From: Rathayibacter sp. VKM Ac-2879
Lineage (GTDB): Bacteria > Actinomycetota > Actinomycetes > Actinomycetales > Microbacteriaceae
Length of the DNA stretch: 64,000 nt
NCBI RefSeq assembly: GCF_015351245.1
Contig: NZ_JADKSO010000002.1
Coordinates: 744,001-808,000 of the forward strand
Direction: 5' to 3'
A model generated the notes under the pieces. The model was not told where the DNA came from, did no database searches, and was given only the letters and a program-made list of their open reading frames with translations. Of the stretch, positions 1-64,000 are shown piece after piece (positions within the stretch are counted from its first letter, which is position 1; each line of letters starts with the position of its first letter). The position numbers and the translations under genes were made by a program.

Positions 1-691
1 TGAAAAGGAACGGGTGGAGCACGTCGAGCTGCGAGAGCGAGCCGACGATCTGGGACGCGATCGAGACCACGACGGTCGCGGCCATCGCCCCGACGGGGAC
101 GTCGGTCAGCGTCGAGATGAACAGCCCGATCGCGGCCAGTCCGACGAGCGACAGCGCTGCATACACGGCGATGACCAGCGCCCGCCCGATCGCGTCGCCG
201 AGCGGGATCGTGCTTCCCGAGAGCAGCGTCACCGGCCCCGCGGGGAACAGCGCCAGCCCGATCAGGATGCCGACGACCATCACGGTCATCGCCGCCGCAA
301 GGCAGAAGGCGACGGCCGCCACGAACTTGACGACGAGCAGTCGTACGCGCCCCACCGGAGTCACCAAGAGGTATCGGAGCGTGCCGAGCGATGCCTCCCC
401 CGCGATCGCATCGCCGGCGACCACGCCGACGGTGAGCGGGAGGAAGAGCGGCACGGCGACGGTGATCGCTGCGAACCCCGTGAAGAGCCCGTTGCCGGCG
501 ATCTCGCCGACGAAGGAGGGGCCGCCTCTGCTGTCCGAGAGGCGCACCGCGATGGCCAGCAGGATCGGGATCGCTGCGAGAGCCGCCAGGAGCGCCCCTG
601 TCCGGCGCCGCCGGAACAGCAGCGCGAGCTCCGAGACGAGGAGCGCGCCATATCCGGAGCGGCGACGTGCGAGCGGCTCAGCCTTCGACAT
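1..691 (-). CDS. ABC-2 type transporter permease (3' end beyond window)
   Basis: Membrane subunit of an ABC-2 exporter, partner of the ATPase encoded just upstream. Translating the minus strand from the ATG at 691 gives an open frame to the window edge, 230 residues, beginning MSKAEPLARRRSG. Hydrophobic segments are visible around residues 36-50, 70-95, 130-155 and 175-195, separated by the cytoplasmic stretch GEASLGTLRYLLVTPV at about residues 97-112, which is the classic ABC-2 permease signature (GExxxGTLRxLL). The ATG overlaps the end of the ATPase gene by 14 nt, so translation is probably coupled. The C-terminus and last helices lie outside the window. Substrate cannot be told from the sequence. 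Confidence 0.85.
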   Translation of the reverse strand, partial: MSKAEPLARRRSGYGALLVSELALLFRRRRTGALLAALAAIPILLAIAVRLSDSRGGPSFVGEIAGNGLFTGFAAITVAVPLFLPLTVGVVAGDAIAGEASLGTLRYLLVTPVGRVRLLVVKFVAAVAFCLAAAMTVMVVGILIGLALFPAGPVTLLSGSTIPLGDAIGRALVIAVYAALSLVGLAAIGLFISTLTDVPVGAMAATVVVSIASQIVGSLSQLDVLHPFLF

Positions 692-1634
692 CGAAGCCCT
701 CCCCGGTGAGTTCGACGAAGCGTTCCTCGAGGGAGGGATGGCGCACCGCGAAGCCGCGCACGCGAACATCGGCGGCGACGAGGGAGGCGACGAGCGACTC
801 CGGCGCGATGCTCGGCGGCAGCGCGGCGACGACACGCGGCGGATCGGTCGGATGCGCGGCGGGCTCCGTCCGCGGATCGAGGCCCTGGCGGACGAGCTCC
901 TCCGAGGCGCGCTGCGGATCGGGCGTCAGCAACTCGACCGACGCCGCGCTGCCACGGAGGTCGTCGAGGCCGCCCTGCGCGACGAGACGGCCCGTCCGCA
1001 TCACCGCGGCGTGCGTGCAGAGCTGCTCGATCTCGGCGAGGAGATGACTGGAGACGAGGACCGTCGTGCCGTCCTCGTTGAGGCCACGGACAAGGGCGCG
1101 GACCTCGCGGGTCCCTTGCGGGTCGAGTCCATTCGTCGGCTCGTCGAGCACGATCAGGTCGCGGGGCGAAAGGAGGGCCACGGCGATTCCGAGTCTTTGC
1201 TTCATGCCGAGCGAGTACGAGCCGACCTTCTTGCGGGCCGCGGCCGAGAGCCCGACGCGAGCGAGCGCCTCCTTCGCTCGGGTATCTCGAGTGCGCGAGG
1301 AGGTGCCCGGCTCGGCTGCGTCGAAACGTCGCAGGTTGGCGGCCCCGGAGAGAAACGGGTAGAAGCCGGGGCCCTCGACGAGCGCACCGACCCGCGGGAG
1401 CACCTGGGCCGCCGCGCGCGGCATCGCCGAGCCCAGGACGGTGATCGATCCCTCCGTGGGCGCCGCGAGCGCCAGGAGCATGCGGATCGTCGTCGTCTTG
1501 CCCGAACCGTTGGGGCCGAGGAAGCCGAACACTGCACCGCTCGGGACGGCGAGGTCGAGGCCCGAGACCGCCTCCTGACGCCCAAAACGCTTGGTGAGGC
1601 CGTGGGTCTCGACCGCGAGGGCGGGTGAGGTCAC
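678..1634 (-). CDS. ABC transporter ATP-binding protein
   Basis: 318-residue ATPase of an ABC-2 export system of the DrrA/BcrA/CcmA class. Walker A is GPNGSGKTTT near residue 40, the signature is SLGMKQRLGIA (a usual variant of LSGGQ in this class) and Walker B is LIVLDEPTNGLDP; the H-loop appears as VSSHLLAEIEQL. The C-terminal 80 residues are the typical accessory region of this family. The start codon overlaps the stop of the upstream LolA-like gene in ATGA, and its own stop overlaps the permease start, so the three genes form one translationally coupled operon. Family function is nucleotide-driven export; the cargo is unknown, though the exported LolA-like partner suggests a lipid, lipoprotein or envelope-related substrate (inference). 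Confidence 0.93.
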   Translation of the reverse strand: MTSPALAVETHGLTKRFGRQEAVSGLDLAVPSGAVFGFLGPNGSGKTTTIRMLLALAAPTEGSITVLGSAMPRAAAQVLPRVGALVEGPGFYPFLSGAANLRRFDAAEPGTSSRTRDTRAKEALARVGLSAAARKKVGSYSLGMKQRLGIAVALLSPRDLIVLDEPTNGLDPQGTREVRALVRGLNEDGTTVLVSSHLLAEIEQLCTHAAVMRTGRLVAQGGLDDLRGSAASVELLTPDPQRASEELVRQGLDPRTEPAAHPTDPPRVVAALPPSIAPESLVASLVAADVRVRGFAVRHPSLEERFVELTGEGFDVEG

Positions 1635-2761
1635 CGCTGTCTCGCCACCGCGAGCAGGGTGCTCTCGGGGACGGCACCGGCGAACACACGTCCGTCGTCG
1701 GTGAGCAGGACGGTGACGAGGGCGGAGGAGAGGACCCGGCCGCCGCTCGTCGGCGTCGTGATCGCGTCGAGCGATCCGAGGGCGTCCGAGGCGGCGGGCA
1801 GCTCGACCACGGACGTCCAGCCGGTGCCGGTGACGGTGGGGCCAGCCGTCGCGGGATTCGCCGCGGCGGAGTCGGAGGCGGCGGAGTCAGGCACACCGCT
1901 CGTGTCGTGCTCGGGCGCGGCCTGCTCGGTGACGTCGGCGCCCGCCGGAGGCGTGAACGCGAAGAGCGAGGCATCGGGAGCCGAGAAGTCGATGCTCGAG
2001 TACGCGACGCTGAAGGCGGGTGCTGTGGCTCCCCGCGCCGTCACGGAGACTCCGAGCGGAAGGCCGGTCTGCCCGTCGACCGCGACACTCACCGAACCGA
2101 CGAGGGTGCCCGCATCGCGCGGAGTGAGCACGAGCTCGTAGGCGTCGCGGCCCGCCACGCGTGCGGTGGAGCCGACCGTGACCGTCGTGGTGGGGTCGAT
2201 GGCGGAGAGCAGCGCCTCGGCAGCCGACGACGGAGTGGGCAGCTGGCTCGCGTCGGCGGAGGAGGCGTGGTCCGCGCCCTCGTGCGGAAGGACGTGCGTC
2301 GCCGCGTTGGCGGAGGAGTCGTACATCCATACCCCGCCCGCGGGGGTCGCGACGATGTCGCGCTCGGCGAGCCGGTCGAGTACTTGGAGGCGTGCCCCCT
2401 GCGCCTCGTCGACGTAGACGCGTGCCTCGTGCGATCCGGTCGCAAGCTCGGTGAGCGCGCCCGTCAGCGAAGCGGAGTCGCCTCCGCCGCCCCCGAGCGA
2501 CGTGAGATCGGGGAGACCGAGGTCGGAGCTCTGCTCGATCTCTCCCGAGAACGCGGTGACGTCGTTGTGGGCGACGAAGGCGAGCAGCTCGGAGGCAGAC
2601 TTCTCGGGGAGTTCGCCTGCGGCATTCGCCGAGACGGGCAGTACGACGGCCGCGGCAACGACGACCGCGGGGACAACGAGCGCGGGCGCCCAGTGCTTCC
2701 AGGACATGCTCATAGCGCGGGAGGCTACGCCGCGAAACGCGGAGCCGGCTGCGAATGCCAT
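1631..2761 (-). CDS. LolA/RseB-like exported protein
   Basis: About 376 residues. The N-terminus has a short basic stretch followed by a hydrophobic segment (HWAPALVVPAVVVAAAVVLP) and a probable cleavage site at VSANAAGE, so the protein is exported or membrane-anchored. The rest resembles the LolA/MucB-RseB fold family: a run of beta-prone segments with YVDEAQGARLQVLDRL, GVWMYDSSANAATH, GRDAYELVLTPR and DGQTGLPLGVSV. I chose the ATG at 2761 because GGAG lies 11 nt upstream; GTG at 2773 and ATG at 2713 are alternatives. Gene order LolA-like, ATPase, permease recurs in actinobacteria. Role inferred: extracytoplasmic partner of the ABC-2 system or lipid-binding protein. Confidence 0.8.
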   Translation of the reverse strand: MAFAAGSAFRGVASRAMSMSWKHWAPALVVPAVVVAAAVVLPVSANAAGELPEKSASELLAFVAHNDVTAFSGEIEQSSDLGLPDLTSLGGGGGDSASLTGALTELATGSHEARVYVDEAQGARLQVLDRLAERDIVATPAGGVWMYDSSANAATHVLPHEGADHASSADASQLPTPSSAAEALLSAIDPTTTVTVGSTARVAGRDAYELVLTPRDAGTLVGSVSVAVDGQTGLPLGVSVTARGATAPAFSVAYSSIDFSAPDASLFAFTPPAGADVTEQAAPEHDTSGVPDSAASDSAAANPATAGPTVTGTGWTSVVELPAASDALGSLDAITTPTSGGRVLSSALVTVLLTDDGRVFAGAVPESTLLAVARQR

Positions 2762-2810
2762 TCGACGCATCACTCCGACACGGCGAGACGCGCAAGCGCC
2801 ACGCCGAGCG

Positions 2811-4055
2811 TCAGTCCGACTCGCCGACGAGCGGGAGGGTCACGAGCAGTCCGGCAGGCGTCTCGGCGATCGAGACCGGAGCCGAGAGCCCGGTCAGGCC
2901 CCTCAGCCAGCTCATCGCTCCGGCGGTCTCGGTCTCACTGGCCGGCAGGGCGGCACCGGCGAAGCCCGAGAGCAGGAGTCGGTGCCGCGGGACGGAAGCG
3001 TCCTCGTTCTCGCCCGCCGGCAGGTCGGCGACAGAGAGGGGCGTCGTCGCGAGCTGGCGGTTCACGAGCGCGAGGATCCGCTCGTCGACCTGCCCCGACT
3101 CCAAGAGGCCCTTCACCGCAGGCGTGGTGGTGAGCGCGGGATTCGCCGCGAGTGCCGTGCCCGCCGAGGCGAGAGCGGCGGTGTCCGCGCCCGTCGAGCC
3201 TCTGTCAACGACCCGGCGCAGCTCGACCGCGGCATCCCCCGAACCGAAGCTCGCGACCGTCGCGGAATGGGCGAGGGCCGTGCCGGTCTCGCCCGTGGCC
3301 CCCGACCGCAGGGCAGGAGTCGAGAGGACGAAGTCGACGGCGCGCCAGGCGGAGTCGGGCGCGGCGGAGTCGAGGGTGGATTCGGAGAGGAGAGAGGCGG
3401 AGGGGACGCCGGCCTCGGTCAATGCTCCGACGAGCTCGTCGGGGGCGGCGACCACCGAGAGCGGTGAGACGGCGGTCGGGAGCCAGGCGACCGCGGCGCT
3501 GGTCGGGCCGTCGAGCGCCGCGGGCTGCGCAGAACCGGAGCCCGAGAGCAGGGGTGCCGCGACGAGGGCGCCCGCGACGACCAGGACGACGGCAGCGACG
3601 CCGCCCGCGATCAGGAGCGTGCGCCGGCGGTTGCGCGAAGGCTCGGGCGCGCGCTCCTCGAAGAAGGAGGCGACGGGTCGCGCGGCGGGCACGGGGACCG
3701 GAGCGCCCAACCGTTCTCCGTCGGCCGGGGCGGGCGCAAGGAGGAGGACTGGGGCGGGAGTGGGGCGCTCGCTCGGCGCGAGGGCGGGGAGAGCCTCCTG
3801 TCCGCCGCGGTGGGCGGCCGGGCGGTTGCGGGGTGCGCGCTCAAGAGGCGCATCGTCGTGGTCGGCCGGCTCAGCCTCCCCAGCGACGGCGAGACGGCGC
3901 TCGCGCGAGAAGGCAGGCGTCGCCTCGGGCACGAACGACGCGACGCCGGGGTGCTGGAGGACGCGCTCGTCGGGATCGAGCGAGCAGCTTTCGCCGATCG
4001 TGGGGGCCGGGGCTTCCACGGTGCGCGGCGGCGGGGTGACGAAGGCGGTCGGCAT
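2811..4055 (-). CDS. single-pass membrane protein of unknown function
   Basis: About 414 residues from the ATG at 4055, which has AGGAG seven bases upstream (an in-frame ATG at 4100 has no such site). The first 150 residues are proline- and alanine-rich and look disordered and cytoplasmic. A single membrane segment (TLLIAGGVAAVVLVVAGA, about residues 164-182) follows an arginine cluster (RNRRR), the stop-transfer pattern of a type II protein. The remaining 230 residues would be outside the cell; they are rich in Ala/Thr/Ser, lack cysteines and match no family I recognise. The gene is 50 nt upstream of the LolA-like gene on the same strand and may belong to its operon. Confidence 0.65.
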   Translation of the reverse strand: MPTAFVTPPPRTVEAPAPTIGESCSLDPDERVLQHPGVASFVPEATPAFSRERRLAVAGEAEPADHDDAPLERAPRNRPAAHRGGQEALPALAPSERPTPAPVLLLAPAPADGERLGAPVPVPAARPVASFFEERAPEPSRNRRRTLLIAGGVAAVVLVVAGALVAAPLLSGSGSAQPAALDGPTSAAVAWLPTAVSPLSVVAAPDELVGALTEAGVPSASLLSESTLDSAAPDSAWRAVDFVLSTPALRSGATGETGTALAHSATVASFGSGDAAVELRRVVDRGSTGADTAALASAGTALAANPALTTTPAVKGLLESGQVDERILALVNRQLATTPLSVADLPAGENEDASVPRHRLLLSGFAGAALPASETETAGAMSWLRGLTGLSAPVSIAETPAGLLVTLPLVGESD

Positions 4056-4179
4056 CAGCGGGCTCCTGGGCGGTCGGGAGCGATCCGGGCGTGTGTGCAT
4101 CGAGGGGCATGCCCTTGATCGTCCGTTCCCCCGGTGTCCATGGGCCTAGTGTCCCTGATGCGGTGGCGCAAAACGAATC

Positions 4180-4197
4180 CCCGCTTACGCAAGCGGG
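4180..4197 (-). terminator. intrinsic terminator overlapping the stop of the LigD-type gene
   Basis: On the minus strand the stem CCCGCTT/AAGCGGG encloses GCGT, with the TAA stop inside the hairpin, followed by GATTCGTTTTGC. A stem plus T-run fits a Rho-independent terminator for the 5669-to-4185 transcription unit. Confidence 0.6.
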
Positions 4198-5231
4198 TCA
4201 CGTGTCGCCGCGGGCTTCTTGGCCCGACTCGGCTGCACGCGGGGCGGCTCCCCGGGCATCTTGGGGAAATCGGGAGGGAAAGGCAGCTCGCCGAGACCCG
4301 CGGCGCTGTCGCGCTCCCACCAGTCGAGAAGCGTGCTCAGCCCGCCCGGTGCGTCGTGCATGCGCGCCCATGGGTCTCCCTGCGCGCGGAGGCGCCCAGG
4401 CACCGTGCGGAGGGTGAAGTCGCGCGGATCGACACCGTCGAGCTCCCCCCACTCGAGCGGAGTCGACACCGGAGCGTGCGGCAGCGGACGCGGACTGTAG
4501 GCGCCGGCCATCGTGCGGTCTCGGTTCGCCTGGTTGAAGTCGACGAAGATGCGGGAGCCGCGCTCCTCCTTCCACCACGCCGTCGTGACCCGCTCGGGCA
4601 TCCGCCGCTCCAGCTCGCGCGCCGCGGCGATCACGGCATGCCGGACGACCAGGAACTCGTGCTCGGGCACGATCGGCGCGAACACGTGGAGGCCGCGGTT
4701 GCCGGACGTCTTCACGAACGACTCCAGACCCGCCTCGCCGAGGACGGCGCGCAGCTCGTGAGCCGCACGGACCGCGTCGCCGATATCGGTCCCGGGCTGC
4801 GGGTCGAGGTCGATGCGGAGCTCGTCGGGGACGTCCGGCGCCTCCGCACGCGACGCCCACGGGTGGAACACGAGGGTGTTCATCTGCACAGCCCAGACGG
4901 CGACCGCGGGCTCGTCGATCACGAGCTGAGGATGCACGCGTCCGCTCGGGTAGGTCACGGGAACGGAGCGCACGTACTCCGGGGCACCCTGGGGCGGGTT
5001 CTTCGAGAAGAACTGCGTGCCGTCGATTCCGGACGAGAAACGCTGGAGCGAGACCGGACGGTCGCCGTTGGCCGAGACGAACGGCTCGGCCACTGCGATC
5101 AGGTACTCGGCCACCTCGAGCTTCGTGATCCCCGGCTCGGGGAACAGGACCCGGCCCGGGCTCGACAACCGCACCTCCCGATCGCCGTGCGGTCCGGGGA
5201 CGGTGAGGACGACGGCGTCACTGCTGGGCAT
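4185..5231 (-). CDS. stand-alone LigD-type polymerase/primase
   Basis: 348 residues, the length of the polymerase (PolDom/primase) module of bacterial NHEJ ligase D, without nuclease or ligase modules. Visible family motifs: SSPGRVLFPEPGITKLEVAE at the N-terminus, the catalytic metal motif ELRIDLDPQPG around residue 140, KTSGNRGLHVFAPI for the active-site Ser/His region, and WWKEERGSRIFVDFNQANRD with TMAGAYSPR near residues 225-250. In the family these enzymes add ribo- or deoxyribonucleotides at DNA ends. The next gene upstream ends 9 nt before this one, so both are probably co-transcribed. No Ku gene or ATP-dependent ligase is in this window, so a role in end joining is inference. Confidence 0.9.
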   Translation of the reverse strand: MPSSDAVVLTVPGPHGDREVRLSSPGRVLFPEPGITKLEVAEYLIAVAEPFVSANGDRPVSLQRFSSGIDGTQFFSKNPPQGAPEYVRSVPVTYPSGRVHPQLVIDEPAVAVWAVQMNTLVFHPWASRAEAPDVPDELRIDLDPQPGTDIGDAVRAAHELRAVLGEAGLESFVKTSGNRGLHVFAPIVPEHEFLVVRHAVIAAARELERRMPERVTTAWWKEERGSRIFVDFNQANRDRTMAGAYSPRPLPHAPVSTPLEWGELDGVDPRDFTLRTVPGRLRAQGDPWARMHDAPGGLSTLLDWWERDSAAGLGELPFPPDFPKMPGEPPRVQPSRAKKPAATRDPLA

Positions 5232-5240
5232 CTGCTGAGG

Positions 5241-5669
5241 CTAGCCCGCGGTCCCGCCGGGCGACAGGGGGCCACCTGGGCGCCTGCGCAACCTGATCGG
5301 CCCCTTGGCCCGCGAGGGGTCGACCACCTGGCCACCCTGCACGATGTCGATCTCGCCGCGGTCGACGAGTCGCCGCGCGGCGCGGCGCACGGGCTCCATC
5401 AGCGAACGCCAGTCGTCGCCTCCGACGGCGCGGGCGACCTCGGAGGGGCACGCTGTCGAGGAGGCGGCACGGGCGAGGAGGAGGGAGCGGATCTGCTCCT
5501 CGAGGCGAGCCTCCTCGGGGCCGTCCCCGCGGCGTCGACAGGCATCGGAGCAGAAGCGGACCTCGTCCCAGTCGCGCGCCCACTTCGCGCGCCACTGGAT
5601 CTCGCGACCGCACGACGCGCACGTCTTGCTCTCGGGGTGGGCCGCGGAGGCGCGGCGACGGTGGGCCAT
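5241..5669 (-). CDS. DUF2256 and DUF3253 domain protein
   Basis: 142-residue cytoplasmic protein. Residues 15-50 are a small zinc-knuckle-like DUF2256 module (KTCASCGREI, then WARDWDEVRFCSDACRRR, four cysteines in CxxC plus CxxxC). Residues 55-130 are DUF3253, a winged-helix-like domain with CPSEVARAVGGDDWRSLM and ending VVDPSRAKGPIRLR. Fusions of these two domains are common in actinobacteria; the function is unknown. Nucleic-acid binding is likely from the zinc knuckle plus winged helix and from co-transcription with the polymerase gene (inference). Confidence 0.88.
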   Translation of the reverse strand: MAHRRRASAAHPESKTCASCGREIQWRAKWARDWDEVRFCSDACRRRGDGPEEARLEEQIRSLLLARAASSTACPSEVARAVGGDDWRSLMEPVRRAARRLVDRGEIDIVQGGQVVDPSRAKGPIRLRRRPGGPLSPGGTAG

Positions 5670-5981
5670 GCGTCCGAGTGTGCGCCGCGGGGGCGAGTCC
5701 TGCGACGGCTTGCGTGGAGGCCGTGGAGGCTGCCAGGGACGTCCCGGCCCTGGCAGCGACTCCCGTGGTGGACGCCGTTCTCCGCGCAGGAGTGCCCCCA
5801 GATCCCGCAGCGGGGGCCGGGACCGCCGTGGGGCGAGCCGTGATCACGTGGAGGCTGCGGTGTCATACTCCGCAATGGGGCGCCTCTTCGCCCAGCGGTG
5901 AGTCAGTCTGGAAGGGCCGTGCTGTAGCGCGACGAGCGGGCACGCCCCCGCGCCCTACCCTCGATCGATCAGGAGTCTCCG
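5670..5981. other. divergent intergenic region with one inverted repeat
   Basis: 312 bp between divergent genes. It must hold both promoters. The only clear structure is a 10-bp inverted repeat, GCTGCCAGGG at 5729-5738 and CCCTGGCAGC at 5748-5757, with a 9-nt spacer; it could be an operator or an RNA hairpin. AGGAG at about 5971 serves the flavin reductase start. I see no small gene. Confidence 0.4.
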
Positions 5982-6542
5982 ATGAGCCGTGAGAACCTCG
6001 CCACCAGCCCCGACGCCGAGCCGGCCCACCACGCCTTCGCCGGTCTGTCCGGGGAGGAGTTCAAGCTCGCGTTCCGCAATCATGCTGCGGGCGTCGCGCT
6101 CATCACGGCCGACCCGGGCACCGGTCCCGTGGCGCTGACGGCGACGTCGGTCTTCTCGGTGAGCGCCGAGCCTCCGCTGTTCGTGTTCTCACTGTCGTCG
6201 GCGTCGTCGAGCTCGCCGGCGATCCAGGCCTCCGAGACGCTCGTCGTCCATCTTCTCGGCGCCGAGCAGCTCGACCTCGCCCGACTCGGCTCCACGAGCG
6301 GCATCGACCGCTTCGCCGACACCTCGCTCTGGTCGCGGCTGCCGTCCGGGGAGCCGTACTTCCCCGCAGCGCCGGCATGGATACGCGGCACGGTGATCAA
6401 CCGCATGGAGGCGGGTGCGTCGACGATCGTCGCCGTGCACGCTCTCGAGGCCCACGTGCCCGACGACTCCGAGGCGACGGCTCCGCTCGTGTACCACAAC
6501 CGCACCTGGCACCACCTCGGCGAGCACTCCCGCCTCGGCTGA
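5982..6542 (+). CDS. flavin reductase family protein
   Basis: 186 residues. Fits the FMN-binding split-barrel flavin reductase family, whose members reduce FMN/FAD with NAD(P)H for partner monooxygenases. Family landmarks: FRNHAAGVALITAD at the start of the barrel, the flavin-contacting stretch ALTATSVFSVSAEPPLFVFS, the stretch LVVHLLGAEQLDLARL, and a C-terminal strand with PLVYHNRTWHHLG. AGGAG precedes the ATG by about 8 nt. No monooxygenase partner is adjacent, so its electron acceptor is unknown. Confidence 0.88.
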   Translation: MSRENLATSPDAEPAHHAFAGLSGEEFKLAFRNHAAGVALITADPGTGPVALTATSVFSVSAEPPLFVFSLSSASSSSPAIQASETLVVHLLGAEQLDLARLGSTSGIDRFADTSLWSRLPSGEPYFPAAPAWIRGTVINRMEAGASTIVAVHALEAHVPDDSEATAPLVYHNRTWHHLGEHSRLG

Positions 6543-6580
6543 ACCGGTCGCGTCCGCGCGCGGCGGGCGCCCGTGAAAAT

Positions 6581-6622
6581 GCCCACGTTGTCGCACTCGA
6601 GAGCGAGTGCGACAACGTGGGC
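6581..6622. terminator. perfect 19-bp hairpin between convergent genes
   Basis: GCCCACGTTGTCGCACTCG at 6581-6599 is followed after AGAG by its exact reverse complement at 6604-6622. The position between a rightward and a leftward gene suggests a bidirectional terminator, although there is no T-run. The perfection of the arms is unusual and could instead mark a small dispersed palindromic repeat. Confidence 0.55.
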
Positions 6623-6664
6623 GGACGGGGCGCGTCAGAGGGTGCGGAGGAAGGCCAGCAGGGG

Positions 6665-8185
6665 TCAGTGCGCGAGCACGGGCTCGGCCGAGGCGGGCAC
6701 GGCGAGTGCCGCGGCGTCCGCACGGCGACGGAACAAGAACACTGCCAGGATGCCTCCGACCGCGAACAAAGCTGCGCCCCAGGTGTAGGCCACCGTGTAG
6801 CTGTGTACCGCGGCATCGGCCGCGACAGCGGCGGTCACCGGCCCGTGCGACGCCAGATACCCCGTGACCGCCGTCGCCGCGAGGGTGTTGAGCAGGGCCG
6901 TGCCGAGGGAACCGCCGACCTGCTGGCTGGTGTTGACCGTGGCCGAGGCGACGCCGGCGAAACGGGGGTCGACTCCGCGAGTCGCCGTCTGCATCGATCC
7001 CGGCATGATCGTGCCCATCGCCGCACCGATCACCATCAGCGCGGGAAGCACGTCGGCCGCGTAACCGCTGCTGAGGTCGAGTCGAGTGAGCAACAGCATG
7101 CCGATCACGCCGAGCGCCATGCCGGTCGGCACCATGATCTTCGGCCCGAAGCGTGGGAGGAGGAAATTGGTGCCGAGCTGCGCGGCGAGCACCAGCATTC
7201 CGATCATCGGCAGGAACGATAGGCCCGTCCGGATCGGCGTGTAGCCGAGGGAGATCTGGAGGTAGTAGGTGACGAACAGGAAGATCCCGAACATGCCCGC
7301 GCCGGCGATGAGCACCGACAGGTAGGCGGCGCCGCGATCGCGATCGAGCACGATCTGCAAGGGAAGGAGGGGGTGCTCGGTGGTGCGCTGGCGCTGCACG
7401 AATCCGACCAGGAGGATCACGGCGGCGCCGAGGGGCACCCAGGTCAGGGGCGAATCCCAGCCGTCGGCCTCGGCGTTGGCGAAGCCGAACACGAGCCCGA
7501 AGAGAGCGGCCGAGACCAGCAGCGTGCCGGGCACGTCGAGCTTCGGCCGAGGGCCGGAGCGAGTGATCGGAGGCACGAAGACGATCGCGCCGATCACCGC
7601 GACGACGGCGATGATCACGTTGATGTAGAGATTCCAGCGCCAGTCGAAGCTCTCGGTCAGCACTCCACCGAGGAGGAGGCCCACCGCTCCGCCTGCGCCG
7701 GCGATCGCACCGAAGACGCCGAACGCGCGGGCGCGCTCCTTCGGGACGGTGAAGGTCGTGGTGAGCACAGCGAGGGCCGTCGGCGCGAGCAGCGCGCCGA
7801 AGACGCCCTGGAGGGCACGGGCCGCGATGAGGAGGTCGAAGTTCGGCGCCGCGCCTCCGAGCGCGGAGGCGATAGCGAAGCCGATCAGCCCGATGATGAA
7901 GGTGCGCTTGCGGCCGATGAGGTCCGAGAGGCGTCCTCCGAGCAACAGGAGGCTGCCGAACGCGAGCGAGTAGGCGGTGACCACCCATTGGCGGTCGCCG
8001 TCGGAGAAGCCGAGGTCGGCCTGTGCGGCGGGGAGGGCGATGTTCACGACGGTGGAGTCGAGCACGACCATGAGCTGGGCGAGGCCGACGGCGACGAGCG
8101 TCCACCAGCGGCGGTTCGAGGGAGCCGGAGCGGCGGGGACGGCGCTCACCGGCTGCGAGGAAGTCTGTGTCATGCGGGAGACCAT
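6665..8185 (-). CDS. DHA2-family MFS drug efflux transporter
   Basis: About 500 residues with 14 predicted membrane segments, typical of EmrB/QacA proton-driven multidrug exporters. Motif A is GGRLSDLIGRKRTF after TM2; motif D1 is VVLDSTVVNIALP in TM1; motif C of antiporters is GAIAGAGGAVGLLLGG in TM5, followed by WRWNLYINV. The start is uncertain: GTG-free ATGs exist at 8185 and 8173 and neither has a good Shine-Dalgarno; a TATA-like stretch lies immediately upstream, so a leaderless mRNA is possible. The divergent TetR gene at 8329 is the likely local repressor, a standard arrangement for this family. Confidence 0.92.
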   Translation of the reverse strand: MVSRMTQTSSQPVSAVPAAPAPSNRRWWTLVAVGLAQLMVVLDSTVVNIALPAAQADLGFSDGDRQWVVTAYSLAFGSLLLLGGRLSDLIGRKRTFIIGLIGFAIASALGGAAPNFDLLIAARALQGVFGALLAPTALAVLTTTFTVPKERARAFGVFGAIAGAGGAVGLLLGGVLTESFDWRWNLYINVIIAVVAVIGAIVFVPPITRSGPRPKLDVPGTLLVSAALFGLVFGFANAEADGWDSPLTWVPLGAAVILLVGFVQRQRTTEHPLLPLQIVLDRDRGAAYLSVLIAGAGMFGIFLFVTYYLQISLGYTPIRTGLSFLPMIGMLVLAAQLGTNFLLPRFGPKIMVPTGMALGVIGMLLLTRLDLSSGYAADVLPALMVIGAAMGTIMPGSMQTATRGVDPRFAGVASATVNTSQQVGGSLGTALLNTLAATAVTGYLASHGPVTAAVAADAAVHSYTVAYTWGAALFAVGGILAVFLFRRRADAAALAVPASAEPVLAH

Positions 8186-8187
8186 AT

Positions 8188-8198
8188 ACGAGACTCGT
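8188..8198. promoter_or_regulatory. candidate TetR operator
   Basis: ACGAG-A-CTCGT is a perfect inverted repeat just 3 nt upstream of the efflux gene's first ATG, in the 143-bp region shared with the divergent TetR gene. Short, so only suggestive. Confidence 0.35.
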
Positions 8199-8328
8199 CA
8201 GTTTCGGAACCGCAGAGTTCTTCAATTAGCATGGAGTTCACAAGGCGCACCACGAACGCCACGCCGGACCGCCCGGCGGCCAGGTCGAGAGCCGGGCAGA
8301 GACCCCCACACAGACAGGAGACGCAGCG

Positions 8329-10504
<2,176 letters not shown>

Positions 10505-10593
10505 CGCGGCGACTCTCACCGCAAAAGCGACCCGCGCGCCCTCGATCCTCTCGTCGGAGGCGCGCAGGGCGCTCCTGCCGCGGAGGCGTGTCG

Positions 10594-11181
10594 TCAGGGC
10601 GCCGGGGCGCGAACGATCGCGAGCGCCGCGTCGACCGTCGCCACCGATGAGACGGGGTCGATCCGTGCGAGCACGAGCGCCGCGACCAGGAGCGAGACGA
10701 GCACCTCCGCCTGCGCGGCCGCCCAGCGCGGAGCCTCCGGCCACCGCGCCACCGCCCCCGCATGCAACGCGCGGAGAAGCTCCGCCCGGTAGTCGGCGAT
10801 CACCTCGCGCACCGCGTCGTCACGGGCGATCGGGGCGCCGGCGGCGTTGAGGAGGAGACACCCGCTCCGGGCGGAAAGGGTGCGCGCGTCGGCGAGAGCG
10901 ACCCTGAGACCGAGGAAGTAGTCCTCGAGCGCGTCGCTGTCGACGCCTCCTGGGGCGAGGAGAGAGGAGAGTCGCGGACGCACGACCTCGTCGAGATAGC
11001 TCTGCACCGCGGCGTCGAAAAGTCCGCGTTTGCTGCCGAAGGCGTGGTACAGGCTTGATCGCCGCAGGCCGGTCGCCGACTCGAGCTCAGGCAGCGACGC
11101 CTCCTCGAAGCCGCGCTCCCAGAACACGCTGCGTGCCGCGCGCACCGCGTGATCGGTGTCGAATCCCTGCGTGCGTCCCAT
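10594..11181 (-). CDS. TetR family transcriptional regulator
   Basis: 195 residues from the ATG at 11181; the open frame continues upstream but that part has no protein character. TetR_N helix-turn-helix: AARSVFWERGFEEASLPELE then ATGLRRSSLYHAFGSKRGLF. The C-terminal domain is of the TetR_C-AefR/YcdC-like type, with a cysteine (SARSGCLLLNA) that could sense electrophiles or thiol stress. It is divergent from a DUF1304 gene and an NADPH-dependent quinone/enone reductase-like gene, which it probably controls through the palindrome at 11222. Confidence 0.9.
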   Translation of the reverse strand: MGRTQGFDTDHAVRAARSVFWERGFEEASLPELESATGLRRSSLYHAFGSKRGLFDAAVQSYLDEVVRPRLSSLLAPGGVDSDALEDYFLGLRVALADARTLSARSGCLLLNAAGAPIARDDAVREVIADYRAELLRALHAGAVARWPEAPRWAAAQAEVLVSLLVAALVLARIDPVSSVATVDAALAIVRAPAP

Positions 11182-11221
11182 GCCGCCTCCGTCCTCGTCG
11201 CCACTGTTGTGGAACGATCGA

Positions 11222-11237
11222 TCCAGTATATAGTGGA
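11222..11237. promoter_or_regulatory. candidate operator of the divergent TetR
   Basis: TCCAGTATATAGTGGA is a 16-bp palindrome with a single mismatched pair, located midway between the TetR start (11181) and the DUF1304 start (11280). It contains TATA-like sequence that may overlap a -10 element. Confidence 0.5.
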
Positions 11238-11279
11238 CCAATCGATACACAATGGTGTCGATGAGACTGGAGGCCCCTC

Positions 11280-11666
11280 GTGATCGTTCTCGCCCTGGTG
11301 CTCGCGGCGCTGGCCGCTGCGCTGCACGTCTACATCTTCGTTCTGGAGTCGCTGCTCTGGACGACCCCGCGAGCTCGCACCACCTTCGGCACGACGGCGG
11401 GCGAGGCCGCCGCCACCAAGGACATGGCATTCAATCAGGGGTTCTACAACCTTTTCCTGGCGATCGTCACGATCGTCGGAATCGTCTCCTTCGCGTCCGG
11501 CGCGCTCGCCGTCGGCGCTGCACTGGTCTTCGTGGGCGCGGGCTCGATGGTCGCCGCGGCGCTGGTCCTCATGCTCTCAGCCCCCACTAAGCGCCGCGCG
11601 GCCCTCACTCAGATGGCTCCTGGTCTCCTCGCGGTGATCGCCCTCGCCATCGGCCTCGCGCTCTGA
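11280..11666 (+). CDS. DUF1304 family membrane protein
   Basis: 128 residues with four membrane segments. Matches DUF1304: HVYIFVLESLLWTTPRAR after TM1 and KDMAFNQGFYNLFLA before TM2, the conserved part of the family. Start is GTG at 11280 with GGAG 9 nt upstream. It is 29 nt upstream of the oxidoreductase gene and likely co-transcribed with it under the divergent TetR. The biochemical role of DUF1304 is unknown. Confidence 0.92.
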   Translation: MIVLALVLAALAAALHVYIFVLESLLWTTPRARTTFGTTAGEAAATKDMAFNQGFYNLFLAIVTIVGIVSFASGALAVGAALVFVGAGSMVAAALVLMLSAPTKRRAALTQMAPGLLAVIALAIGLAL

Positions 11667-11695
11667 ACCCTCCCTCTTATCTCGTGAAAGGCTCC

Positions 11696-12706
11696 ATGAC
11701 CTCCGTCACCAGCACTCAGATCCAGCTCGTCCGCCGCCCCGTGGGGTGGCCCGTCGCCGACGACTTCCGCACCGCGGCGGTCGAGTACGGCGCTCCGGCC
11801 CCGGGTGAGATCCGCGTTGAGAACGCGTTCCTCTCGGTCGACCCCTACATGCGCGGCCGCATGAACGACGTCAAGAGCTACACCCCGCCCTTCGCGCTCG
11901 GCGAGACGATGACCGGAGGCGCCGTCGGGCGGGTGACCGTCTCGGAGGACCCCGAGTTCCCCGTGGGCAGCGCAGTGCTGCATCAGCTCGGCTGGCGCGA
12001 CATCGCCCAGGCCGAGTCCTCCCAGTTCCGCGTCGTCCCCGAGATTCCGGGCGCACCGCTCTCGCTCCGCCTGGGGATCCTCGGCATGACGGGCCTCACC
12101 GCCTACGTGGGCCTCACCGCGATCGCCGACATGAAGAAGGGCGACACCGTCTTCGTCTCGGGCGCTGCGGGAGCCGTGGGCTCGGCGGCGGGTCAGATCG
12201 CCCGCCTCCTGGGAGCCGACCGCGTCATCGGCTCGGCGGGCTCCGCCGAGAAGGTCGCGCTGCTCACCGACAAGTACGGGTATGACGCGGCGTTCGACTA
12301 CCACTCCGCGCCCGTGCGCGAGCAGCTGGCGACGGCGGCCCCCGACGGCATCGACGTCTACTTCGACAACGTCGGAGGCGACCACCTCGAGGCCGCACTC
12401 GACGCTTTCCGCGAGGGTGGGCGGGCCGCCCTCTGCGGTGCGATCGCCGGCTACAACAGCACCGAGAAGGTGCCCGGGCCGGACAACATGGCGAACATCA
12501 TCACGCGAGGCCTGACGCTCAAGGGCTTCACTCTCTCGGGGTACCTGGACCACGCGGCCGAGTTCAACCGGTTGATGGCCGGCTGGTTCGCCGAAGGGTC
12601 GATCGCCTACGACGAGACGGTCGTGGACGGCATCGACCACGCGGTCGACGCTTTCCTCTCGATGATGCGCGGTGGCAACACCGGCAAGATGATCGTCCGG
12701 CTCTAA
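11696..12706 (+). CDS. NADP-dependent MDR oxidoreductase (prostaglandin reductase-like)
   Basis: 336 residues from the ATG at 11696, preceded by GAAAGG. Zinc-independent medium-chain dehydrogenase/reductase of the leukotriene B4 12-hydroxydehydrogenase/YncB-CurA group, which reduce the double bond of alpha,beta-unsaturated carbonyls with NADPH. Landmarks: FLSVDPYMRGRMND (active-site Tyr region), LGILGMTGLTAYVGL, nucleotide motif VSGAAGAVGSAAGQIA, then DGIDVYFDNVGG. Together with the TetR regulator this looks like an aldehyde/enone detoxification unit (inference). Confidence 0.92.
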   Translation: MTSVTSTQIQLVRRPVGWPVADDFRTAAVEYGAPAPGEIRVENAFLSVDPYMRGRMNDVKSYTPPFALGETMTGGAVGRVTVSEDPEFPVGSAVLHQLGWRDIAQAESSQFRVVPEIPGAPLSLRLGILGMTGLTAYVGLTAIADMKKGDTVFVSGAAGAVGSAAGQIARLLGADRVIGSAGSAEKVALLTDKYGYDAAFDYHSAPVREQLATAAPDGIDVYFDNVGGDHLEAALDAFREGGRAALCGAIAGYNSTEKVPGPDNMANIITRGLTLKGFTLSGYLDHAAEFNRLMAGWFAEGSIAYDETVVDGIDHAVDAFLSMMRGGNTGKMIVRL

Positions 12707-13022
12707 CGGATCGAGCGGCCGCCTGCCGTGGCGCCCCTCGTCGGGCGGCGGCCGCCACGCGGCACCTCCGCAGCACGATTCCGTGCACGGCGGCGAACGG
12801 CGACTGTCACGGTGATCAGGGATCACGGTGGTGGTTCCTGGGGAGACGACCTCGCAGGCTGCCCCTGCTGGTGCACGGCTTCGTCCGTGGACACTGAGCA
12901 GTGGTGGCCGAGGCTGAGCGTCGTGTTGAGGCAGACGGGGAACGGCGACGAGCGGCGCCCTCTCGGGGGCGCTCCCTCTGACGGCGGAGCACGGGGAGGC
13001 CCAACGGTGGCAGACTGCGCGC
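12707..13022. other. 316-bp region without a convincing gene
   Basis: Between two rightward genes. GC-rich complementary stretches around 12716-12765 (GCGGCCGCC against GGCGGCGGCCGC) could end the upstream transcript. No plausible small ORF with a ribosome-binding site was seen. Confidence 0.4.
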
Positions 13023-13679
13023 ATGATGAGCTTTTCGGGACGGGTCGCCGCGACGACCGTGGCGGCTGCGACACTCCTCCTGCTGGTGAGCGGATGCGCG
13101 GGGCGCGCAGATGTCGCGTCGTCACAGACGTCTCTTCCGACGCCGACCGCTACCCAGACACCCGTCGCCACGCCGGCGCCCAGCGCGTCCCGGACACCGA
13201 CGCCCACGGCGACGCCCGAGCCGACCGCTACGGAGGCGCCGATTCCCGATCCCGCGCCCTCGACGATGCGCTGTGACGGCTCCGACCTGTCGATGGAGTA
13301 CCGCGCCGACCCTGACGCCTCGGGCGCGGGCAACGGCGCGTTCGATCTGGTGCTGACGAACACGAGTTCCTCGGCCTGCACTCTCGCAGGAATCCCGGGT
13401 GTCTACGCCACCGACGCCGACGGAAACCGGATCAGCGCCGTGGCGGGCACCTCTGGGCCGAATCCGGACGGCCTGCTCGACGTGGTCCCTGGCGCTCAGG
13501 CCGACATCCGGGTGCTCTGGCACTCGCCCGGCGCCTACGGCTGCGCAGTCGGCACCTCGGCGTTCCTGGTCGCGGAGGTCCTCGACTCCGACAACGGAGC
13601 CGTCCGCGCACCTGCCTCGATCCAGGTGTGCACCGATGGCACCCGGATGATGGACGCGATGGCCTACACGCTGCTCTGA
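13023..13679 (+). CDS. DUF4232 lipoprotein
   Basis: 218 residues. The N-terminus is a lipoprotein signal with lipobox LLVSGCAG (Cys about residue 25). A Pro/Thr/Ser-rich linker of repeated PTPT-like units spans about residues 35-80, as in wall-spanning actinobacterial lipoproteins. The C-terminal domain (about 82-218) fits DUF4232: paired cysteines (MRCDG, SACTLAGIPGVYATD, AYGCAVG, IQVCTDG) and FDLVLTNTSSSACTL. Function unknown; likely surface-exposed and disulfide-bonded. Confidence 0.88.
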   Translation: MMSFSGRVAATTVAAATLLLLVSGCAGRADVASSQTSLPTPTATQTPVATPAPSASRTPTPTATPEPTATEAPIPDPAPSTMRCDGSDLSMEYRADPDASGAGNGAFDLVLTNTSSSACTLAGIPGVYATDADGNRISAVAGTSGPNPDGLLDVVPGAQADIRVLWHSPGAYGCAVGTSAFLVAEVLDSDNGAVRAPASIQVCTDGTRMMDAMAYTLL

Positions 13680-13793
13680 ACACTCCCAGCAGGGGTGCGG
13701 TCGATCCGCAAGACCCCCTCCTTGCCCTTGACCGGACACGGTGCGACGCGGGACTCTCGCACGGTTCACGTTCCTACCCTCCCGGAGGTCATC

Positions 13794-14351
13794 ATGAAGA
13801 TCGGCTCGCTCCTTCTCCGCCTCGCCGTCGGCGGGCTTTTCGTCGGCCACGGACTGCAGAAGCTCCGGGGATCGTTCGGTGGCCCGGGTCTGGACGGCAC
13901 CGAGCAGATGATGAAGAGCCTTCAGCTGCATCCGCCGCGCCGCAACGCCGTCGCGGCTGCGGTGACGGAGACCGCAGGCGGCGCGGCGCTGGTGCTCGGT
14001 GCAGCGACGCCTCTCGCGGCGGCGGGCCTCATCGCGACGATGGTCACCGCCGTGCGGAAGGTGCACTGGGGCAACGGTCTCTGGAACACAGGCGGCGGCT
14101 GGGAGTTCAACGGCCTGCTCGTCGCGGCGACCGCCGCCGTCGTCGCGGACGGCCCGGGAACGCTCTCGTTCGACTCCTTGGTGGGCAAGCGGACCTGGGG
14201 AGCGGGGTGGGCGCTGTTCGCTCTCGCGGCCGGTGCTGCCGCCTCCACCGCCGTCATCGAGGCGGGCCGTCGCGCGGGAGTCGCGGAAGCAGAGGGCCCG
14301 TCGAGCGAGTCTCTCACCACGCCGGACCCCTCGAGCTCGACGGACGACTGA
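13794..14351 (+). CDS. DoxX family membrane protein
   Basis: 185 residues. The ATG at 13794 has CGGAGG 8 nt upstream; the open frame runs further 5' but without signal. Four membrane segments, with the DoxX hallmark LLLRLAVGGLFVGHGLQKL at the N-terminus, TAGGAALVLGAATPLAA and KVHWGNGLWNTGGGWEFNGL. In the family it is associated with redox/thiol-stress membrane complexes, but a specific role is not shown here. Confidence 0.9.
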   Translation: MKIGSLLLRLAVGGLFVGHGLQKLRGSFGGPGLDGTEQMMKSLQLHPPRRNAVAAAVTETAGGAALVLGAATPLAAAGLIATMVTAVRKVHWGNGLWNTGGGWEFNGLLVAATAAVVADGPGTLSFDSLVGKRTWGAGWALFALAAGAAASTAVIEAGRRAGVAEAEGPSSESLTTPDPSSSTDD

Positions 14352-14390
14352 CTCCTGCGGCTGGACGGTGCGCGCGATAGCGTCGGGAGC

Positions 14391-14945
14391 ATGACCGCCT
14401 CGATTCCCTCCTCCGATGACCGCCCGTCCGCGTCGGCCGGATCGACCGCCCATGACATCGCTGCGCGCGCGGCCTGGCAGAACGCGGTCGACCGGCTCAA
14501 CCGGAGCGACGACCCTGACGGCGTCGTGGAACGCATGCGAGCGCTGGCCGCCCGGTACCCCGGCTCCGATGGAGTGGCCTCTTTCGAGCTCGGCGGCGCC
14601 CTCGACAGCGCGGGCCGCGAGGAGGAGGCCGCGGCCGAGTACGAGCGGGCGCTCGCCGCGGGCCTGGACGAGGAGCGTCGCGCGCGCCTGACGATCCAGT
14701 ACGCATCGACGCTGCGGAACCTCGGACGCGTCGACGAGGCCGTCGCCGTGTTGGAAGCGGCCGAGCCCCACCCTGCCGTCGGAGACGCCCGCGCCGTGTT
14801 TCTCGCGCTCGCCCTGCAGAGCGCGGGGCGAGCGGACGAGGCCCTTCGAGTCGCACTGGAGGCTCTGGCACCGACCCTCCCCCGGTATCAACGATCGGTT
14901 CGGGCCTACGCCGCCGCTCTCGGGGGCGGGCGGACGAAGGAGTAG
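14391..14945 (+). CDS. tetratricopeptide repeat protein
   Basis: 184 residues, cytoplasmic and helical. TPR-like repeats: FELGGALDSAGREEEAAAEY with ERALAAGL (about residues 62-92), IQYASTLRNLGRVDEAVAVL (about 102-121) and FLALALQSAGRADEALRVAL (about 137-156). Such short all-TPR proteins in actinobacteria are annotated only as TPR proteins; partner unknown. It starts 39 nt after the DoxX stop. Confidence 0.85.
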   Translation: MTASIPSSDDRPSASAGSTAHDIAARAAWQNAVDRLNRSDDPDGVVERMRALAARYPGSDGVASFELGGALDSAGREEEAAAEYERALAAGLDEERRARLTIQYASTLRNLGRVDEAVAVLEAAEPHPAVGDARAVFLALALQSAGRADEALRVALEALAPTLPRYQRSVRAYAAALGGGRTKE

Positions 14946-15001
14946 CGCGGCGACCGCCGACAGCTCACCGGCGTCGAGGAGGGACGGCGCGCCTGGTCGA
15001 G

Positions 15002-16189
15002 TCATACCCGCGCTGCCGCTTCGCTCAGCGCGCGAGAAGCTCCGGCAACCACCCACTCCGGCACCGAGATCGCCACGAAGAGGGAGGAGTAGAGCTGCGC
15101 CATCGAGTATGAGGGGTCGAGGCGCAACGCCTCATCGAGATGCGCGTGAGCGAGGGAGGCTACACCTCGCGCCCACCAGCACCAGGCGAGCACCGTCAGC
15201 ACCGGCACCCGACTCTCGACGGGAGCGAGCGCGGCGAGCCTCGCGAGGGCCGCGGTAGCGAGCTCGAGGCGCTTCTGATCGGGCGCTGTTCCCCTCCCCA
15301 TGAGGAGCGACGAGGCAGCCACGTCGTGCGCGCTCAAGCCGCCCGCATCGAACTCACGCACGGCCACCTCCGACACGCTTTCGCCGGTGACGACGCCGAT
15401 CGCGTCGAGTTGACGCCGTCGAGCCGCGGCCTCACCGGCCATGCCGGCTCCGAGCGCGATCTGCAGCGTCGTCTGATCGCGAAGGGCCGGCGACTGCAAG
15501 ATCTGAATCACCCTCGCCTCCCTCTGCGGCGTCGGCGGCGTGGCGAGCCACCTCTCGACGAGCGCGACGATGTCGAGCACGAGGGGTACGTCGCGGCCGA
15601 GGACCTCCTCGACGACGGCCCTGTCTGCGGCAGTCACCTCGGGGAGAGCCGAGAGCGTCTCCACATCGAGGGGATCGGGCGCGGAGGCACTCGCGAAGAG
15701 ACCGACGTCGCTGCCCTCGATCTCGAGAAGGGGCCTCGGCGTGCGGGCATCGAATCGGTCGGTGTAGCGCCCCCACCCGTCGCCGGCCACGCACGCCACC
15801 GCGACGATTCGGAGCCGCGTGCGCTCGAGCCTGCTTACGACAGCACGGCCGAGGTCGATGAACGGGATGCCGCGGCACTCGGCATACGTGCGGCGGGTGT
15901 AGACCGCGATAAGCACGCCCGTCGCCTGCGGCATCCTCTCCATCGCCCGAACGCACCTACGAGCGACCTCCTCGACCTCGGCGCGTCGCATGCGCGATGG
16001 CAGGGCGATGCGGAATCCGCCCACGGCACGCGAGCCCAGCAGGGGCAGCACGACGAGGGACTCCACGGGACGCAAGCCGATGAGGGCAGGGACGGCCGCG
16101 AGCACGTCGTGCAGCTCGCTCGCGCGCACGATCTCGGGTTCGCGGGGTGAGGCGGAGGGCACAGAGGAGGTTCGCTCGAAAGATGACAT
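15002..16189 (-). CDS. DUF4192 domain protein
   Basis: 395 residues from the ATG at 16189. DUF4192 is an actinobacterial family of unknown function. Characteristic parts: VRASELHDVLAAVPALIGLR at the N-terminus, ESLVVLPLLGSRAVGGFRI, and near the end VLTVLAWCWWARGVASLAHA followed by a TPR-like helix pair HLDEALRLDPSYSMAQLYSS. No signal peptide. The gene is convergent with the TPR gene and divergent from the amino-acid permease. Confidence 0.9.
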   Translation of the reverse strand: MSSFERTSSVPSASPREPEIVRASELHDVLAAVPALIGLRPVESLVVLPLLGSRAVGGFRIALPSRMRRAEVEEVARRCVRAMERMPQATGVLIAVYTRRTYAECRGIPFIDLGRAVVSRLERTRLRIVAVACVAGDGWGRYTDRFDARTPRPLLEIEGSDVGLFASASAPDPLDVETLSALPEVTAADRAVVEEVLGRDVPLVLDIVALVERWLATPPTPQREARVIQILQSPALRDQTTLQIALGAGMAGEAAARRRQLDAIGVVTGESVSEVAVREFDAGGLSAHDVAASSLLMGRGTAPDQKRLELATAALARLAALAPVESRVPVLTVLAWCWWARGVASLAHAHLDEALRLDPSYSMAQLYSSLFVAISVPEWVVAGASRALSEAAARV

Positions 16190-16556
16190 GACCACCACGG
16201 TCCTCGACGGGACGACCCGGCCGGGACCTCGCCCGTCAATCTGTGGAGAGAACGGCGAGTCCCCGGCCTGGTGAGAAGCTTTCGGAGGAGCAGCCGCGGA
16301 CGTGTGCAGCTCTGCGCCGAGCCTCCGTCTCCGAGCGTCTCGAGAAAGCACACGCGCTGCATCAAGGGGTCTTCGACACGGACCGCGCGGCTGGTATCGG
16401 CAGCGAGCAGCGCCCCGAGCGCCCGTTCTCCGAGGCGACATACACGATCGGGCGGCGAAATCCACCGCCGCTCCAGATTTCACGGCCAGGTCCGCCGCAC
16501 CGCTATCCTCCCGGGGAGGCACTGTGCCGCCGCCACCGCACACAGAGGGAACGACC
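16190..16556. other. divergent promoter region, no gene seen
   Basis: 367 bp between the DUF4192 gene and the permease. AGAGGG at about 16543 is the ribosome-binding site of the permease. TATCCT at about 16503 could be a -10 element. No palindrome or small ORF stands out. Confidence 0.4.
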
Positions 16557-18005
16557 GTGAGCATCCTCCGCACCAAGTCCGTCGAGCAGTCGATCGCCGA
16601 CACCGACGACCCAGAGTTCCGACTGAAAAAGTCGCTGACCGCACTCGACCTCACCGTCTTCGGTGTCGGAGTCGTGATCGGCGCGGGCATCTTCACCCTC
16701 ACCGGTCGGGCCGCGCACGACATCGCGGGTCCTGCGATCGTCCTGAGCTTCGTCATCGCCGCCTTCGCCTGCGCTCTCGCGGCGATGTGCTACGCCGAGT
16801 TCGCCTCGACGGTGCCGGTCTCGGGCTCGGCGTACACCTTCTCCTACGCCTCTCTCGGCGAGCTCTTCGCCTGGATCATCGGCTGGGACCTCATCCTCGA
16901 GCTCTTCCTCGGCGCGAGTGTCGTCGCTCAGGGCTGGAGCGCCTACCTCGGGTCGTTCCTCGGGCAGCTTGGCATCGTGTTGCCTCCCGCGCTCTCGTAC
17001 GGAGGAGCGGTCGACGTGCCCGCGATCCTCCTGGTCCTGGTCCTCGGCGCCCTGATGACGTTCGGCATCAAGGAGTCGTTGCGCGTCAACCTCGTGCTCG
17101 TCGCGATCAAGCTGTTCATCGTCCTGTTCGTCATCATCGCCGGACTCCAGTTCGTGAACGCCGCCAACTACTCGCCGTTCGTGCCTCCTGCCGTGCCCTC
17201 CGAGTCGACGTCCGGCCTGACGCAGCCGCTCTTGCAGTTCTTGTCGGGCATCGAGCCGGCGACGTTCGGAGTCGGCGGGATCATCGCCGGCGCCTCGCTG
17301 GTCTTCTTCGCCTATATCGGCTTCGACGTGGTCGCGACGACCGCGGAGGAGACGCGCCGGCCCCAGCGGGACATGCCGATCGGCATCATCGCCTCGCTCG
17401 TCATCTGCACGATCCTCTACTGCGCGGTCGCCCTCGTCGTGACCGGCATGGTGCCCTACAGCGAGCTCGACCCCTCCGCCGCCCTGGCCAACGCCTTCGC
17501 TTACCACGGGCAGACCTGGATGGCGACGGTCATCTCGGCCGGAGCCGTGGCCGGTCTCACCACCGTGGTGCTGACGCTGCTCATCGGAGCCACACGCATC
17601 ATCTTCGCGATGTCCCGCGACGGCCTCCTCCCCCAGCGTCTCGCCGCCGTGCACCCGCGCCTGCGCACGCCGTGGATCACCTCCCTCGTCGTGACGGTCA
17701 TCGTCGCGCTGCTGGCGGGCCTCACGCCCATCGGCGTCCTCGAGGAGATGGTGAACATCGGCACGCTCTCGGCGTTCGTGCTCGTCTCCGTCGGAGTCAT
17801 CGTCCTGCGCCGCACCCGCCCCGACCTGAAGCGTGGCTTCCGGGTGCCGCTCAACCCGTGGCTGCCGCTGCTCTCCGCGGTGATCTGCACCTACCTGATG
17901 CTCAACCTCTCGATCGAGACCTGGCTGCGTTTCCTCGTCTGGCTCGCGATCGGCTTCGCGATCTACTTCGCCTACTCGAGGAGCCACGCGAAGATCGCGA
18001 AGTAA
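16557..18005 (+). CDS. APC-superfamily amino acid permease (CAT-like)
   Basis: 482 residues from GTG 16557 (MSILRTKSVEQ), chosen for the AGAGGG 8-10 nt upstream; the longer frame is not protein-like. Twelve or more membrane segments. The family signature is VFGVGVVIGAGIFTLTGRAA in TM1, then CALAAMCYAEFASTVPVSGS in TM2/3, and FFAYIGFDVVATTAEETRRP in TM6, typical of the YfnA/CAT cationic or branched amino-acid transporters. Uptake of an amino acid by proton symport or exchange is the family role; the substrate is not readable. Confidence 0.92.
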   Translation: MSILRTKSVEQSIADTDDPEFRLKKSLTALDLTVFGVGVVIGAGIFTLTGRAAHDIAGPAIVLSFVIAAFACALAAMCYAEFASTVPVSGSAYTFSYASLGELFAWIIGWDLILELFLGASVVAQGWSAYLGSFLGQLGIVLPPALSYGGAVDVPAILLVLVLGALMTFGIKESLRVNLVLVAIKLFIVLFVIIAGLQFVNAANYSPFVPPAVPSESTSGLTQPLLQFLSGIEPATFGVGGIIAGASLVFFAYIGFDVVATTAEETRRPQRDMPIGIIASLVICTILYCAVALVVTGMVPYSELDPSAALANAFAYHGQTWMATVISAGAVAGLTTVVLTLLIGATRIIFAMSRDGLLPQRLAAVHPRLRTPWITSLVVTVIVALLAGLTPIGVLEEMVNIGTLSAFVLVSVGVIVLRRTRPDLKRGFRVPLNPWLPLLSAVICTYLMLNLSIETWLRFLVWLAIGFAIYFAYSRSHAKIAK

Positions 18006-18010
18006 GCGGT

Positions 18011-18037
18011 GGGCGGGTCGAGCCTCTCGACCCGCCC
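18011..18037. terminator. bidirectional terminator hairpin
   Basis: GGGCGGGTCGAG, loop CCT, CTCGACCCGCCC: a perfect 12-bp stem filling the 33-bp gap between the convergent permease and jetC genes. Confidence 0.75.
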
Positions 18038-18038
18038 C

Positions 18039-21000
18039 TCACGCCTCCTCGGGCAGCCCCACCTTGAGCCTCGCCCACGAGCGGCCACGGGTGTCTTTAA
18101 GGATGTCGTATTCGACCTCGACGTGCGGCTCGATCGCGCTGTACTTGTCGTTCGGAGCGCCGATCACCAGCTGGAAGCCGAGGCCTCGCCATGCGCCGAT
18201 CGCGCGCTTGGTGAAGTGCGCGTCGGCCTTGATCAGCGCTTCGTCCATGAAGACCGGGGCGTAGCGCGGACGGTCGGCCCCGGCGTCGCCGAGCTGGTAG
18301 CGCAGCGCAGCGCCGACGATGAAGGCGATCAGCTCCTGCGACTCACCGCCGGACTTCTCGCCGATGTGGTCGTAGAGGGCGACGTGCTGCCGAGTGGCCG
18401 CGTCGACCCGCTCGGCGCTCACCCGCACGTGGTTGCGCACATCCACGAGGTCGCCGAAGTCGGGAGCCGTGCGACGCATCCGGCCGATCAAGCGCGCCAT
18501 TCGGCGGTACACCTGCTCGCGCTCCTCCTCGGTCGACGCCGCCTCGATCTGCGCCCGCACCTCGCGGAGCTCGCGACGGAACCTCCTTCGCACCTCCGAC
18601 TGGTTCTCGCGCGTCGTGATCTGGAGCCGGTGCGCGTCGTCCGAGAACGGAAGATCCTGCATGATCACGTTGATCGGTTCGATGCGCTCTCGGATCTCGC
18701 GGAGCGAGCGGCTCAGGGTCGAGTCCAGATTGGTGAGGTCGTTGCCCGAGAGCGTGAGCAGGCTGTCGCGCCACTCCGCCTCGAGCCGGTGCAGACCGCT
18801 CGTCTCGAGCGCCTCGAGGAGGCGCTCGAAGTCATCGAGGGAGGCATCGGGGTCGACCAGGAGATTCGGGTTCGGCCAGCGGTCGAGGAACGCGGTCATG
18901 ATCCGGGCGACGCTCTCGCGCTGCTCCTCGCGCGACTCCGCGGCCGTGCGACGCTCCTCGGCCAGGCGCTGGGCGCCGGTCGCGAGCGCCGCGTCGAAGC
19001 GCACGAGCACAGCCGCGGCGCTCCCCGAGGAGGCGGCGTCGGTCAGCGCGAAACGGGCGTCGAGGAAGGCGCGCTGGTCGTCCGCGAGCTCCCGTCCGGC
19101 CCGCTCTGCGGCGTCGAGCGTCTCCTGGCTCGCGTCGACGTCGTCGACGATCGCTGCCCACTGCTCCTCGCTTCGCTCTCGGTCGACTCCCGTCCGTGCG
19201 ATCTCGTCGCGCAACCGCTCGGCGCGGAGGCGCAGCTCGGCGATCTGCCCCTGCAGACGAGAGACCTCGGGATTCGCGGCCGACACCTCGGCCTGGACGG
19301 CGAGCCAGCGATCGCGCTCGGCGAGCACGGCATCGACGTCGACGCTCTCCCAGCTCACCTCGACGATCCGGCCGAGTCGCACGAGGTGGTCGTCGAGCGC
19401 GTCGAGCGCCGCCTCCGCGTCGTGCGCCGCCTTCATGGCCGCCTCACGACGGCCACGGGCCCGCTCGAGCTGCTCGCCGAGATCGCGCAGCCTCCGCGCG
19501 TTCGAGAAGCCCAGGACGGTGGCCGCGCCGTGCCCGCCGTGGGCGCCGCGCTGCCCCTGCGAGAGCTGCCCGGCGAGGGTGAGTGCGATGCGGTGTCGAC
19601 CGAGCTCGCCCGGACGATCGACGCAGACGAAGCCGAAACGGTCGACGAGTCGCTCCTGCAGCCAGCCGGTGAAGGGTGTGGCGCGATAGTCGAGCCGGCC
19701 CGGCAGTGTGCGCGGGTCGAGCCCCGCGCGCGGCTCGAGGCCCGTGTGCACACCCTCGTAGCGGAGGCGCGTCGGCAGCCGCACCACGTCGATCGCGTCC
19801 CGGAAGCGTTCGAGATGGGAGACATCGATCATCAGCGTCGTCGCGAAACCGCCGAGGGCGAGGGTGAACGCCTCCCGCCACGGTTCGAACTCGGTGCGCA
19901 CGTCGACCAGCTCGCCGACGAACGGTACGTCCTCGATGGCGAGGCCAGCGGCCTCGGCGGCCCGTTCGCGCGCCTCGTGCAGCCCACGCGGGATACTGCC
20001 GCCGCTCGTGGAGGCGCGGCGCGACTCGGCCTCCAGCTCGGCGAGATCGTGCTCCGCCGCCTTCCGTTCCGCGACCGCATCCGACCATGCGGCGCGGGCG
20101 TCGCGCTTCGCGTCGCTCGCTCCCCCGGCGTCGGAGGCACGCGCCAGCACGGCCTCGAAGCCCGTGCGGGTGGTCTCGTCGTGGCCGAGCGCACGCAGGT
20201 CCTCGTCGAGTCGGGCGCGGTTCTGACGCACCGTGGCGAGCCTCCGCTCGACGTCGCGGAGTTCGCGCTGCGCCGTCTCGAGCCGCTCGCCTCCCGAGAG
20301 GCGCAGCACGTCCACCAGAGCGTCGCGCTCAGCCTCGGCCGCCTCGGCGAGCGCCCGTCGCTCGCGCAGGATCGTGTCGGTCGCCCGCGAGCGCTCGCGC
20401 AGCTCCGCCTCCACGTCGCGCAAGAGCCCGAGCCGCTGCTCCGCCCGCCAGATCGCCGCGGGCGAGGAGGGGGCGTCGACGTCGCCGAGGGCATCGATCA
20501 GCCGCAGGCGCTCGGCGGAGGCGGCCAGCCGCACCCGCAGATCGCGCAGCGGCTCGAGCGCGGCCACTTGCTGCCGTGCGGTCATCATGCGCGTGCGGGT
20601 GCTCTCGAGCTCGTCGAAGTGGGCGACGACGGCGTCGGCGGTGGCGAGAGTCTCTGGCTCCTCCAACACCAAGCGCTTGTAGAGGTCATCGACCGTCGTG
20701 ATCTGCTGGCCTGCCTGGATGCGGGCCAGCAGGCTCATCGCCTTCGCGCCCGCTCCCGCCGCCCCGATGCCGAGCACCGCGTGCAGACGCGCCGAGAACT
20801 CGCGGTCCGTCGCCAGCGGATCGAGGCCAGCGGACCGGAGCGAGGCGTCGGAGAAGCGCAGCGCCGCCGCGGCCTCGAGGGCACCGAGGTCGACCGATCC
20901 CTCGACGCTCGCGCGCACGCGCACCGTGTCGTCGAGCACACGGGCACCGGCTGGGACGTACCAGGCCCGCACCGCCGAGAAGCGGGAGCCGTCGTGGTCG

Positions 21001-21395
21001 ACCCAGGTCATCGCCACGGCGGTCCAGGTGTCGGTGCCGTCGCCGCGCAGCACCCGGATCGCCGTGCCCTCATCCGTACGCGACTCGTCGAGCTTGCCGC
21101 GCGCGTACGAGAGGATGTTGCGCTGGTCCTCCCCCCGTGGGCGGCCCGTCACTCCTCCGTTCGACGCGCCGTTGAAGGGGGTCGTGTGCGGCATCATCAG
21201 CGCGATGTATGCGTCCATCAGCGTGGACTTCCCCGAGCCCGAGCCTCCGCAGAGCAGCGTCGCTCCGGGCGAGAAGCGCACCCGGTGGGCGCCGTCGTAT
21301 CCGCCCCAGTTGACCAGTTGCAGATCCTCGGCAAGCCACTGCTGCCCGCGCGAGGCGGCGGGGATGAGCCCGAAGAGAGTGTCGAGCATCGTCAT
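18039..21395 (-). CDS. jetC: JetC/MksB-like SMC ATPase
   Basis: 1118 residues. SMC/MukB-type motor subunit of a Wadjet (JetABCD) or MksBEF condensin. The P-loop [14 protein letters not shown] lies at residues 50-63 after the short N-terminal [17 protein letters not shown]; the middle, about 250-1000, is charged coiled coil interrupted by a compact hinge-like segment about 500-650; the C-terminal head carries the signature [20 protein letters not shown] near residue 1013 and Walker [13 protein letters not shown] near 1048. The start overlaps the jetB stop in ATGA. In described systems this ATPase extrudes plasmid DNA loops. The jetD nuclease that normally follows jetC is absent: a convergent permease begins 34 bp later. 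Confidence 0.9.
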
Positions 21396-22135
21396 GGGCG
21401 CTCCTGGCTGTCGGGGTCGGCGGGGTCGGTGTCCTCCACGGCGAGGTCTTCGGAGAGAGAGTCGCTCGCCTCGGCGGCGAGCTCTCGTCCGCCTGCTTCC
21501 CCCTCGCCGCCCGAGCGCAGCCAGTCACGGAGTTCCCGGAGCTTCTCGGCGCTCAGGACGATCTCGACGAGCGGGCTGATCCGGTAGCGTCCCGTCGACT
21601 CCTCCTCGACGATGCCGTCGCGCCCGAGCCGCTCGAGCGCCTTGCGGATCATCCTCTGCCTGCGCGCGGTGTCGCGCTCCGCCTCCGCGAAGTAGCTCAA
21701 CACGGTCTGCTCGACGTCTTCGACGTCCACCCGCGCCGAGGGCTCGCCTGCCGCCGACTCGCGCTGGTGCACCGCGCGGAGGTGGACGAGCACGAGCGTC
21801 TCGGCCCGGGAGTACGGCAGGTCGCGCAGCAGTACCGGCATGTCGAGCTCGTCGGAGCGCACCTGCTCTTTGTAGGCGACGCCACGATCGTGGTCGACGA
21901 TCAGGCGCACGAACAGCTCGTTGAGCCGGGACTCGATGAGCTGCCGGTGGTCGAGTAGCACTGCCCAGTGCTCGCGATGGCGCTCGGCGAGGAGGAAACG
22001 GCGCTGGAGCACGTGCACCAGCACGCGGCGGACGTCGAGGTCGAGAACCCCGCGGTCGCCGGGGAAGAGATCGTCCGGGTCTTCCTCCATCGCCACCGGG
22101 GCGATGAACGGCTCGTCCTCTCGCACGTCACTCAT
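21392..22135 (-). CDS. jetB: JetB/MksE-like protein (DUF4194)
   Basis: 247 residues from the ATG at 22135. DUF4194 winged-helix subunit (MukE-like) that bridges kleisin and SMC head. Visible: [20 protein letters not shown] and [23 protein letters not shown] split by a short turn, the family segment [11 protein letters not shown], and a C-terminal winged-helix [15 protein letters not shown] followed by [19 protein letters not shown]. The last 40 residues are acidic and probably disordered. Starts inside the end of jetA (8-nt overlap) and overlaps jetC by 4 nt, so the three are made in fixed ratio. Confidence 0.9.
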
Positions 22136-23603
22136 CGTGTGCCTCCTCGGCGAATCGGGCGGTGACGGAGGCGAACGCGAAGCGTCGCGTCGTCCCGTCG
22201 GGTCGGTGGGCACGGACCACGGAGTAGCCCTCGCCTTCGTGGAGCTCGGCCCGGTGCGCGATCTCGAGCAGGCCGAGCAGATCGACCGGCCGCCGCGTGT
22301 CCTCCGGCGCCGCGCTGAACGCGTCCGCCAGGTCGAACTCGTCGCCGAGCCCCGCCACGTAGGCCTCGAGTTCCGCGTAGCGCGGACCGCCCCAGGCACG
22401 ACTGTCCTCGTCGACGAACTCGGCATCGTCGTCCGCGACGTTCAGCGCGGCAGGTGCGCTGGCCGGGCGGACGTCGCCGAGGGTGCGCCGCAAGGCACCG
22501 ATCGCCGCGACGGGGAGGTGACGCAGCGGCTCCACCGGCGCGTCGACCTCCGCTCCGGCCGTCCACTCCTGCAGTCCCGCCATCACGTCGCGCAACAGCT
22601 CGTCCACCTGTCGATCGCGGGCGGGGTCATGCGTGCGCACCTGCCCGGTGATCACGTGGGAGGCGCGCCGCTGGGCGGTGAGCACCTCCTGCACCCCCAG
22701 CTCGACTCGGCGCCCGATGGCGCTCAGCTCGGCCCGCTGCGTCGCGTCCATGAGGCGAGAGAACGGCTGCACGAGCACCGCGTGCAACTGCTCGGTGAGC
22801 GTGTCGATGCGCTCGGGGTCGCCGAGGAGGCGCAGGGCGCCCGCGAACGCGCGTCCCTCGCTGGTCGACTGCATCACGTGCTGACCCCGCTCGAGGTACT
22901 CGCGCAGCACCTCCCCGGTCGGTCGTACGTCGCGGCGCAGCTCGGCCACCACGTCGCGCTGCATCGCCTTGATCGACTCGGCCACCCGGGCGAAGTCGGC
23001 GGGCAGCTCACGCGCCAAGTGCACGACGTTCTCCGCCTCCTCGAGCAGCTGCTCGTCGTCGACCGGCTCGGGCTCGCCGCTCTCCCCGAGCCGGGCGATC
23101 TCGGCGTCGAGCCGGTCCCGCTCCTCCACGAGACGCGCGAGGCGCGCGGCAGGATCGGTCTCGACGTCCGCCGCCAAGCGGCCCACCGCATCGAGGAGAG
23201 TGCGCACCCGCGAGCTGGACACCCGCGTGCGCCCGCCTCCCGTGCGCCCGGTGATCTCGAGGGCGCTCACCGCGTGCGCGCTCAGTCGGTAGACCTCCGC
23301 GTCGCCGTCGATCTGGGGAACCAGCCAGCCCACGCGTACCCAGGAGCGGCAGATCTCGCGGGCGCCGCCGCGCGGCAGGCTCCGCTCTCCCTCGCCATAG
23401 CCGGCGGAGCGCAACTCTTCGAGGATCTCGGCGACCTCGGCGTGCGCATCCGACACCGCCACCGTCTGCCGGTCGACCGTGAACACGAGCGAGAGCGTCG
23501 CGACCACGAAAGGCGCGTGGCGCCCGTGCAGCAGATCGAGGGTCGGGGTCCTGAACGCGCCGAGCGAGCGCAGGTAGGCGGCCTCGGCGCGGGAGCTGGT
23601 CAT
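22128..23603 (-). CDS. jetA: JetA/MksF-like kleisin (DUF3375)
   Basis: 491 residues. DUF3375 is the kleisin-like subunit of Wadjet/Mks complexes. The N-terminal winged helix is [20 protein letters not shown] with [18 protein letters not shown]; a helical region with heptad character ([20 protein letters not shown]) spans about 155-290; the C-terminal winged helix is [19 protein letters not shown] near residue 450. First gene of jetA-jetB-jetC, 52 nt after the stop of the GT39-type gene, so it may be read from that promoter or from one inside it. Confidence 0.9.
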
Positions 23604-23655
23604 CGCCCTCCAGGATAGGCGGAGGGTCGACGAGGTGCGGCACGCCCTCTGACAC

Positions 23656-25572
23656 TCAACCGCAGCGCCACAGGGTGAACGCCGCCTCGGCGGCGTCGCG
23701 CTCGTCGGAGTCGTGCTCCTCCCCGCCCGTCTCTCCCTTCGACCACCACGACTGCAGCTGCCTGCAGCCGCTCGCCCCGGTCGCCCGTCGCACGGGGTCG
23801 TTCGGCCCCGCAGTGCTCGCGACGACCAGGAGGCGCGTCCGCGCCGACGCGATCATCGTGGCGATCTCCGCACGGCCGAAGACCTGCACCTGCCCGGAGA
23901 ACCCGCCATCGGTGAGCACGTTCGCCCCTGTCTCCGAGATGATCGGCGCCGAGATCGCCCAGGAGTCGGTGAGGAACAGCGGTGCGCCGCCGGCTCCCCC
24001 GCCCGCCGCGCGTGCCGCCGCGACGAGCTGCGTCTCCACGGCGGTCAACGAGCCGTGCCCACCCCACGCGTCCGGCGGCCCGACGGGGAAGGTCGCGGAT
24101 GCGACCGCGTCGCTCGGCAGTGGCGACGCACCGACCCGCGCGTCGCCTCCCGAACCGTCGCGCGCCGAGTCGAGCGCCTGCACGCTGAACGCCACCGGGC
24201 CCACGAGCAGCACCACCGCGGCCACCACACCCGCACCCCGAACGCGCACGCCCCTTCCTCGCACGGCGACGACCACCAAAGCCACTACCCCTACCCCCAC
24301 GAGCACCGCGGACGGTACCGCCAGCACTGTCGGCAGCAGACCGACCTGCGCAAGGCGCGCACTCCACGCCGACTGCACGACGAGCACCAACGGCAGCACC
24401 GCACGCGCCCACACCCTGGCCGATCCCAGCAGCCGCACCGCCTCCGCCCAGCCGAACGCCGCGAGAAGCGCGAGCTGCACCCCGATCGCCGCCACATAGG
24501 CCGTGTGCGGCACGCTCGCCAGCGAGAGCACCGTCGCCGCGCAGCCCAGCCAGACCACCAGAGCGAGCAGCATCGCGAACGACACCCTTCCCTCCGCCGA
24601 TCGCCGACGGGGCCACCACCGTCGTGCACCCAGCACGATCCCTGCGATGGCCGCCGGGTACAGCCAACCCACCTGCGTCGCATACTGCGCGAGGAGGAGT
24701 TTCGCCGGCGAGAGTCCCGCTGACCCGGCTCCGTGCACCGATGCGACCACCGATCCCGGTATCGCCCCCGCGATCAGGCGATCCGCTCCGTTGTAGCCGA
24801 ACACCATCGCGAACACATTGTCATCGGTCGAGCCGTCGATGGCAGGCCTGACGGAGGCGGGAACGGCTTGGATCGCGACCATCCACGCTAGCGAACACGC
24901 CACCGCCACCGCGACGAGCCCGCCTGCCCACGACAGCGCGCGCCTCCGCCCCCCGACCGCGACGAGCGTGCCGACGACGAGCGCCGGGACCACGAACCAG
25001 GCCTGCATCATCTTCGCCTGGAAGCCGATCCCGATGAACAGCCCCGCGAGCAGAAGGGGCCACCAGCGTGCGGACAGGAGCGCCCGCTGCCACCACACGA
25101 GCGCCACGGCGAGGGACATCGTGAGCAGCCCGTCCTCCATCGGGTGCCCGAACATCGACACGAAGATCGGCGTGCTCGCCGCTGCGCCGGCCGCCAGCAG
25201 GCCGACGCCCCGACCGCCCCAGCGGAGCCCGAGCACCGAGCACGCGGCGACGGTGACCACTCCCTCGATCAGCTGCGGCAGGGCGAGCGAGGAGGTCGAC
25301 ATTCCGAACAGGCGCACGCTGAGCGCCTGGGGCACCGCGAACCCGCTCAGCTTGTCGAGTGTCACAGTCGCTGAAGGATCGAACGCGCCGAACACCAGCG
25401 CTCGCCACGATTCGGACATCGAACGCGCCGCCGAGGCGTAGAACGCGGGATCGCCGCCCTTCGCGAGATTCCAGCCCGAGAGCACAGCGAAGGCGACGAG
25501 GATGGCGACGAGCCCGATCCTCGCCCCCCAGGGTTCGCGCCACCAGCGCGGAAGGGGAGCGGAGTCGGTCAC
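23656..25572 (-). CDS. GT39/ArnT-like membrane glycosyltransferase
   Basis: 638 residues with about 11-13 membrane segments. Fits the PMT_2/ArnT-like glycosyltransferase superfamily, which transfer a sugar from a polyprenyl-phosphate donor outside the membrane. The first external loop has the family's acidic start WNLAKGGDPAFYASAARSMS, then DKLSGFAVPQALSVRLFG, and GFQAKMMQAWFVVPALVVG further on. The last 130 residues form an extracellular domain (SDAVASATFPVGPPDAWGGH; WSISAP-like strand; final CRQLQSWW and LWRCG) with two cysteines. Start is GTG 25572. The acceptor is unknown. Confidence 0.88.
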   Translation of the reverse strand: MTDSAPLPRWWREPWGARIGLVAILVAFAVLSGWNLAKGGDPAFYASAARSMSESWRALVFGAFDPSATVTLDKLSGFAVPQALSVRLFGMSTSSLALPQLIEGVVTVAACSVLGLRWGGRGVGLLAAGAAASTPIFVSMFGHPMEDGLLTMSLAVALVWWQRALLSARWWPLLLAGLFIGIGFQAKMMQAWFVVPALVVGTLVAVGGRRRALSWAGGLVAVAVACSLAWMVAIQAVPASVRPAIDGSTDDNVFAMVFGYNGADRLIAGAIPGSVVASVHGAGSAGLSPAKLLLAQYATQVGWLYPAAIAGIVLGARRWWPRRRSAEGRVSFAMLLALVVWLGCAATVLSLASVPHTAYVAAIGVQLALLAAFGWAEAVRLLGSARVWARAVLPLVLVVQSAWSARLAQVGLLPTVLAVPSAVLVGVGVVALVVVAVRGRGVRVRGAGVVAAVVLLVGPVAFSVQALDSARDGSGGDARVGASPLPSDAVASATFPVGPPDAWGGHGSLTAVETQLVAAARAAGGGAGGAPLFLTDSWAISAPIISETGANVLTDGGFSGQVQVFGRAEIATMIASARTRLLVVASTAGPNDPVRRATGASGCRQLQSWWSKGETGGEEHDSDERDAAEAAFTLWRCG

Positions 25573-25921
25573 GTCGAGCGACGCTAGGGCCGACCGCTAT
25601 GGCGCGCCTGCAGGGCGGCTCGATGCTGGGCGAGCAGCAGCCGTGCGCGCGGCGGGCATGTTCTCAGCAAATCGTGTGCGGACACCGCAAGCATGCTGGA
25701 GCGATCAGCTCGCGCGCCTTGCGGCGGCGTCACGGCGATCCGTCTGCGCCGGAAGCCAGCCCCGAACACGGTCAGTGCTGGACGGCTTCTGCTAAATCTT
25801 TCACCTGCCGCTTGTCCTATGGGGCCGCCGAGACCTACTCTCAATCGAACCGGTTCGAAGCAACGTTGCTTACCCCTTCCAGGCACTTCCCCGTGCCTCT
25901 TTTCCAGTGAAAGGTGAATTG
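25573..25921. other. divergent control region of GT39 and ricin-lectin genes
   Basis: 349 bp. A plausible promoter for the rightward gene is TTGTCC at about 25813 and TACTCT at about 25836. The 14-bp palindrome described separately lies just downstream of that -10. A short GGCAC/GTGCC hairpin sits at about 25882-25896. AAAGGTGA at about 25910 is the ribosome-binding site. No small gene seen. Confidence 0.45.
25845..25858. promoter_or_regulatory. LacI-type operator palindrome
   Basis: TCGAACCGGTTCGA is a perfect 14-bp palindrome with the central CG and AACCGGTT core typical of LacI/GalR-family operators. It lies 64 bp upstream of the lectin gene's ATG, where a repressor would block the transcription start, so sugar-responsive control is likely. 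No LacI gene is in the window. Confidence 0.6.
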
Positions 25922-26956
25922 ATGTCCCGGACAACGATGTCCAGAACGAAGAAGAGGGCGCTCAGCACCCTCGCGACGGCGGCCATACTCGGCTTCACCG
26001 TGCTCGGCCTGAGCGCACCCGCGCAGGCCGCTCCAGTAGCGCCGGTCGGCACCGGCACCGCGCAGGAGATCCGTAATGCGCACAGCAGCATGTGTCTCGA
26101 CGATTACGGCTTCAACACCCAGCCTGGCGCGGAGGTGCGGCAGTGGAGCTGCACCGAAGCGAGCAACCAGCGCTGGTCGGTCCGTGACCTGGGCACCGGC
26201 TACGCCGAGATCAAGAACACGCTCAGCAATCTCTGCCTCGACGACTACAACTTCGCGACGAACCCCGGCGCGGAGGTGCGCCAGTGGACCTGCTGGGGCG
26301 GCGACGTCCAGCAGTGGCAGATCACCGATGTAGGTGGCGGCCAGAGCGAGATCCGCAACCGTTACAGCAACCTCTGCCTCGAGAACAAGGACTCCGCGCA
26401 GGTCGACGGCGGCTTCGTGCAGCAGAACACCTGCGACAGCTCGAAGATCCAGCGCTGGCGCTTGTCCGACCCGACGATCGAGAAGATCACCTATACCCTC
26501 GAGCGCTCGGCGAACCCGTCGGCCGACGAGCTGGACGCCTACGCGCGCATCACTGACGCGATGGACCGCGCTGTCGCCCGGTACAACCGCCTCAACAACA
26601 TCTACCGCCACCTCACGGTGTCGTACGCGCCCTGGGTGGAGACCGCCGACGCGACGATCTCCGGCTACATGCGCTTCGGCGCCAACCGCGGCTTCATGCA
26701 GGAGGGTGTCGCGCTCCACGAGATGTCGCACACCGTCGGCGTCGGCACGGCCGCCGTGTTCGACCAGAACTGCGCCAACAACGGCTGGAACTCCGCCCTG
26801 TCGCTGCTGCGCACCTGGGACGGCCCCACCGCCGTCATCAACTGCGGCGGCCGTCACATGTGGCCCTACGGCCTGAACTACTCGAACGAGTACAACGAGC
26901 TCAACTTCGAACGCCACACCAAGCTCGTGCAGGCGATGCTGAGCGACGGAATGTAG
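25922..26956 (+). CDS. secreted ricin-type lectin with HEMSH metallopeptidase-like domain
   Basis: 344 residues from ATG 25922 (AAAGGTGA upstream; GTG 25907 less likely). Signal peptide: TKKRALSTLATAAILGFT then cleavage near APAQAAP. Residues about 45-175 form a ricin B beta-trefoil with three repeats, each with a C-L-D/E and Q-x-W core: SSMCLDDYGFN, SNLCLDDYNFA, SNLCLENKDSA, and QRWSV, QQWQI, QRWRL. Residues about 185-344 look like a small zinc peptidase: GVALHEMSHTVGVG (HExxH) near 262, with C-N-GGRHMWPYGLNY as possible third-ligand region. Likely binds and cuts a glycosylated target outside the cell; target unknown. Followed by a long hairpin. Confidence 0.85.
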   Translation: MSRTTMSRTKKRALSTLATAAILGFTVLGLSAPAQAAPVAPVGTGTAQEIRNAHSSMCLDDYGFNTQPGAEVRQWSCTEASNQRWSVRDLGTGYAEIKNTLSNLCLDDYNFATNPGAEVRQWTCWGGDVQQWQITDVGGGQSEIRNRYSNLCLENKDSAQVDGGFVQQNTCDSSKIQRWRLSDPTIEKITYTLERSANPSADELDAYARITDAMDRAVARYNRLNNIYRHLTVSYAPWVETADATISGYMRFGANRGFMQEGVALHEMSHTVGVGTAAVFDQNCANNGWNSALSLLRTWDGPTAVINCGGRHMWPYGLNYSNEYNELNFERHTKLVQAMLSDGM

Positions 26957-26974
26957 TCCTCCGTCGAGGTGGGT

Positions 26975-27034
26975 GCCGCCCGAGGGGCGATGCTCCGATC
27001 TGAAGACGGATGGGAGCACGTCCCCTCGGGCGGC
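26975..27034. terminator. long hairpin between convergent genes
   Basis: Two 26-nt arms (26975-27000 and 27009-27034) pair with about four mismatches; the outer 13 bp, GCCGCCCGAGGGG against its complement, are perfect. It separates the lectin gene from the leftward siderophore operon and likely terminates both. Confidence 0.65.
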
Positions 27035-27088
27035 CTCGCCTTCTCTTGGGGGCACCGCGGCATCGTTCCGCCTGCCGCTGCCGCGACA

Positions 27089-27322
27089 TCAGGGCCTGAT
27101 CGACGTCCGAGCCGCCTCGCGAAGGCTCTTGGGCCTCAGATCCGTCCAGTGCTCCTCGACGAACGCCAAGCAAGCGGCGCGATCATCGCCGTCCTCGCCG
27201 CCGTAGACCTCGTGCCACCCCTCCGGGACAGGCGCAAAAGTCGGCCAGAGCGAATACTGCTCTTCGGCATTCATCAGAACGAAGAACTTTCCGGTCTCAT
27301 CATCGAATGGATTAGTGGACAT
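27089..27322 (-). CDS. mbtH: MbtH family NRPS accessory protein
   Basis: 77 residues, the usual length. MbtH proteins bind adenylation domains and are needed for their folding or activity. Signature residues are all present: NPFDDE at the start, [27 protein letters not shown] and [14 protein letters not shown]. Last gene of the leftward siderophore operon; its ATG lies inside the end of the FecE-type ATPase gene (11-nt overlap). Partners are expected to be the adenylation domains of the NRPSs at 37703 and 44016. Confidence 0.97.
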
Positions 27323-28166
27323 CTGTTTCTCCTCGGTGAGATAAAGGGGAGGGATCCGGCATCGAAGACCGACGCCGGCCGATGGGGAGGATGAGCGGGC
27401 ATCCGGAGACGGGATCGGGGATGACCTGCGCAGTCAGCCCGAAGACAGTCCTGAGCAGGTGTTCAGTGATCACGTCGCCCGGCGGGCCTTGCGCCGCGAT
27501 GGTGCCCTCATGGACGACGACGAGTTCGTCCGCGTAGCGGGCGGCAAGGTTGAGGTCGTGGATCACCATCACGATGGTTCGACCGAGGTCGACGCAGAGG
27601 TGATCGAGGAGATCGAGGACCTCGACGGAATGAGCGATGTCCAGATAGGTCGTGGGCTCATCCAGGAGCAGGACCTCGGTATCCTGCGCGAGGCTGAGCG
27701 CGATCCACGCCCGCTGTCGTTGACCGCCCGAGAGCGTCTGGACGTCGCGGTCGGCCAGGTCGCCGAGTCCCGTCAGGTCTAGAGCGGCGTTCACTGTGCT
27801 CTCGTCGTCGGCGCTCCACTGCCGAAACAGGGACTGATGCGGGTGCCGACCGCGAGAGACGAGTTCGCGGACGGTCATCCCCTCCGGCGCAGTAGGCGAT
27901 TGAGGCAGGAAAGACACCCTCGTTGCCAGCTCGCGCATCCTCATCTCGGAGAGAGACTTTCCCCCCAGGCTCACAGCACCCGCGGTCGGGGTCAGCAGGC
28001 GGGACAGGGTGCGTAGCAGAGTCGACTTCCCGCTGCCGTTGGGACCGACGATCGCCGTGACCGCGGCCGGACGAAGCGCAAGGTCGATCCCGTTCAGGAC
28101 CTCACGACCGGCATACCCGACCCGAAGGCCTGCTGCCTCCACCGTCAGTGCCTTCGAGTCCTTCAT
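27312..28166 (-). CDS. ferric siderophore ABC transporter ATPase (FecE-type)
   Basis: 284 residues from ATG 28166. Walker [16 protein letters not shown] near residue 40, Q-loop [16 protein letters not shown], signature [18 protein letters not shown], Walker [16 protein letters not shown]-loop [14 protein letters not shown]. The Q-loop/LSGGQ region and the TTYLDI form are typical of iron-siderophore importers (FecE/FepC/FhuC). Overlaps the upstream permease stop in ATGA. With the two FecCD permeases and the binding lipoprotein it completes an uptake system. Confidence 0.95.
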
Positions 28167-29203
28167 ACCTGACTCCTCACTCGCCTCAGCATGAGAACGA
28201 TCAACATCGGTCCGCCCACCATCGCGGTGAGGAGCCCGACAGACACGGCACTCGAGAACAGCGTGCGCGCCGCCAGATCGGCAGCCAGCACCAGAACCGC
28301 GCCGCACGCCGCCGAGCTGCCGAGAGGCGCGCCGGTCTCGCGGGTGAGGAGACGCGCCACCTGCGGCGACGCGAGGGCGACGAAGCCCAGGGGGCCCGCA
28401 GCACTGACGGCGACCGATGCTGCGACGACCGAGACGACGAGCAGTGCGACGAAGGTGCGATCGACAGCAACGCCGATGCCGTGCGCCACCTCCTCCCCGA
28501 GCTGCATGGCCCTCACCGAACGAGACATTGCCGCTGCAGCGAGCGCCGTGAGGACGAGGGCCGTGAGCAACGGGAGAAGACGGTCCGTGTGAGACGACAG
28601 ATCGCCCGTCAGCCACACCTGCGCCTGCATGACGTCGTAGGTCCCGCCGAAAACAAGGAGTCCCTGGAGGACGCCCACGAGAGCGGCGTTGACTCCGATG
28701 CCGACGAGAATCAGCCGGATCCCTCCGGTGGAGCCGCGCGAGATCGCGAACACCAGGGCGGCCGCCAGCGATCCACCGAGCACCGCTGCCAGCGGCAACG
28801 AGATCGTCAACGGCGCGTCGAAAACACGCCAGCCGAGGATGTAGACGCTCGCGGCTCCGGCGCTCGCGCCGCTCGTGATGCCGAGGATGTCTGGGCTCGC
28901 CAGCGGGTTACGGACGGCCGACTGCAGCAGTGCCCCCGAGATCGCTAGGGCCGCACCGGCGCCCGCACCGATGACGGCGCGTGGAAGCCTCAGGGCGAGC
29001 ACCTGATAGCGCACGGCCTGGCCACCTCCTCCGCCGAGGACCTCCGCCACCCTGATCGGAGACAGCCACGTGCTCCCCACGCTGATCGACACTCCGAACA
29101 GGACAACCGCGAGGACCACCAGCGCGGCGAAGACGACCATCGGTCGTGTCCGCCATCGCAGCGAGAAGCCGCCGGCACGCACAAGGAGCATTCCAGGAGT
29201 CAT
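28163..29203 (-). CDS. iron-siderophore ABC permease (FecCD family)
   Basis: 346 residues with about nine or ten membrane segments. FecCD/BtuC family landmarks: LRLPRAVIGAGAGAALAISG, LLQSAVRNPLASPDILGITS, the cytoplasmic coupling loop GEEVAHGIGVAVDR, and GPLGFVALASPQVARLLT. Pairs with the RDD-fused permease encoded just upstream to form the channel; start overlaps that gene's stop by 4 nt. Confidence 0.95.
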   Translation of the reverse strand: MTPGMLLVRAGGFSLRWRTRPMVVFAALVVLAVVLFGVSISVGSTWLSPIRVAEVLGGGGGQAVRYQVLALRLPRAVIGAGAGAALAISGALLQSAVRNPLASPDILGITSGASAGAASVYILGWRVFDAPLTISLPLAAVLGGSLAAALVFAISRGSTGGIRLILVGIGVNAALVGVLQGLLVFGGTYDVMQAQVWLTGDLSSHTDRLLPLLTALVLTALAAAAMSRSVRAMQLGEEVAHGIGVAVDRTFVALLVVSVVAASVAVSAAGPLGFVALASPQVARLLTRETGAPLGSSAACGAVLVLAADLAARTLFSSAVSVGLLTAMVGGPMLIVLMLRRVRSQV

Positions 29204-30552
29204 GCCCTCGCCGACTTCCCTCGAGCCAACGCGATGAACAGCGGTGCTCCGATCACGAGGAAGACAACACCGGCCGGGATCTCACCGGGGCGGGCGATGA
29301 GGCGTCCTCCGACATCGGCACACAAGAGTGCGGCGGCGCCGATCAGCGCCGAAGCGGGAAGCAGAACGCGGTAGTCGGAGCCGACGAGGACTCTCGCGGT
29401 ATGCGGCGCGATGAGCCCGAGGAAGGCGATCGGACCGCACATCGCCGTCGCCCCGCCGACGAGGATGCCGACCGCGAGAAGCCCCCCGACACGCGCGCGC
29501 CGCACGTCACTGCCCAGCGATGTCGCGACATCGTTGCCGAGGCTCAGCGCGTTCAGGGCGGGCGCGACCAGCACGGCCATGACGAGCCCCACCCCGACGG
29601 CCGAGAGCGGGATCACGTTCGCCTCGAGGGGACTGTCCGACAGCCCACCGATCATCCACGCGCGAAACGACTGCAGGACCGTCTGGTCGAGGAGCAGAAC
29701 GATCGCTGTGGCGCTGCCCAGCACCGACGACACCGCGGCCCCCACCAGCGGCAGTCCGATCAGGGTCGGCCCGACGACCTCGGCCAGGACGATCACGAGC
29801 GCGGTGACGAGCAGGGCGCCCACGAGCGCGAACACCGTGTATCCCGCCGGTGTCGTCAGCCCCAGCGAGATCGCGAGGACCGCCGCCACCGTCGCGCCGC
29901 GCGTGATGCCCATCAGGTCGGGGTCGGCAAGCGGATTGCGAGTCTGCCCCTGGATGACCGCCCCCGCGGTCCCGAGCGCCAGGCCCGCCATGACGGCCAT
30001 CACAGCGCGAGGGACGCGCTCCCGGATCACCAGATCGTTATAGGTGGCGAGCGAGGGGGAGACGAGCGCGTGCACCACCTCCGACAGCGTCACGTTCCTG
30101 ACGCCCACCGCGATCGCGATCAGTCCGAGCCCGATGACGATCAGCACGAGGACCGAGACAGTCCGCCAGGGGTGGCGGGGACGGGTGAGGAGCGCTCCGA
30201 CATCGACCTTCGCGCGCCGCAGCTCCGCGACAGAGCGCACCCCGTATCCGGGCGCCTCGAGGAGCCCGGCCGCTGCCATCCCCAGGCTCTGTCCGCGCCG
30301 CCGCCTCGTCGCGTTGAGGAGGATCAGCCCGGCGATCAGGACCACGCCGACGGCGCCGACGGCGAGCCGATCCGTTCGCCAGAACCCGCCCTCGTCGGGC
30401 AGGGAGAGCAGCAGCACCACGACCATCCCGGCGAGCGCGACGGGGAGCAGCACGTCGATGGCGGAGGCCGCGAAACGCTGAGCGTTTCGCGGCTCCACCG
30501 GAACGTGAGCTGGCCGAGGGGGCGCCGACGAGCCCAGACCGGCCAGGCTCAT
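29200..30552 (-). CDS. FecCD siderophore permease with N-terminal RDD domain
   Basis: 450 residues, about 110 longer than its family. The FecCD part is residues about 125-450: IRERVPRAVMAVMAGLALGT, IQGQTRNPLADPDLMGITRG, GNDVATSLGSDVRRARVG coupling loop, GPIAFLGLIAPHTARVL. The first 120 residues read as an RDD domain: RFAASAIDVLLP (Arg26, Asp33) opening a hydrophobic segment, a second segment LAVGAVGVVLIAGLILL, then RRRGQSLGMAAAGLLEAPGY, the conserved G-x-S-L-G RDD ending. RDD domains are usually separate small membrane proteins; a fusion to an importer subunit is unusual. Start ATG 30552. Confidence 0.88.
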   Translation of the reverse strand: MSLAGLGSSAPPRPAHVPVEPRNAQRFAASAIDVLLPVALAGMVVVLLLSLPDEGGFWRTDRLAVGAVGVVLIAGLILLNATRRRRGQSLGMAAAGLLEAPGYGVRSVAELRRAKVDVGALLTRPRHPWRTVSVLVLIVIGLGLIAIAVGVRNVTLSEVVHALVSPSLATYNDLVIRERVPRAVMAVMAGLALGTAGAVIQGQTRNPLADPDLMGITRGATVAAVLAISLGLTTPAGYTVFALVGALLVTALVIVLAEVVGPTLIGLPLVGAAVSSVLGSATAIVLLLDQTVLQSFRAWMIGGLSDSPLEANVIPLSAVGVGLVMAVLVAPALNALSLGNDVATSLGSDVRRARVGGLLAVGILVGGATAMCGPIAFLGLIAPHTARVLVGSDYRVLLPASALIGAAALLCADVGGRLIARPGEIPAGVVFLVIGAPLFIALARGKSARA

Positions 30553-30595
30553 GGCGTTCCCCGTTCCCGACGTCGCCCGGGAGACGGAATGGGCG

Positions 30596-31615
30596 TCATC
30601 CGTTCGCCGGCAGCTTGTCGAGGGCGGCGGTGACGCGCTCGATCTGCCCGGTGTAGCTCGCGTAATTGAAGGTGGCGTCCGTCGTCCAGTCGGCGACGTG
30701 GCCTCCAGCGACGGCCGTCAGGGTGCCGACGGTCGGGTGCTCCGCCTCGACCTGGGCCAGAGGCGTCGTCCATGCACGAGTGTCGTAGAGCAGCAGATCG
30801 GACTGGTAGTCGCCGGCGTTCTCCCAGCTCACCGGGCTGAACGAGCCTGATGTCTCGTCCTTCGCAACGGAGGACTTGCGAACGTCGAGGCCCCAGTCGG
30901 CGTAATCGAGGAGCTCGGCGAACTCGCCGGGAATCGCCACGTAGAAGAGGGTGGATGGCGCGACGGCGTAGGCGGTGACACCGGGGCGCTTCGACGTCGC
31001 CTCCCGGAATGCGGCGACGGCCTTGTCGTAGCCGGCCTTCTCGTCAGCGATGCTGCCCGAATCGACATCGGCGCCGAGCTTCTGCGCGAGGGCGCGCCAA
31101 TCGTCGAGCGAGGCCGATGCGCTCTTCTGCGCGGAAACGGTGATCATCGGCGCGACGGCGGCGATCTGCGTCGACACTTCCGCGTCCGTCGCGCCCAGCC
31201 CTCCGAGATAGTCGCCCGCATACCACCCGGTGATCACGAGCTCGGGCTCGAGCGAGACGAGCTTGTCGACGTTGACGTCCCCGTAGGTGACCCCGAGCGT
31301 CTCGATTCCGGTGAGATCGAGCCCGGCCAAGACGCCACTGGCCTCGGGCGCACTCGATCCCCAGACACCGACCGGACGGATCCCGTAGGGGATGAGCGCG
31401 GCGGCGGCCTGTTCGCTCATGACGATCTTCGTCGGTGTCGTGTCGAGATCGACGGTCTCACCGCGGGCATCCGTGTAGGTGAACGGCGCGCCGCTGGCGG
31501 ACGAGCTCGCGGCGTCAGGCGTGGTCTCGGCGGAGCACGCCGTCTGCGCGAGTGCAATCGTCGCCAGACACAGCACCGTGAGAAAATGCTTGCTCGTCTT
31601 CATTCCGGACTTCAT
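30596..31615 (-). CDS. siderophore-binding lipoprotein
   Basis: 339 residues from ATG 31615, with AGAGG about 10 nt upstream. Lipoprotein signal: KHFLTVLCLATIALAQTACS, with the modified Cys at about residue 26. The rest is the FecB/FepB periplasmic binding protein type II fold: FTYTDARGETVDLDTTPTKI opening, AAALIPYGIRPVGVWGSS, KLVSLEPELVITGWYAGDY, long connecting helix about 190-220, and DYQSDLLLYDTRAW in the second lobe. Expected to capture the ferric siderophore and pass it to the FecCD pair. 108 bp separate it from the exporter genes upstream. Confidence 0.93.
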   Translation of the reverse strand: MKSGMKTSKHFLTVLCLATIALAQTACSAETTPDAASSSASGAPFTYTDARGETVDLDTTPTKIVMSEQAAAALIPYGIRPVGVWGSSAPEASGVLAGLDLTGIETLGVTYGDVNVDKLVSLEPELVITGWYAGDYLGGLGATDAEVSTQIAAVAPMITVSAQKSASASLDDWRALAQKLGADVDSGSIADEKAGYDKAVAAFREATSKRPGVTAYAVAPSTLFYVAIPGEFAELLDYADWGLDVRKSSVAKDETSGSFSPVSWENAGDYQSDLLLYDTRAWTTPLAQVEAEHPTVGTLTAVAGGHVADWTTDATFNYASYTGQIERVTAALDKLPANG

Positions 31616-31722
31616 GTCGTTGCTACCTCTGTTTCGTGAATTCGGGATCATGGGGCGATGTGGTCGTCCGCCGGTCAGGGCAGGTCTTCTCGGCGAGCAC
31701 CCTGGGTCGTGGCGTTCGGACG

Positions 31723-33510
31723 TCAAGGGGGGACGTCCTGTGCGGCATCGGACGGCCCTCCACCTCCTCGCCACGCGTTCCACTGGCGTGCATAGATCCC
31801 CCCTGAGGCGATCAGTTCCTCATGGGTGCCGATCTCCACGATCCGGCCCGACGCCATGACCGCAACGGCGTCGGCTGCCGCGGCTTGGGACAGTCGATGC
31901 GCGACGATGAGCGTCGTCCGGCCCTTGGTCGCCGCGAGCGCGGACCGTTCGAGGGCGGCGGCGCCGGAGCTGCCCGCCTCCGCCGTCGCCTCGTCAAGGA
32001 TCGCCACATCGGGGTCCATGAGCACCAGCCGGGCCAGCGCGATCTGCTGGTGCTGCACTGTCGTCAGTCGATGATCGTGCCCGCCGACCCGGGTGTGCAG
32101 TCCCGCAGGCAAGGCGCGCACCCACTCGTCCGCGTCGACTGTCGCGAGAGCGCTCCAGACCGCGTCGTCGCTAGCGCCGGCGTCGGCGAGACGAAGGTCG
32201 TCGATGAGGGGCCCCGACACCACGTGCACGTCCTGGCTGATGACGGCGATCTTCGAGCGCAGAGCGTCGGTTCCGACGTCCGTGAGCCGGACGCCGCCCC
32301 ATCGGACACAGCCCGAGTCCGGTTCGATGGCGCCTGCGGCGACGAGCGCGGCGGTGGTCTTCCCCGCACCGGATGCGCCGACCAGAGCCAGTCTCGTCCC
32401 CGACGGAATCGTGAAGGAGACGTCGTGAAGCACGTCCTCGCCTGGCCGATAGGCGAACCGCACGCGGTCGACGGTCACGCTCCCGTCAGAGGGCGACGCG
32501 AGTGGCGGACGGTCGGCTATCGGCATCCCCACGACTCCCACCAATCTATTCAGCGATGCTCCTGCCGATTGCAGCTCGTCGAACAGGAAGAGAACAGTGC
32601 CGAGCGGAGTGAAGAGGCGATGGAACACCAAGACCGCCGTCGTGACCGCGCCGATGCTCACGGCATCGTTCGTGTACAGCGCAAACCCGATCACGAAGAG
32701 CACGGCCATTCCGCAGAATTCGGCGAGGTTCTCGCGGCCCACGAACCGCATCAGCAACCGGAACACGGATATCGAGAGCGCTTTCACACGCTCCGATTCC
32801 TGGCGAATGTCCTCGATCCTCGCCGACTGCATCTGGTAGGCGTGCACGGTCTCTACGCCATAGAGGCTGGAGGCAAGCGCTTCGGTGCGCGCGCCAGCGG
32901 CGGCGCGTTCCTCGGCGTACAACGGGGCACTGCGCGGCAGGTACCACCGCAGGGCCCACGCGTACAGCGGAAGAGTCAGCAGACCCGCCAGGCCCAACCG
33001 GTAGTCGACTCCGAACAAGGAGACGAGGGAGACGCCGATCAAGAGACTGGCGTTCAGCACGGCGGGGATCACCTCTCCGCTCGCGCGGGTGATCCGGGTG
33101 ATGTCGTCGCCGATGCGAGAGAGCACGTCGCCTCGGCCTGCGTCCTCGACGATCCGAAAGGGGAGGTCGAGCACGCGACGCAGGGCACTTTCGCGCAGCG
33201 TCGCGACGATGGTCTCGCCGAGCCGGCCGATGACGGAGGCACTCACGCCCGTGAGGGATCCGGCGGCCACGGCCGCGGTCGCGAGGAGTGCGACGAGCGG
33301 AACCACGCTCGAGACCGGTCGCCCGTCGACCGCGGCATCGATGAGCCACCCCATCGCATAGACGGGGAGAACAGCGGCGACCGCGGCGAGAGATCCCGCG
33401 GCGACCGCCGCCGCCACCAGAACGGGATGTCTCGTGATTCTCGTCGCGAGCCACCGGAGGGAGTCGTGGTGGCTCGCGACAGGAAGAGCGTCGGGCACGG
33501 AGCCGATCAT
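31723..33510 (-). CDS. ABC exporter half-transporter, active ATP site but degenerate signature
   Basis: 595 residues: six-helix membrane domain (about 25-320) then nucleotide-binding domain. Walker A VGASGAGKTTAALVAAG, Walker B PDVAILDEAT and H-loop IVAHRL are intact, but the ABC signature position reads HRLTTVQHQQIALARL, so LSGGQ has become LTTVQ. Its operon partner at 33507 has the opposite defects. The two therefore form a heterodimer of the IrtAB/TM287-288 sort with one working ATP site. In siderophore loci such exporters secrete the product or reduce/import it; secretion is the likelier role here because a complete FecCD importer is present (inference). Start overlaps the partner's stop in ATGA. 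Confidence 0.92.
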   Translation of the reverse strand: MIGSVPDALPVASHHDSLRWLATRITRHPVLVAAAVAAGSLAAVAAVLPVYAMGWLIDAAVDGRPVSSVVPLVALLATAAVAAGSLTGVSASVIGRLGETIVATLRESALRRVLDLPFRIVEDAGRGDVLSRIGDDITRITRASGEVIPAVLNASLLIGVSLVSLFGVDYRLGLAGLLTLPLYAWALRWYLPRSAPLYAEERAAAGARTEALASSLYGVETVHAYQMQSARIEDIRQESERVKALSISVFRLLMRFVGRENLAEFCGMAVLFVIGFALYTNDAVSIGAVTTAVLVFHRLFTPLGTVLFLFDELQSAGASLNRLVGVVGMPIADRPPLASPSDGSVTVDRVRFAYRPGEDVLHDVSFTIPSGTRLALVGASGAGKTTAALVAAGAIEPDSGCVRWGGVRLTDVGTDALRSKIAVISQDVHVVSGPLIDDLRLADAGASDDAVWSALATVDADEWVRALPAGLHTRVGGHDHRLTTVQHQQIALARLVLMDPDVAILDEATAEAGSSGAAALERSALAATKGRTTLIVAHRLSQAAAADAVAVMASGRIVEIGTHEELIASGGIYARQWNAWRGGGGPSDAAQDVPP

Positions 33511-35222
33511 CTCCTCACCGCCGCGGCGTACTGGGGGTCCTTCTCGAGGAGGTCCCGGTGTCTGCCTGCCGCAGCGACCCGACCGTTCCGGAGAACGACG
33601 ACTCGATCGGCCATCGCCAGCAGAGCCGGCGACCCGGTGATCACCACGGTCACCCGAGGAGCCGCGTCATCGACGGCTCGAAGTCCGCGGATGCCCTCGG
33701 CGATCCGCTGCTCCGTGACGGAGTCGACGGCCGTGGAAGGCTCATGCAAGACGAGCACGGGCGCAGCGGAGTACAGGGCTCGGGCGACCGCCAGGCGTTG
33801 ACGTTGGCCGCCGGAAAGATTGCGCCCACGGTCCGTCAGCCGATGGTCGAGGCCCGCCGGGAAGAGAACGACGACCTGATCGGCGGCGGAAGCGCGGAGG
33901 GCCTCGCTCAAGCGCACCTCGTCGACGGTCTCGGCGTCGGCGGTGACGTTGCTCCGGATGCTGCCGCTGAAGAGGTCCGCGTCATGCGGCTCCGCGACGT
34001 GGTGTCGGCGCAAGGCATCGACGGCCGCCGCGTGGGGGGCGACACCGCAGATCTCCACGGTCCCGTGGTAGGCCTCGGGAGCCGTGCGTCCGCTCAGGAT
34101 CGCCGCCAAGGCAACGCCGTCGGCGGAGTCGTGCGCGAACACCGCCGTGATCTCGGCCGGGCGCGCCTCGAAATCGAGCCCAGCGAGAGAGCCGTGGTGA
34201 ACGGCTCCGAGCCTAAGACGCGGCCGACCCTCGACGGGCGCTGACCCTCTCGGGAGCAGGGGCACGGCGGTGAGGACCTCCGCCACGCGTTCCGCCGACC
34301 CGCGTGCCTTCGCGGCGGCCGCAGGCAATCCGGACAGCGTGGTCAGCGGTTCGATGATGAACTGCGCAAGTCCGACGACGGTGACGAGCTCGCCGGTCGT
34401 GATGCGGCCCGTCAACGCATACCACCCCGCCGTCGAGGCGATCGCGGCGGCGGCCAACCCGCTCATGGTCACGGTCACCCCTCGCTGGACCGCCATCGAC
34501 GTGTTCGTCGACATGGCCGCCGAGAGCGCCAGCTGACTGGCGGAACGATAGCGCCCGAACGCAGCGGTTTCGGCTCCGATGCCTTTGATGGAGCGGAGAC
34601 CGGAGATCAGATCGCCGGCAAGTGCCGTCGCTTGGGCGAGACGTGACTGCTGCCGCACTGCGCGGGCGGTGATGAGGGGGGCAGCCAGGCGCGCGAGGAC
34701 GAAGAACAAGGGCGTCGCCACGAGGATGACGCTGCCGAGAGTGATGTCGACGACGACGAGCGCTGTCGCGGTGGCGATGATCGCCACTCCCGCCGCGATC
34801 ATCCTCGGGAACAAGTCGAGAAACCATGCCGCCTGTTCCGCGTCGGTGCTGGACACGGTGAGCAGTTCGCCGCGAGAGAGGTCGGTACGCATTCCATGCG
34901 GCGACAGTGCCTTCTCGGAGACCTCCATGCGCAGGCGGTGGGCCTCATCCTGTAGCGCACTGTTGAGCCTCCGCATGCCTGCCTGGTAGGACGCGGTGAT
35001 GACGACGAAGACGAGTGCCAGCGATAAGACCGCGCCGATGATGCCCGACACGTGACCCGGAGCGATTCCTCGGTCGATGAGGAAACCGATGACGACGGCG
35101 ACCGACGTCTCCCCCAGCTGATACAGACAGATCAGAACGGTGCCGAGCACGACATCGGCCCGGTGCCGACTGATCGTGCGCCTGACGATGTCCTTCCCGG
35201 AGCGAACAGCGGACGGGGTCAC
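33507..35222 (-). CDS. ABC exporter half-transporter lacking a Walker A lysine
   Basis: 571 residues, membrane domain about 20-310 then nucleotide-binding domain. The signature [16 protein letters not shown] is perfect, but where Walker A should be the sequence is ITAVFAHDSADGVALAAILS, with no GxxGxGK, and Walker B reads APVLVLHEPSTAVD with His for the usual Asp. This subunit cannot bind ATP normally but gives its LSGGQ to the partner's intact site. GTG start 35222 overlaps the formyltransferase stop (GTGA). Exports or handles the siderophore together with 31723-33510. Confidence 0.9.
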   Translation of the reverse strand: MTPSAVRSGKDIVRRTISRHRADVVLGTVLICLYQLGETSVAVVIGFLIDRGIAPGHVSGIIGAVLSLALVFVVITASYQAGMRRLNSALQDEAHRLRMEVSEKALSPHGMRTDLSRGELLTVSSTDAEQAAWFLDLFPRMIAAGVAIIATATALVVVDITLGSVILVATPLFFVLARLAAPLITARAVRQQSRLAQATALAGDLISGLRSIKGIGAETAAFGRYRSASQLALSAAMSTNTSMAVQRGVTVTMSGLAAAAIASTAGWYALTGRITTGELVTVVGLAQFIIEPLTTLSGLPAAAAKARGSAERVAEVLTAVPLLPRGSAPVEGRPRLRLGAVHHGSLAGLDFEARPAEITAVFAHDSADGVALAAILSGRTAPEAYHGTVEICGVAPHAAAVDALRRHHVAEPHDADLFSGSIRSNVTADAETVDEVRLSEALRASAADQVVVLFPAGLDHRLTDRGRNLSGGQRQRLAVARALYSAAPVLVLHEPSTAVDSVTEQRIAEGIRGLRAVDDAAPRVTVVITGSPALLAMADRVVVLRNGRVAAAGRHRDLLEKDPQYAAAVRR

Positions 35223-36163
35223 GGCTCTCTACTCAGATATCCGCCACCGCTCGCGAAGTAGTCGGCCGCTCGCTGTTCGATGCCGTCGGGCGTGCGGACC
35301 CGGTCGAGGACCAGAGCACGCCGGCCGCCGCGGTAGGCATCGCCTCCCGCCACGATGGCCATGCCGTCGTCTTCCTTGATGAAGATGCGACCCGGCGTTC
35401 CTCCGTACCGGTACGAAGAAACATGTGCGGCCGTGATCTCGACACGCACCCCGCGGTAGTAGGTATGGGCACTCGGGTAAGGGTCTGACATCGCTCGGAC
35501 GAGACGGTCGATGTCCTCGGCGGGCCAGGACCAATCGATGAGGCTGTCGACATCCGTCCGCTTGTGGAAGAACGTTCGTCGGGCAAGGTCCTGCGGCCGC
35601 CACACGACCGTGCCGGCCTCGATGCTCGCCAACGCGTCCAGCACGACCTCGGGGATGAGGTCGATCGTCGCGTTCACGAGCCCCGTGCCCGTCGAACCCG
35701 GTCCGATCGGCACCGCTCGCTGCACGGCGATATCGCCGGTATCGAGCCCGCCGTCCATCCGATGCGCGGTGAGCCCGACCTGCGACGCACCGCTGATCAG
35801 CGCCCAGGGAACAGGCGAGAACCCGGCGAACTCGGGCAGTAGCGAGTCGTGCACGTTGAGCGTCCCGTGAGGGGGGAGGTCGAACACCTCTGGCGGCAAC
35901 CAGGTACGCCAGTTGTTGGCGACGATGATCTCCGGAGCCCACTCGGAGAGCTGCGCGACGAGCGCTGCGTCAGGACGGCGCGCGATGTGCACGGGGATGT
36001 CGTTGGCGCGGGCCAGATCCTCGACGGAATCCGCCCAGATCTTCTCGTATGCGTGCGCGCTCGCGGGGTGGGTCACGACGCCCGCCACGCTGTGCTCCGA
36101 ATCCAGCAATGCGCTCAGGGTCCGATGGCCCCACGCCTGGTATCCGAACATCACCACACGCAT
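35219..36163 (-). CDS. hydroxyornithine N-formyltransferase (CchA-like)
   Basis: 314 residues from ATG 36163 (MRVVMFGYQAWG), with GGAGAG 10 nt upstream; in-frame ATGs at 36184 and 36220 are possible. Methionyl-tRNA formyltransferase fold with 10-formyl-THF: catalytic Asn and His in LNVHDSLLPEFAGFSP and Asp in MDGGLDTGDI, plus VANNWRTWLP and the FFHKRTDVDS/IDW region. Enzymes like this in coelichelin-type clusters formylate N5-hydroxyornithine. First gene of the leftward operon, divergent from the ornithine hydroxylase, behind the iron boxes. The short C-terminal domain (about 200-314) is the usual FMT_C-like part. Confidence 0.9.
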   Translation of the reverse strand: MRVVMFGYQAWGHRTLSALLDSEHSVAGVVTHPASAHAYEKIWADSVEDLARANDIPVHIARRPDAALVAQLSEWAPEIIVANNWRTWLPPEVFDLPPHGTLNVHDSLLPEFAGFSPVPWALISGASQVGLTAHRMDGGLDTGDIAVQRAVPIGPGSTGTGLVNATIDLIPEVVLDALASIEAGTVVWRPQDLARRTFFHKRTDVDSLIDWSWPAEDIDRLVRAMSDPYPSAHTYYRGVRVEITAAHVSSYRYGGTPGRIFIKEDDGMAIVAGGDAYRGGRRALVLDRVRTPDGIEQRAADYFASGGGYLSREP

Positions 36164-36242
36164 CCGCGCCCCACTCTCCGACATCGACAGCCCCGCCTGC
36201 TGGCGGGCCGCCACAAGCATCGGCAGCCTACCCAGGGGATCC

Positions 36243-36261
36243 TAAGTAAAGCAAGCCTAAC
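36243..36261. promoter_or_regulatory. DtxR/IdeR-like iron box 1
   Basis: On the minus strand TTAGGCTTGCTTTACTTAG matches about 12 of 19 positions of the actinobacterial DtxR/IdeR consensus TTAGGTTAGGCTAACCTAA, with the TTAGG half perfect. It lies in the 157-bp gap of the divergent siderophore operons, so Fe(II)-dependent repression is expected. Confidence 0.6.
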
Positions 36262-36267
36262 CAAAGT

Positions 36268-36286
36268 AAGGGTAGCCTGACTACGA
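36268..36286. promoter_or_regulatory. DtxR/IdeR-like iron box 2
   Basis: TAAGGGTAGCCTGACTACG matches about 13 of 19 consensus positions, including TAAGG and TAGCCT. It is 34 bp upstream of the hydroxylase ATG and next to box 1, six bases apart, an arrangement that would let two DtxR-type dimers bind neighbouring sites. Confidence 0.65.
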
Positions 36287-36319
36287 TGGTCTCGCAGTAC
36301 TGACGAAGAGGAGCGAGAG

Positions 36320-37645
36320 ATGGCTGATGAACGGATTCCGACCGGAGTGCCCCCGAGGAGCAGGGCGCTGGACGAGACCGTCGACATCGTCGGCATTGGG
36401 TTCGGTCCGTCGAACCTCGGGTTGTCGATAGCGCTGGAGGAGCACAACTCCGTTTCGGGCAAGACGCCGATCACCTCGACGTTCGTCGAGATGAAGCCGG
36501 AGTTCGCCTGGCACCCGGACATGCTGCTTCCGGGGACGACGATGCAGATCTCGTTCCTCAAAGACCTCGTGACTCAGCGCAATGCAGCCAGCGAGTACAG
36601 CTTCCTGAAGTTCCTGCAGGACAACGGGCGCCTCCATCACTTCATCAACCATCAGACTTTCTTCCCGACGCGGATCGAGTTCCACAAGTACCTGCAGTGG
36701 GCCGCAGAACGTGTCGATGCCGACGTCCGATACGGCACCCGCGCGACGAAGATCGTCGACCACGCCGATCACTTCGAGGTGCTGCTGGAGGGTGCGGAGG
36801 CGGGCTGCCTGCGCGCGCGCAACGTCGTCCTGGCCGGCGGACTCTCGGCAAAGCTCCCCCACGGAGTCCGCGCGAGCGCCCGACAGTTCCACAATCACTC
36901 GCTCCTGCGCAATCTGGCCGAGCTACCGGAGCCCACCCACAAGGCGTTCATCGTCGTGGGGGCGGGTCAGAGTGCGGCGGAAGTCGTCCACCACCTTCAT
37001 CAGCGCTACGCCGACGCTCACGTTCACGCGGTGTTCGGCAAATACGGCTACTCCCCCGCAGACGACAGCCCGTACGCCAATCGCATCTTCGACGCCGAGG
37101 CGGTCGACGCGTACTACTGCGGGAGCGCAGACATGAAGGAACGCCTGCTGTCCTACCACCGCGGCACGAACTACTCCGCGGTGGACCTGCCGCTCATCGA
37201 GCATCTCTACGCGATCGAGTACGCCGAGCGAGTAGGAGAGTCGCGCCGTCTCTTCATGCACGGCGCAAGCAGCATCCGCGCGGCAGAAGAGACCGCCGAC
37301 GGCGTGTCCGTCCTCATCGAGAACGGCCTGACCGGCGAGACCGAGGACCTCACGGTCGACGCCGTGGTCTATGCGACGGGTTTCACCTCGATGCCGCTCG
37401 AAGGTCTCCTCGGCGACCTGTACTCCGCACGCTCGCTCGCAGGGATCCCCCGGGTGTCGAGGGACTATCGGCTCCGCACCACGCGCCCGACCAACGGAGG
37501 CGTGTACCTGCAGGGGGGCACGGAAGACACTCACGGCCTCACGTCGTCACTGCTGTCGAACATCGCGGTGAGAGCCGACGAGATCGTCGGGTCCATCTCC
37601 GCCGGCTTGCGAGCCCGCGAGCGTGAGCTCGCGACGAACGCGTGA
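36320..37645 (+). CDS. L-ornithine N5-monooxygenase
   Basis: 441 residues. Flavin- and NADPH-dependent hydroxylase of the SidA/PvdA/IucD family, making N5-hydroxyornithine, the hydroxamate precursor. FAD site IVGIGFGPSNLGLSIALEEH near residue 23; substrate-region motif MQISFLKDLVTQRNAASEYS; NADPH site FIVVGAGQSAAEVVHHLHQ near 210; C-terminal D(x)3YATGFTS near 350 and GGTEDTHGLTSSLLSN. Ornithine rather than lysine as substrate is inferred from the formyltransferase and the NRPS pocket codes. Ribosome site GAGGAGCGAGAG upstream of the ATG. Leads the rightward operon, 57 nt before the first NRPS. Confidence 0.95.
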   Translation: MADERIPTGVPPRSRALDETVDIVGIGFGPSNLGLSIALEEHNSVSGKTPITSTFVEMKPEFAWHPDMLLPGTTMQISFLKDLVTQRNAASEYSFLKFLQDNGRLHHFINHQTFFPTRIEFHKYLQWAAERVDADVRYGTRATKIVDHADHFEVLLEGAEAGCLRARNVVLAGGLSAKLPHGVRASARQFHNHSLLRNLAELPEPTHKAFIVVGAGQSAAEVVHHLHQRYADAHVHAVFGKYGYSPADDSPYANRIFDAEAVDAYYCGSADMKERLLSYHRGTNYSAVDLPLIEHLYAIEYAERVGESRRLFMHGASSIRAAEETADGVSVLIENGLTGETEDLTVDAVVYATGFTSMPLEGLLGDLYSARSLAGIPRVSRDYRLRTTRPTNGGVYLQGGTEDTHGLTSSLLSNIAVRADEIVGSISAGLRARERELATNA

Positions 37646-37702
37646 CCACCGCCCTCGCGAACCGACGACGTCCGCATCACCCGGACATGGAGGAGTAGAT
37701 CC

Positions 37703-40700
37703 GTGCCACTCGCCACCACCCTCACCCCCGCGCAACGCGCTGTGTGGGTCGCCTCGGAGATCGACCCGGACAACGCCTCCGACTTCCACCTCGGATGGAC
37801 CACGCGCTTCGCCGACGTTCACGATCTCGCTCGACTCGTCGACGCCATCGAGCGCGTGCTGCGTAAGGACCAGCGACTGTCCGAGACGATCCTCCTCGAG
37901 GAGGAAGCGCCGCGCTGGGCAGCGTGCGCGGCGCCCGCGAGACCCGCGACGATCGACCTTCGCGCGGCGCAGGACCCGGATCTCGCCGTTGCCGAGCGAG
38001 TCGCACGCGTGCGGGAACGTGTCGCGCTCGGCACGGGCGGGCCGCTTCACTCCCACGAGATCCTCCTGGTACCGGGCGGCTACGTCTGGGCGCAGGCGTA
38101 CCACCACGTGCTGGTGGACGGACGGTCGATTCACGAGCTGACGCGCCGTGTGCTCGCCGATCTCGACGGCACGGCGGAGAGCCCGGACGATTTGCCCTCT
38201 GCGCCGCCGTCGAGCATCGACACGGGCTCGTGGGATTCCGTGATCTCGGCTCTGGACACGGTGGACGACGGGCTGGCCGAACGCCCGACGCGCGTGATCG
38301 AGAGCGTCTCGATCGACCTCGACCCCGACATGGTGGCCTCCTTCCCGGCACTCGCCGCTCGGTGCGGTCTGAGCGTCGGGCGGGTCGTCGCGGGACTCCT
38401 CAGCGCGTACACGATGACCGTGCGTGGCCCAGGGCCCCACGCGGTACGCCTCGCTGTCGCGGGCGCCGGGCCGCGGCACGCGATCACGATGCGGTCCGCT
38501 GTCCTTCCCCTCGTCACCACGGTGGACCACGAGACGACCGTCGACACACATCTCCGCGCGTTCGACGATGCTCTGCGTTCAGGCCTCCGCCGTCACAGCG
38601 CCGATCCCGACGCCGCCGTCCGCGCGTTGCGCGCCAGGTTCGGGGAGTCGGTTCTCACGGCGCCGGGAATCAACGTGATGCTCGGTCCGGACCGACCGGA
38701 CGGAGTCCTCCGGTCGGCCTGGGTCGGACCCTCCACCGACCTCGAGCTCGTGGCCGAGGGTGAGGTCGGTCTCGGCCGCCTGCGCATCGTGGTGCGGGGC
38801 CGGGCAGACCGGACCGAGCTCGCCTCGCACGCGGCCGCTCTCTCGGCGTTCCTCTCGTCGGCGGTGCGCGCGCCGGAGGGCGTCCTGGACGGTCATCGCC
38901 TGGTCCACCCGGCCGAGCGCAGACTTCTCCTGACCGAGCAGAACGACACGGGACGCTGCCTCTCGGACAGGGACGTCGTGGACATGGTCTTCGCCCGAGC
39001 GGACCAGGCTCCTGCGTCGGTCGCGGTCATCGATGGCGACCGCGCAGTCGACTACCGGCACCTCCTCGGGGCGGCGACCCATATTGCTCGTCGGCTGCGT
39101 GACGAGTTCGGCGCAGTCGCCGAATCCGTGATCGCCGTGGACATGCATCGAAGCGCCGAGATGGTCGCATCCCTCCTCGGAGTTCTGATGGCGGGGGCCG
39201 CTTTCGTACCGCTGGACCCGGCATGGCCGCAGAGGCGACGTTCCACGGTCCTCGCCGACTCCGGAGCGCGTGCGGTTCTCGTCGGGCCCGGGGCGGGAGG
39301 CTCGACGGGGTTGCCGAGCCACCACGTGAACCTCGACGAGGTCGATCCGCCCGCGGACGTCGTCTCGCGTGACGCAGAGTCGCTCGCCTATGTGATCTTC
39401 ACATCGGGTTCCACCGGCGCTCCGAAGGGCGCGATGATCCGTCACAGCGCCATCGCGAGCCGCATGCGATGGCAGATCGAGGATGTTCTCGGCTTCGGCG
39501 CCGACGATGCCAGCCTGTTCAAAGCGCCGCTGTCGTTCGACATCTCGATCAACGAGGTTCTGCTTCCGCTCTGCGCCGGAGGCACCGTGGTCGTCGCCCG
39601 AGACGGGGAGGAGCGCGAACCCGAGCGGCTGCTGCACCTCATAGCGGAGCACGGTGTGACGTTCACCTACCTCGTGGCGTCGATGCTCGACGTCCTTCTC
39701 GACACGGACGCCGAGACCGACGCACCGCAGTTGGGCGGACTTCGACACGTGTGGTGCGGGGGCGAGCTGCTGACGCCCGAGCTGTTCGATCGGTTCCGGT
39801 TGCAGTTGCCGGCCGCGACGATGTACCACGGCTACGGCCCCGCCGAGGCGACGATCGGCGTTTCCCACATCGTCTACGGACGAGACGGAGTTCGCTCCAC
39901 GACATCGATCGGGCGCCCCAACCCGGGCTGCCAGCTGTATGTGCTTGACCGCGCCCTTCGGCCGGTCCCGGCCGGGATGGGCGGCGAGCTCTACGCCGCA
40001 GGAGACTTGCTCGGACGAGGATACGTGAATGCGCCGGCCCTCACGGCGGCACGTTTCATTGCGAACCCTTTCCACGATCGCCACGATCCGGCGAGCACCG
40101 AACGTCTCTACCGCACAGGAGACCGCGCTCGGTGGAACGGCGACGAACTGGAGTTCCTGGGTCGCGCCGACCATCAGGTCAAGATCGGCGGCATGCGAGT
40201 CGAGCTCGAAGAGATCGAGCGGACGATCGCTGCCGCACCGGGAGTGCGCGCGTGCGTCGCGATCGTCCGCGCCGCGTGCGTCCACGCCTACGTCGTCCCC
40301 GCATCGGGAGCCAGCGCCTCGGAGGTCGAGGCGTCAGCCCTCCGCCAGGCCGCGGAGAACCTCCCCCGACACATGGTCCCCACGTGGATCACGGCGCTCG
40401 CGACACTGCCGACGACGGCGAATGGGAAGGTCGACCGGACCGCTCTGCCGGAGCCGAAGCGGACTCCGCCCGGCACGCACGAACTGAGCGCCGTCGAGCA
40501 GCGGATCGCCGGCGCGTTCGCGGAGGTTCTGGGAGTGGACATCGCGGAGATCGGGCCGACCAGCGGCTTCTTCGCCAGGGGCGGTGACTCGCTCGCCGCG
40601 GTCAGGGTGGCCCACCGGCTGTCCCGCGCGCTCGGCCGAAGAGTGCCGTCGCGCGCCGTGTTCGAGCATCCGACGCTCGCGGGGCTCTCCGAGTTCGTCG

Positions 40701-43700
40701 CGCGCGCCGAACACTCGACGAGCGCCGTCGAGATCGTCGCTTCGGACGGGCCGGCCACGATGCAGGCGAGTCCAGGTCAGCGGCGGATGTGGCTGTCGTC
40801 ACAGCTTGCCACCGCGGCGGCGAGCTACACCGTGCCCCTGGCGTTCCTGTTCGAGCGCGAGCCTGATCGCGACGTGCTGCAGGCCGCCCTGGCGGCGACA
40901 ACGCGTCGGCATCCGGCGCTACGGACGTTGCTCTTCCCCGAAGGGGGCGCCGTGACTGCGCAACGCCTCGCGGCAGACGATCCCCGGTCGGCGCCCCGAC
41001 TCGAGCTCGCGACGGACCCCGACGAGTTCGTGAGGCGACCCTTCGACCTCGCATCGACTCCGCCGATCAGGGCCGCTCTGACCCGAGTGCCCGACGGGTG
41101 GCTCTTCCTCCTCGCGATACACCACAGCGCGACCGATGAGGCGTCGGAGCCGGTCCTGCTGCACACCCTCTCCGAAGCGGTGCGCGCACGCCAGGACGGA
41201 GCCGCCCCGAGAGGGGAGACCGCCGCCGTCCTTCACGCACCGTCCGGGGAGAGCGCGGCCGACGCCTTGGCGCGTCTGGGCCCGTTGCCCGACGCGGCCG
41301 ACATACCCGGTTGGCGCTCTCTCCCTGCGGGGTTCGGCCGCGCCGGCCGGACACGAGCACGGACGCTGACGGGACCGTCGGTCGACGCCCTCCGTCATCG
41401 ACGCACCGACGCCAGCGTCTTCGAGCTCGCATTGCGGGCCGTGGCGAGCGCCGTCGAAAGGCTCGGCGGGCCGTCGTCGATGCTGATCGCCGCACCGGTA
41501 GCGCGTACGACCCCGGACGATGGCGTCGTCGGATGCAACGTCACGACGACGCTGTTCGCTGTCGGGCGAGACTCCGAGCTTCGTGGACAGATCGTGTCGG
41601 CCCTCGACGCCTGCGCGGACATCGCGGACCTCGTGTCGGCCGCGCCGGAGCTGCGCGACCGCGCTGCCCCGCGCCTCATGGTCGTCCACCAGTCGCGTCG
41701 CCTCGACCGGCTCGTGCTGGGTGAGCACGTGGGAACACGAGTCCCGATCACGACCGGTACCGCCAAGTTCGACGCGACGGTCACCGTCGCGGAAGTCGGC
41801 GACGACGTCACCGTGGAACTCGAGTACGCGGTCGAGGCCATCGACGCCGACGAAGCCGACCGTTTCCTCCGGCACGTGTGTGCAGCACTGTGCTCCCCCG
41901 ACACGCTGAGCGACCTCGCCCTGGATGAGGTCGACACCGCTACCGCCGTCCTCCTCGAGGGCCCCGACGAGATCGAGGCGGGACACTCGCGGACGCTGAC
42001 CGATCTCGTCGCCTCCGGCGCCTCGGAGGAGGCCCACCGCATCGCGGGAGCATTGGCGGCCGAGGGAATCGGGCCGGGGTCGGTCGTCGGCGTCTGCGCT
42101 GCCCGCAGCGCCCGACAGGTCGATCTCGTCCATGCGGTCGTGCTCGCGGGGGCGGCCTACGTGCCCATTGACCCCGCGTGGCCGGCCGCCCGGCGCGGGG
42201 CAGTCGTCACCGACTCGGGCGCCGACCTCGTGCTGGAGGACGCCCCCCGGGCATCGACTGCGCCAACGACGTCGCCACACCCCGACGATGCCGCCTACGT
42301 GCTGTTCACCTCGGGCTCTACCGGACGGCCGAAAGGCGTGGTCGTCAGTCATCGCGCCATCGTGAACCGTCTTCTGGCAGCACCCGACCTACACGGGATC
42401 ACGGCAGACGATGTGATCCTCTACAAGACGCCGTTCACGTTCGACGTCTCGCTCTGGGAGCTGTTCCTGCCGGCCATCGTCGGGGCTCGGCAGGCGATCG
42501 CGCCTCCGGATGCGCATCGTGATCCATCTGCGACGGCGGCGGCCATCGTGGACGCACGAGCCACGGTTGTGCACTTCGTACCGTCCGTGCTGGCTTCTTT
42601 CCTGGACTATCTGTCCGGAGCGCCGGAGGTCGCCCGTGCGGTCGCCCGCAGTGTGCGCCTGGTGGTCTGCAGCGGAGAAGCCCTCACCGCTCACCATCTG
42701 CGGCAGTTCTCCCGCGTGCTGCCCCAGGTTCGCGTGGACAACCTGTACGGCCCGACGGAGGCGGCGGTCGATGTCACTGCCGCGATCGACGTGTCGGACA
42801 CGACGCCCATCGGCATCGGCCTGCCGTTTCCCGGAGTGAGCTGCCGGATCCTGAACCGGCGACTTCGCCCTGTGGTGCCCGGAGCGGCCGGTGACCTGTA
42901 TCTCTCCGGCGTGCAGCTGGCGCGTGGATACTCTCACCGCCCGGCGCTGACGGCAGAGCGGTTCGTCGCAGACCCCTTTGTCGTCGGTGCGCGCATGTAC
43001 GACACGGGTGATCGCGCGAGACAACGTCCGGACGGGACGATCGAGTACCTCGGACGTCGTGACAACCAGGTCAAGGTCGGAGGCCAGCGGATCGAGCTCG
43101 GCGAGGTCGAGTCGGCGCTCACCTCGGCACCCGGAGTCGAGTCGGCCGCAGCCTTCGTGGTCGACGGCACCGTGGTGGCGGTGTACACGGGCCGGGCCGA
43201 GTCTGACGCGGTGCGCAGTCACGCGGCCGGAGTCGTCCCGTCGGCTCTCGTGCCGGCCCGGCTGACCGCCGTCCCGTCTCTGCCGGTCACTCCGCACGGA
43301 AAGCTCGACCGGGCGAGCCTCCCGATGCTCGACCAGGGTCCGACGGTCGTCGGCGGACGAGCTCCGGAGAGCCCGACCGAGACGGCTCTGTGCGAGGTGT
43401 TCGCCGACGCTCTCGGTGCCGCCTCCGCTCCCGCGAATGTCGACTTTTTCGCTCTCGGCGGAGACAGCATCTCGGCCATCGCCGTGGTCACCGCGGCCCA
43501 CCGGAGGGGGCTCGCGATCTCGGTCATCGATCTTTTCGAGGCGCGGACCGTGGAAGCGTTGGCGGCTCGCTGCGCACCGCTCCGAGCACACGCCTCGAAG
43601 CCTGCCGCAGCAGACGCCAGCGCCACCGCCGAGCCCGTGCCAGTACCGGCAGCCATCGCCTCCGCCAAGCGTGACGGCACCGACATCGATGCGATGACGG

Positions 43701-44014
43701 TCTCCGCACCTCTCGCCATCGCCGACGCCGAGTCAGCGCAGCGGGCGCTCTCGACGGTCGCCGCGGCCCGACCCGAGTTACGTGTGCGTCTCGACCGCAG
43801 TCGCGCTCGGCTCTGGCGGGCGTTCCAGTTGAAGGAGCTTCCTGCGGGGAACACCGTCGACGTCGCCGCGGGTCGACTCGCCGTCATCGACACGTCACCG
43901 AGCGGGCAGCGGCTCGTAGTCCATCGGATGGCATTGCTCGCCGACGAGAAGCGAAGCCTGCAACGCCTCATCGAGGACATCCACGACGCAGCACGCCTCA
44001 GAAAGGGAGAGTGA
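37703..44014 (+). CDS. non-ribosomal peptide synthetase, C-A-T-C-A-T plus truncated E
   Basis: 2103 residues, GTG start with AGGAG 8 nt upstream. Domains: C1 about 1-400 (HHVLVDG at 133), A1 about 410-915 (YVIFTSGSTGAPKG at 562), T1 about 925-990 (FFARGGDSL, Ser about 962), C2 about 1018-1430 (HHSATDE: HH and D kept, last Gly lost), A2 about 1430-1880, T2 about 1890-1955 (FFALGGDSISAI, Ser about 1922), then about 115 residues of an epimerization/condensation N-terminal piece ending at VVHRMALLADE. Pocket residues read by eye: A1 DINYWGGIGK, which I recall as the formyl-hydroxyornithine code of coelichelin-type NRPSs; A2 DVWHVSLVDK, a serine code. The LGGDSI form of T2 is the form seen before E domains, fitting the truncated E. 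One base separates its stop from the next NRPS. Confidence 0.93.
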   Translation: MPLATTLTPAQRAVWVASEIDPDNASDFHLGWTTRFADVHDLARLVDAIERVLRKDQRLSETILLEEEAPRWAACAAPARPATIDLRAAQDPDLAVAERVARVRERVALGTGGPLHSHEILLVPGGYVWAQAYHHVLVDGRSIHELTRRVLADLDGTAESPDDLPSAPPSSIDTGSWDSVISALDTVDDGLAERPTRVIESVSIDLDPDMVASFPALAARCGLSVGRVVAGLLSAYTMTVRGPGPHAVRLAVAGAGPRHAITMRSAVLPLVTTVDHETTVDTHLRAFDDALRSGLRRHSADPDAAVRALRARFGESVLTAPGINVMLGPDRPDGVLRSAWVGPSTDLELVAEGEVGLGRLRIVVRGRADRTELASHAAALSAFLSSAVRAPEGVLDGHRLVHPAERRLLLTEQNDTGRCLSDRDVVDMVFARADQAPASVAVIDGDRAVDYRHLLGAATHIARRLRDEFGAVAESVIAVDMHRSAEMVASLLGVLMAGAAFVPLDPAWPQRRRSTVLADSGARAVLVGPGAGGSTGLPSHHVNLDEVDPPADVVSRDAESLAYVIFTSGSTGAPKGAMIRHSAIASRMRWQIEDVLGFGADDASLFKAPLSFDISINEVLLPLCAGGTVVVARDGEEREPERLLHLIAEHGVTFTYLVASMLDVLLDTDAETDAPQLGGLRHVWCGGELLTPELFDRFRLQLPAATMYHGYGPAEATIGVSHIVYGRDGVRSTTSIGRPNPGCQLYVLDRALRPVPAGMGGELYAAGDLLGRGYVNAPALTAARFIANPFHDRHDPASTERLYRTGDRARWNGDELEFLGRADHQVKIGGMRVELEEIERTIAAAPGVRACVAIVRAACVHAYVVPASGASASEVEASALRQAAENLPRHMVPTWITALATLPTTANGKVDRTALPEPKRTPPGTHELSAVEQRIAGAFAEVLGVDIAEIGPTSGFFARGGDSLAAVRVAHRLSRALGRRVPSRAVFEHPTLAGLSEFVARAEHSTSAVEIVASDGPATMQASPGQRRMWLSSQLATAAASYTVPLAFLFEREPDRDVLQAALAATTRRHPALRTLLFPEGGAVTAQRLAADDPRSAPRLELATDPDEFVRRPFDLASTPPIRAALTRVPDGWLFLLAIHHSATDEASEPVLLHTLSEAVRARQDGAAPRGETAAVLHAPSGESAADALARLGPLPDAADIPGWRSLPAGFGRAGRTRARTLTGPSVDALRHRRTDASVFELALRAVASAVERLGGPSSMLIAAPVARTTPDDGVVGCNVTTTLFAVGRDSELRGQIVSALDACADIADLVSAAPELRDRAAPRLMVVHQSRRLDRLVLGEHVGTRVPITTGTAKFDATVTVAEVGDDVTVELEYAVEAIDADEADRFLRHVCAALCSPDTLSDLALDEVDTATAVLLEGPDEIEAGHSRTLTDLVASGASEEAHRIAGALAAEGIGPGSVVGVCAARSARQVDLVHAVVLAGAAYVPIDPAWPAARRGAVVTDSGADLVLEDAPRASTAPTTSPHPDDAAYVLFTSGSTGRPKGVVVSHRAIVNRLLAAPDLHGITADDVILYKTPFTFDVSLWELFLPAIVGARQAIAPPDAHRDPSATAAAIVDARATVVHFVPSVLASFLDYLSGAPEVARAVARSVRLVVCSGEALTAHHLRQFSRVLPQVRVDNLYGPTEAAVDVTAAIDVSDTTPIGIGLPFPGVSCRILNRRLRPVVPGAAGDLYLSGVQLARGYSHRPALTAERFVADPFVVGARMYDTGDRARQRPDGTIEYLGRRDNQVKVGGQRIELGEVESALTSAPGVESAAAFVVDGTVVAVYTGRAESDAVRSHAAGVVPSALVPARLTAVPSLPVTPHGKLDRASLPMLDQGPTVVGGRAPESPTETALCEVFADALGAASAPANVDFFALGGDSISAIAVVTAAHRRGLAISVIDLFEARTVEALAARCAPLRAHASKPAAADASATAEPVPVPAAIASAKRDGTDIDAMTVSAPLAIADAESAQRALSTVAAARPELRVRLDRSRARLWRAFQLKELPAGNTVDVAAGRLAVIDTSPSGQRLVVHRMALLADEKRSLQRLIEDIHDAARLRKGE

Positions 44015-44015
44015 C

Positions 44016-47000
44016 ATGAGCGCCAATCGAGACGCCGTCCTCGCACGTGGAGCGCGCGAGCGCATGCTTTTCCTCGCCGAGTTCGAGGAGTCGCCGAACA
44101 CCTACGCGATGCCCGTCGTGTTGAGGCTGGTCGCAGGCCACCTCGACGTGGACGTGTTCACGGCAGCCTTTCGAGATGTCGCCACGCATCACGTGAGCCT
44201 GCGGACAGCGTTTTCCCAGACGGCCGAGGGTTGGACCGAGCAGGTGCGAGAGGCCACCGACGTGCCGGTTCTCGACCTCTCCGAGCAGGCCTGGGACGGC
44301 ACGCTTCCGGTCGCGCCCGATCCCACGCGGGACGTGCCGTCCGCCGCCGCCGTCTACTCCGGCCACGTCGTCATCGTGATCCACCACGTCGCGGCCGACG
44401 GACGATCGGTGCACACGGTCCTCGACGACCTCGAGCACGCCTACTCGCGTCGACTCGTCGGGGACGCTCCCTCCTGGACTCGCCCCGCGAGCGACGTCGA
44501 CCCGCCGCACGAGCCGGCCGGTCGCCTTGCGGAGGCGTTCGCCGAGCTGCCGGCCGTCACGGCGCTCCCCACGGACCGTCCACGTCAGGCTTCGCCGAGC
44601 TCGCACGCCGCCGTGGCAGAACAGCGTCTTCCCGAGTGGACGGCCCGCGCCGTGGCAGAAACGTCCGGGCGCCTGGGAGCGTCCCGTCTCATGCTGCTGC
44701 AGGCCGCCGTCGCCCTGGCTCTGCGCGCTCACGGCGCAGGCGACCGCGTCCCGGTCGGCATGGCGGCCGACCTCCGCGGTGACGAGGAGGCGGGAGTGGG
44801 CCTGTTCCTGAACACCATCGTCGCTTTCACCGAACTGAACGGTGCCCTGACGGTGGGCGACGTGATCTCACGGGTCAGGACGTGCGCGCTCGACGCGTGG
44901 GAGCGACGCGCCGTGCCGTTCGATGAACTGGTCGCGGAGGTCGCTCCTCCCCGACAGCCCGGTGTGCACCCGCTCTTCCAGGTGATGATCGCCGACGTCG
45001 ACCGTCGAACGAGACGCGTCCACCTCGGTGACGTCACGGCCGAGCTGCGCCACGACGCGGAGCCGACCGCCAAGTTCGACCTCACCTTCGCCATCGGAGA
45101 GGACGACCGAGGCCTCGTGCTCGACGTGCTGTACCGCACCGAGATCTTCGACCCGGAGACCGCCGCCGGGCTGCTCGAGTCGGTGGTTCTCGCGCTGGTG
45201 GCCCTGACCGGAAACCCCTCCCTCGTCGTCGACGAACTCGCCCTGACCCGGTCGTCGGGAGGCCGGCCTGCCCTGTCCCCGCGGAGCGACGAGTTCAGCT
45301 CTCGACGTGTCAGCCTTCCCCGCCATCACCTCGCCGCCGCGCTGGTGAGTCTGTACGTCTCGAGCGACAGCGTCGGTACCCGCCGGGACGATGATCGGTA
45401 TGTGCCGCTGGAACTCGGCGAGATCCTCGATGCGGCGGACGTGACCGACGGCATGCGGCTGCCGGACACCACGAGAGGACGGCCCGTCATCGCCGCGATC
45501 TCGGGCGAAGACGTGCTGCTGAGGGCGGCCTCCGACGTGATCGACGACGAGTCGTGGCCCGCGCTGCTCGCCGCCCTGTCCGAAGGCGTTCCGCTCGGGA
45601 CGAGCGACGCCGCCGACTACACGGAGGCTCTCCTCCGCCGCGCCGCTGATCTGGAGATCATCGACTCCGCCGAGTCGTGGCTCGACGTTCTGGAGACGAC
45701 GACCGCGTTCGTCGAGACGGGCCGCGCCTCCACCCCGACGTCTGATGCGACCGCCTCCGCCGACATGGGCGGGGCGCCTGCGTCCGTGACGTGGCTTCGC
45801 GGCGCGGTGGTGGCGGCAGTGGTCGATGTCGTCGACGCGCCGAGACGACTGATGGTCAGCGAGCCCGACCGGGACGAGGTCGCTCACGCCTCTGCCGTCG
45901 GCCACCGACGTCGCGTCTTCCCTGTCTTCGTTCACGACGACGGAACGATCGTCCAACCGAACGCCCTCGCCGCGCGCGACTACCTCCTTGCCGGGACCCT
46001 CAGCACACATACCCCCGGGGTGTTCGACGAGGTGGCCGAACCGGACCTCTTCGTCGACATCCACATGTCCGACCGGCCCGTCGCCCACCGCCCGGGGCAC
46101 ATCGCCGTCACCGCGTGCATCGTCGAAGATCGCTGGCAAATCACCGTGTCGGGCCTCCCGGACGCGCAGGCCGTCGCCGACTCGATAGCGCAGCAACGGA
46201 TCCCGGACGGGCCGCCGAGCACGATCACCGCGATCACCCGCCCCGCCCGCGCACAGACGGACGATGCGGCGAGAATCGGTGCCGCCGCGATTCGCCGGAT
46301 CGAGCGGACGGCCGGCCGGCTGCGTGCCGTGTACCCGGCGACCGCGCTGCAAGAAGGACTGCTGTTCCACCGCGACCTGTCCGGCGACACGGACGTGTAC
46401 ATCTCGCAGACGATCACGGAACTGACCGGAACCCTCGACGTGGCAGCCCTTCGCGCTGCCGCGGCACGGATGATCGAACGCCATCCGCACGTGGCGGGGC
46501 ACTTCCGTCGAGTCGGCGAGCGCACGGTGCTCGTCGTCCCACGCTCCCTGAACATCGAGTGGGAGGTGCGCCGCGGTGACGATCCCGAGACGTTCATTTC
46601 AGAGCAACGCCAGAGGGGCTTCGACGGAGACGGGCCGCTCCTCCGATTCGGTCTCCTCACCGGCTCCGACGGCGGACAGCACACCTGGGTTCTCACGGTC
46701 GAGCACTCGGTGCTCGACGGGTGGTCCCTCTGGCGTCTGCTGCGCGGCATCCTGGACGAGTACACGCGCCCGGGAGCGGTCGACGAGAGCGAGGCCCCTC
46801 CCTATTCGGCATACACCTCGTGGCTCGCAGGTCAGGACCTCGCGGCGGCACGTGCATCGTGGGGCGGCGCGCTGGAGGGGATCGAGGGGCCGACCCTCGT
46901 CGCCGAGCCCGAACGCACGGGGACCAGCCCCGACGATCGACGCTCCGTCGACCACACCATCCTCCTCGAGCCGGCCCTCACGGAGCGGCTGAGGCGGCGG

Positions 47001-50000
47001 GGAGTCGCCTCCCGGACACCGTTGAGTGCCGTCTACGAACTCGCGTGGGCGCTCGCTGTGCGGTACGAGACGGGAGCGGACGATGTCGTCTTCGGCACCG
47101 TCACCTCCGGCAGGCCGCCGGAGATCCCAGGAATCGACGATCTCCTGGGTCTGCTCTTCAACACCGTGCCCGTTCGTGTGCGGTTCCGGCCGGGCGGGGA
47201 CGTGCAGACTCACCTCGACGAGCTGACGCTGTTCCGACGGGTCATGCTCGCCCACCCCTACGTCCCCCTCTCGGAGATCCTCGCCACGTCGGGACATCGC
47301 GAGCTGTTCGACACCTTGTTCGTGTTCCAGAACATCCCGGTCTCCCCCGCCGGCGAGCGGCTGGGCCGCGACGGTGGGCTGAGCCAGCGCGGGCAGACCG
47401 TCCGCGACGCTACCCACTATCCGTTGACGGTGGTCGTCAACCCGGGTGACGGACGTGCCGGCGCGAAGATCCGCGTCATGTTCCGGCCGGGGGCCTGGGC
47501 TGACGAAAACGTCGCGCGGCGGACGGCCGAGCGGATCGTCGCCGCGTTCCGCCGGGCGCTCGACAGGATCGCCGACCACGTCGGCCCGATGGCCACTCTG
47601 GATGTCCGCGCGGGAGGCGAGGACGCTTCCGGCCCCCTGCGTGGGGCCGCCATCCTGTCCGAGGACGAGGGCCTGCTCGGCTCGACCGTGTGGGAACTCC
47701 TCGTTCGGCGCGCTCGTCTCGACCCGCACGGGCTCGCGGTCGTCGCGGGTCCGACCCGCTGGAGCTTCGAGGATCTCGTGCGTCGCTCGACGAGCCTGGC
47801 GGCGGCCCTGCAGGCCGACGGCATCGGGCCCGAATCACGGGTTGCGCTGTATCTGCCGCGTGACGAACGGATGATCGTCGCGCTGTTCGCCGTGTTCGCT
47901 GCGCACGCCGCCTACGTGCCCATCGATCCGACCGTGCCCGGCATCCGGGTCGCGGAGATCCTTGCGGAGGCATCGCCACACGTGGTCGTCGTCGACCAGT
48001 CCCTCGCTGGCGCGGTCCCGACGGCCTACCGGACCCTGGCCCCGGACGCGGTGGTCGATCGTCCGCTCGTCGAGCCCGCGCGACACCTCGACTCGCTCGC
48101 GTACGTCATTTTCACCTCGGGTTCCACCGGCACGCCGAAGGGGGTCGCCGTCCCCTATCGCGGGCTGACGAACATGTTCGTCAATCATCGGGCCGAGATC
48201 TTCACGCCCGTCGTTGCCGCCGCCGGCGGCCGCCGCCTCGCCATCGCGCATACGACCTCGTTCGCCTTCGACGCATCCTGGGAGCAGCTGCTGTGGCTTC
48301 TCGAGGGGCACAGCGTCCATGTCATCGACGACGACATGCGAAGGGATCCCCGCGCGCTCCTCGAGTACTACGACGAGAACCGCATCGACGGCTTCGACGT
48401 GACCCCCAGCTACGGCCAGGTCCTCGTGGAGGAGGGGCTGCTCACGCGAGAACGCTGCGTCGACCCCACCGCGGACGGCACGGGTGTGGTCTTCGTCTCG
48501 CTCGGGGGCGAAGCGGTGCCCGACGACCTGTGGTCGGCGCTCCGGAACGCGCCGGGAGTCGGCGGCTACAACCTGTATGGGCCGACCGAGTACACGATCA
48601 ACGCGCTCGGCGCCGACGTCGCCGAGCGCGCAACGTCGACGGTCGGACGACCCATTGCGGGCACCGCGGCGTATGTGCTCGACCGGAGTCTGCAGCCAGT
48701 CCGCGCGGGCGTCGCCGGCGAGCTGTATCTCTCCGGCGTCGGTCTCGCGCGAGGCTATTTGGGGCGAAGCGATGCGACGTCGGAGCGTTTCATCGCCGAC
48801 CCATTCGGGGCACCGGGCGGCCGGATGTACCGTACCGGCGACATCGTCGTGGTAGGTGCCGATGGTCTGCTCAGCTACCTCGGGCGCGGCGACGATCAGG
48901 TCAAGATCCGAGGCCACCGTGTGGAGCCTGCCGAAGTCGCTTCTGCGATCACTGCTCTCGACGGAGTACGGCGATCGGCACTCGTGCCGGTCCGCGGAGA
49001 TCGAGGCACCGAGCTAGCCGCCTACGTGGTGGCGGAGCCGGCGAACCGTTCCGTGTCGGCGCCGGAGATCCTCGGCGCTCTTCGCTCGACCCTCCCCGAC
49101 TACCTTGTTCCGCGTTCCGTCACTCTCGTCGACGAGCTTCCGCTGACGGTGAACGGCAAGCTCGACCTGCGCGCGCTCCCCACGCCCGAGCGCGAGGCGA
49201 CGGAGAAGCAGCAGCCGATCGGCGATGTGGAGTACTTGATCGCGGAGGCGATCTCGGACGTTCTCGGAGTGGGCGAGATCGGACGCGACGAGGATTTCTT
49301 CCTGCTCGGCGGACACTCCCTCCTTGCCGTGCGCGTCGTCTCCCGGCTGCGGTCGTCATCGGGGCTGGATCTGAGCGTTCGCGACCTGTACGGCGCGCCG
49401 ACGGTGGCGGGGCTGGCGCGTGCGGCGGCTGGCGATCACAGCGAGGGCATGTTCGCTCCCGTGCTGGAGCTGCGAGAAGGCGACGGTCCTGCCGTGTTCT
49501 GTCTGCAGCCGGCGGGCGGGCTCGGGTGGGCGTACGCCGGACTCTGCCGCCACCTCGACCCGGGCTACGCGGTGTACGCGCTCCAGGATCCCGCCCTGTC
49601 TGGCGGGCCGGAACGAGATTCGGTCGAGTCCCTCGTGTCAGACCAGGTGGAACGGATCCGAGCGATCCGTCCTACTGGTCCCTACCACCTGCTCGGCTGG
49701 TCGTTCGGCGGGCAACTCGCTCACGCCATTGCTGCCCAGCTCGGAGAAGACGTCGCATCGGTGGTGCTCCTCGATAGCTACGCGGACGGGGCGAGTGACG
49801 AGGTCGATGCACCACTCGACGCGATGGTCGCGGGGTTCGTGGCCTCTCTCGCGACCGACCCCGTGCTCGCCGACCTCGATGACACCACTCGAGCGCGCCT
49901 GACCTCCACCTTCGAACGACACCTGCGACTGTCGATACCCCCGTCTGTGGGCTCGATTCCCGGTGATGCGCTGCTGGTCGCGGCGACTCGTGGGATCGAC

Positions 50001-50171
50001 TCCGATACAGCCGCTCGCCGCGACGCCGACTGGCGAGCACGCATCGCCGGCACATTGCGAGTGGAACAGGTCGATCTCGACCACGCGGGGCTCGGTCGCG
50101 CCGCGAACTGGGAGGTGTTCGGGCCTGTGGTTGCGCGGTGGATCGAAGACAGCCAGCAGGTTCCGAGGTGA
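44016..50171 (+). CDS. non-ribosomal peptide synthetase, C-(decayed E)-C-A-T-TE
   Basis: 2051 residues. Domains: C3 about 1-420 (HHVAADG at 123); a region about 430-765 that reads as a decayed epimerization domain, with ASDVIDDESW at 504 where HHxxxDG should be; C4 about 768-1200 with EHSVLDGWS at 895 (first His replaced by Glu, second His kept); A3 about 1220-1725; T3 (FFLLGGHSLL, Ser about 1768); thioesterase about 1805-2051 with GWSFGG (nucleophile about 1895), Asp in LLDSYADG and His in DLDHAG. A3 pocket read by eye is DAEDSGLINK, close to the hydroxyornithine code DMENLGLINK. C3 has no A or T of its own. Final module and chain release of the siderophore; follows the first NRPS by 1 nt. 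Confidence 0.92.
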   Translation: MSANRDAVLARGARERMLFLAEFEESPNTYAMPVVLRLVAGHLDVDVFTAAFRDVATHHVSLRTAFSQTAEGWTEQVREATDVPVLDLSEQAWDGTLPVAPDPTRDVPSAAAVYSGHVVIVIHHVAADGRSVHTVLDDLEHAYSRRLVGDAPSWTRPASDVDPPHEPAGRLAEAFAELPAVTALPTDRPRQASPSSHAAVAEQRLPEWTARAVAETSGRLGASRLMLLQAAVALALRAHGAGDRVPVGMAADLRGDEEAGVGLFLNTIVAFTELNGALTVGDVISRVRTCALDAWERRAVPFDELVAEVAPPRQPGVHPLFQVMIADVDRRTRRVHLGDVTAELRHDAEPTAKFDLTFAIGEDDRGLVLDVLYRTEIFDPETAAGLLESVVLALVALTGNPSLVVDELALTRSSGGRPALSPRSDEFSSRRVSLPRHHLAAALVSLYVSSDSVGTRRDDDRYVPLELGEILDAADVTDGMRLPDTTRGRPVIAAISGEDVLLRAASDVIDDESWPALLAALSEGVPLGTSDAADYTEALLRRAADLEIIDSAESWLDVLETTTAFVETGRASTPTSDATASADMGGAPASVTWLRGAVVAAVVDVVDAPRRLMVSEPDRDEVAHASAVGHRRRVFPVFVHDDGTIVQPNALAARDYLLAGTLSTHTPGVFDEVAEPDLFVDIHMSDRPVAHRPGHIAVTACIVEDRWQITVSGLPDAQAVADSIAQQRIPDGPPSTITAITRPARAQTDDAARIGAAAIRRIERTAGRLRAVYPATALQEGLLFHRDLSGDTDVYISQTITELTGTLDVAALRAAAARMIERHPHVAGHFRRVGERTVLVVPRSLNIEWEVRRGDDPETFISEQRQRGFDGDGPLLRFGLLTGSDGGQHTWVLTVEHSVLDGWSLWRLLRGILDEYTRPGAVDESEAPPYSAYTSWLAGQDLAAARASWGGALEGIEGPTLVAEPERTGTSPDDRRSVDHTILLEPALTERLRRRGVASRTPLSAVYELAWALAVRYETGADDVVFGTVTSGRPPEIPGIDDLLGLLFNTVPVRVRFRPGGDVQTHLDELTLFRRVMLAHPYVPLSEILATSGHRELFDTLFVFQNIPVSPAGERLGRDGGLSQRGQTVRDATHYPLTVVVNPGDGRAGAKIRVMFRPGAWADENVARRTAERIVAAFRRALDRIADHVGPMATLDVRAGGEDASGPLRGAAILSEDEGLLGSTVWELLVRRARLDPHGLAVVAGPTRWSFEDLVRRSTSLAAALQADGIGPESRVALYLPRDERMIVALFAVFAAHAAYVPIDPTVPGIRVAEILAEASPHVVVVDQSLAGAVPTAYRTLAPDAVVDRPLVEPARHLDSLAYVIFTSGSTGTPKGVAVPYRGLTNMFVNHRAEIFTPVVAAAGGRRLAIAHTTSFAFDASWEQLLWLLEGHSVHVIDDDMRRDPRALLEYYDENRIDGFDVTPSYGQVLVEEGLLTRERCVDPTADGTGVVFVSLGGEAVPDDLWSALRNAPGVGGYNLYGPTEYTINALGADVAERATSTVGRPIAGTAAYVLDRSLQPVRAGVAGELYLSGVGLARGYLGRSDATSERFIADPFGAPGGRMYRTGDIVVVGADGLLSYLGRGDDQVKIRGHRVEPAEVASAITALDGVRRSALVPVRGDRGTELAAYVVAEPANRSVSAPEILGALRSTLPDYLVPRSVTLVDELPLTVNGKLDLRALPTPEREATEKQQPIGDVEYLIAEAISDVLGVGEIGRDEDFFLLGGHSLLAVRVVSRLRSSSGLDLSVRDLYGAPTVAGLARAAAGDHSEGMFAPVLELREGDGPAVFCLQPAGGLGWAYAGLCRHLDPGYAVYALQDPALSGGPERDSVESLVSDQVERIRAIRPTGPYHLLGWSFGGQLAHAIAAQLGEDVASVVLLDSYADGASDEVDAPLDAMVAGFVASLATDPVLADLDDTTRARLTSTFERHLRLSIPPSVGSIPGDALLVAATRGIDSDTAARRDADWRARIAGTLRVEQVDLDHAGLGRAANWEVFGPVVARWIEDSQQVPR

Positions 50172-50185
50172 CCCCCGCAGCGTGC

Positions 50186-50851
50186 TCAGCACAGTGCGAG
50201 AGCGGCTGATGCGGCCCCGGGAACGGTGAGCGGAGAGAGGCTCAGCGGTCGCGCCTCCGGCGAGTCGAAGCGATGCACTCGACAGCCGTCAAGTTCCAGC
50301 GTGAGCGGGTCGATGGCGAAACCGAACCCGAGTGCTTTGAGGACGGCTTCCTTGCGGGTGAAGAGGACGGCGGCATCGCGCGGGGTACTCACGCCGAGGA
50401 GCTCTCGCGGGGTGAAGACGTGAGAGAGGACCTCTCGGTCGAGGGGGTCGAACGCAGCGTGCGCTTCGACATCGATGCCGACCTGCGCGCCGTGTGCGAA
50501 CGCGGCGACGACCCAGGAGCGGCTGTGCGACAGCGAGACGGACGGGAGGTTCCGCGATCCGGACGACCGCAGCACGGGCTTCCACTCGCCGGCCGTGTCA
50601 CGGCGGCGGACGAGGCGCACCTCGGACAGCGGCACACCGATCGACCTCATCTGATCGGCGACGAGGAGGCGCGCGGTGACGAACCGGCGCGCGTCGTCCT
50701 CGTTCCGGAAGGCCGTGAGCCGGGTCCGGTCGTCGTCGGTGAGTGGCAGCCAGTCCGGTGGAGCAGCAGGTGCGAGTTCGGTCGAGATCCGCACCGTGAC
50801 GTCCACGTCGCGACCACCCGGCACCGGCAGGCATCTCGTCTCGACACTCAC
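50186..50851 (-). CDS. 4'-phosphopantetheinyl transferase (Sfp type)
   Basis: 221 residues. Loads the phosphopantetheine arm of CoA on T domains. Mg/CoA motifs: VGIDVEAHAAF near residue 124 and FTRKEAVLKALGFG near 164 (usual WxxKEA), with SVSLSHSRSWVVAAF before them. GTG start 50851 overlaps the stop of a small GNAT fragment (GTGA). Convergent with the NRPS operon, whose three T domains are its obvious clients; it may also serve other carrier proteins. Confidence 0.93.
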   Translation of the reverse strand: MSVETRCLPVPGGRDVDVTVRISTELAPAAPPDWLPLTDDDRTRLTAFRNEDDARRFVTARLLVADQMRSIGVPLSEVRLVRRRDTAGEWKPVLRSSGSRNLPSVSLSHSRSWVVAAFAHGAQVGIDVEAHAAFDPLDREVLSHVFTPRELLGVSTPRDAAVLFTRKEAVLKALGFGFAIDPLTLELDGCRVHRFDSPEARPLSLSPLTVPGAASAALALC

Positions 50852-51090
50852 GGTCTGCGGACGCCGATCGTCTGGGCTCCGACTCTCTGCCCCTTCTGCT
50901 CCACGATCCAGCTCTGGCCGCCGAGAGCCCTTTTCCGGGTGGTCTCCGCGTCCTGGTCGACGGCGGTGTAGTTCAGCCCCATCGCACCGAGTTCGGCATA
51001 CGCGCCATGCAGGAACTCCGTCAGCGCGACAGCACCGTCGGAGTCGAACAGTCGCACCGCGATAGTCGGATCCACCCCGCTATTCAACAC
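50848..51090 (-). CDS. N-terminal fragment of a GNAT acetyltransferase
   Basis: 80 residues. The sequence fits the first half of a GNAT domain: VALTEFLHGAYAELGAMGLN, YTAVDQDAETTRKRALGG, then WIVEQKGQRVGAQTIGV (beta-strands 2-3). It stops before the acetyl-CoA loop (Q/RxxGxG/A), so it cannot be a normal enzyme. It either is a remnant whose reading frame now serves to couple PPTase translation, or a small protein of its own. Confidence 0.55.
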   Translation of the reverse strand: MLNSGVDPTIAVRLFDSDGAVALTEFLHGAYAELGAMGLNYTAVDQDAETTRKRALGGQSWIVEQKGQRVGAQTIGVRRP

Positions 51091-51341
51091 CCGGCCGATC
51101 CGTGGGCCGTTCGCTCGGCATCCCTCGGGCGGCCCGCGATCGACGCTACCCCGCCTCCGTTGAACTCTTGAAGAGTGACGGCACTCTCGCGAGCGTCTAC
51201 AACCGCACGGTCAGCGCCCCCGGGCCATATGCCGGTGAAGAGACGGGATTATTCGGCCCTGACGCCATTTCCTCTCGTGGATCTCACCGTGTCGGACTGC
51301 CGAGGGCTCGGTTGACGTCTGGTCGCTGCGGGGACGGGACG

Positions 51342-52037
51342 TCAGTGGAGCGCGTCCGGCGCGGGAGCCACCTCGATTACTTTCAGGTCGTCGCGGCGCA
51401 CCATGAATCCCAGTGCTTCATAGACGCGCTGAGCGGGGTTACCGTGCGCCACGTGGAGGAAGGCGCGGTCGCCTCCGGCTTGGATGTCACGCACCAGTTC
51501 ACGGAGAAGACGTTTCGCGTAGCCGCGGGCGCGCGCATCAGGATGGGTGCACACGGCGCTGACCTCGACCCAGCCCGGCAGGCTCAGTCGTCGCCCCGCC
51601 ATTGCGACGAGCTGGCGGCCGTGACGGATCCCGACGTAGCCGCCGAAAAGGACGGTGCGCGGCAAAAAAGGTCCGGGTTGGGTGAGCGCGGTGAGTTCGA
51701 GCATCTCCTCCACATCGTTGGCGTTCAGCTCGACAATATCTGTGCCGCGTTCTTCACAAACGTTGACCTCGTCGTCGGTCAGCTGCGAGAGGGCGATGTT
51801 TCGGAGGAGCGTCCAGCCGGACGGGATGACGAAATCGGAGGGCACGAACATGGCGACGGGTTCGTCACGGGGAGTAAGTCGTGCGAGAGCGCCCCAATCC
51901 TCAGGTTGTGGGTTCATCGGCATAGCTCCGAACGGCGCGACATCGGTCGGATATCGAGCCGCCGTTGCGCTGATCGTGGCCATGAATGCATGCCTCGAGG
52001 CGAGGGCAGATCGGATCGGATCATCGAGCACATGCAT
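51342..52037 (-). CDS. GNAT family N-acetyltransferase
   Basis: 231 residues. FR47-like GNAT: the C-terminal half has the strand LVAMAGRRLSLPGWVEVSAV, then CTHPDARARGYAKRLLRELV with the RxxGxA acetyl-CoA loop at about residue 177, and HGNPAQRVYEALGFMVRRDD, the N-x-x-A-x-x-x-Y-x-x-x-G-F ending. The N-terminal 110 residues are a less conserved lead domain. Substrate unknown; possibly siderophore-unrelated. Stands alone. Confidence 0.88.
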   Translation of the reverse strand: MHVLDDPIRSALASRHAFMATISATAARYPTDVAPFGAMPMNPQPEDWGALARLTPRDEPVAMFVPSDFVIPSGWTLLRNIALSQLTDDEVNVCEERGTDIVELNANDVEEMLELTALTQPGPFLPRTVLFGGYVGIRHGRQLVAMAGRRLSLPGWVEVSAVCTHPDARARGYAKRLLRELVRDIQAGGDRAFLHVAHGNPAQRVYEALGFMVRRDDLKVIEVAPAPDALH

Positions 52038-52285
52038 GAAACAATGCTAGCAAGCAGATATCAAGCAGCAGTCCGCGAGGGATGCGCCGGTCGTCGTTCC
52101 ACGCCTTCGATCCGCGCCTCGGGCGAAGGCCTGGCGAGGCTGCAGCGTTGATTACGGCACGCGCCTGGTGGGACCTTCACGAGCGCCAGCGCCAGAAAGT
52201 TGTCGGTCCGCGAGTCGGACGAGTGTGGGCCTCCTCCACCGGGTGCGAGCCCACCTGTCGAGTCAGGCTGGGGGGCTCGTTGTCG

Positions 52286-52795
52286 TCATTCGTGGGGCAC
52301 GGCGGCCGCCTCGCGGGCGAGCAGTGCGCGTTTCACGGGAATGCCCCACGCGAATCCGGCGAGGCCGCCTGTCGTGGTGATGACGCGGTGGCACGGAACG
52401 AAGAGGGCGGGTGCGTTTCGTGCGCACGCGCTGGCTGCGGCCCGCACGGCGCGGGCGTTGCCCGAGCGCGCCGCGAGTTCCGTGTAGGTGATGGGCGCGC
52501 CTGGGGCGATGCGCCGAAGCGCGGTCCATGAGACGGTCTGGAGCGGCGTTCCGAATTGGCGAACGGAGACAGAGTCAATTGCTCGAACGTCACCGGAGTA
52601 GAAGGCGTCGACCGCGTCTCTGTTCTGGGATCGCCCAGGTAGCGCAGTGGGCCGGTTCCGTGAGGAAAGCCGCGCAAGCACCGCCTCGACGGAATCCGTC
52701 CACCCGGAGGAGAGGACCGATCCGTCCTCGTTCTCCAGGATCATGAATGCCCCGTCAGGGGTGGTGATGGTGTCGATGAGGCTCGTCCCGATCAT
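52286..52795 (-). CDS. ogt: methylated-DNA-protein cysteine methyltransferase
   Basis: 169 residues from ATG 52795 (AAGGGA upstream; ATG 52810 also in frame). Suicidal repair of O6-alkylguanine. Active-site PCHRVITTTGGLAGFAWG with the acceptor Cys near residue 138, and the arginine-finger/helix-turn-helix part APITYTELAARSGNARAVRA. Normal length for Ogt. Confidence 0.95.
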   Translation of the reverse strand: MIGTSLIDTITTPDGAFMILENEDGSVLSSGWTDSVEAVLARLSSRNRPTALPGRSQNRDAVDAFYSGDVRAIDSVSVRQFGTPLQTVSWTALRRIAPGAPITYTELAARSGNARAVRAAASACARNAPALFVPCHRVITTTGGLAGFAWGIPVKRALLAREAAAVPHE

Positions 52796-52858
52796 GCGGG
52801 TTCCCTTCACGTATCAGCCGGAGCGGCGAGTGGCGCCGAGGGGGTGGCGAGGAGCCGA

Positions 52859-53359
52859 TTATCTCAGGGGGCCGGCGGGCAGTTCCGCGCCGCTCGCGCT
52901 GGGGTGCTTCTGATCCGGCCCTACCGCAGCCGTCACGCTGGCGATCAATTGCCAGACCACGAACGTGTACACCGCGCCGCGCTGCCAGACACCGTCGGGA
53001 AGCAGAACGTGCGCGAGGAGGAGTGCCGAGCTGACGAAGCCGAGGCACCCGAGAATCACCCCGGTCCAGCGCAGAGGCGGAGATACGGACATCGCCCGGC
53101 CCGAGACGATGGCCACGATGTTGCCGCACGCAATCGCGGCGACGGCGCCGACACCGTGCCAGATTCCGAGCCCGCTGATGACGTTGGCCTCCGAACCCGG
53201 GACCAGCGCGACGAGCACGATCCCGGCGGTATGGAGTGCGCCGACGAGCAGGAACACAGTCGACGCCCACGATCGTCGGAGATGCGGTGCGATCAGCGCC
53301 AATCCCGTGAGGAAAAAGCCCCTCGCCGATCGAGGTTGCGACTGCGGCTCCGCGGGCAC
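52859..53359 (-). pseudogene. 5'-truncated DUF998 membrane protein gene
   Basis: 166 residues with five membrane segments (LVGALHTAGIVLVALVPGSE, IWHGVGAVAAIACGNIVAIV, TGVILGCLGFVSSALLLAH, YTFVVWQLIASVTAAV). These match the middle and C-terminal parts of DUF998; the N-terminal first helix and the SPLHxxMN-like loop, about 60 residues in normal members, are missing and replaced by the unrelated MPAEPQSQPRSARG. The break lies beside a scrap of an MFS gene, so rearrangement cut the gene. It may still be translated. Confidence 0.6.
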
Positions 53360-53480
53360 CTCCGAAAATCCGATCCCCCACGTTTCAGCGGGTGACTGCC
53401 GAGTCCTTCTCTACGATGACGCCGGCGAAATCGTTGCCGAACCCTGACGGGACGGTCGTGCCGAACGCCGCCCCCAGGCT

Positions 53481-53615
53481 TTCGGATTCGACGATCTGCG
53501 CTGTCGCATCCTGCCCAGCGCCCCCCGGGAAGCACCATTCCTCTTCGTCGTCAACCAACTCGGCGGAGCCTTCGGCGTCGCAATCCTGGTCGCACTCATC
53601 GGCAACGCCGGATAG
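53481..53615 (+). pseudogene. C-terminal scrap of an MFS transporter gene
   Basis: The plus strand encodes PFLFVVNQLGGAFGVAILV then ALIGNAG and a TAG stop, the pattern of the TM11 region of DHA2-type MFS exporters (VNQxLGGAxGVAxL). No start or remaining 90 percent of the gene is present. The 53360-53735 stretch holds nothing else convincing. Confidence 0.5.
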
Positions 53616-53735
53616 ACATCCACTGTCGGAAGGACACCCTTCTGACAGCTGATAGGCGCGATGCTCGGCGTCGCCCTGATCACCACCCGCGTGCAGAGCC
53701 GCGCGGCACGGGCACCGGCGGACTGAAGCTCCGCG

Positions 53736-54173
53736 TCAGCTGTAGTAGCCATCGACCGGGAGACGGGCCTCCTCCAGCAGGAAGGGGCCCTCGTAGTCGA
53801 TCAACGTGGAGTCGGGAGCGATCGAGTCCGACGGTTTGAGCTCCTGCAGTTGTTCGGTCGCCAAGGCGTACACGACCCGACCGAGCCCGGAACGGGCGAT
53901 CGCGCCCGCACACATCGGGCACGGCTGACAACTCGTGAACATCGTCGCCGCCCGAGCCCGCTCAGGGGTGAGTTCCCTAGCAGCCCACCGGGCGAGCTTC
54001 AACTCGGGATGCGCGGTCACATCACGATCACTCACCGTGGTGTTGCGCTCCTCCGCCAACACGACCCCGTCGGCCGCAAGAAGCAGCGAACCGAATGGCG
54101 GGTCGCCCTGCCCACGCGCCTCAGCAGCCAATGCGATCGCGCGGCGAAGCCAACTCAGTTCACCCATGCTCAC
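53736..54173 (-). CDS. nucleoside deaminase (CMP/dCMP-type zinc deaminase)
   Basis: 145 residues. Zinc site HPE (in VTAHPELKLARWAA) and PCPMCAGAIARSGLGRVVY, the guanine deaminase/TadA-like pattern. Conserved N-terminal WLRRAIALAAEARGQGDPPFGSLLL. Substrate could be guanine, cytosine or another amino-heterocycle. Start overlaps the stop of the PhzF gene in ATGA, so the two are coupled. Confidence 0.9.
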   Translation of the reverse strand: MSMGELSWLRRAIALAAEARGQGDPPFGSLLLAADGVVLAEERNTTVSDRDVTAHPELKLARWAARELTPERARAATMFTSCQPCPMCAGAIARSGLGRVVYALATEQLQELKPSDSIAPDSTLIDYEGPFLLEEARLPVDGYYS

Positions 54174-55069
54174 TCCTCCAGGTGGAGCGTGCCATCGGCG
54201 ACGACGAGCCCGGACCCGCTGAGCCGAACCCGCTGACCGAACACGTCGACTCTGAGCCTGCTGGGACGACCAAGCGAGAATCCCTGCTCCACGACCACCG
54301 AGGCTCCATCCGCCACCGTGCCGGCTACGACAAGGGAGGCAAGCAGAGGACCAGCCGCCGTCCCCGTTGCAGGGTCCTCGGCAATACCGACCGTGGGATT
54401 GAAGAACCGCGCATACGCCACCGAACCATCCTCCGGAGCAACCGGGTCCAAACTGTACACATAGCAGCCCTCCGCACCCGCCTCCCGAAGCGCCGAGGCC
54501 AGCCGCGCCGCGTCAGGAACAGCCCGATCGACGGCAGCTCGGTCTCTCAACGGCACAAGCAGATGACCGACCCCCGTCGACACGGTCTGCGCAACCCCAC
54601 CCTCAGCGAGGTCGGCTCCCTCGAGTCCGAGCGCGGCGGCGAGTTCGACCACATCGCGCACTCCGATTCCAAAGACCGGCGCCGACTGATCCATCGACAC
54701 CACACTGCGCGCCCCCACGAGCCGGTTCACCCGAACAGGCAGAACCTCCTCGCCAATCTGTTGCGAGAACTCCTCCTCCCCGGCGGGAAGACGGCCGGTG
54801 TCGGCTAGCCAGATCCAGGCTCCCATCGCGTTGTGGCCCGCGCCGAGGACCTCTACCCCGATCGGGGTGAAAGACCGCAGCCGCCACGTCGCGCCCGGCA
54901 GGGTCGGGCGCACCAGGAACGTAGTCTCGGACTGATTGAACTCCCGAGCGATCGCCCGCATCGTCGCCTCCGACAGCCCGTCGGCATCGGGCACCAGCGC
55001 GAGCGGATTTCCCGTCAACGGTTCGCTCGCGAACACATCTACGAAGAAGAAGGGTGTAGCTGTCGTCAT
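54170..55069 (-). CDS. PhzF family isomerase/epimerase-like protein
   Basis: 299 residues, usual length. PhzF/diaminopimelate-epimerase fold in two lobes: FFFVDVFASEPLTGNPLALV opening, MRAIAREFNQSETTFLVRP with the catalytic Glu near residue 46, VLGAGHNAMGAWIWLAD, and FNPTVGIAEDPATGTAAGPL in the second lobe. Member reactions differ (isomerisation of dihydro-hydroxyanthranilate, cyclisation), so the reaction here is unknown. Operon partner is the deaminase; the divergent Lrp gene at 55196 probably regulates both. Confidence 0.92.
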   Translation of the reverse strand: MTTATPFFFVDVFASEPLTGNPLALVPDADGLSEATMRAIAREFNQSETTFLVRPTLPGATWRLRSFTPIGVEVLGAGHNAMGAWIWLADTGRLPAGEEEFSQQIGEEVLPVRVNRLVGARSVVSMDQSAPVFGIGVRDVVELAAALGLEGADLAEGGVAQTVSTGVGHLLVPLRDRAAVDRAVPDAARLASALREAGAEGCYVYSLDPVAPEDGSVAYARFFNPTVGIAEDPATGTAAGPLLASLVVAGTVADGASVVVEQGFSLGRPSRLRVDVFGQRVRLSGSGLVVADGTLHLEE

Positions 55070-55195
55070 CTGTCGGGGTTCCTCTCGTGGTGCGGCTGTC
55101 TCCCCTCAACGATAGGTACCGCACATGTTGACGCGGAATGACATAAACGCGGTGATCTAGAAGTCCAACCGCAGAATTTGCGGCAGAATCGATAA

Positions 55196-55675
55196 ATGGC
55201 CAATCCAACAGATCCCGTCACGCTCGACGAGCTCGACCAACGCCTCGTGCAGGCGCTGCAACAGAACGCGCGCGCGACGCTCACCGAACTCGGACAAGAC
55301 ATCCATTTGGGCACCTCCGCGACCAGAGCACGTCTGAACGCCCTCGAAGTGCGCGGCGTGATCACCGGCCACACCACCCACGTGTTCCCCGCCGCCCTCG
55401 GCTACACCCTCCACGCCGTCGTCCGAATGAAAGTCCGCGGCGCCCTCTACGACAAGATCGCCGAGGTGCTGCACCGGCAACCCCAGATCGTTCGGGCGCT
55501 GCGCATCACTGGCGAATCCTGCTACAGCCTCGAGATCCTCGCCACCGACATGGCCGACCTCGAACGCGTCACCACCGACCTCGCTCGCATCGGCTCCATC
55601 ACCACCGACCTCGTCTACGAAGTTGTCACCGACAGACCCGCCCCTGTGCCTCGACAGCGCGAAAGGGAAGATTGA
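55196..55675 (+). CDS. Lrp/AsnC family regulator
   Basis: 159 residues. N-terminal winged helix LDELDQRLVQALQQNARATL then ELGQDIHLGTSATRARLNAL; C-terminal RAM/ligand domain with LHAVVRMKVRGALYDKIAEV, ILATDMADLERVTTDLARIG. Divergent from the PhzF/deaminase operon with 126 bp between. Amino-acid effector likely from family knowledge. Confidence 0.92.
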   Translation: MANPTDPVTLDELDQRLVQALQQNARATLTELGQDIHLGTSATRARLNALEVRGVITGHTTHVFPAALGYTLHAVVRMKVRGALYDKIAEVLHRQPQIVRALRITGESCYSLEILATDMADLERVTTDLARIGSITTDLVYEVVTDRPAPVPRQRERED

Positions 55676-55729
55676 ACCCTCTCCGGTCTGATGCCGTCTT
55701 CTTTCGAGTTCGGAAGGAAGATGTTGATC

Positions 55730-55795
55730 ATGTCGAAGAGAGTTCCGGAGGGGGCCAAGGAGCGGGCCGTGAGGCTGGTTGTGGATCACACTTGA
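55730..55795 (+). pseudogene. IS3-family orfA N-terminal fragment
   Basis: Encodes MSKRVPEGAKERAVRLVVDH-T then stop, the start of an IS3-group transposase A subunit (KxxxEExxRAVRLVxxH). Only 21 codons remain. Confidence 0.6.
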
Positions 55796-55829
55796 TGAGT
55801 ATCCGACGCTGATTGAATCAGCCTGACTT

Positions 55830-56162
55830 TCAGTGGTACGCCGTCTCGGCCTCGGCGGGGGTGCGCATATCAAGATCGCCATGAAGGCGCTCGTTGTTCC
55901 ACCACCACACCCATTCAAGCGTCGCGAGTTCGACCTGCTCAACGGTCCGCCAGCGGCCGCGCTGGCAGATCAACTCGGTCTTGTAGAGGTTGTTCACGGC
56001 CTCGGCCATCCCGTCATCAAACGAATCCCCGACCGTTCCGGTCGAGGGGACGGCGCCGAGCTCGACGATCCGATCGGTGTATGAATCGGCCTGAAGTGCC
56101 GTGACCCACCCAAGCCCCGCGAACGATGCACGGCGAGATTGCACGGCTAACACGCGAGACAT
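55830..56162 (-). pseudogene. IS3-family orfB C-terminal fragment
   Basis: About 110 codons. The integrase core end is plain: GTVGDSFDDGMAEAVNNLYK, then TELICQRGRWRTVEQVELAT and LEWVWWWNNERLHGDLDMRT with PAEAE, where the E of the DDE triad lies in the DGMAEAVN helix. Opposite strand from the orfA scrap and missing the first two catalytic Asp, so not functional. First 30 residues are not transposase-like. Confidence 0.8.
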
Positions 56163-56201
56163 ACTTCGGTGGGCGGCTGGGGGTTGTTGGTCTCTGTGCG
56201 G

Positions 56202-57021
56202 TCAGGGTGCGAGGCGTCGCAGGAGCGGTTCGAGCGCATCCACGATGAGGCGTTCGGGGTGGCCTGCGTCTGGTGAGCCTGCGTCAGCAGTTTCGAGCTC
56301 GCCCACCTCAATGCCCACGAGTTCGCTGCCGGTCAGAGCTCGGGCGCAGTCTTCCAGCTGGGCGAGCGTCATCCCACCGGGCACGATGTAGTCGGTGGGT
56401 ACTGTTCCTGGTTCGATAACGTCGCAGTCGATGTGGACGTACACGGGCCGGCCCGCGACTTCTTTACGGAGCAGATCGGCTATGTTCTGCCCGACACGCA
56501 CGAGCCCGACACGACCCTCGTGGATGAGGTCTTGCTCCGGCCGGTCGATATCTCGGGCGCACCAAAATCGCATTGCTCTCCGCGAGTCCGGCGCCGAGCC
56601 CGGATTCCCAGAGCCCGAGCGGCCCGGACAGCGCCAGCCCTCCGAGGTAGCAGGTAGACGAGCTCTCGGGTGTGTTGAGGTCGGCGTGTGCATCGAACCA
56701 GAGCACGACGGCATCGGGCCTGTGCTTGGCCACGATCGGCAGGGTAGCCAGCGCCACCGCACACCGACTGAGAGCGGTGACCGGGACGCGCTTGTCGGTC
56801 ATAACTTGGTCGTAGCGTGCCGCCATTTGACGGAGCGCAGGCAACGCGAGTGCGAGTTCCCGATCCCAGCTCGATGGGGAGGCTGGCTGCGGCTCGCCGA
56901 TGACGGTGGGCCGCACGGCGAGACGTGCAGCGAGTGCGGATGCGAGAAGCGGACTGGCCTGCATAGCGCGATCGTTGTGGTCACCGGCGCGGGCGGCGAA
57001 ATGGCTGAGTGCGATGGTCAT
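56202..57021 (-). pseudogene. arginase/agmatinase family gene with a frameshift
   Basis: Two overlapping frames make one ureohydrolase. From ATG 57021: MTIALSHFAARAGDHNDRAM, VVLWFDAHADLNTPESSS (FDAHxD metal motif) to ESNAILV. The second frame continues IDRPEQDLIHEGRVGLVRVG, then VYVHIDCDVIEPGTVP (the DxD metal motif), ELVGIEVGELETADAG and stop at 56202. The change of frame falls near 56555-56570, in the stretch following GCGATTTTGGTG. Intact members hydrolyse arginine, agmatine or formiminoglutamate. The divergent Lrp gene at 57160 suggests amino-acid-linked control. A sequencing error would also explain the shift. Confidence 0.75.
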
Positions 57022-57159
57022 ACGTTCCTCGGGTTCGTTCACCACCGATCGTGGTGTTCCTTCCACGCTAGAAACAAGCGATGTGGTGGCACAATCGGCG
57101 CAGTGTCCACAATGTGCGGCCCGGTCAAGCAATTTGTGACCGTCATCTAAGCTCTTTGT

Positions 57160-57588
57160 ATGATCGACGATCTTGACCGACGCTTGATCGCTCTCCTGCG
57201 GGGGCAGTCCCGGCTCCCCGTGGCGGTCCTCGCCCGAGAGCTCGGGGTTAACCGGTCGACAGCGACCGCAAGGATCGACGGGCTCACCCGGTCGGGTGTG
57301 ATCGAGGCCTTCACGATCCGGTTGAGCGACGAGGTCGACAGAGACGTGATCCGCGCGATCACGCTCGTTCGAAGCGATCCCCCGCGTGGCCAGGATGTCG
57401 TGCGGGCCATCCGCGGGTTCCTCGAAGTCGAGCATCTGCACTCAACACTCGGCAGTTGGGACCTCGTCGTTCAGCTCCGCACATCAACCATGGCCGAGTT
57501 CGACTCCGCACTCGAACGCATCCGAGCCATCCCCGGCGTGCGAGACACGAACACGCACCTACTCATCAACTCCCTCACCGGCCAATAG
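57160..57588 (+). CDS. Lrp/AsnC family regulator
   Basis: 142 residues. Winged helix: IDDLDRRLIALLRGQSRLPV, ARELGVNRSTATARIDGLTR; ligand/RAM domain: VIRAITLVRSDPPRGQDVVR, DLVVQLRTSTMAEFDSALER. Divergent from the broken arginase-family gene (138 bp apart); no Shine-Dalgarno is visible before the ATG, suggesting a leaderless or weakly translated message. Probable former or present regulator of that gene. Confidence 0.92.
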   Translation: MIDDLDRRLIALLRGQSRLPVAVLARELGVNRSTATARIDGLTRSGVIEAFTIRLSDEVDRDVIRAITLVRSDPPRGQDVVRAIRGFLEVEHLHSTLGSWDLVVQLRTSTMAEFDSALERIRAIPGVRDTNTHLLINSLTGQ

Positions 57589-57685
57589 CCGGGCCGGGCG
57601 AACTTCGTCGCCGAGCACTCCGCCTTCCCGCAACTGACGACACCGATGACGACACATCCAGTGCGGCCAATCCGGGTTGGAGCGG

Positions 57686-57784
57686 TTCTGGTCCCCTTAT
57701 CCACAGGATGGGCTTCGCGGCGGGTTTCGTTCTCCAGAGCCCAATGCTGTCCGGAGTTCTAGGGGGACCAGAAGGGGACCAGAA
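57686..57784. repeat. GGGGACCAGAA repeats, two direct and one inverted
   Basis: GGGGACCAGAA occurs back-to-back at 57763-57773 and 57774-57784, and inverted (TTCTGGTCCCC) at 57686-57696. They lie 60-160 bp from the tRNA fragment and may be arm-type binding sites or scars of integration. Confidence 0.6.
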
Positions 57785-57810
57785 AAATCGACCCTCAGAA
57801 ACAACAAAAC

Positions 57811-57836
57811 CCTGATGAAAATAGCTTCTCATCAAG
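57811..57836 (-). terminator. terminator behind the tRNA fragment
   Basis: On the minus strand CTTGATGA pairs with TCATCAGG around a 10-nt loop and is followed by GGGTTTTGTTGTTTC. Position just 3' of the tRNA-Pro 3' end fits the original tRNA terminator. Confidence 0.45.
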
Positions 57837-57845
57837 ATTTCTCTG

Positions 57846-57887
57846 TCGGGCTGACAGGATTTGAACCTGCGACCCCTTGACCCCCAG
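57846..57887 (-). other. tRNA-Pro 3'-half (attachment-site remnant)
   Basis: On the minus strand the sequence runs from an anticodon loop CTGGGGG (anticodon GGG) through TCAAG, a T-arm GCAGG-TTCAAAT-CCTGT and the acceptor strand CAGCCCG plus discriminator A. The 5' half is absent: to the right of 57887 the sequence is GTGCCAGG, not the expected anticodon stem. A break exactly at the anticodon loop is typical of crossover by tyrosine integrases that use tRNA 3' halves. The intact tRNA should lie at the other end of the element, to the right of this window. Confidence 0.75.
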
Positions 57888-58066
57888 GTGCCAGGATCAG
57901 GTTCTTAGCCTTCTTGACCTGGCTATTCCTGTTTCAGCGATGCGCTCCGCGCGTCCCATATTGCAGGGTTTGCAGGCTGTTGGTCACTTGATTGGTCCAC
58001 TTCGTCGACGAGAACGGACCTCCAGTGTGCATCCATCAGATGCTGGCACTACCGGTGCAGGAAAGA

Positions 58067-58771
58067 TCAGCCGCCGCTCTCACCCGGAAGCTCCGAACCC
58101 TCAGCTTCAAGTGCGGTGACCAGGGTCGACACCACCGATAACAGCGCTGTTGCTCTCCTCGTGACCTCACTGTTCCAGTCCGGACTCTCGGCATCGTCTT
58201 CGCTGCCGTTGTCGGCGAAGCGAATGCGACGGAGTGTCCGCAGCGCCCCATCTCCGATCTTCTCCGCTTGCTTCGTCCAAGCCGCGCCGTCTTCCTCGGC
58301 AAGTGCGGCCGCCCGGCCAATCAGTCCATGGACGAGATCGCCGGCGAGTCGATCGATGAGCAGTGCGGCTTTCAGAGTGGTGCTTGTCTCGGTCTCCTCT
58401 GTGCTTGGCTCGGCATCAGCGGCGAATGCGCCGAAATATGCCCACGGTCTTCGTCCGGGTGTCAGCCTCGCGATTGCCGCCTCCACCTCGTCCACTTCAG
58501 CGAAGGGTAACCGACTGCCGGGAAGCTGACGGCGAAGCGACCAGAGTCGGAGGATGAGGTCGGCAACCTCAGCCTCGGCGGTAGATCTCTCAGGTCCAGC
58601 CTTCTGTTCAAGGCTGGTCAGGCGCTCCGCAAGATAGTGAACTATCCAGCGTCCGAGAGTGTCGGTCTGTTCCAGCTCAGCCGCCAGCAGCCTACCTAGT
58701 TCCAACACAGCCGTTGAAGTCGTTCCATCCTGTTCCTGGCTGGTAGGAGAAGACTCGGAAGTCGTTGCCAT
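58067..58771 (-). CDS. helical protein of unknown function beside the STAND NTPase
   Basis: 234 residues from ATG 58771, which has GGAGG 10-12 nt upstream. It overlaps the end of the giant NTPase gene by 80 nt in another frame, so the two are probably made together. Predicted mostly alpha-helical and acidic: LELGRLLAAELEQTDTLGRW, EAEVADLILRLWSLRRQLPG, EAAIARLTPGRRPWAYFGAF, TLKAALLIDRLAGDLVHGLI. No signal peptide, membrane segment or enzyme motif. I do not recognise a family; a regulator, inhibitor or effector of the NTPase is possible. Confidence 0.7.
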   Translation of the reverse strand: MATTSESSPTSQEQDGTTSTAVLELGRLLAAELEQTDTLGRWIVHYLAERLTSLEQKAGPERSTAEAEVADLILRLWSLRRQLPGSRLPFAEVDEVEAAIARLTPGRRPWAYFGAFAADAEPSTEETETSTTLKAALLIDRLAGDLVHGLIGRAAALAEEDGAAWTKQAEKIGDGALRTLRRIRFADNGSEDDAESPDWNSEVTRRATALLSVVSTLVTALEAEGSELPGESGG

Positions 58772-61700
58772 GATCGGCGTCACCTCCTTCATTGTCGTTG
58801 TCTGAGACGTCGGCATAGCGAGCGCTACGATCTTCGCGCCTCACGCGTACCTCCACAATGAGCGCGGCATCGAGGCGTCCCAGCAACTGGTCGAGCGCTT
58901 CGGTCGTGATCCGCAGCCGGTGGCCTGATGGGCCGTGTGGTTCAAGGCCGGCGCTAATCTCTGCCCAGGTCTCAGACGCCAAGACGACGTCCGCCTCCTC
59001 GCTCTGCCAGCGGAGGCCGCCGTCTCGGGAGGTGATGCTGAGCATTTTCGCAGTGTCCTCGGAAGGGCGTGGGAGCTCGGGCGTGAGTTCGGTGGCGAGG
59101 GGGTCCAGCCGGTCGATGCCGCCTTCAGAATTCGGCGTTGACACCCAACCTTGAAGCTGGAACGGAGGCGAGGAGAACTGGAAGTCTTCGTCATCGAGGT
59201 CAGCTGATGGGATTCGGAAGCTCCAGTAACCGTCAGCAGTTTGCAGCGCACGTACAAGCGCGCCCGCGGCGTCGGGAGTGACCAGAGCCGATGCGATGTC
59301 GATGCTCAGGGATCGGTCGTACTCAGTGGCAGTGGCCGATTGCCAGACTGTCACCCATCCGTCAGCAGGTTTGAGGGCGGTCAGAAACTCGGATTCGTGA
59401 ACCCGGCTACTTCCTCGCGGTCCGGCAGTAGCCAATGAACCAGGGATCGAGCTTCGCTGATCTGTAATCCATCGCCCGTCGTGGCGTGCGACGTCGAAGT
59501 CGGCGAGCCATTCTAGGACGTCGGGCTGTTCTGCATCGGGGTCGCGGTACGGAGCAACGGTCCTCATGAGTCTTCCGGCGGTGGTAAGTGCCGCGTGGCG
59601 TTCCAGGTAGTAGTCGAGATCCTCAGCTTTAGGAATCTCCCATTTGTATCCGTAGGTTTCACCGTCCTCGTAAACACCTGCGGTCCGCCTCGGGTCCTCT
59701 AAACGTTTGCCCTTGCCTCGCCATCCCCATTCGTCGAGGATGAGCGTGCTAGCCGCATCGAGCACTTCTTGGTGTGTGATGGCGAGTGCCTTCGTTAGTT
59801 TTCCGAGGACATACTCGTCGAAGTCTGAATGGAATCGGTGCTCAGCGTGTGGTGCGCCCTTCATCATTGGACCGGGCTGGGTGGGGCGGTGCCAGCTTTC
59901 GAGAGTCACCGGCTCTGCAAGCTTGGCCTTCCAGTCGGTCCCAACAGAATGGCCAATTGATGTAGCGGTCAGTAGCGCAACTGATGAGCAGTGCCGTTGA
60001 ATCGCGGCGTGGTCCGGATAGCGGTCGCTTAGTTCGATCACTGTGGACATGAGTGCGTCGACGGCAGAGGGGTCGTCGCGTGCTACTCGCTCGACAGCGA
60101 CAAGGAACCACTCTGCTGCGCTCATCTGGTAGTAGAGGAATCGTTCATCGGCGTACCCAGCTGCATCGCCCCGCGTGACTGCCGAGCCGAGCGCAATGAT
60201 CACGTCGCTGACGCCGAGTTCGATGGCTGTACGCACTGCGTGTGCAGCCTGCCAACGAACTGCTGCGCGCGGGTCACCAAGTGCAGCCCAGAGGAAGTTT
60301 GCTATTGCGGTATCGATTGGGTCTGCTGGCGTCTGCCCGGAAGCTGTCCTGGGACTAATTCCGAGTTCTTCCTCGAAGGCGGCGAGCGCTTCGTCGAGCA
60401 CGCGCGCAGCTGTGGAAGGGTCGAGGACTGCTGAAGCTCCAGCTGCGAGCATGTAGCAATGGTCGGCATCGGTCAACGCTTCCTCAAGATTCAGGTGGTC
60501 GAGGGCACGTTGGAGGAGATCGGTCGTGCGCACCTCCAAGAGGTCGGCCGCCGCAGGCAGGTCAAAACTCATCCAGTTGTGGTGAAGCAACCGGGCACCG
60601 TGTCGATCAACGTAGGTGCCGACCGCATTCTTCAGCGAATCGACGAACGATTGAGCCGTTCGAGGACGCACTAGGGCCGCGTTCAAGAGCTTGGCTAGCT
60701 CGTAGTCGCTGAGGGCATCAGAATCCAATGCGGCGTCCAGGATCGGGCCCCACTGAAGCTCTGGACGCGAAAAGGTTTCTGCGATGAAGAGACTGTCACT
60801 GTACGTACGAGCCTCTTGCTGAAGTCGAACCGCCGCGTTCACGTCGCTTGTCCGAGTGAGGTCAAGTGCCGCGATCTGCGCTTTGCATTCGTCTATCTGA
60901 GCGGATCGTTCTGTTTGTTCGTCTGGCGTGAGATCCAAGGTGGTGCTCCTGAACTCGTCAGGGTCCTTGGCACGAAGGGGGTCAGGGAGTGGGGATTGCC
61001 TGAACTCGGGATCGAGGGAGCGTCCAAGTCGGTTTGCGAGATTATCTGCGGCAGACAGGGCCTTTGCGTTGAGGGAGCCGGATACGTCAAGTTCACGAAG
61101 CGCGGCGTCCAGGTCAAAGTTGGTCGAGAAGGGCGCCAAAACTATTCTGAGATCTGGCCGTCCCGCAAGCAGGGCACCATCCCCGTCAACTAGTCCCCTG
61201 AATTGCCAGTCGAGCGCCCCGAACCGGCGATCCCTCCACTGCCCGAGAATTCGGAGAACGTTGGTGCCCGAGACCCGCGCGAGTGCAGCGACGAGCTGGT
61301 GTTGGTTGAATCCGTCATACACGATCGGTTCCACGGCCTCGCCGAGGCGAGCGACGCGCTCAGCGAGGGTGAATGCGTCGAGGGGATCGATGCCAGCAGC
61401 TGCCCGCGTGAGGGCAACTACTGCATCCCATCGATAAATCGCATCATCACCCACTCCGCTAGCAGCTTTCACAGCGTGGTCGAAGTAGCTTCCAGCTTCG
61501 GCCTCACTAAAGCGGTGCATTCCCCGAGCTACGCGCACTAGCGTTTCGGCCTTGCTGTCGGCCGTTTCAGCGGCACTCGTCAGGGCATGCCGTGCCGCGT
61601 TGGAGAGTTCGAGGACCGCCGACGCGAAACGGGCGTCGCCTCGCAGCCCTGAGATCAGGTCGAGCGCCCCGGCAATCGGAGCATTGGCAGAGATCGTCTG

Positions 61701-64000
61701 AATCGCTTGAATGCAAGCGACTGTCACCTCTTTTTCCTCGAAGGAAGAGCCGAGCAAGGGCAAGATCTGCCGGGCGATTCGGAGCGCCATTGACCAGATG
61801 TCATCTTGTGACTGGCGTTTGGGGTAACTCGCGATCACTGCTGCCGCGGCTTGCGGATCGAGGTCACCGCGAGCGTATTTTGCCCAAGAGCTGAGCCAGC
61901 TGATGGCGGGGCGCAGATAGCGATTGAGATCGTCGTCATTGGACTTCGCGGGATCGTACTTTCCACGCTTCGCTGGAACTTGAAGGGGCCGGTAGTGCCC
62001 GACATCGAGTACCTCACCCATTAGTTCGGCACGCAACGCGACCGCTAGGAGAAGACCCGATCGGCCTGAGCCGTGTCTGTCGCCAAGTCCAATAGGTAGC
62101 GATGGCGGCAGGCATTCGCGAAGTCGTTCTGCGGCTACTATTGCGTCGGCAATCGAGTGACGCACCGCAAGTGCGCAAAGCCATGAAGCGCCCCGGAGCG
62201 CGGTATCTTCCGCATTCCGGTGATCGTATTCCTCGGCAGTGAGACGAGCACGGAATCGTTCCAGTGCCGTCCACGCGCCGCCAACGACACTGGCATCTAC
62301 GGTCATTCCAACGCGCTGCATCTCGCCAAAGACGCCAAGAAGTAACGCAGGATGGGTGGAACTCACGATCAGGCCAGAAACGTCGTCCTCTGGGGCACAT
62401 GAGATGAGCATCCGCGTAAGCGCTGCGCTCGATTCGAGGACAAATCGAGCTGGGCGCCAACCCGACAAGTATCGGACAGCCGCAGGAGGTCCATCCGTTC
62501 GAAGGATCGCAAGTGCGATGTGTGCCACTTGTTCTGGGGTGACATTCTCGTCGCGCGAGTATCGCTCTCTCGGCGAGCGTACCCAGGCAGCGATGGCGGA
62601 AGCTGCTTGCCGAGACCTGCTCCTGGCTGTGCTCGTACCTCCGGTGGAATGAGCAAGCATCGCCGCCTCGGCACCGAGCGTAGAGCCCGGCCAACTTTGT
62701 GGGAGCTCTCGCGACGCGATCAGCTCACCAAGCACCCGGGCGTCCATCCGCGAACCCGCCAGGTCAGGGTTGTCTCTAATGATCGTGAACTGCCGCCCCT
62801 TCCCTGCGCGACCCGCTCCAGCGCGCATGGCCAACTGCACAATCGAATCCGGACGTCGTAGCTGGACAGCTGCACGAAGACCGAACTCCACGCGTAAGTG
62901 CTCGACCCGGGTACGCTCGACGTCACTCGTTGAGGGCAGGGCATCGTCCGTGGCAACGAGGGCGAGCAGTTCGTCGTGGAGATTTGCGCTCCAGAGAACC
63001 TCCGGCAGAGAAGACGCGGCGTAAGCAGAGGAGCCGCTCAGCGTGCGCAGCTGAGACGCGACTTGGGCCGCGACCTCAGGTGTGGCACGGTGCCGGGTGC
63101 GGAAGTACGTTTCCGTCGGTTCGTCGAGAAACTGGACGCTTTGCCCGCTCAGGATCAAGCCTCGACCTAGATCGGATATGAAACTGCGGACGTTAGCAGC
63201 CTGCGTACCAGCAAGTTCCGCAAGCACGCCCAACGGAACACTCGGACGCAATAACGTGAGGAGCTGGGCAGCACGTTCGAGTTCTGATCGCGACCTACCA
63301 GCGTTGTTGAAGGCCTTGGTAACTTGCTCTTGCATGAGAGCGTCAAGCGGAGAAGTGCTGTCCGTAAACCCCGCGAGTCGACCGAGAGCCTCTTGAATCG
63401 TTTTGGTTTCAGAGAGCACCGTTGACACGACTCGCGGATTACCCGCGGTTCGATCGTGAATCTCTGCAACGTCCAGAGTCGTCGCCGATGGATGTGAAGT
63501 TGAAACGACCTTCGCCGTCTCTTCTAGTGCGAAGGCCGGTAGTTCGAACGTCACCGTACCCGCAGGAGCTTCAAGAAGATGAGCACGCTCTGGTCGACAA
63601 GTCAACACGATGTGAACGTTCGTTGGAATAGCGTCGTCTAGCCTCAGCACATCCCGCACGAATGCTCTAGATTCCGCGTTGTCCTCCGCAGCCATCACGG
63701 CGTTATCGGCGGCGTCCACCACTATCACTAGCTGGCGAGTTCCACTCTGAACGAGAATCTCGCTCGCAGCGTCGAGGCGACGAACGAAAGCCTTGGTGTA
63801 CTCCTCGGGGGCGAGGTTGCCGGTGTGAACTATCGGGAGACCAAGCCCTATTCCTGCGATTTCAGTAGCAAGCTGAACTAGTCCGTCGCGGTGACGATGC
63901 CGCGGACGGTCTGGTCTGCGGTAGGACCCATTGCCGAAGCAATCGTAGATGATGACGTCGGCTCGACCTCGTAAAAGGTCCGGTAGCGCCCGAGCGAACG
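58692..64000 (-). CDS. giant STAND/NACHT-like NTPase (5' end beyond window)
   Basis: The frame is open from 58692 to the window edge, 1,769 codons, so the start and the Walker A motif lie outside. At the visible N-end: RADVIIYDCFGNGSYRRPDR, then LVQLATEIAGIGLGLPI, then Walker B QLVIVVDAADNAVMAAED, the sensor-like NVHIVLTCRPERAHLLEAP, EIHDRTAGNPRVVSTVL (NxP motif of the winged-helix part). This is the order of AP-ATPases/NACHT NTPases. The following 1,500 residues are helical repeats of no clear class, with a final beta-rich part; a conserved-looking stretch is YGYKWEIPKAEDLDYYLERH. STAND proteins of this size act as phage sensors in AVAST-type defence. The role here is inference from size, motifs and island context. 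Confidence 0.8.
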   Translation of the reverse strand, partial: FARALPDLLRGRADVIIYDCFGNGSYRRPDRPRHRHRDGLVQLATEIAGIGLGLPIVHTGNLAPEEYTKAFVRRLDAASEILVQSGTRQLVIVVDAADNAVMAAEDNAESRAFVRDVLRLDDAIPTNVHIVLTCRPERAHLLEAPAGTVTFELPAFALEETAKVVSTSHPSATTLDVAEIHDRTAGNPRVVSTVLSETKTIQEALGRLAGFTDSTSPLDALMQEQVTKAFNNAGRSRSELERAAQLLTLLRPSVPLGVLAELAGTQAANVRSFISDLGRGLILSGQSVQFLDEPTETYFRTRHRATPEVAAQVASQLRTLSGSSAYAASSLPEVLWSANLHDELLALVATDDALPSTSDVERTRVEHLRVEFGLRAAVQLRRPDSIVQLAMRAGAGRAGKGRQFTIIRDNPDLAGSRMDARVLGELIASRELPQSWPGSTLGAEAAMLAHSTGGTSTARSRSRQAASAIAAWVRSPRERYSRDENVTPEQVAHIALAILRTDGPPAAVRYLSGWRPARFVLESSAALTRMLISCAPEDDVSGLIVSSTHPALLLGVFGEMQRVGMTVDASVVGGAWTALERFRARLTAEEYDHRNAEDTALRGASWLCALAVRHSIADAIVAAERLRECLPPSLPIGLGDRHGSGRSGLLLAVALRAELMGEVLDVGHYRPLQVPAKRGKYDPAKSNDDDLNRYLRPAISWLSSWAKYARGDLDPQAAAAVIASYPKRQSQDDIWSMALRIARQILPLLGSSFEEKEVTVACIQAIQTISANAPIAGALDLISGLRGDARFASAVLELSNAARHALTSAAETADSKAETLVRVARGMHRFSEAEAGSYFDHAVKAASGVGDDAIYRWDAVVALTRAAAGIDPLDAFTLAERVARLGEAVEPIVYDGFNQHQLVAALARVSGTNVLRILGQWRDRRFGALDWQFRGLVDGDGALLAGRPDLRIVLAPFSTNFDLDAALRELDVSGSLNAKALSAADNLANRLGRSLDPEFRQSPLPDPLRAKDPDEFRSTTLDLTPDEQTERSAQIDECKAQIAALDLTRTSDVNAAVRLQQEARTYSDSLFIAETFSRPELQWGPILDAALDSDALSDYELAKLLNAALVRPRTAQSFVDSLKNAVGTYVDRHGARLLHHNWMSFDLPAAADLLEVRTTDLLQRALDHLNLEEALTDADHCYMLAAGASAVLDPSTAARVLDEALAAFEEELGISPRTASGQTPADPIDTAIANFLWAALGDPRAAVRWQAAHAVRTAIELGVSDVIIALGSAVTRGDAAGYADERFLYYQMSAAEWFLVAVERVARDDPSAVDALMSTVIELSDRYPDHAAIQRHCSSVALLTATSIGHSVGTDWKAKLAEPVTLESWHRPTQPGPMMKGAPHAEHRFHSDFDEYVLGKLTKALAITHQEVLDAASTLILDEWGWRGKGKRLEDPRRTAGVYEDGETYGYKWEIPKAEDLDYYLERHAALTTAGRLMRTVAPYRDPDAEQPDVLEWLADFDVARHDGRWITDQRSSIPGSLATAGPRGSSRVHESEFLTALKPADGWVTVWQSATATEYDRSLSIDIASALVTPDAAGALVRALQTADGYWSFRIPSADLDDEDFQFSSPPFQLQGWVSTPNSEGGIDRLDPLATELTPELPRPSEDTAKMLSITSRDGGLRWQSEEADVVLASETWAEISAGLEPHGPSGHRLRITTEALDQLLGRLDAALIVEVRVRREDRSARYADVSDNDNEGGDADHGNDFRVFSYQPGTGWNDFNGCVGTR

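Follow-up and report, generated by a model that had tools for sequence, protein, structure and literature searches.

Gene content and distribution of the locus

Within the window, the whole 64-kb stretch of Rathayibacter DNA analysed here, positions 27089-50851 hold mbtH, fecBCDE, a heterodimeric ABC exporter, an N-formyltransferase (fmt), an ornithine-type monooxygenase (mox), two NRPSs and a PPTase. The reverse strand carries the mbtH-like NRPS accessory gene (27089..27322; 39% identical to YbdZ of E. coli, E 4.9e-17), a FecE-type ATPase of a ferric-siderophore importer (27312..28166; ABC_tran, 7.6e-33; top NCBIfam match FecE, under its cut-off), two FecCD permeases (28163..29203 and 29200..30552; PF01032, 9.5e-71 and 6.8e-77), a FecB-type siderophore-binding lipoprotein (30596..31618; Peripla_BP_2, 8.4e-11), halves B and A of the ABC exporter (31723..33510 and 33507..35222; ABC_membrane and ABC_tran in each) and the N-formyltransferase (35219..36175; Formyl_trans_N/C), which is taken to act on hydroxyornithine. 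The start codons of the FecE-type ATPase, the FecB-type lipoprotein and the formyltransferase were picked by conservation. The monooxygenase, of the SidA/PvdA family (36320..37645; PF13434, 2.8e-94), NRPS1 (37703..44014, 2103 aa) and NRPS2 (44016..50171, 2051 aa) follow on the forward strand, and the 4'-phosphopantetheinyl transferase (50186..50851; ACPS, 1.4e-11) lies again on the reverse strand.

All genes listed in the earlier note on this DNA were found (by Pfam, with MbtH recognised by its sequence and identity to YbdZ). The interval given there ran to position 51090, which is the start of an 80-aa reverse-strand ORF (50848-51090) that is GNAT-like by eye, has no Pfam match and is not a siderophore gene; the final 240 bases of that interval fall outside the locus. 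An N-hydroxylating monooxygenase, NRPSs and ferric-siderophore-type import genes occur here together by Pfam, as in NRPS hydroxamate clusters, and 30 ORFs of the window's flanks were scanned in the same way. Predicted from its genes, this is very probably an NRPS siderophore locus encoding synthesis, export and re-import, in which the heterodimeric ABC pair (its halves 40% and 47% identical to homologues in the CchH-like cluster of Nonomuraea gerenzanensis) would export the peptide and FecBCDE would bring the ferric form back in.

Homologues of the cassette, ~62-82% identical per gene, were found in only a few Microbacterium and Rathayibacter genomes, and Microbacterium testaceum NBRC 12675 carries the same cassette. 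Three further genomes keep the gene order, as does a fourth in which contig ends break up the cluster; the PPTase gene was not found in the stretches examined around the cassette of these four genomes. Four complete copies were compared (the window, G001, G003 and G280). A literature search yielded no paper joining Rathayibacter with siderophore and nonribosomal peptide.

Two adjacent DtxR-type iron-box-like sites lie in the divergent fmt/mox promoter (36242..36282). With at most two mismatches, the DtxR-type pattern matched three times in the 64 kb, against 0.05 expected, all at 36244-36280, and box-like sites occupy the same promoter position in five of the five clusters holding that promoter. 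The full 19-mer iron-box consensus had no match at up to three mismatches, and a looser score (at least 13/19), applied to the window alone, gave four matches with both strands counted, not above mononucleotide shuffles (mean 3.4). The iron boxes around which the genes had been said to sit exist as box-like sites, but they are confined to one promoter region and the evidence is mixed; the locus may be iron-repressed.

Predicted substrates of the assembly line

The pocket codes read by eye in the earlier note, DINYWGGIGK for A1 (38981..40468), DVWHVSLVDK for A2 (41963..43372) and DAEDSGLINK for A3 (47682..49205), all on the forward strand, were reproduced exactly and are unchanged in all four complete copies. 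The code positions were hand-marked in the window's own A domains, following the GrsA numbering, and moved to other proteins by alignment; as a control, the same script returned the serine code of EntF, DVWHFSLVDK. The CchH-like NRPS of N. gerenzanensis gave DINYWGGIGK, DFWNIGMVHK and DMENLGLINK, to which, by code only, A1 is identical at 10/10 positions of the first and A3 at 7/10 of the last, departing at 3/10. The same DAEDSGLINK domain (57% identity) is present in an NRPS of Rhizobium etli 8C-3, whose cluster includes an N-monooxygenase and has no formyltransferase entry in the incomplete PLSDB gene table. No paper was found that gives the code strings together with formyl-hydroxyornithine. 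The assignment of A1 to formyl-hydroxyornithine (fhOrn) and of A3 to hydroxyornithine (hOrn) draws on earlier literature, together with context. The monomers first proposed for this locus (fhOrn, Ser and hOrn) are supported by the codes, the EntF control, the Nonomuraea NRPS and the R. etli domain, with A1 predicted to select formyl-hydroxyornithine, A2 serine and A3 a hydroxyornithine-like residue.

The monooxygenase keeps Lys81, Asn254, NYS at 284-286, GxGxxN and GAGQSA (GxGQSA), the sequence features of ornithine N5-monooxygenases in PMC12498188, which describes the Lys and Asn as common to the enzymes for ornithine and for lysine and says that the NYS loop is mostly replaced in those acting on lysine or diamines. 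Monooxygenase and formyltransferase are 50% and 61% identical, respectively, to mox and fmt of the CchH-like Nonomuraea cluster. For the monooxygenase, the best-scoring chain in the PDB bears the name lysine monooxygenase MbtG, which would point to a lysine-based siderophore built from hydroxylysine and formyl-hydroxylysine. We regard such a product as highly improbable: the MbtG/MbsG/NbtG clade deviates from the NYS loop and the canonical FAD/NADPH motifs, according to PMC12498188, whereas both are seen in the window's enzyme, and the A1 code is the same as in the CchH-like Nonomuraea NRPS. The matched chain itself has NYS and the canonical motifs, and its name may therefore be automatic. In the ornithine-based pathway that we favour, the monooxygenase would make N5-hydroxyornithine, the formyltransferase would formylate part of it, and the two NRPSs, with MbtH and the PPTase, would assemble formyl-hydroxyornithine, serine and hydroxyornithine.

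Domain architecture of the NRPSs

By Pfam and motifs, NRPS1 is organised as C1-A1-T1-C2-A2-T2-stub and NRPS2 as C3-E°-C4-A3-T3-TE, with all domains on the forward strand; the Pfam search of whole NRPS2 gave three Condensation stretches, the best one of which was placed. C2 (40739..41947; HHSATDEAS) falls on the LCL side of the C-domain tree, C3 (44016..45260; HHVAADGRS) is of the LCL type by motif and tree, and C4 (46308..47645; EHSVLDGWS) belongs to the DCL clade (support 0.999). The terminal thioesterase (49461..50168; GWSFGG; PF00975, 6.5e-22) shares 29% identity with that of EntF. NRPSs of Pseudonocardia and Embleya also have C domains with HHxxxDE/DD motifs, and the notion that C2 is a dead domain for its HHxxxDE was therefore dropped.

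C1 (37703..38947; HHVLVDGRS) is starter-like, grouping with the N-terminal C domains of EntF and a Tsukamurella NRPS (support 0.971), although it is placed on a long branch. This grouping would fit a catecholate-capped mixed siderophore with an aryl acid attached by C1, as would an aryl-AMP-ligase-like gene in two of the four cassette genomes (G001 and G003; 46-49% identity to the Tsukamurella one). However, the two Rathayibacter-group genomes lack a close ligase (best 31-32%), and in the 20 kb around each ligase the remaining Tsukamurella proteins (DHB, carrier, MbtH, uptake and NRPS) had no counterpart at E <= 1e-4, NRPS matches to the ligase itself being set aside. Isochorismate-synthase matches do not exceed 38-43% in any of the four genomes, as a menaquinone enzyme could give. 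With no aryl-acid genes among those of the locus (Pfam) and no DHB-type neighbourhood at the ligases, aryl capping was set aside as very improbable.

The intact E motif, HHxxxDGxSW, was not found in either NRPS in any of the four copies; the DCL type of C4 would lead one to expect a D donor, yet neither NRPS has an intact E domain. What lies between C3 and C4 (E°, 45252..46250) looks like an epimerisation-type domain that lacks the catalytic histidines (no HHxxxDG). It shares 31% identity over 235 columns with the R. etli E° (low-complexity filter off), which alone aligns to seven E domains at 97.7% in hhalign; the direct hhalign of the window's E° with E domains is weak (E 0.029), and that with C domains gave nothing. 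The structure model of E° is poor (mean pLDDT 48.1). With this low-confidence model, Foldseek returned 490 PDB matches at E <= 10, four of them at E <= 0.001; judging by their titles, the 50 matches listed are all C/E-fold domains, or proteins that contain such domains, and include TycB3(E), with a best E of 4.9e-5 and TM-scores of at most 0.25. The C-terminal stub of NRPS1 (43628..44011) is weakly like the N-lobe of E domains (hhalign E 0.0043, probability 3.3%) and had one Pfam match, to STAS_2, below its cut-off (E 0.042). When cut out, neither E° nor the stub gave a condensation-type Pfam match or a PDB sequence match. Neither matched anything in the plasmid collection, a negative that is unreliable because the R. 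etli homologue, found with the filter off, sits in that same collection.

One doubtful possibility is that C3-E° is left over from a C-A-T-E module whose A and T domains were lost and that it still works, C3 accepting a second T1-borne formyl-hydroxyornithine with E° as a platform. If so, the line would insert a residue for which it has no dedicated A or T domain, in a layout that a rhizobial NRPS also has. The C-E°-C arrangement would inform the working of iterative hydroxamate assembly lines.

Predicted product

Since only two ornithine-derived units are supplied by the three A domains, module 1 may be used twice, as reported for coelichelin. We would give an even chance to the resulting hexadentate product, a tetrapeptide of the kind fhOrn-Ser-fhOrn-hOrn whose last residue is cyclised upon release by the TE. 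The cyclised form, which is desmethyl-albisporachelin-like, would be C20H35N7O10 (computed [M+H]+ 534.2518), and the linear (hydrolysed) or coelichelin-type form C20H37N7O11 (552.2624).

A strictly colinear, tetradentate tripeptide, fhOrn-Ser-(cyclo)hOrn (computed [M+H]+ 376.1827 cyclised, 394.1932 otherwise), with C3 and E° as relics, would account for there being only three A and three T domains. It appears unlikely to us, given that the HHVAADG motif of C3 is kept in all four copies and that a tetradentate hydroxamate would bind iron more weakly; moreover, coelichelin is a reported iterative case (PMC9854754).

The main rival to the non-acetylated tetrapeptide leaves the remaining monomers (two fhOrn, Ser and hOrn) as they are and has the starter-like C1 acetylate the first formyl-hydroxyornithine, yielding foroxymithine or an isomer. 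The acetylated form would be C22H37N7O11 (computed [M+H]+ 576.2624), equal to what we take to be the formula of foroxymithine. C1 clusters with starter-position C domains, the first residue of albachelin is N-alpha-acetylated and its NRPS likewise starts C/A/T (PMC6151521 and PMC4599437, respectively), and a GNAT gene is located nearby (51342-52037). That gene, however, sits outside the locus, C1 is on a long branch, and inspection by eye of the ORFs listed downstream in three relatives showed no evident acetyltransferase; we consider acetylation possible, with the balance of probability against it.

In Microbacterium, siderophore products are largely unassigned; a survey of 70 genomes (PMC7438953) declares that it has nothing to report on NRPS-siderophore structures. 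The locus described here adds a defined cluster with predicted masses, and M. testaceum NBRC 12675 is a named host of the same cassette in which these can be tested.

Comparison with known systems

The locus resembles that of coelichelin (cch) in the order of its A domains (fhOrn-x-hOrn), with A1 and A3 codes of the fhOrn/hOrn kind by code only, and in the presence of fmt, an ornithine monooxygenase, MbtH, an importer and ABC exporters, which we take to be the cch gene list. The layout is not that of coelichelin, because an intact E domain is missing, a serine code (cf. the EntF control) replaces the threonine code at A2, two proteins are used and the thioesterase is in cis. The suggestion that the NRPS is organised differently was right, and more so than stated. 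CchH is a single protein, A/T/E-C/A(thr)/T/E-C/A/T (PMC5932044), with the thioesterase encoded separately by cchJ (PMC9854754), whereas two NRPSs with an N-terminal C domain are found here, and only E° and the stub in place of the E domains of modules 1 and 2.

Albisporachelin of Amycolatopsis albispora, all-L N-Me-fhOrn-Ser-fhOrn-cyclo-N-Me-hOrn, matches the predicted monomer set in its composition and provides a natural precedent without D residues; it is N-methylated, whereas no methyltransferase family was matched in either NRPS (Pfam), and the comparison is by chemistry only, its gene cluster being given as not known in PMC6024995. It is an additional chemical match, one that the earlier note did not name beside its probable distinct hydroxamate and its foroxymithine-like alternative, either of which is possible. 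The R. etli 8C-3 NRPS AM571_RS20660 (plasmid pRsp8C3a) shares the order C-E°-C-A(DAEDSGLINK)-T and the related A domain, but belongs to a salicylate cluster, and its C-terminal part, read by eye, resembles a reductase where the window's NRPS2 has a TE. Foroxymithine of Streptomyces, set beside the locus by description only, reportedly contains the same monomers, acetylated and diketopiperazine-ended. Taken together, the cluster is a credible variant of a well-known kind, a serine-using relative of coelichelin with rearranged NRPSs and a predicted product.

Gene content and distribution of the siderophore locus

The predicted hydroxamate siderophore locus spans window positions 27089-50851, as delimited by Pfam matches and, for MbtH, by the sequence. 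The minus strand carries mbtH (27089-27322), fecE, a pair of FecCD permease genes and genes encoding a binding lipoprotein of the FecB type, both halves of an ABC exporter and an N-formyltransferase (fmt), whereas the SidA-type monooxygenase gene (mox), followed by those for NRPSs of 2103 aa (NRPS1) and 2051 aa (NRPS2), lies on the plus strand, with a minus-strand PPTase gene 3' of the two NRPS genes. Of the longer interval drawn in the earlier note, the siderophore gene set stands, but the final 240 bases fall outside the locus. Those bases hold an 80-aa ORF (50848-51090, minus strand) that has no Pfam match and by eye resembles a GNAT acetyltransferase fragment from the N-terminal side. Beside mbtH, the product of 25907-26956 (plus strand) has a ricin-type beta-trefoil lectin domain and, by eye, a signal-peptide-like start.

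The nearest copies of the locus are found in Microbacteriaceae. A monooxygenase scan of genome contigs yielded four loci, in Microbacterium testaceum NBRC 12675, a Microbacterium MAG, Rathayibacter tanaceti and, more distantly (44%), Actinomadura. The order from mbtH to nrps2 is kept in the first three and in G280, a genome of the R. tanaceti genus group, with ~62-82% identity over the best tblastn stretches; in R. tanaceti the cassette is cut by contig ends, so that nrps1 is represented only by its start and nrps2 only in part. With a cut-off of E <= 1e-130, monooxygenase hits came from 2 of 366 genomes in the genus group of Microbacterium, 2 of 15 in that of G280, 2 of 249 of the family sample and 1 of 396 of the order sample; the four sets overlap, and in two of them at most four candidates were scored per genome, making those counts lower bounds. 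By eye, both Microbacterium genomes share their downstream neighbours, and TetR and EngA-like GTPase genes lie at the nrps2 end in G280 and at the mbtH end in R. tanaceti. A cassette that is mobile or often lost would fit this picture.

Other genes in the window

JetA, JetB and JetC of a Wadjet-type defence system were identified by PADLOC at 18039-23603 (minus strand), and the gene beyond JetA has a PMT_2 Pfam match. JetD was not recognised: the minus-strand ORFs beyond JetC at 16503-17987 and 15002-16756 gave no PADLOC match, and 13122-15056 and others lay outside the scan. A 1678-aa open frame at 58692-63728 (minus strand), with no Pfam match at E <= 1e-5, occupies the end of the window where GC is lower (0.60-0.62).

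Monooxygenase specificity and the fmt/mox promoter

Among PDB sequences, the monooxygenase scores highest against a chain that bears the name MbtG (418.7 bits); KtzI (324.9) and PvdA (244.1) score lower. Its motifs are SFLKDL (Lys81), YANRIF (Asn254), TNYS and GAGQSA. According to PMC12498188, the Lys and Asn occur in enzymes acting on ornithine and on lysine alike, those acting on lysine or diamines mostly carry substitutions in the NYS loop, and FAD and NADPH motifs deviate in the MbtG/MbsG/NbtG clade. The NYS loop and canonical motifs are also present in the aligned MbtG-named chain. On this evidence we retain, with good but not full confidence, the prediction of an ornithine enzyme.

DtxR-type box-like sites occur between fmt and mox in all five clusters holding that stretch, and an IUPAC DtxR-type pattern is over-represented in the window (3 versus 0.05 expected). 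The full 19-mer iron-box consensus had no window match at <=3 mismatches, and a loose box score, for the window alone, gave no excess over mononucleotide shuffles. Given this mixed evidence, we rate iron control of the locus as likely.

NRPS architecture

Pfam and motifs give C1-A1-T1-C2-A2-T2 plus a 128-aa tail for NRPS1 and C3-E°-C4-A3-T3-TE for NRPS2, where E° is an epimerisation-type domain whose sequence lacks HHxxxDG. A FastTree phylogeny comprised 33 condensation-type domains, labelled from context: 20 found by motif in eight loci (those shortened by contig or ORF ends dropped), 12 taken from complete cassettes (three of the four, without the Microbacterium copy G003) and the E° of a Rhizobium etli 8C-3 NRPS, the window's own E° being absent. 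C4 clusters with DCL domains (support 0.999), C3 pairs with R. etli C3 (0.970) on the LCL side, where the long-branched C2 is also placed, and C1, likewise long-branched, joins EntF and Tsukamurella N-terminal C domains (0.971).

E° is 31% identical to the matching R. etli region over 235 columns (E 2e-16, one-sequence database). That region aligns with seven E domains at 97.7% probability and is placed next to the tree's six E domains (0.983). Compared directly, E° matches E domains weakly (E 0.029), its ESW aligned with their VSW; its low-confidence structure model (pLDDT 48.1) matches C/E-fold domains including TycB3(E) in Foldseek. The NRPS1 tail is weakly E-like (E 0.0043, probability 3.3%). 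Among 396 sampled phylum genomes, with at most four candidates scored, the E° profile detected at least one, G001, itself a Microbacterium cassette carrier. The unusual parts of the locus may be relics. The R. etli plasmid region (L030, 6239-24671) is a salicylate-hydroxamate NRPS cluster with C-E°-C-A-T order, a stand-alone A domain with a threonine-like code and split condensation-domain genes.

Substrate prediction

With the ten pocket positions of GrsA numbering, the codes read by eye in the earlier note were reproduced: DINYWGGIGK (A1), DVWHVSLVDK (A2) and DAEDSGLINK (A3). The same script returned DVWHFSLVDK, the EntF code, for annotated serine-activating EntF of E. coli K-12, from which A2 differs at one of the 10 positions. 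Each of the three codes is identical in all four complete copies, the window's included, at domain identities to the window of 76-82%. A Nonomuraea gerenzanensis NRPS with the domain order of CchH, the coelichelin NRPS, served as a layout rather than a product reference; its codes are DINYWGGIGK, DFWNIGMVHK and DMENLGLINK, the first the same as A1 and the last sharing 7 of 10 positions with A3. The exact A3 code recurs in the R. etli NRPS (domain 57% identical), whose cluster has a monooxygenase and no formyltransferase among the genes of an incomplete PLSDB table.

Proposed assembly and comparison with coelichelin

From family roles, the pathway would run through hydroxylation, formylation, activation, condensation and TE release to export and re-import. 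In a strictly colinear product, a formyl-hydroxamate and a hydroxyornithine would each occur once. The all-L peptide albisporachelin, N-Me-fhOrn-Ser-fhOrn-cyclo-N-Me-hOrn (fhOrn, formyl-hydroxyornithine; hOrn, hydroxyornithine; PMC6024995), shows that an fhOrn-Ser-fhOrn-hOrn backbone without D residues exists. For CchH, PMC9854754 describes three modules making a tetrapeptide; its residue list is inconsistent, and we take from it only iterative use, E domains and a separate CchJ. On these two precedents we favour double use of module 1, giving it about an even chance. Alternatively, C1 would add an acetyl cap, yielding C22H37N7O11, the formula of foroxymithine. The albachelin NRPS likewise starts C/A/T (PMC4599437), in keeping with such a cap.

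Orphan siderophore clusters are common, and our search of the open-access literature found no publication tying this architecture to a product. The earlier claim of a layout other than that of coelichelin held: with the CchH layout of PMC5932044 as standard, a threonine code, intact E domains and single-protein organisation were each sought and none was found. In its features the locus is unlike the coelichelin cluster, yet it is predicted to work in a like manner.
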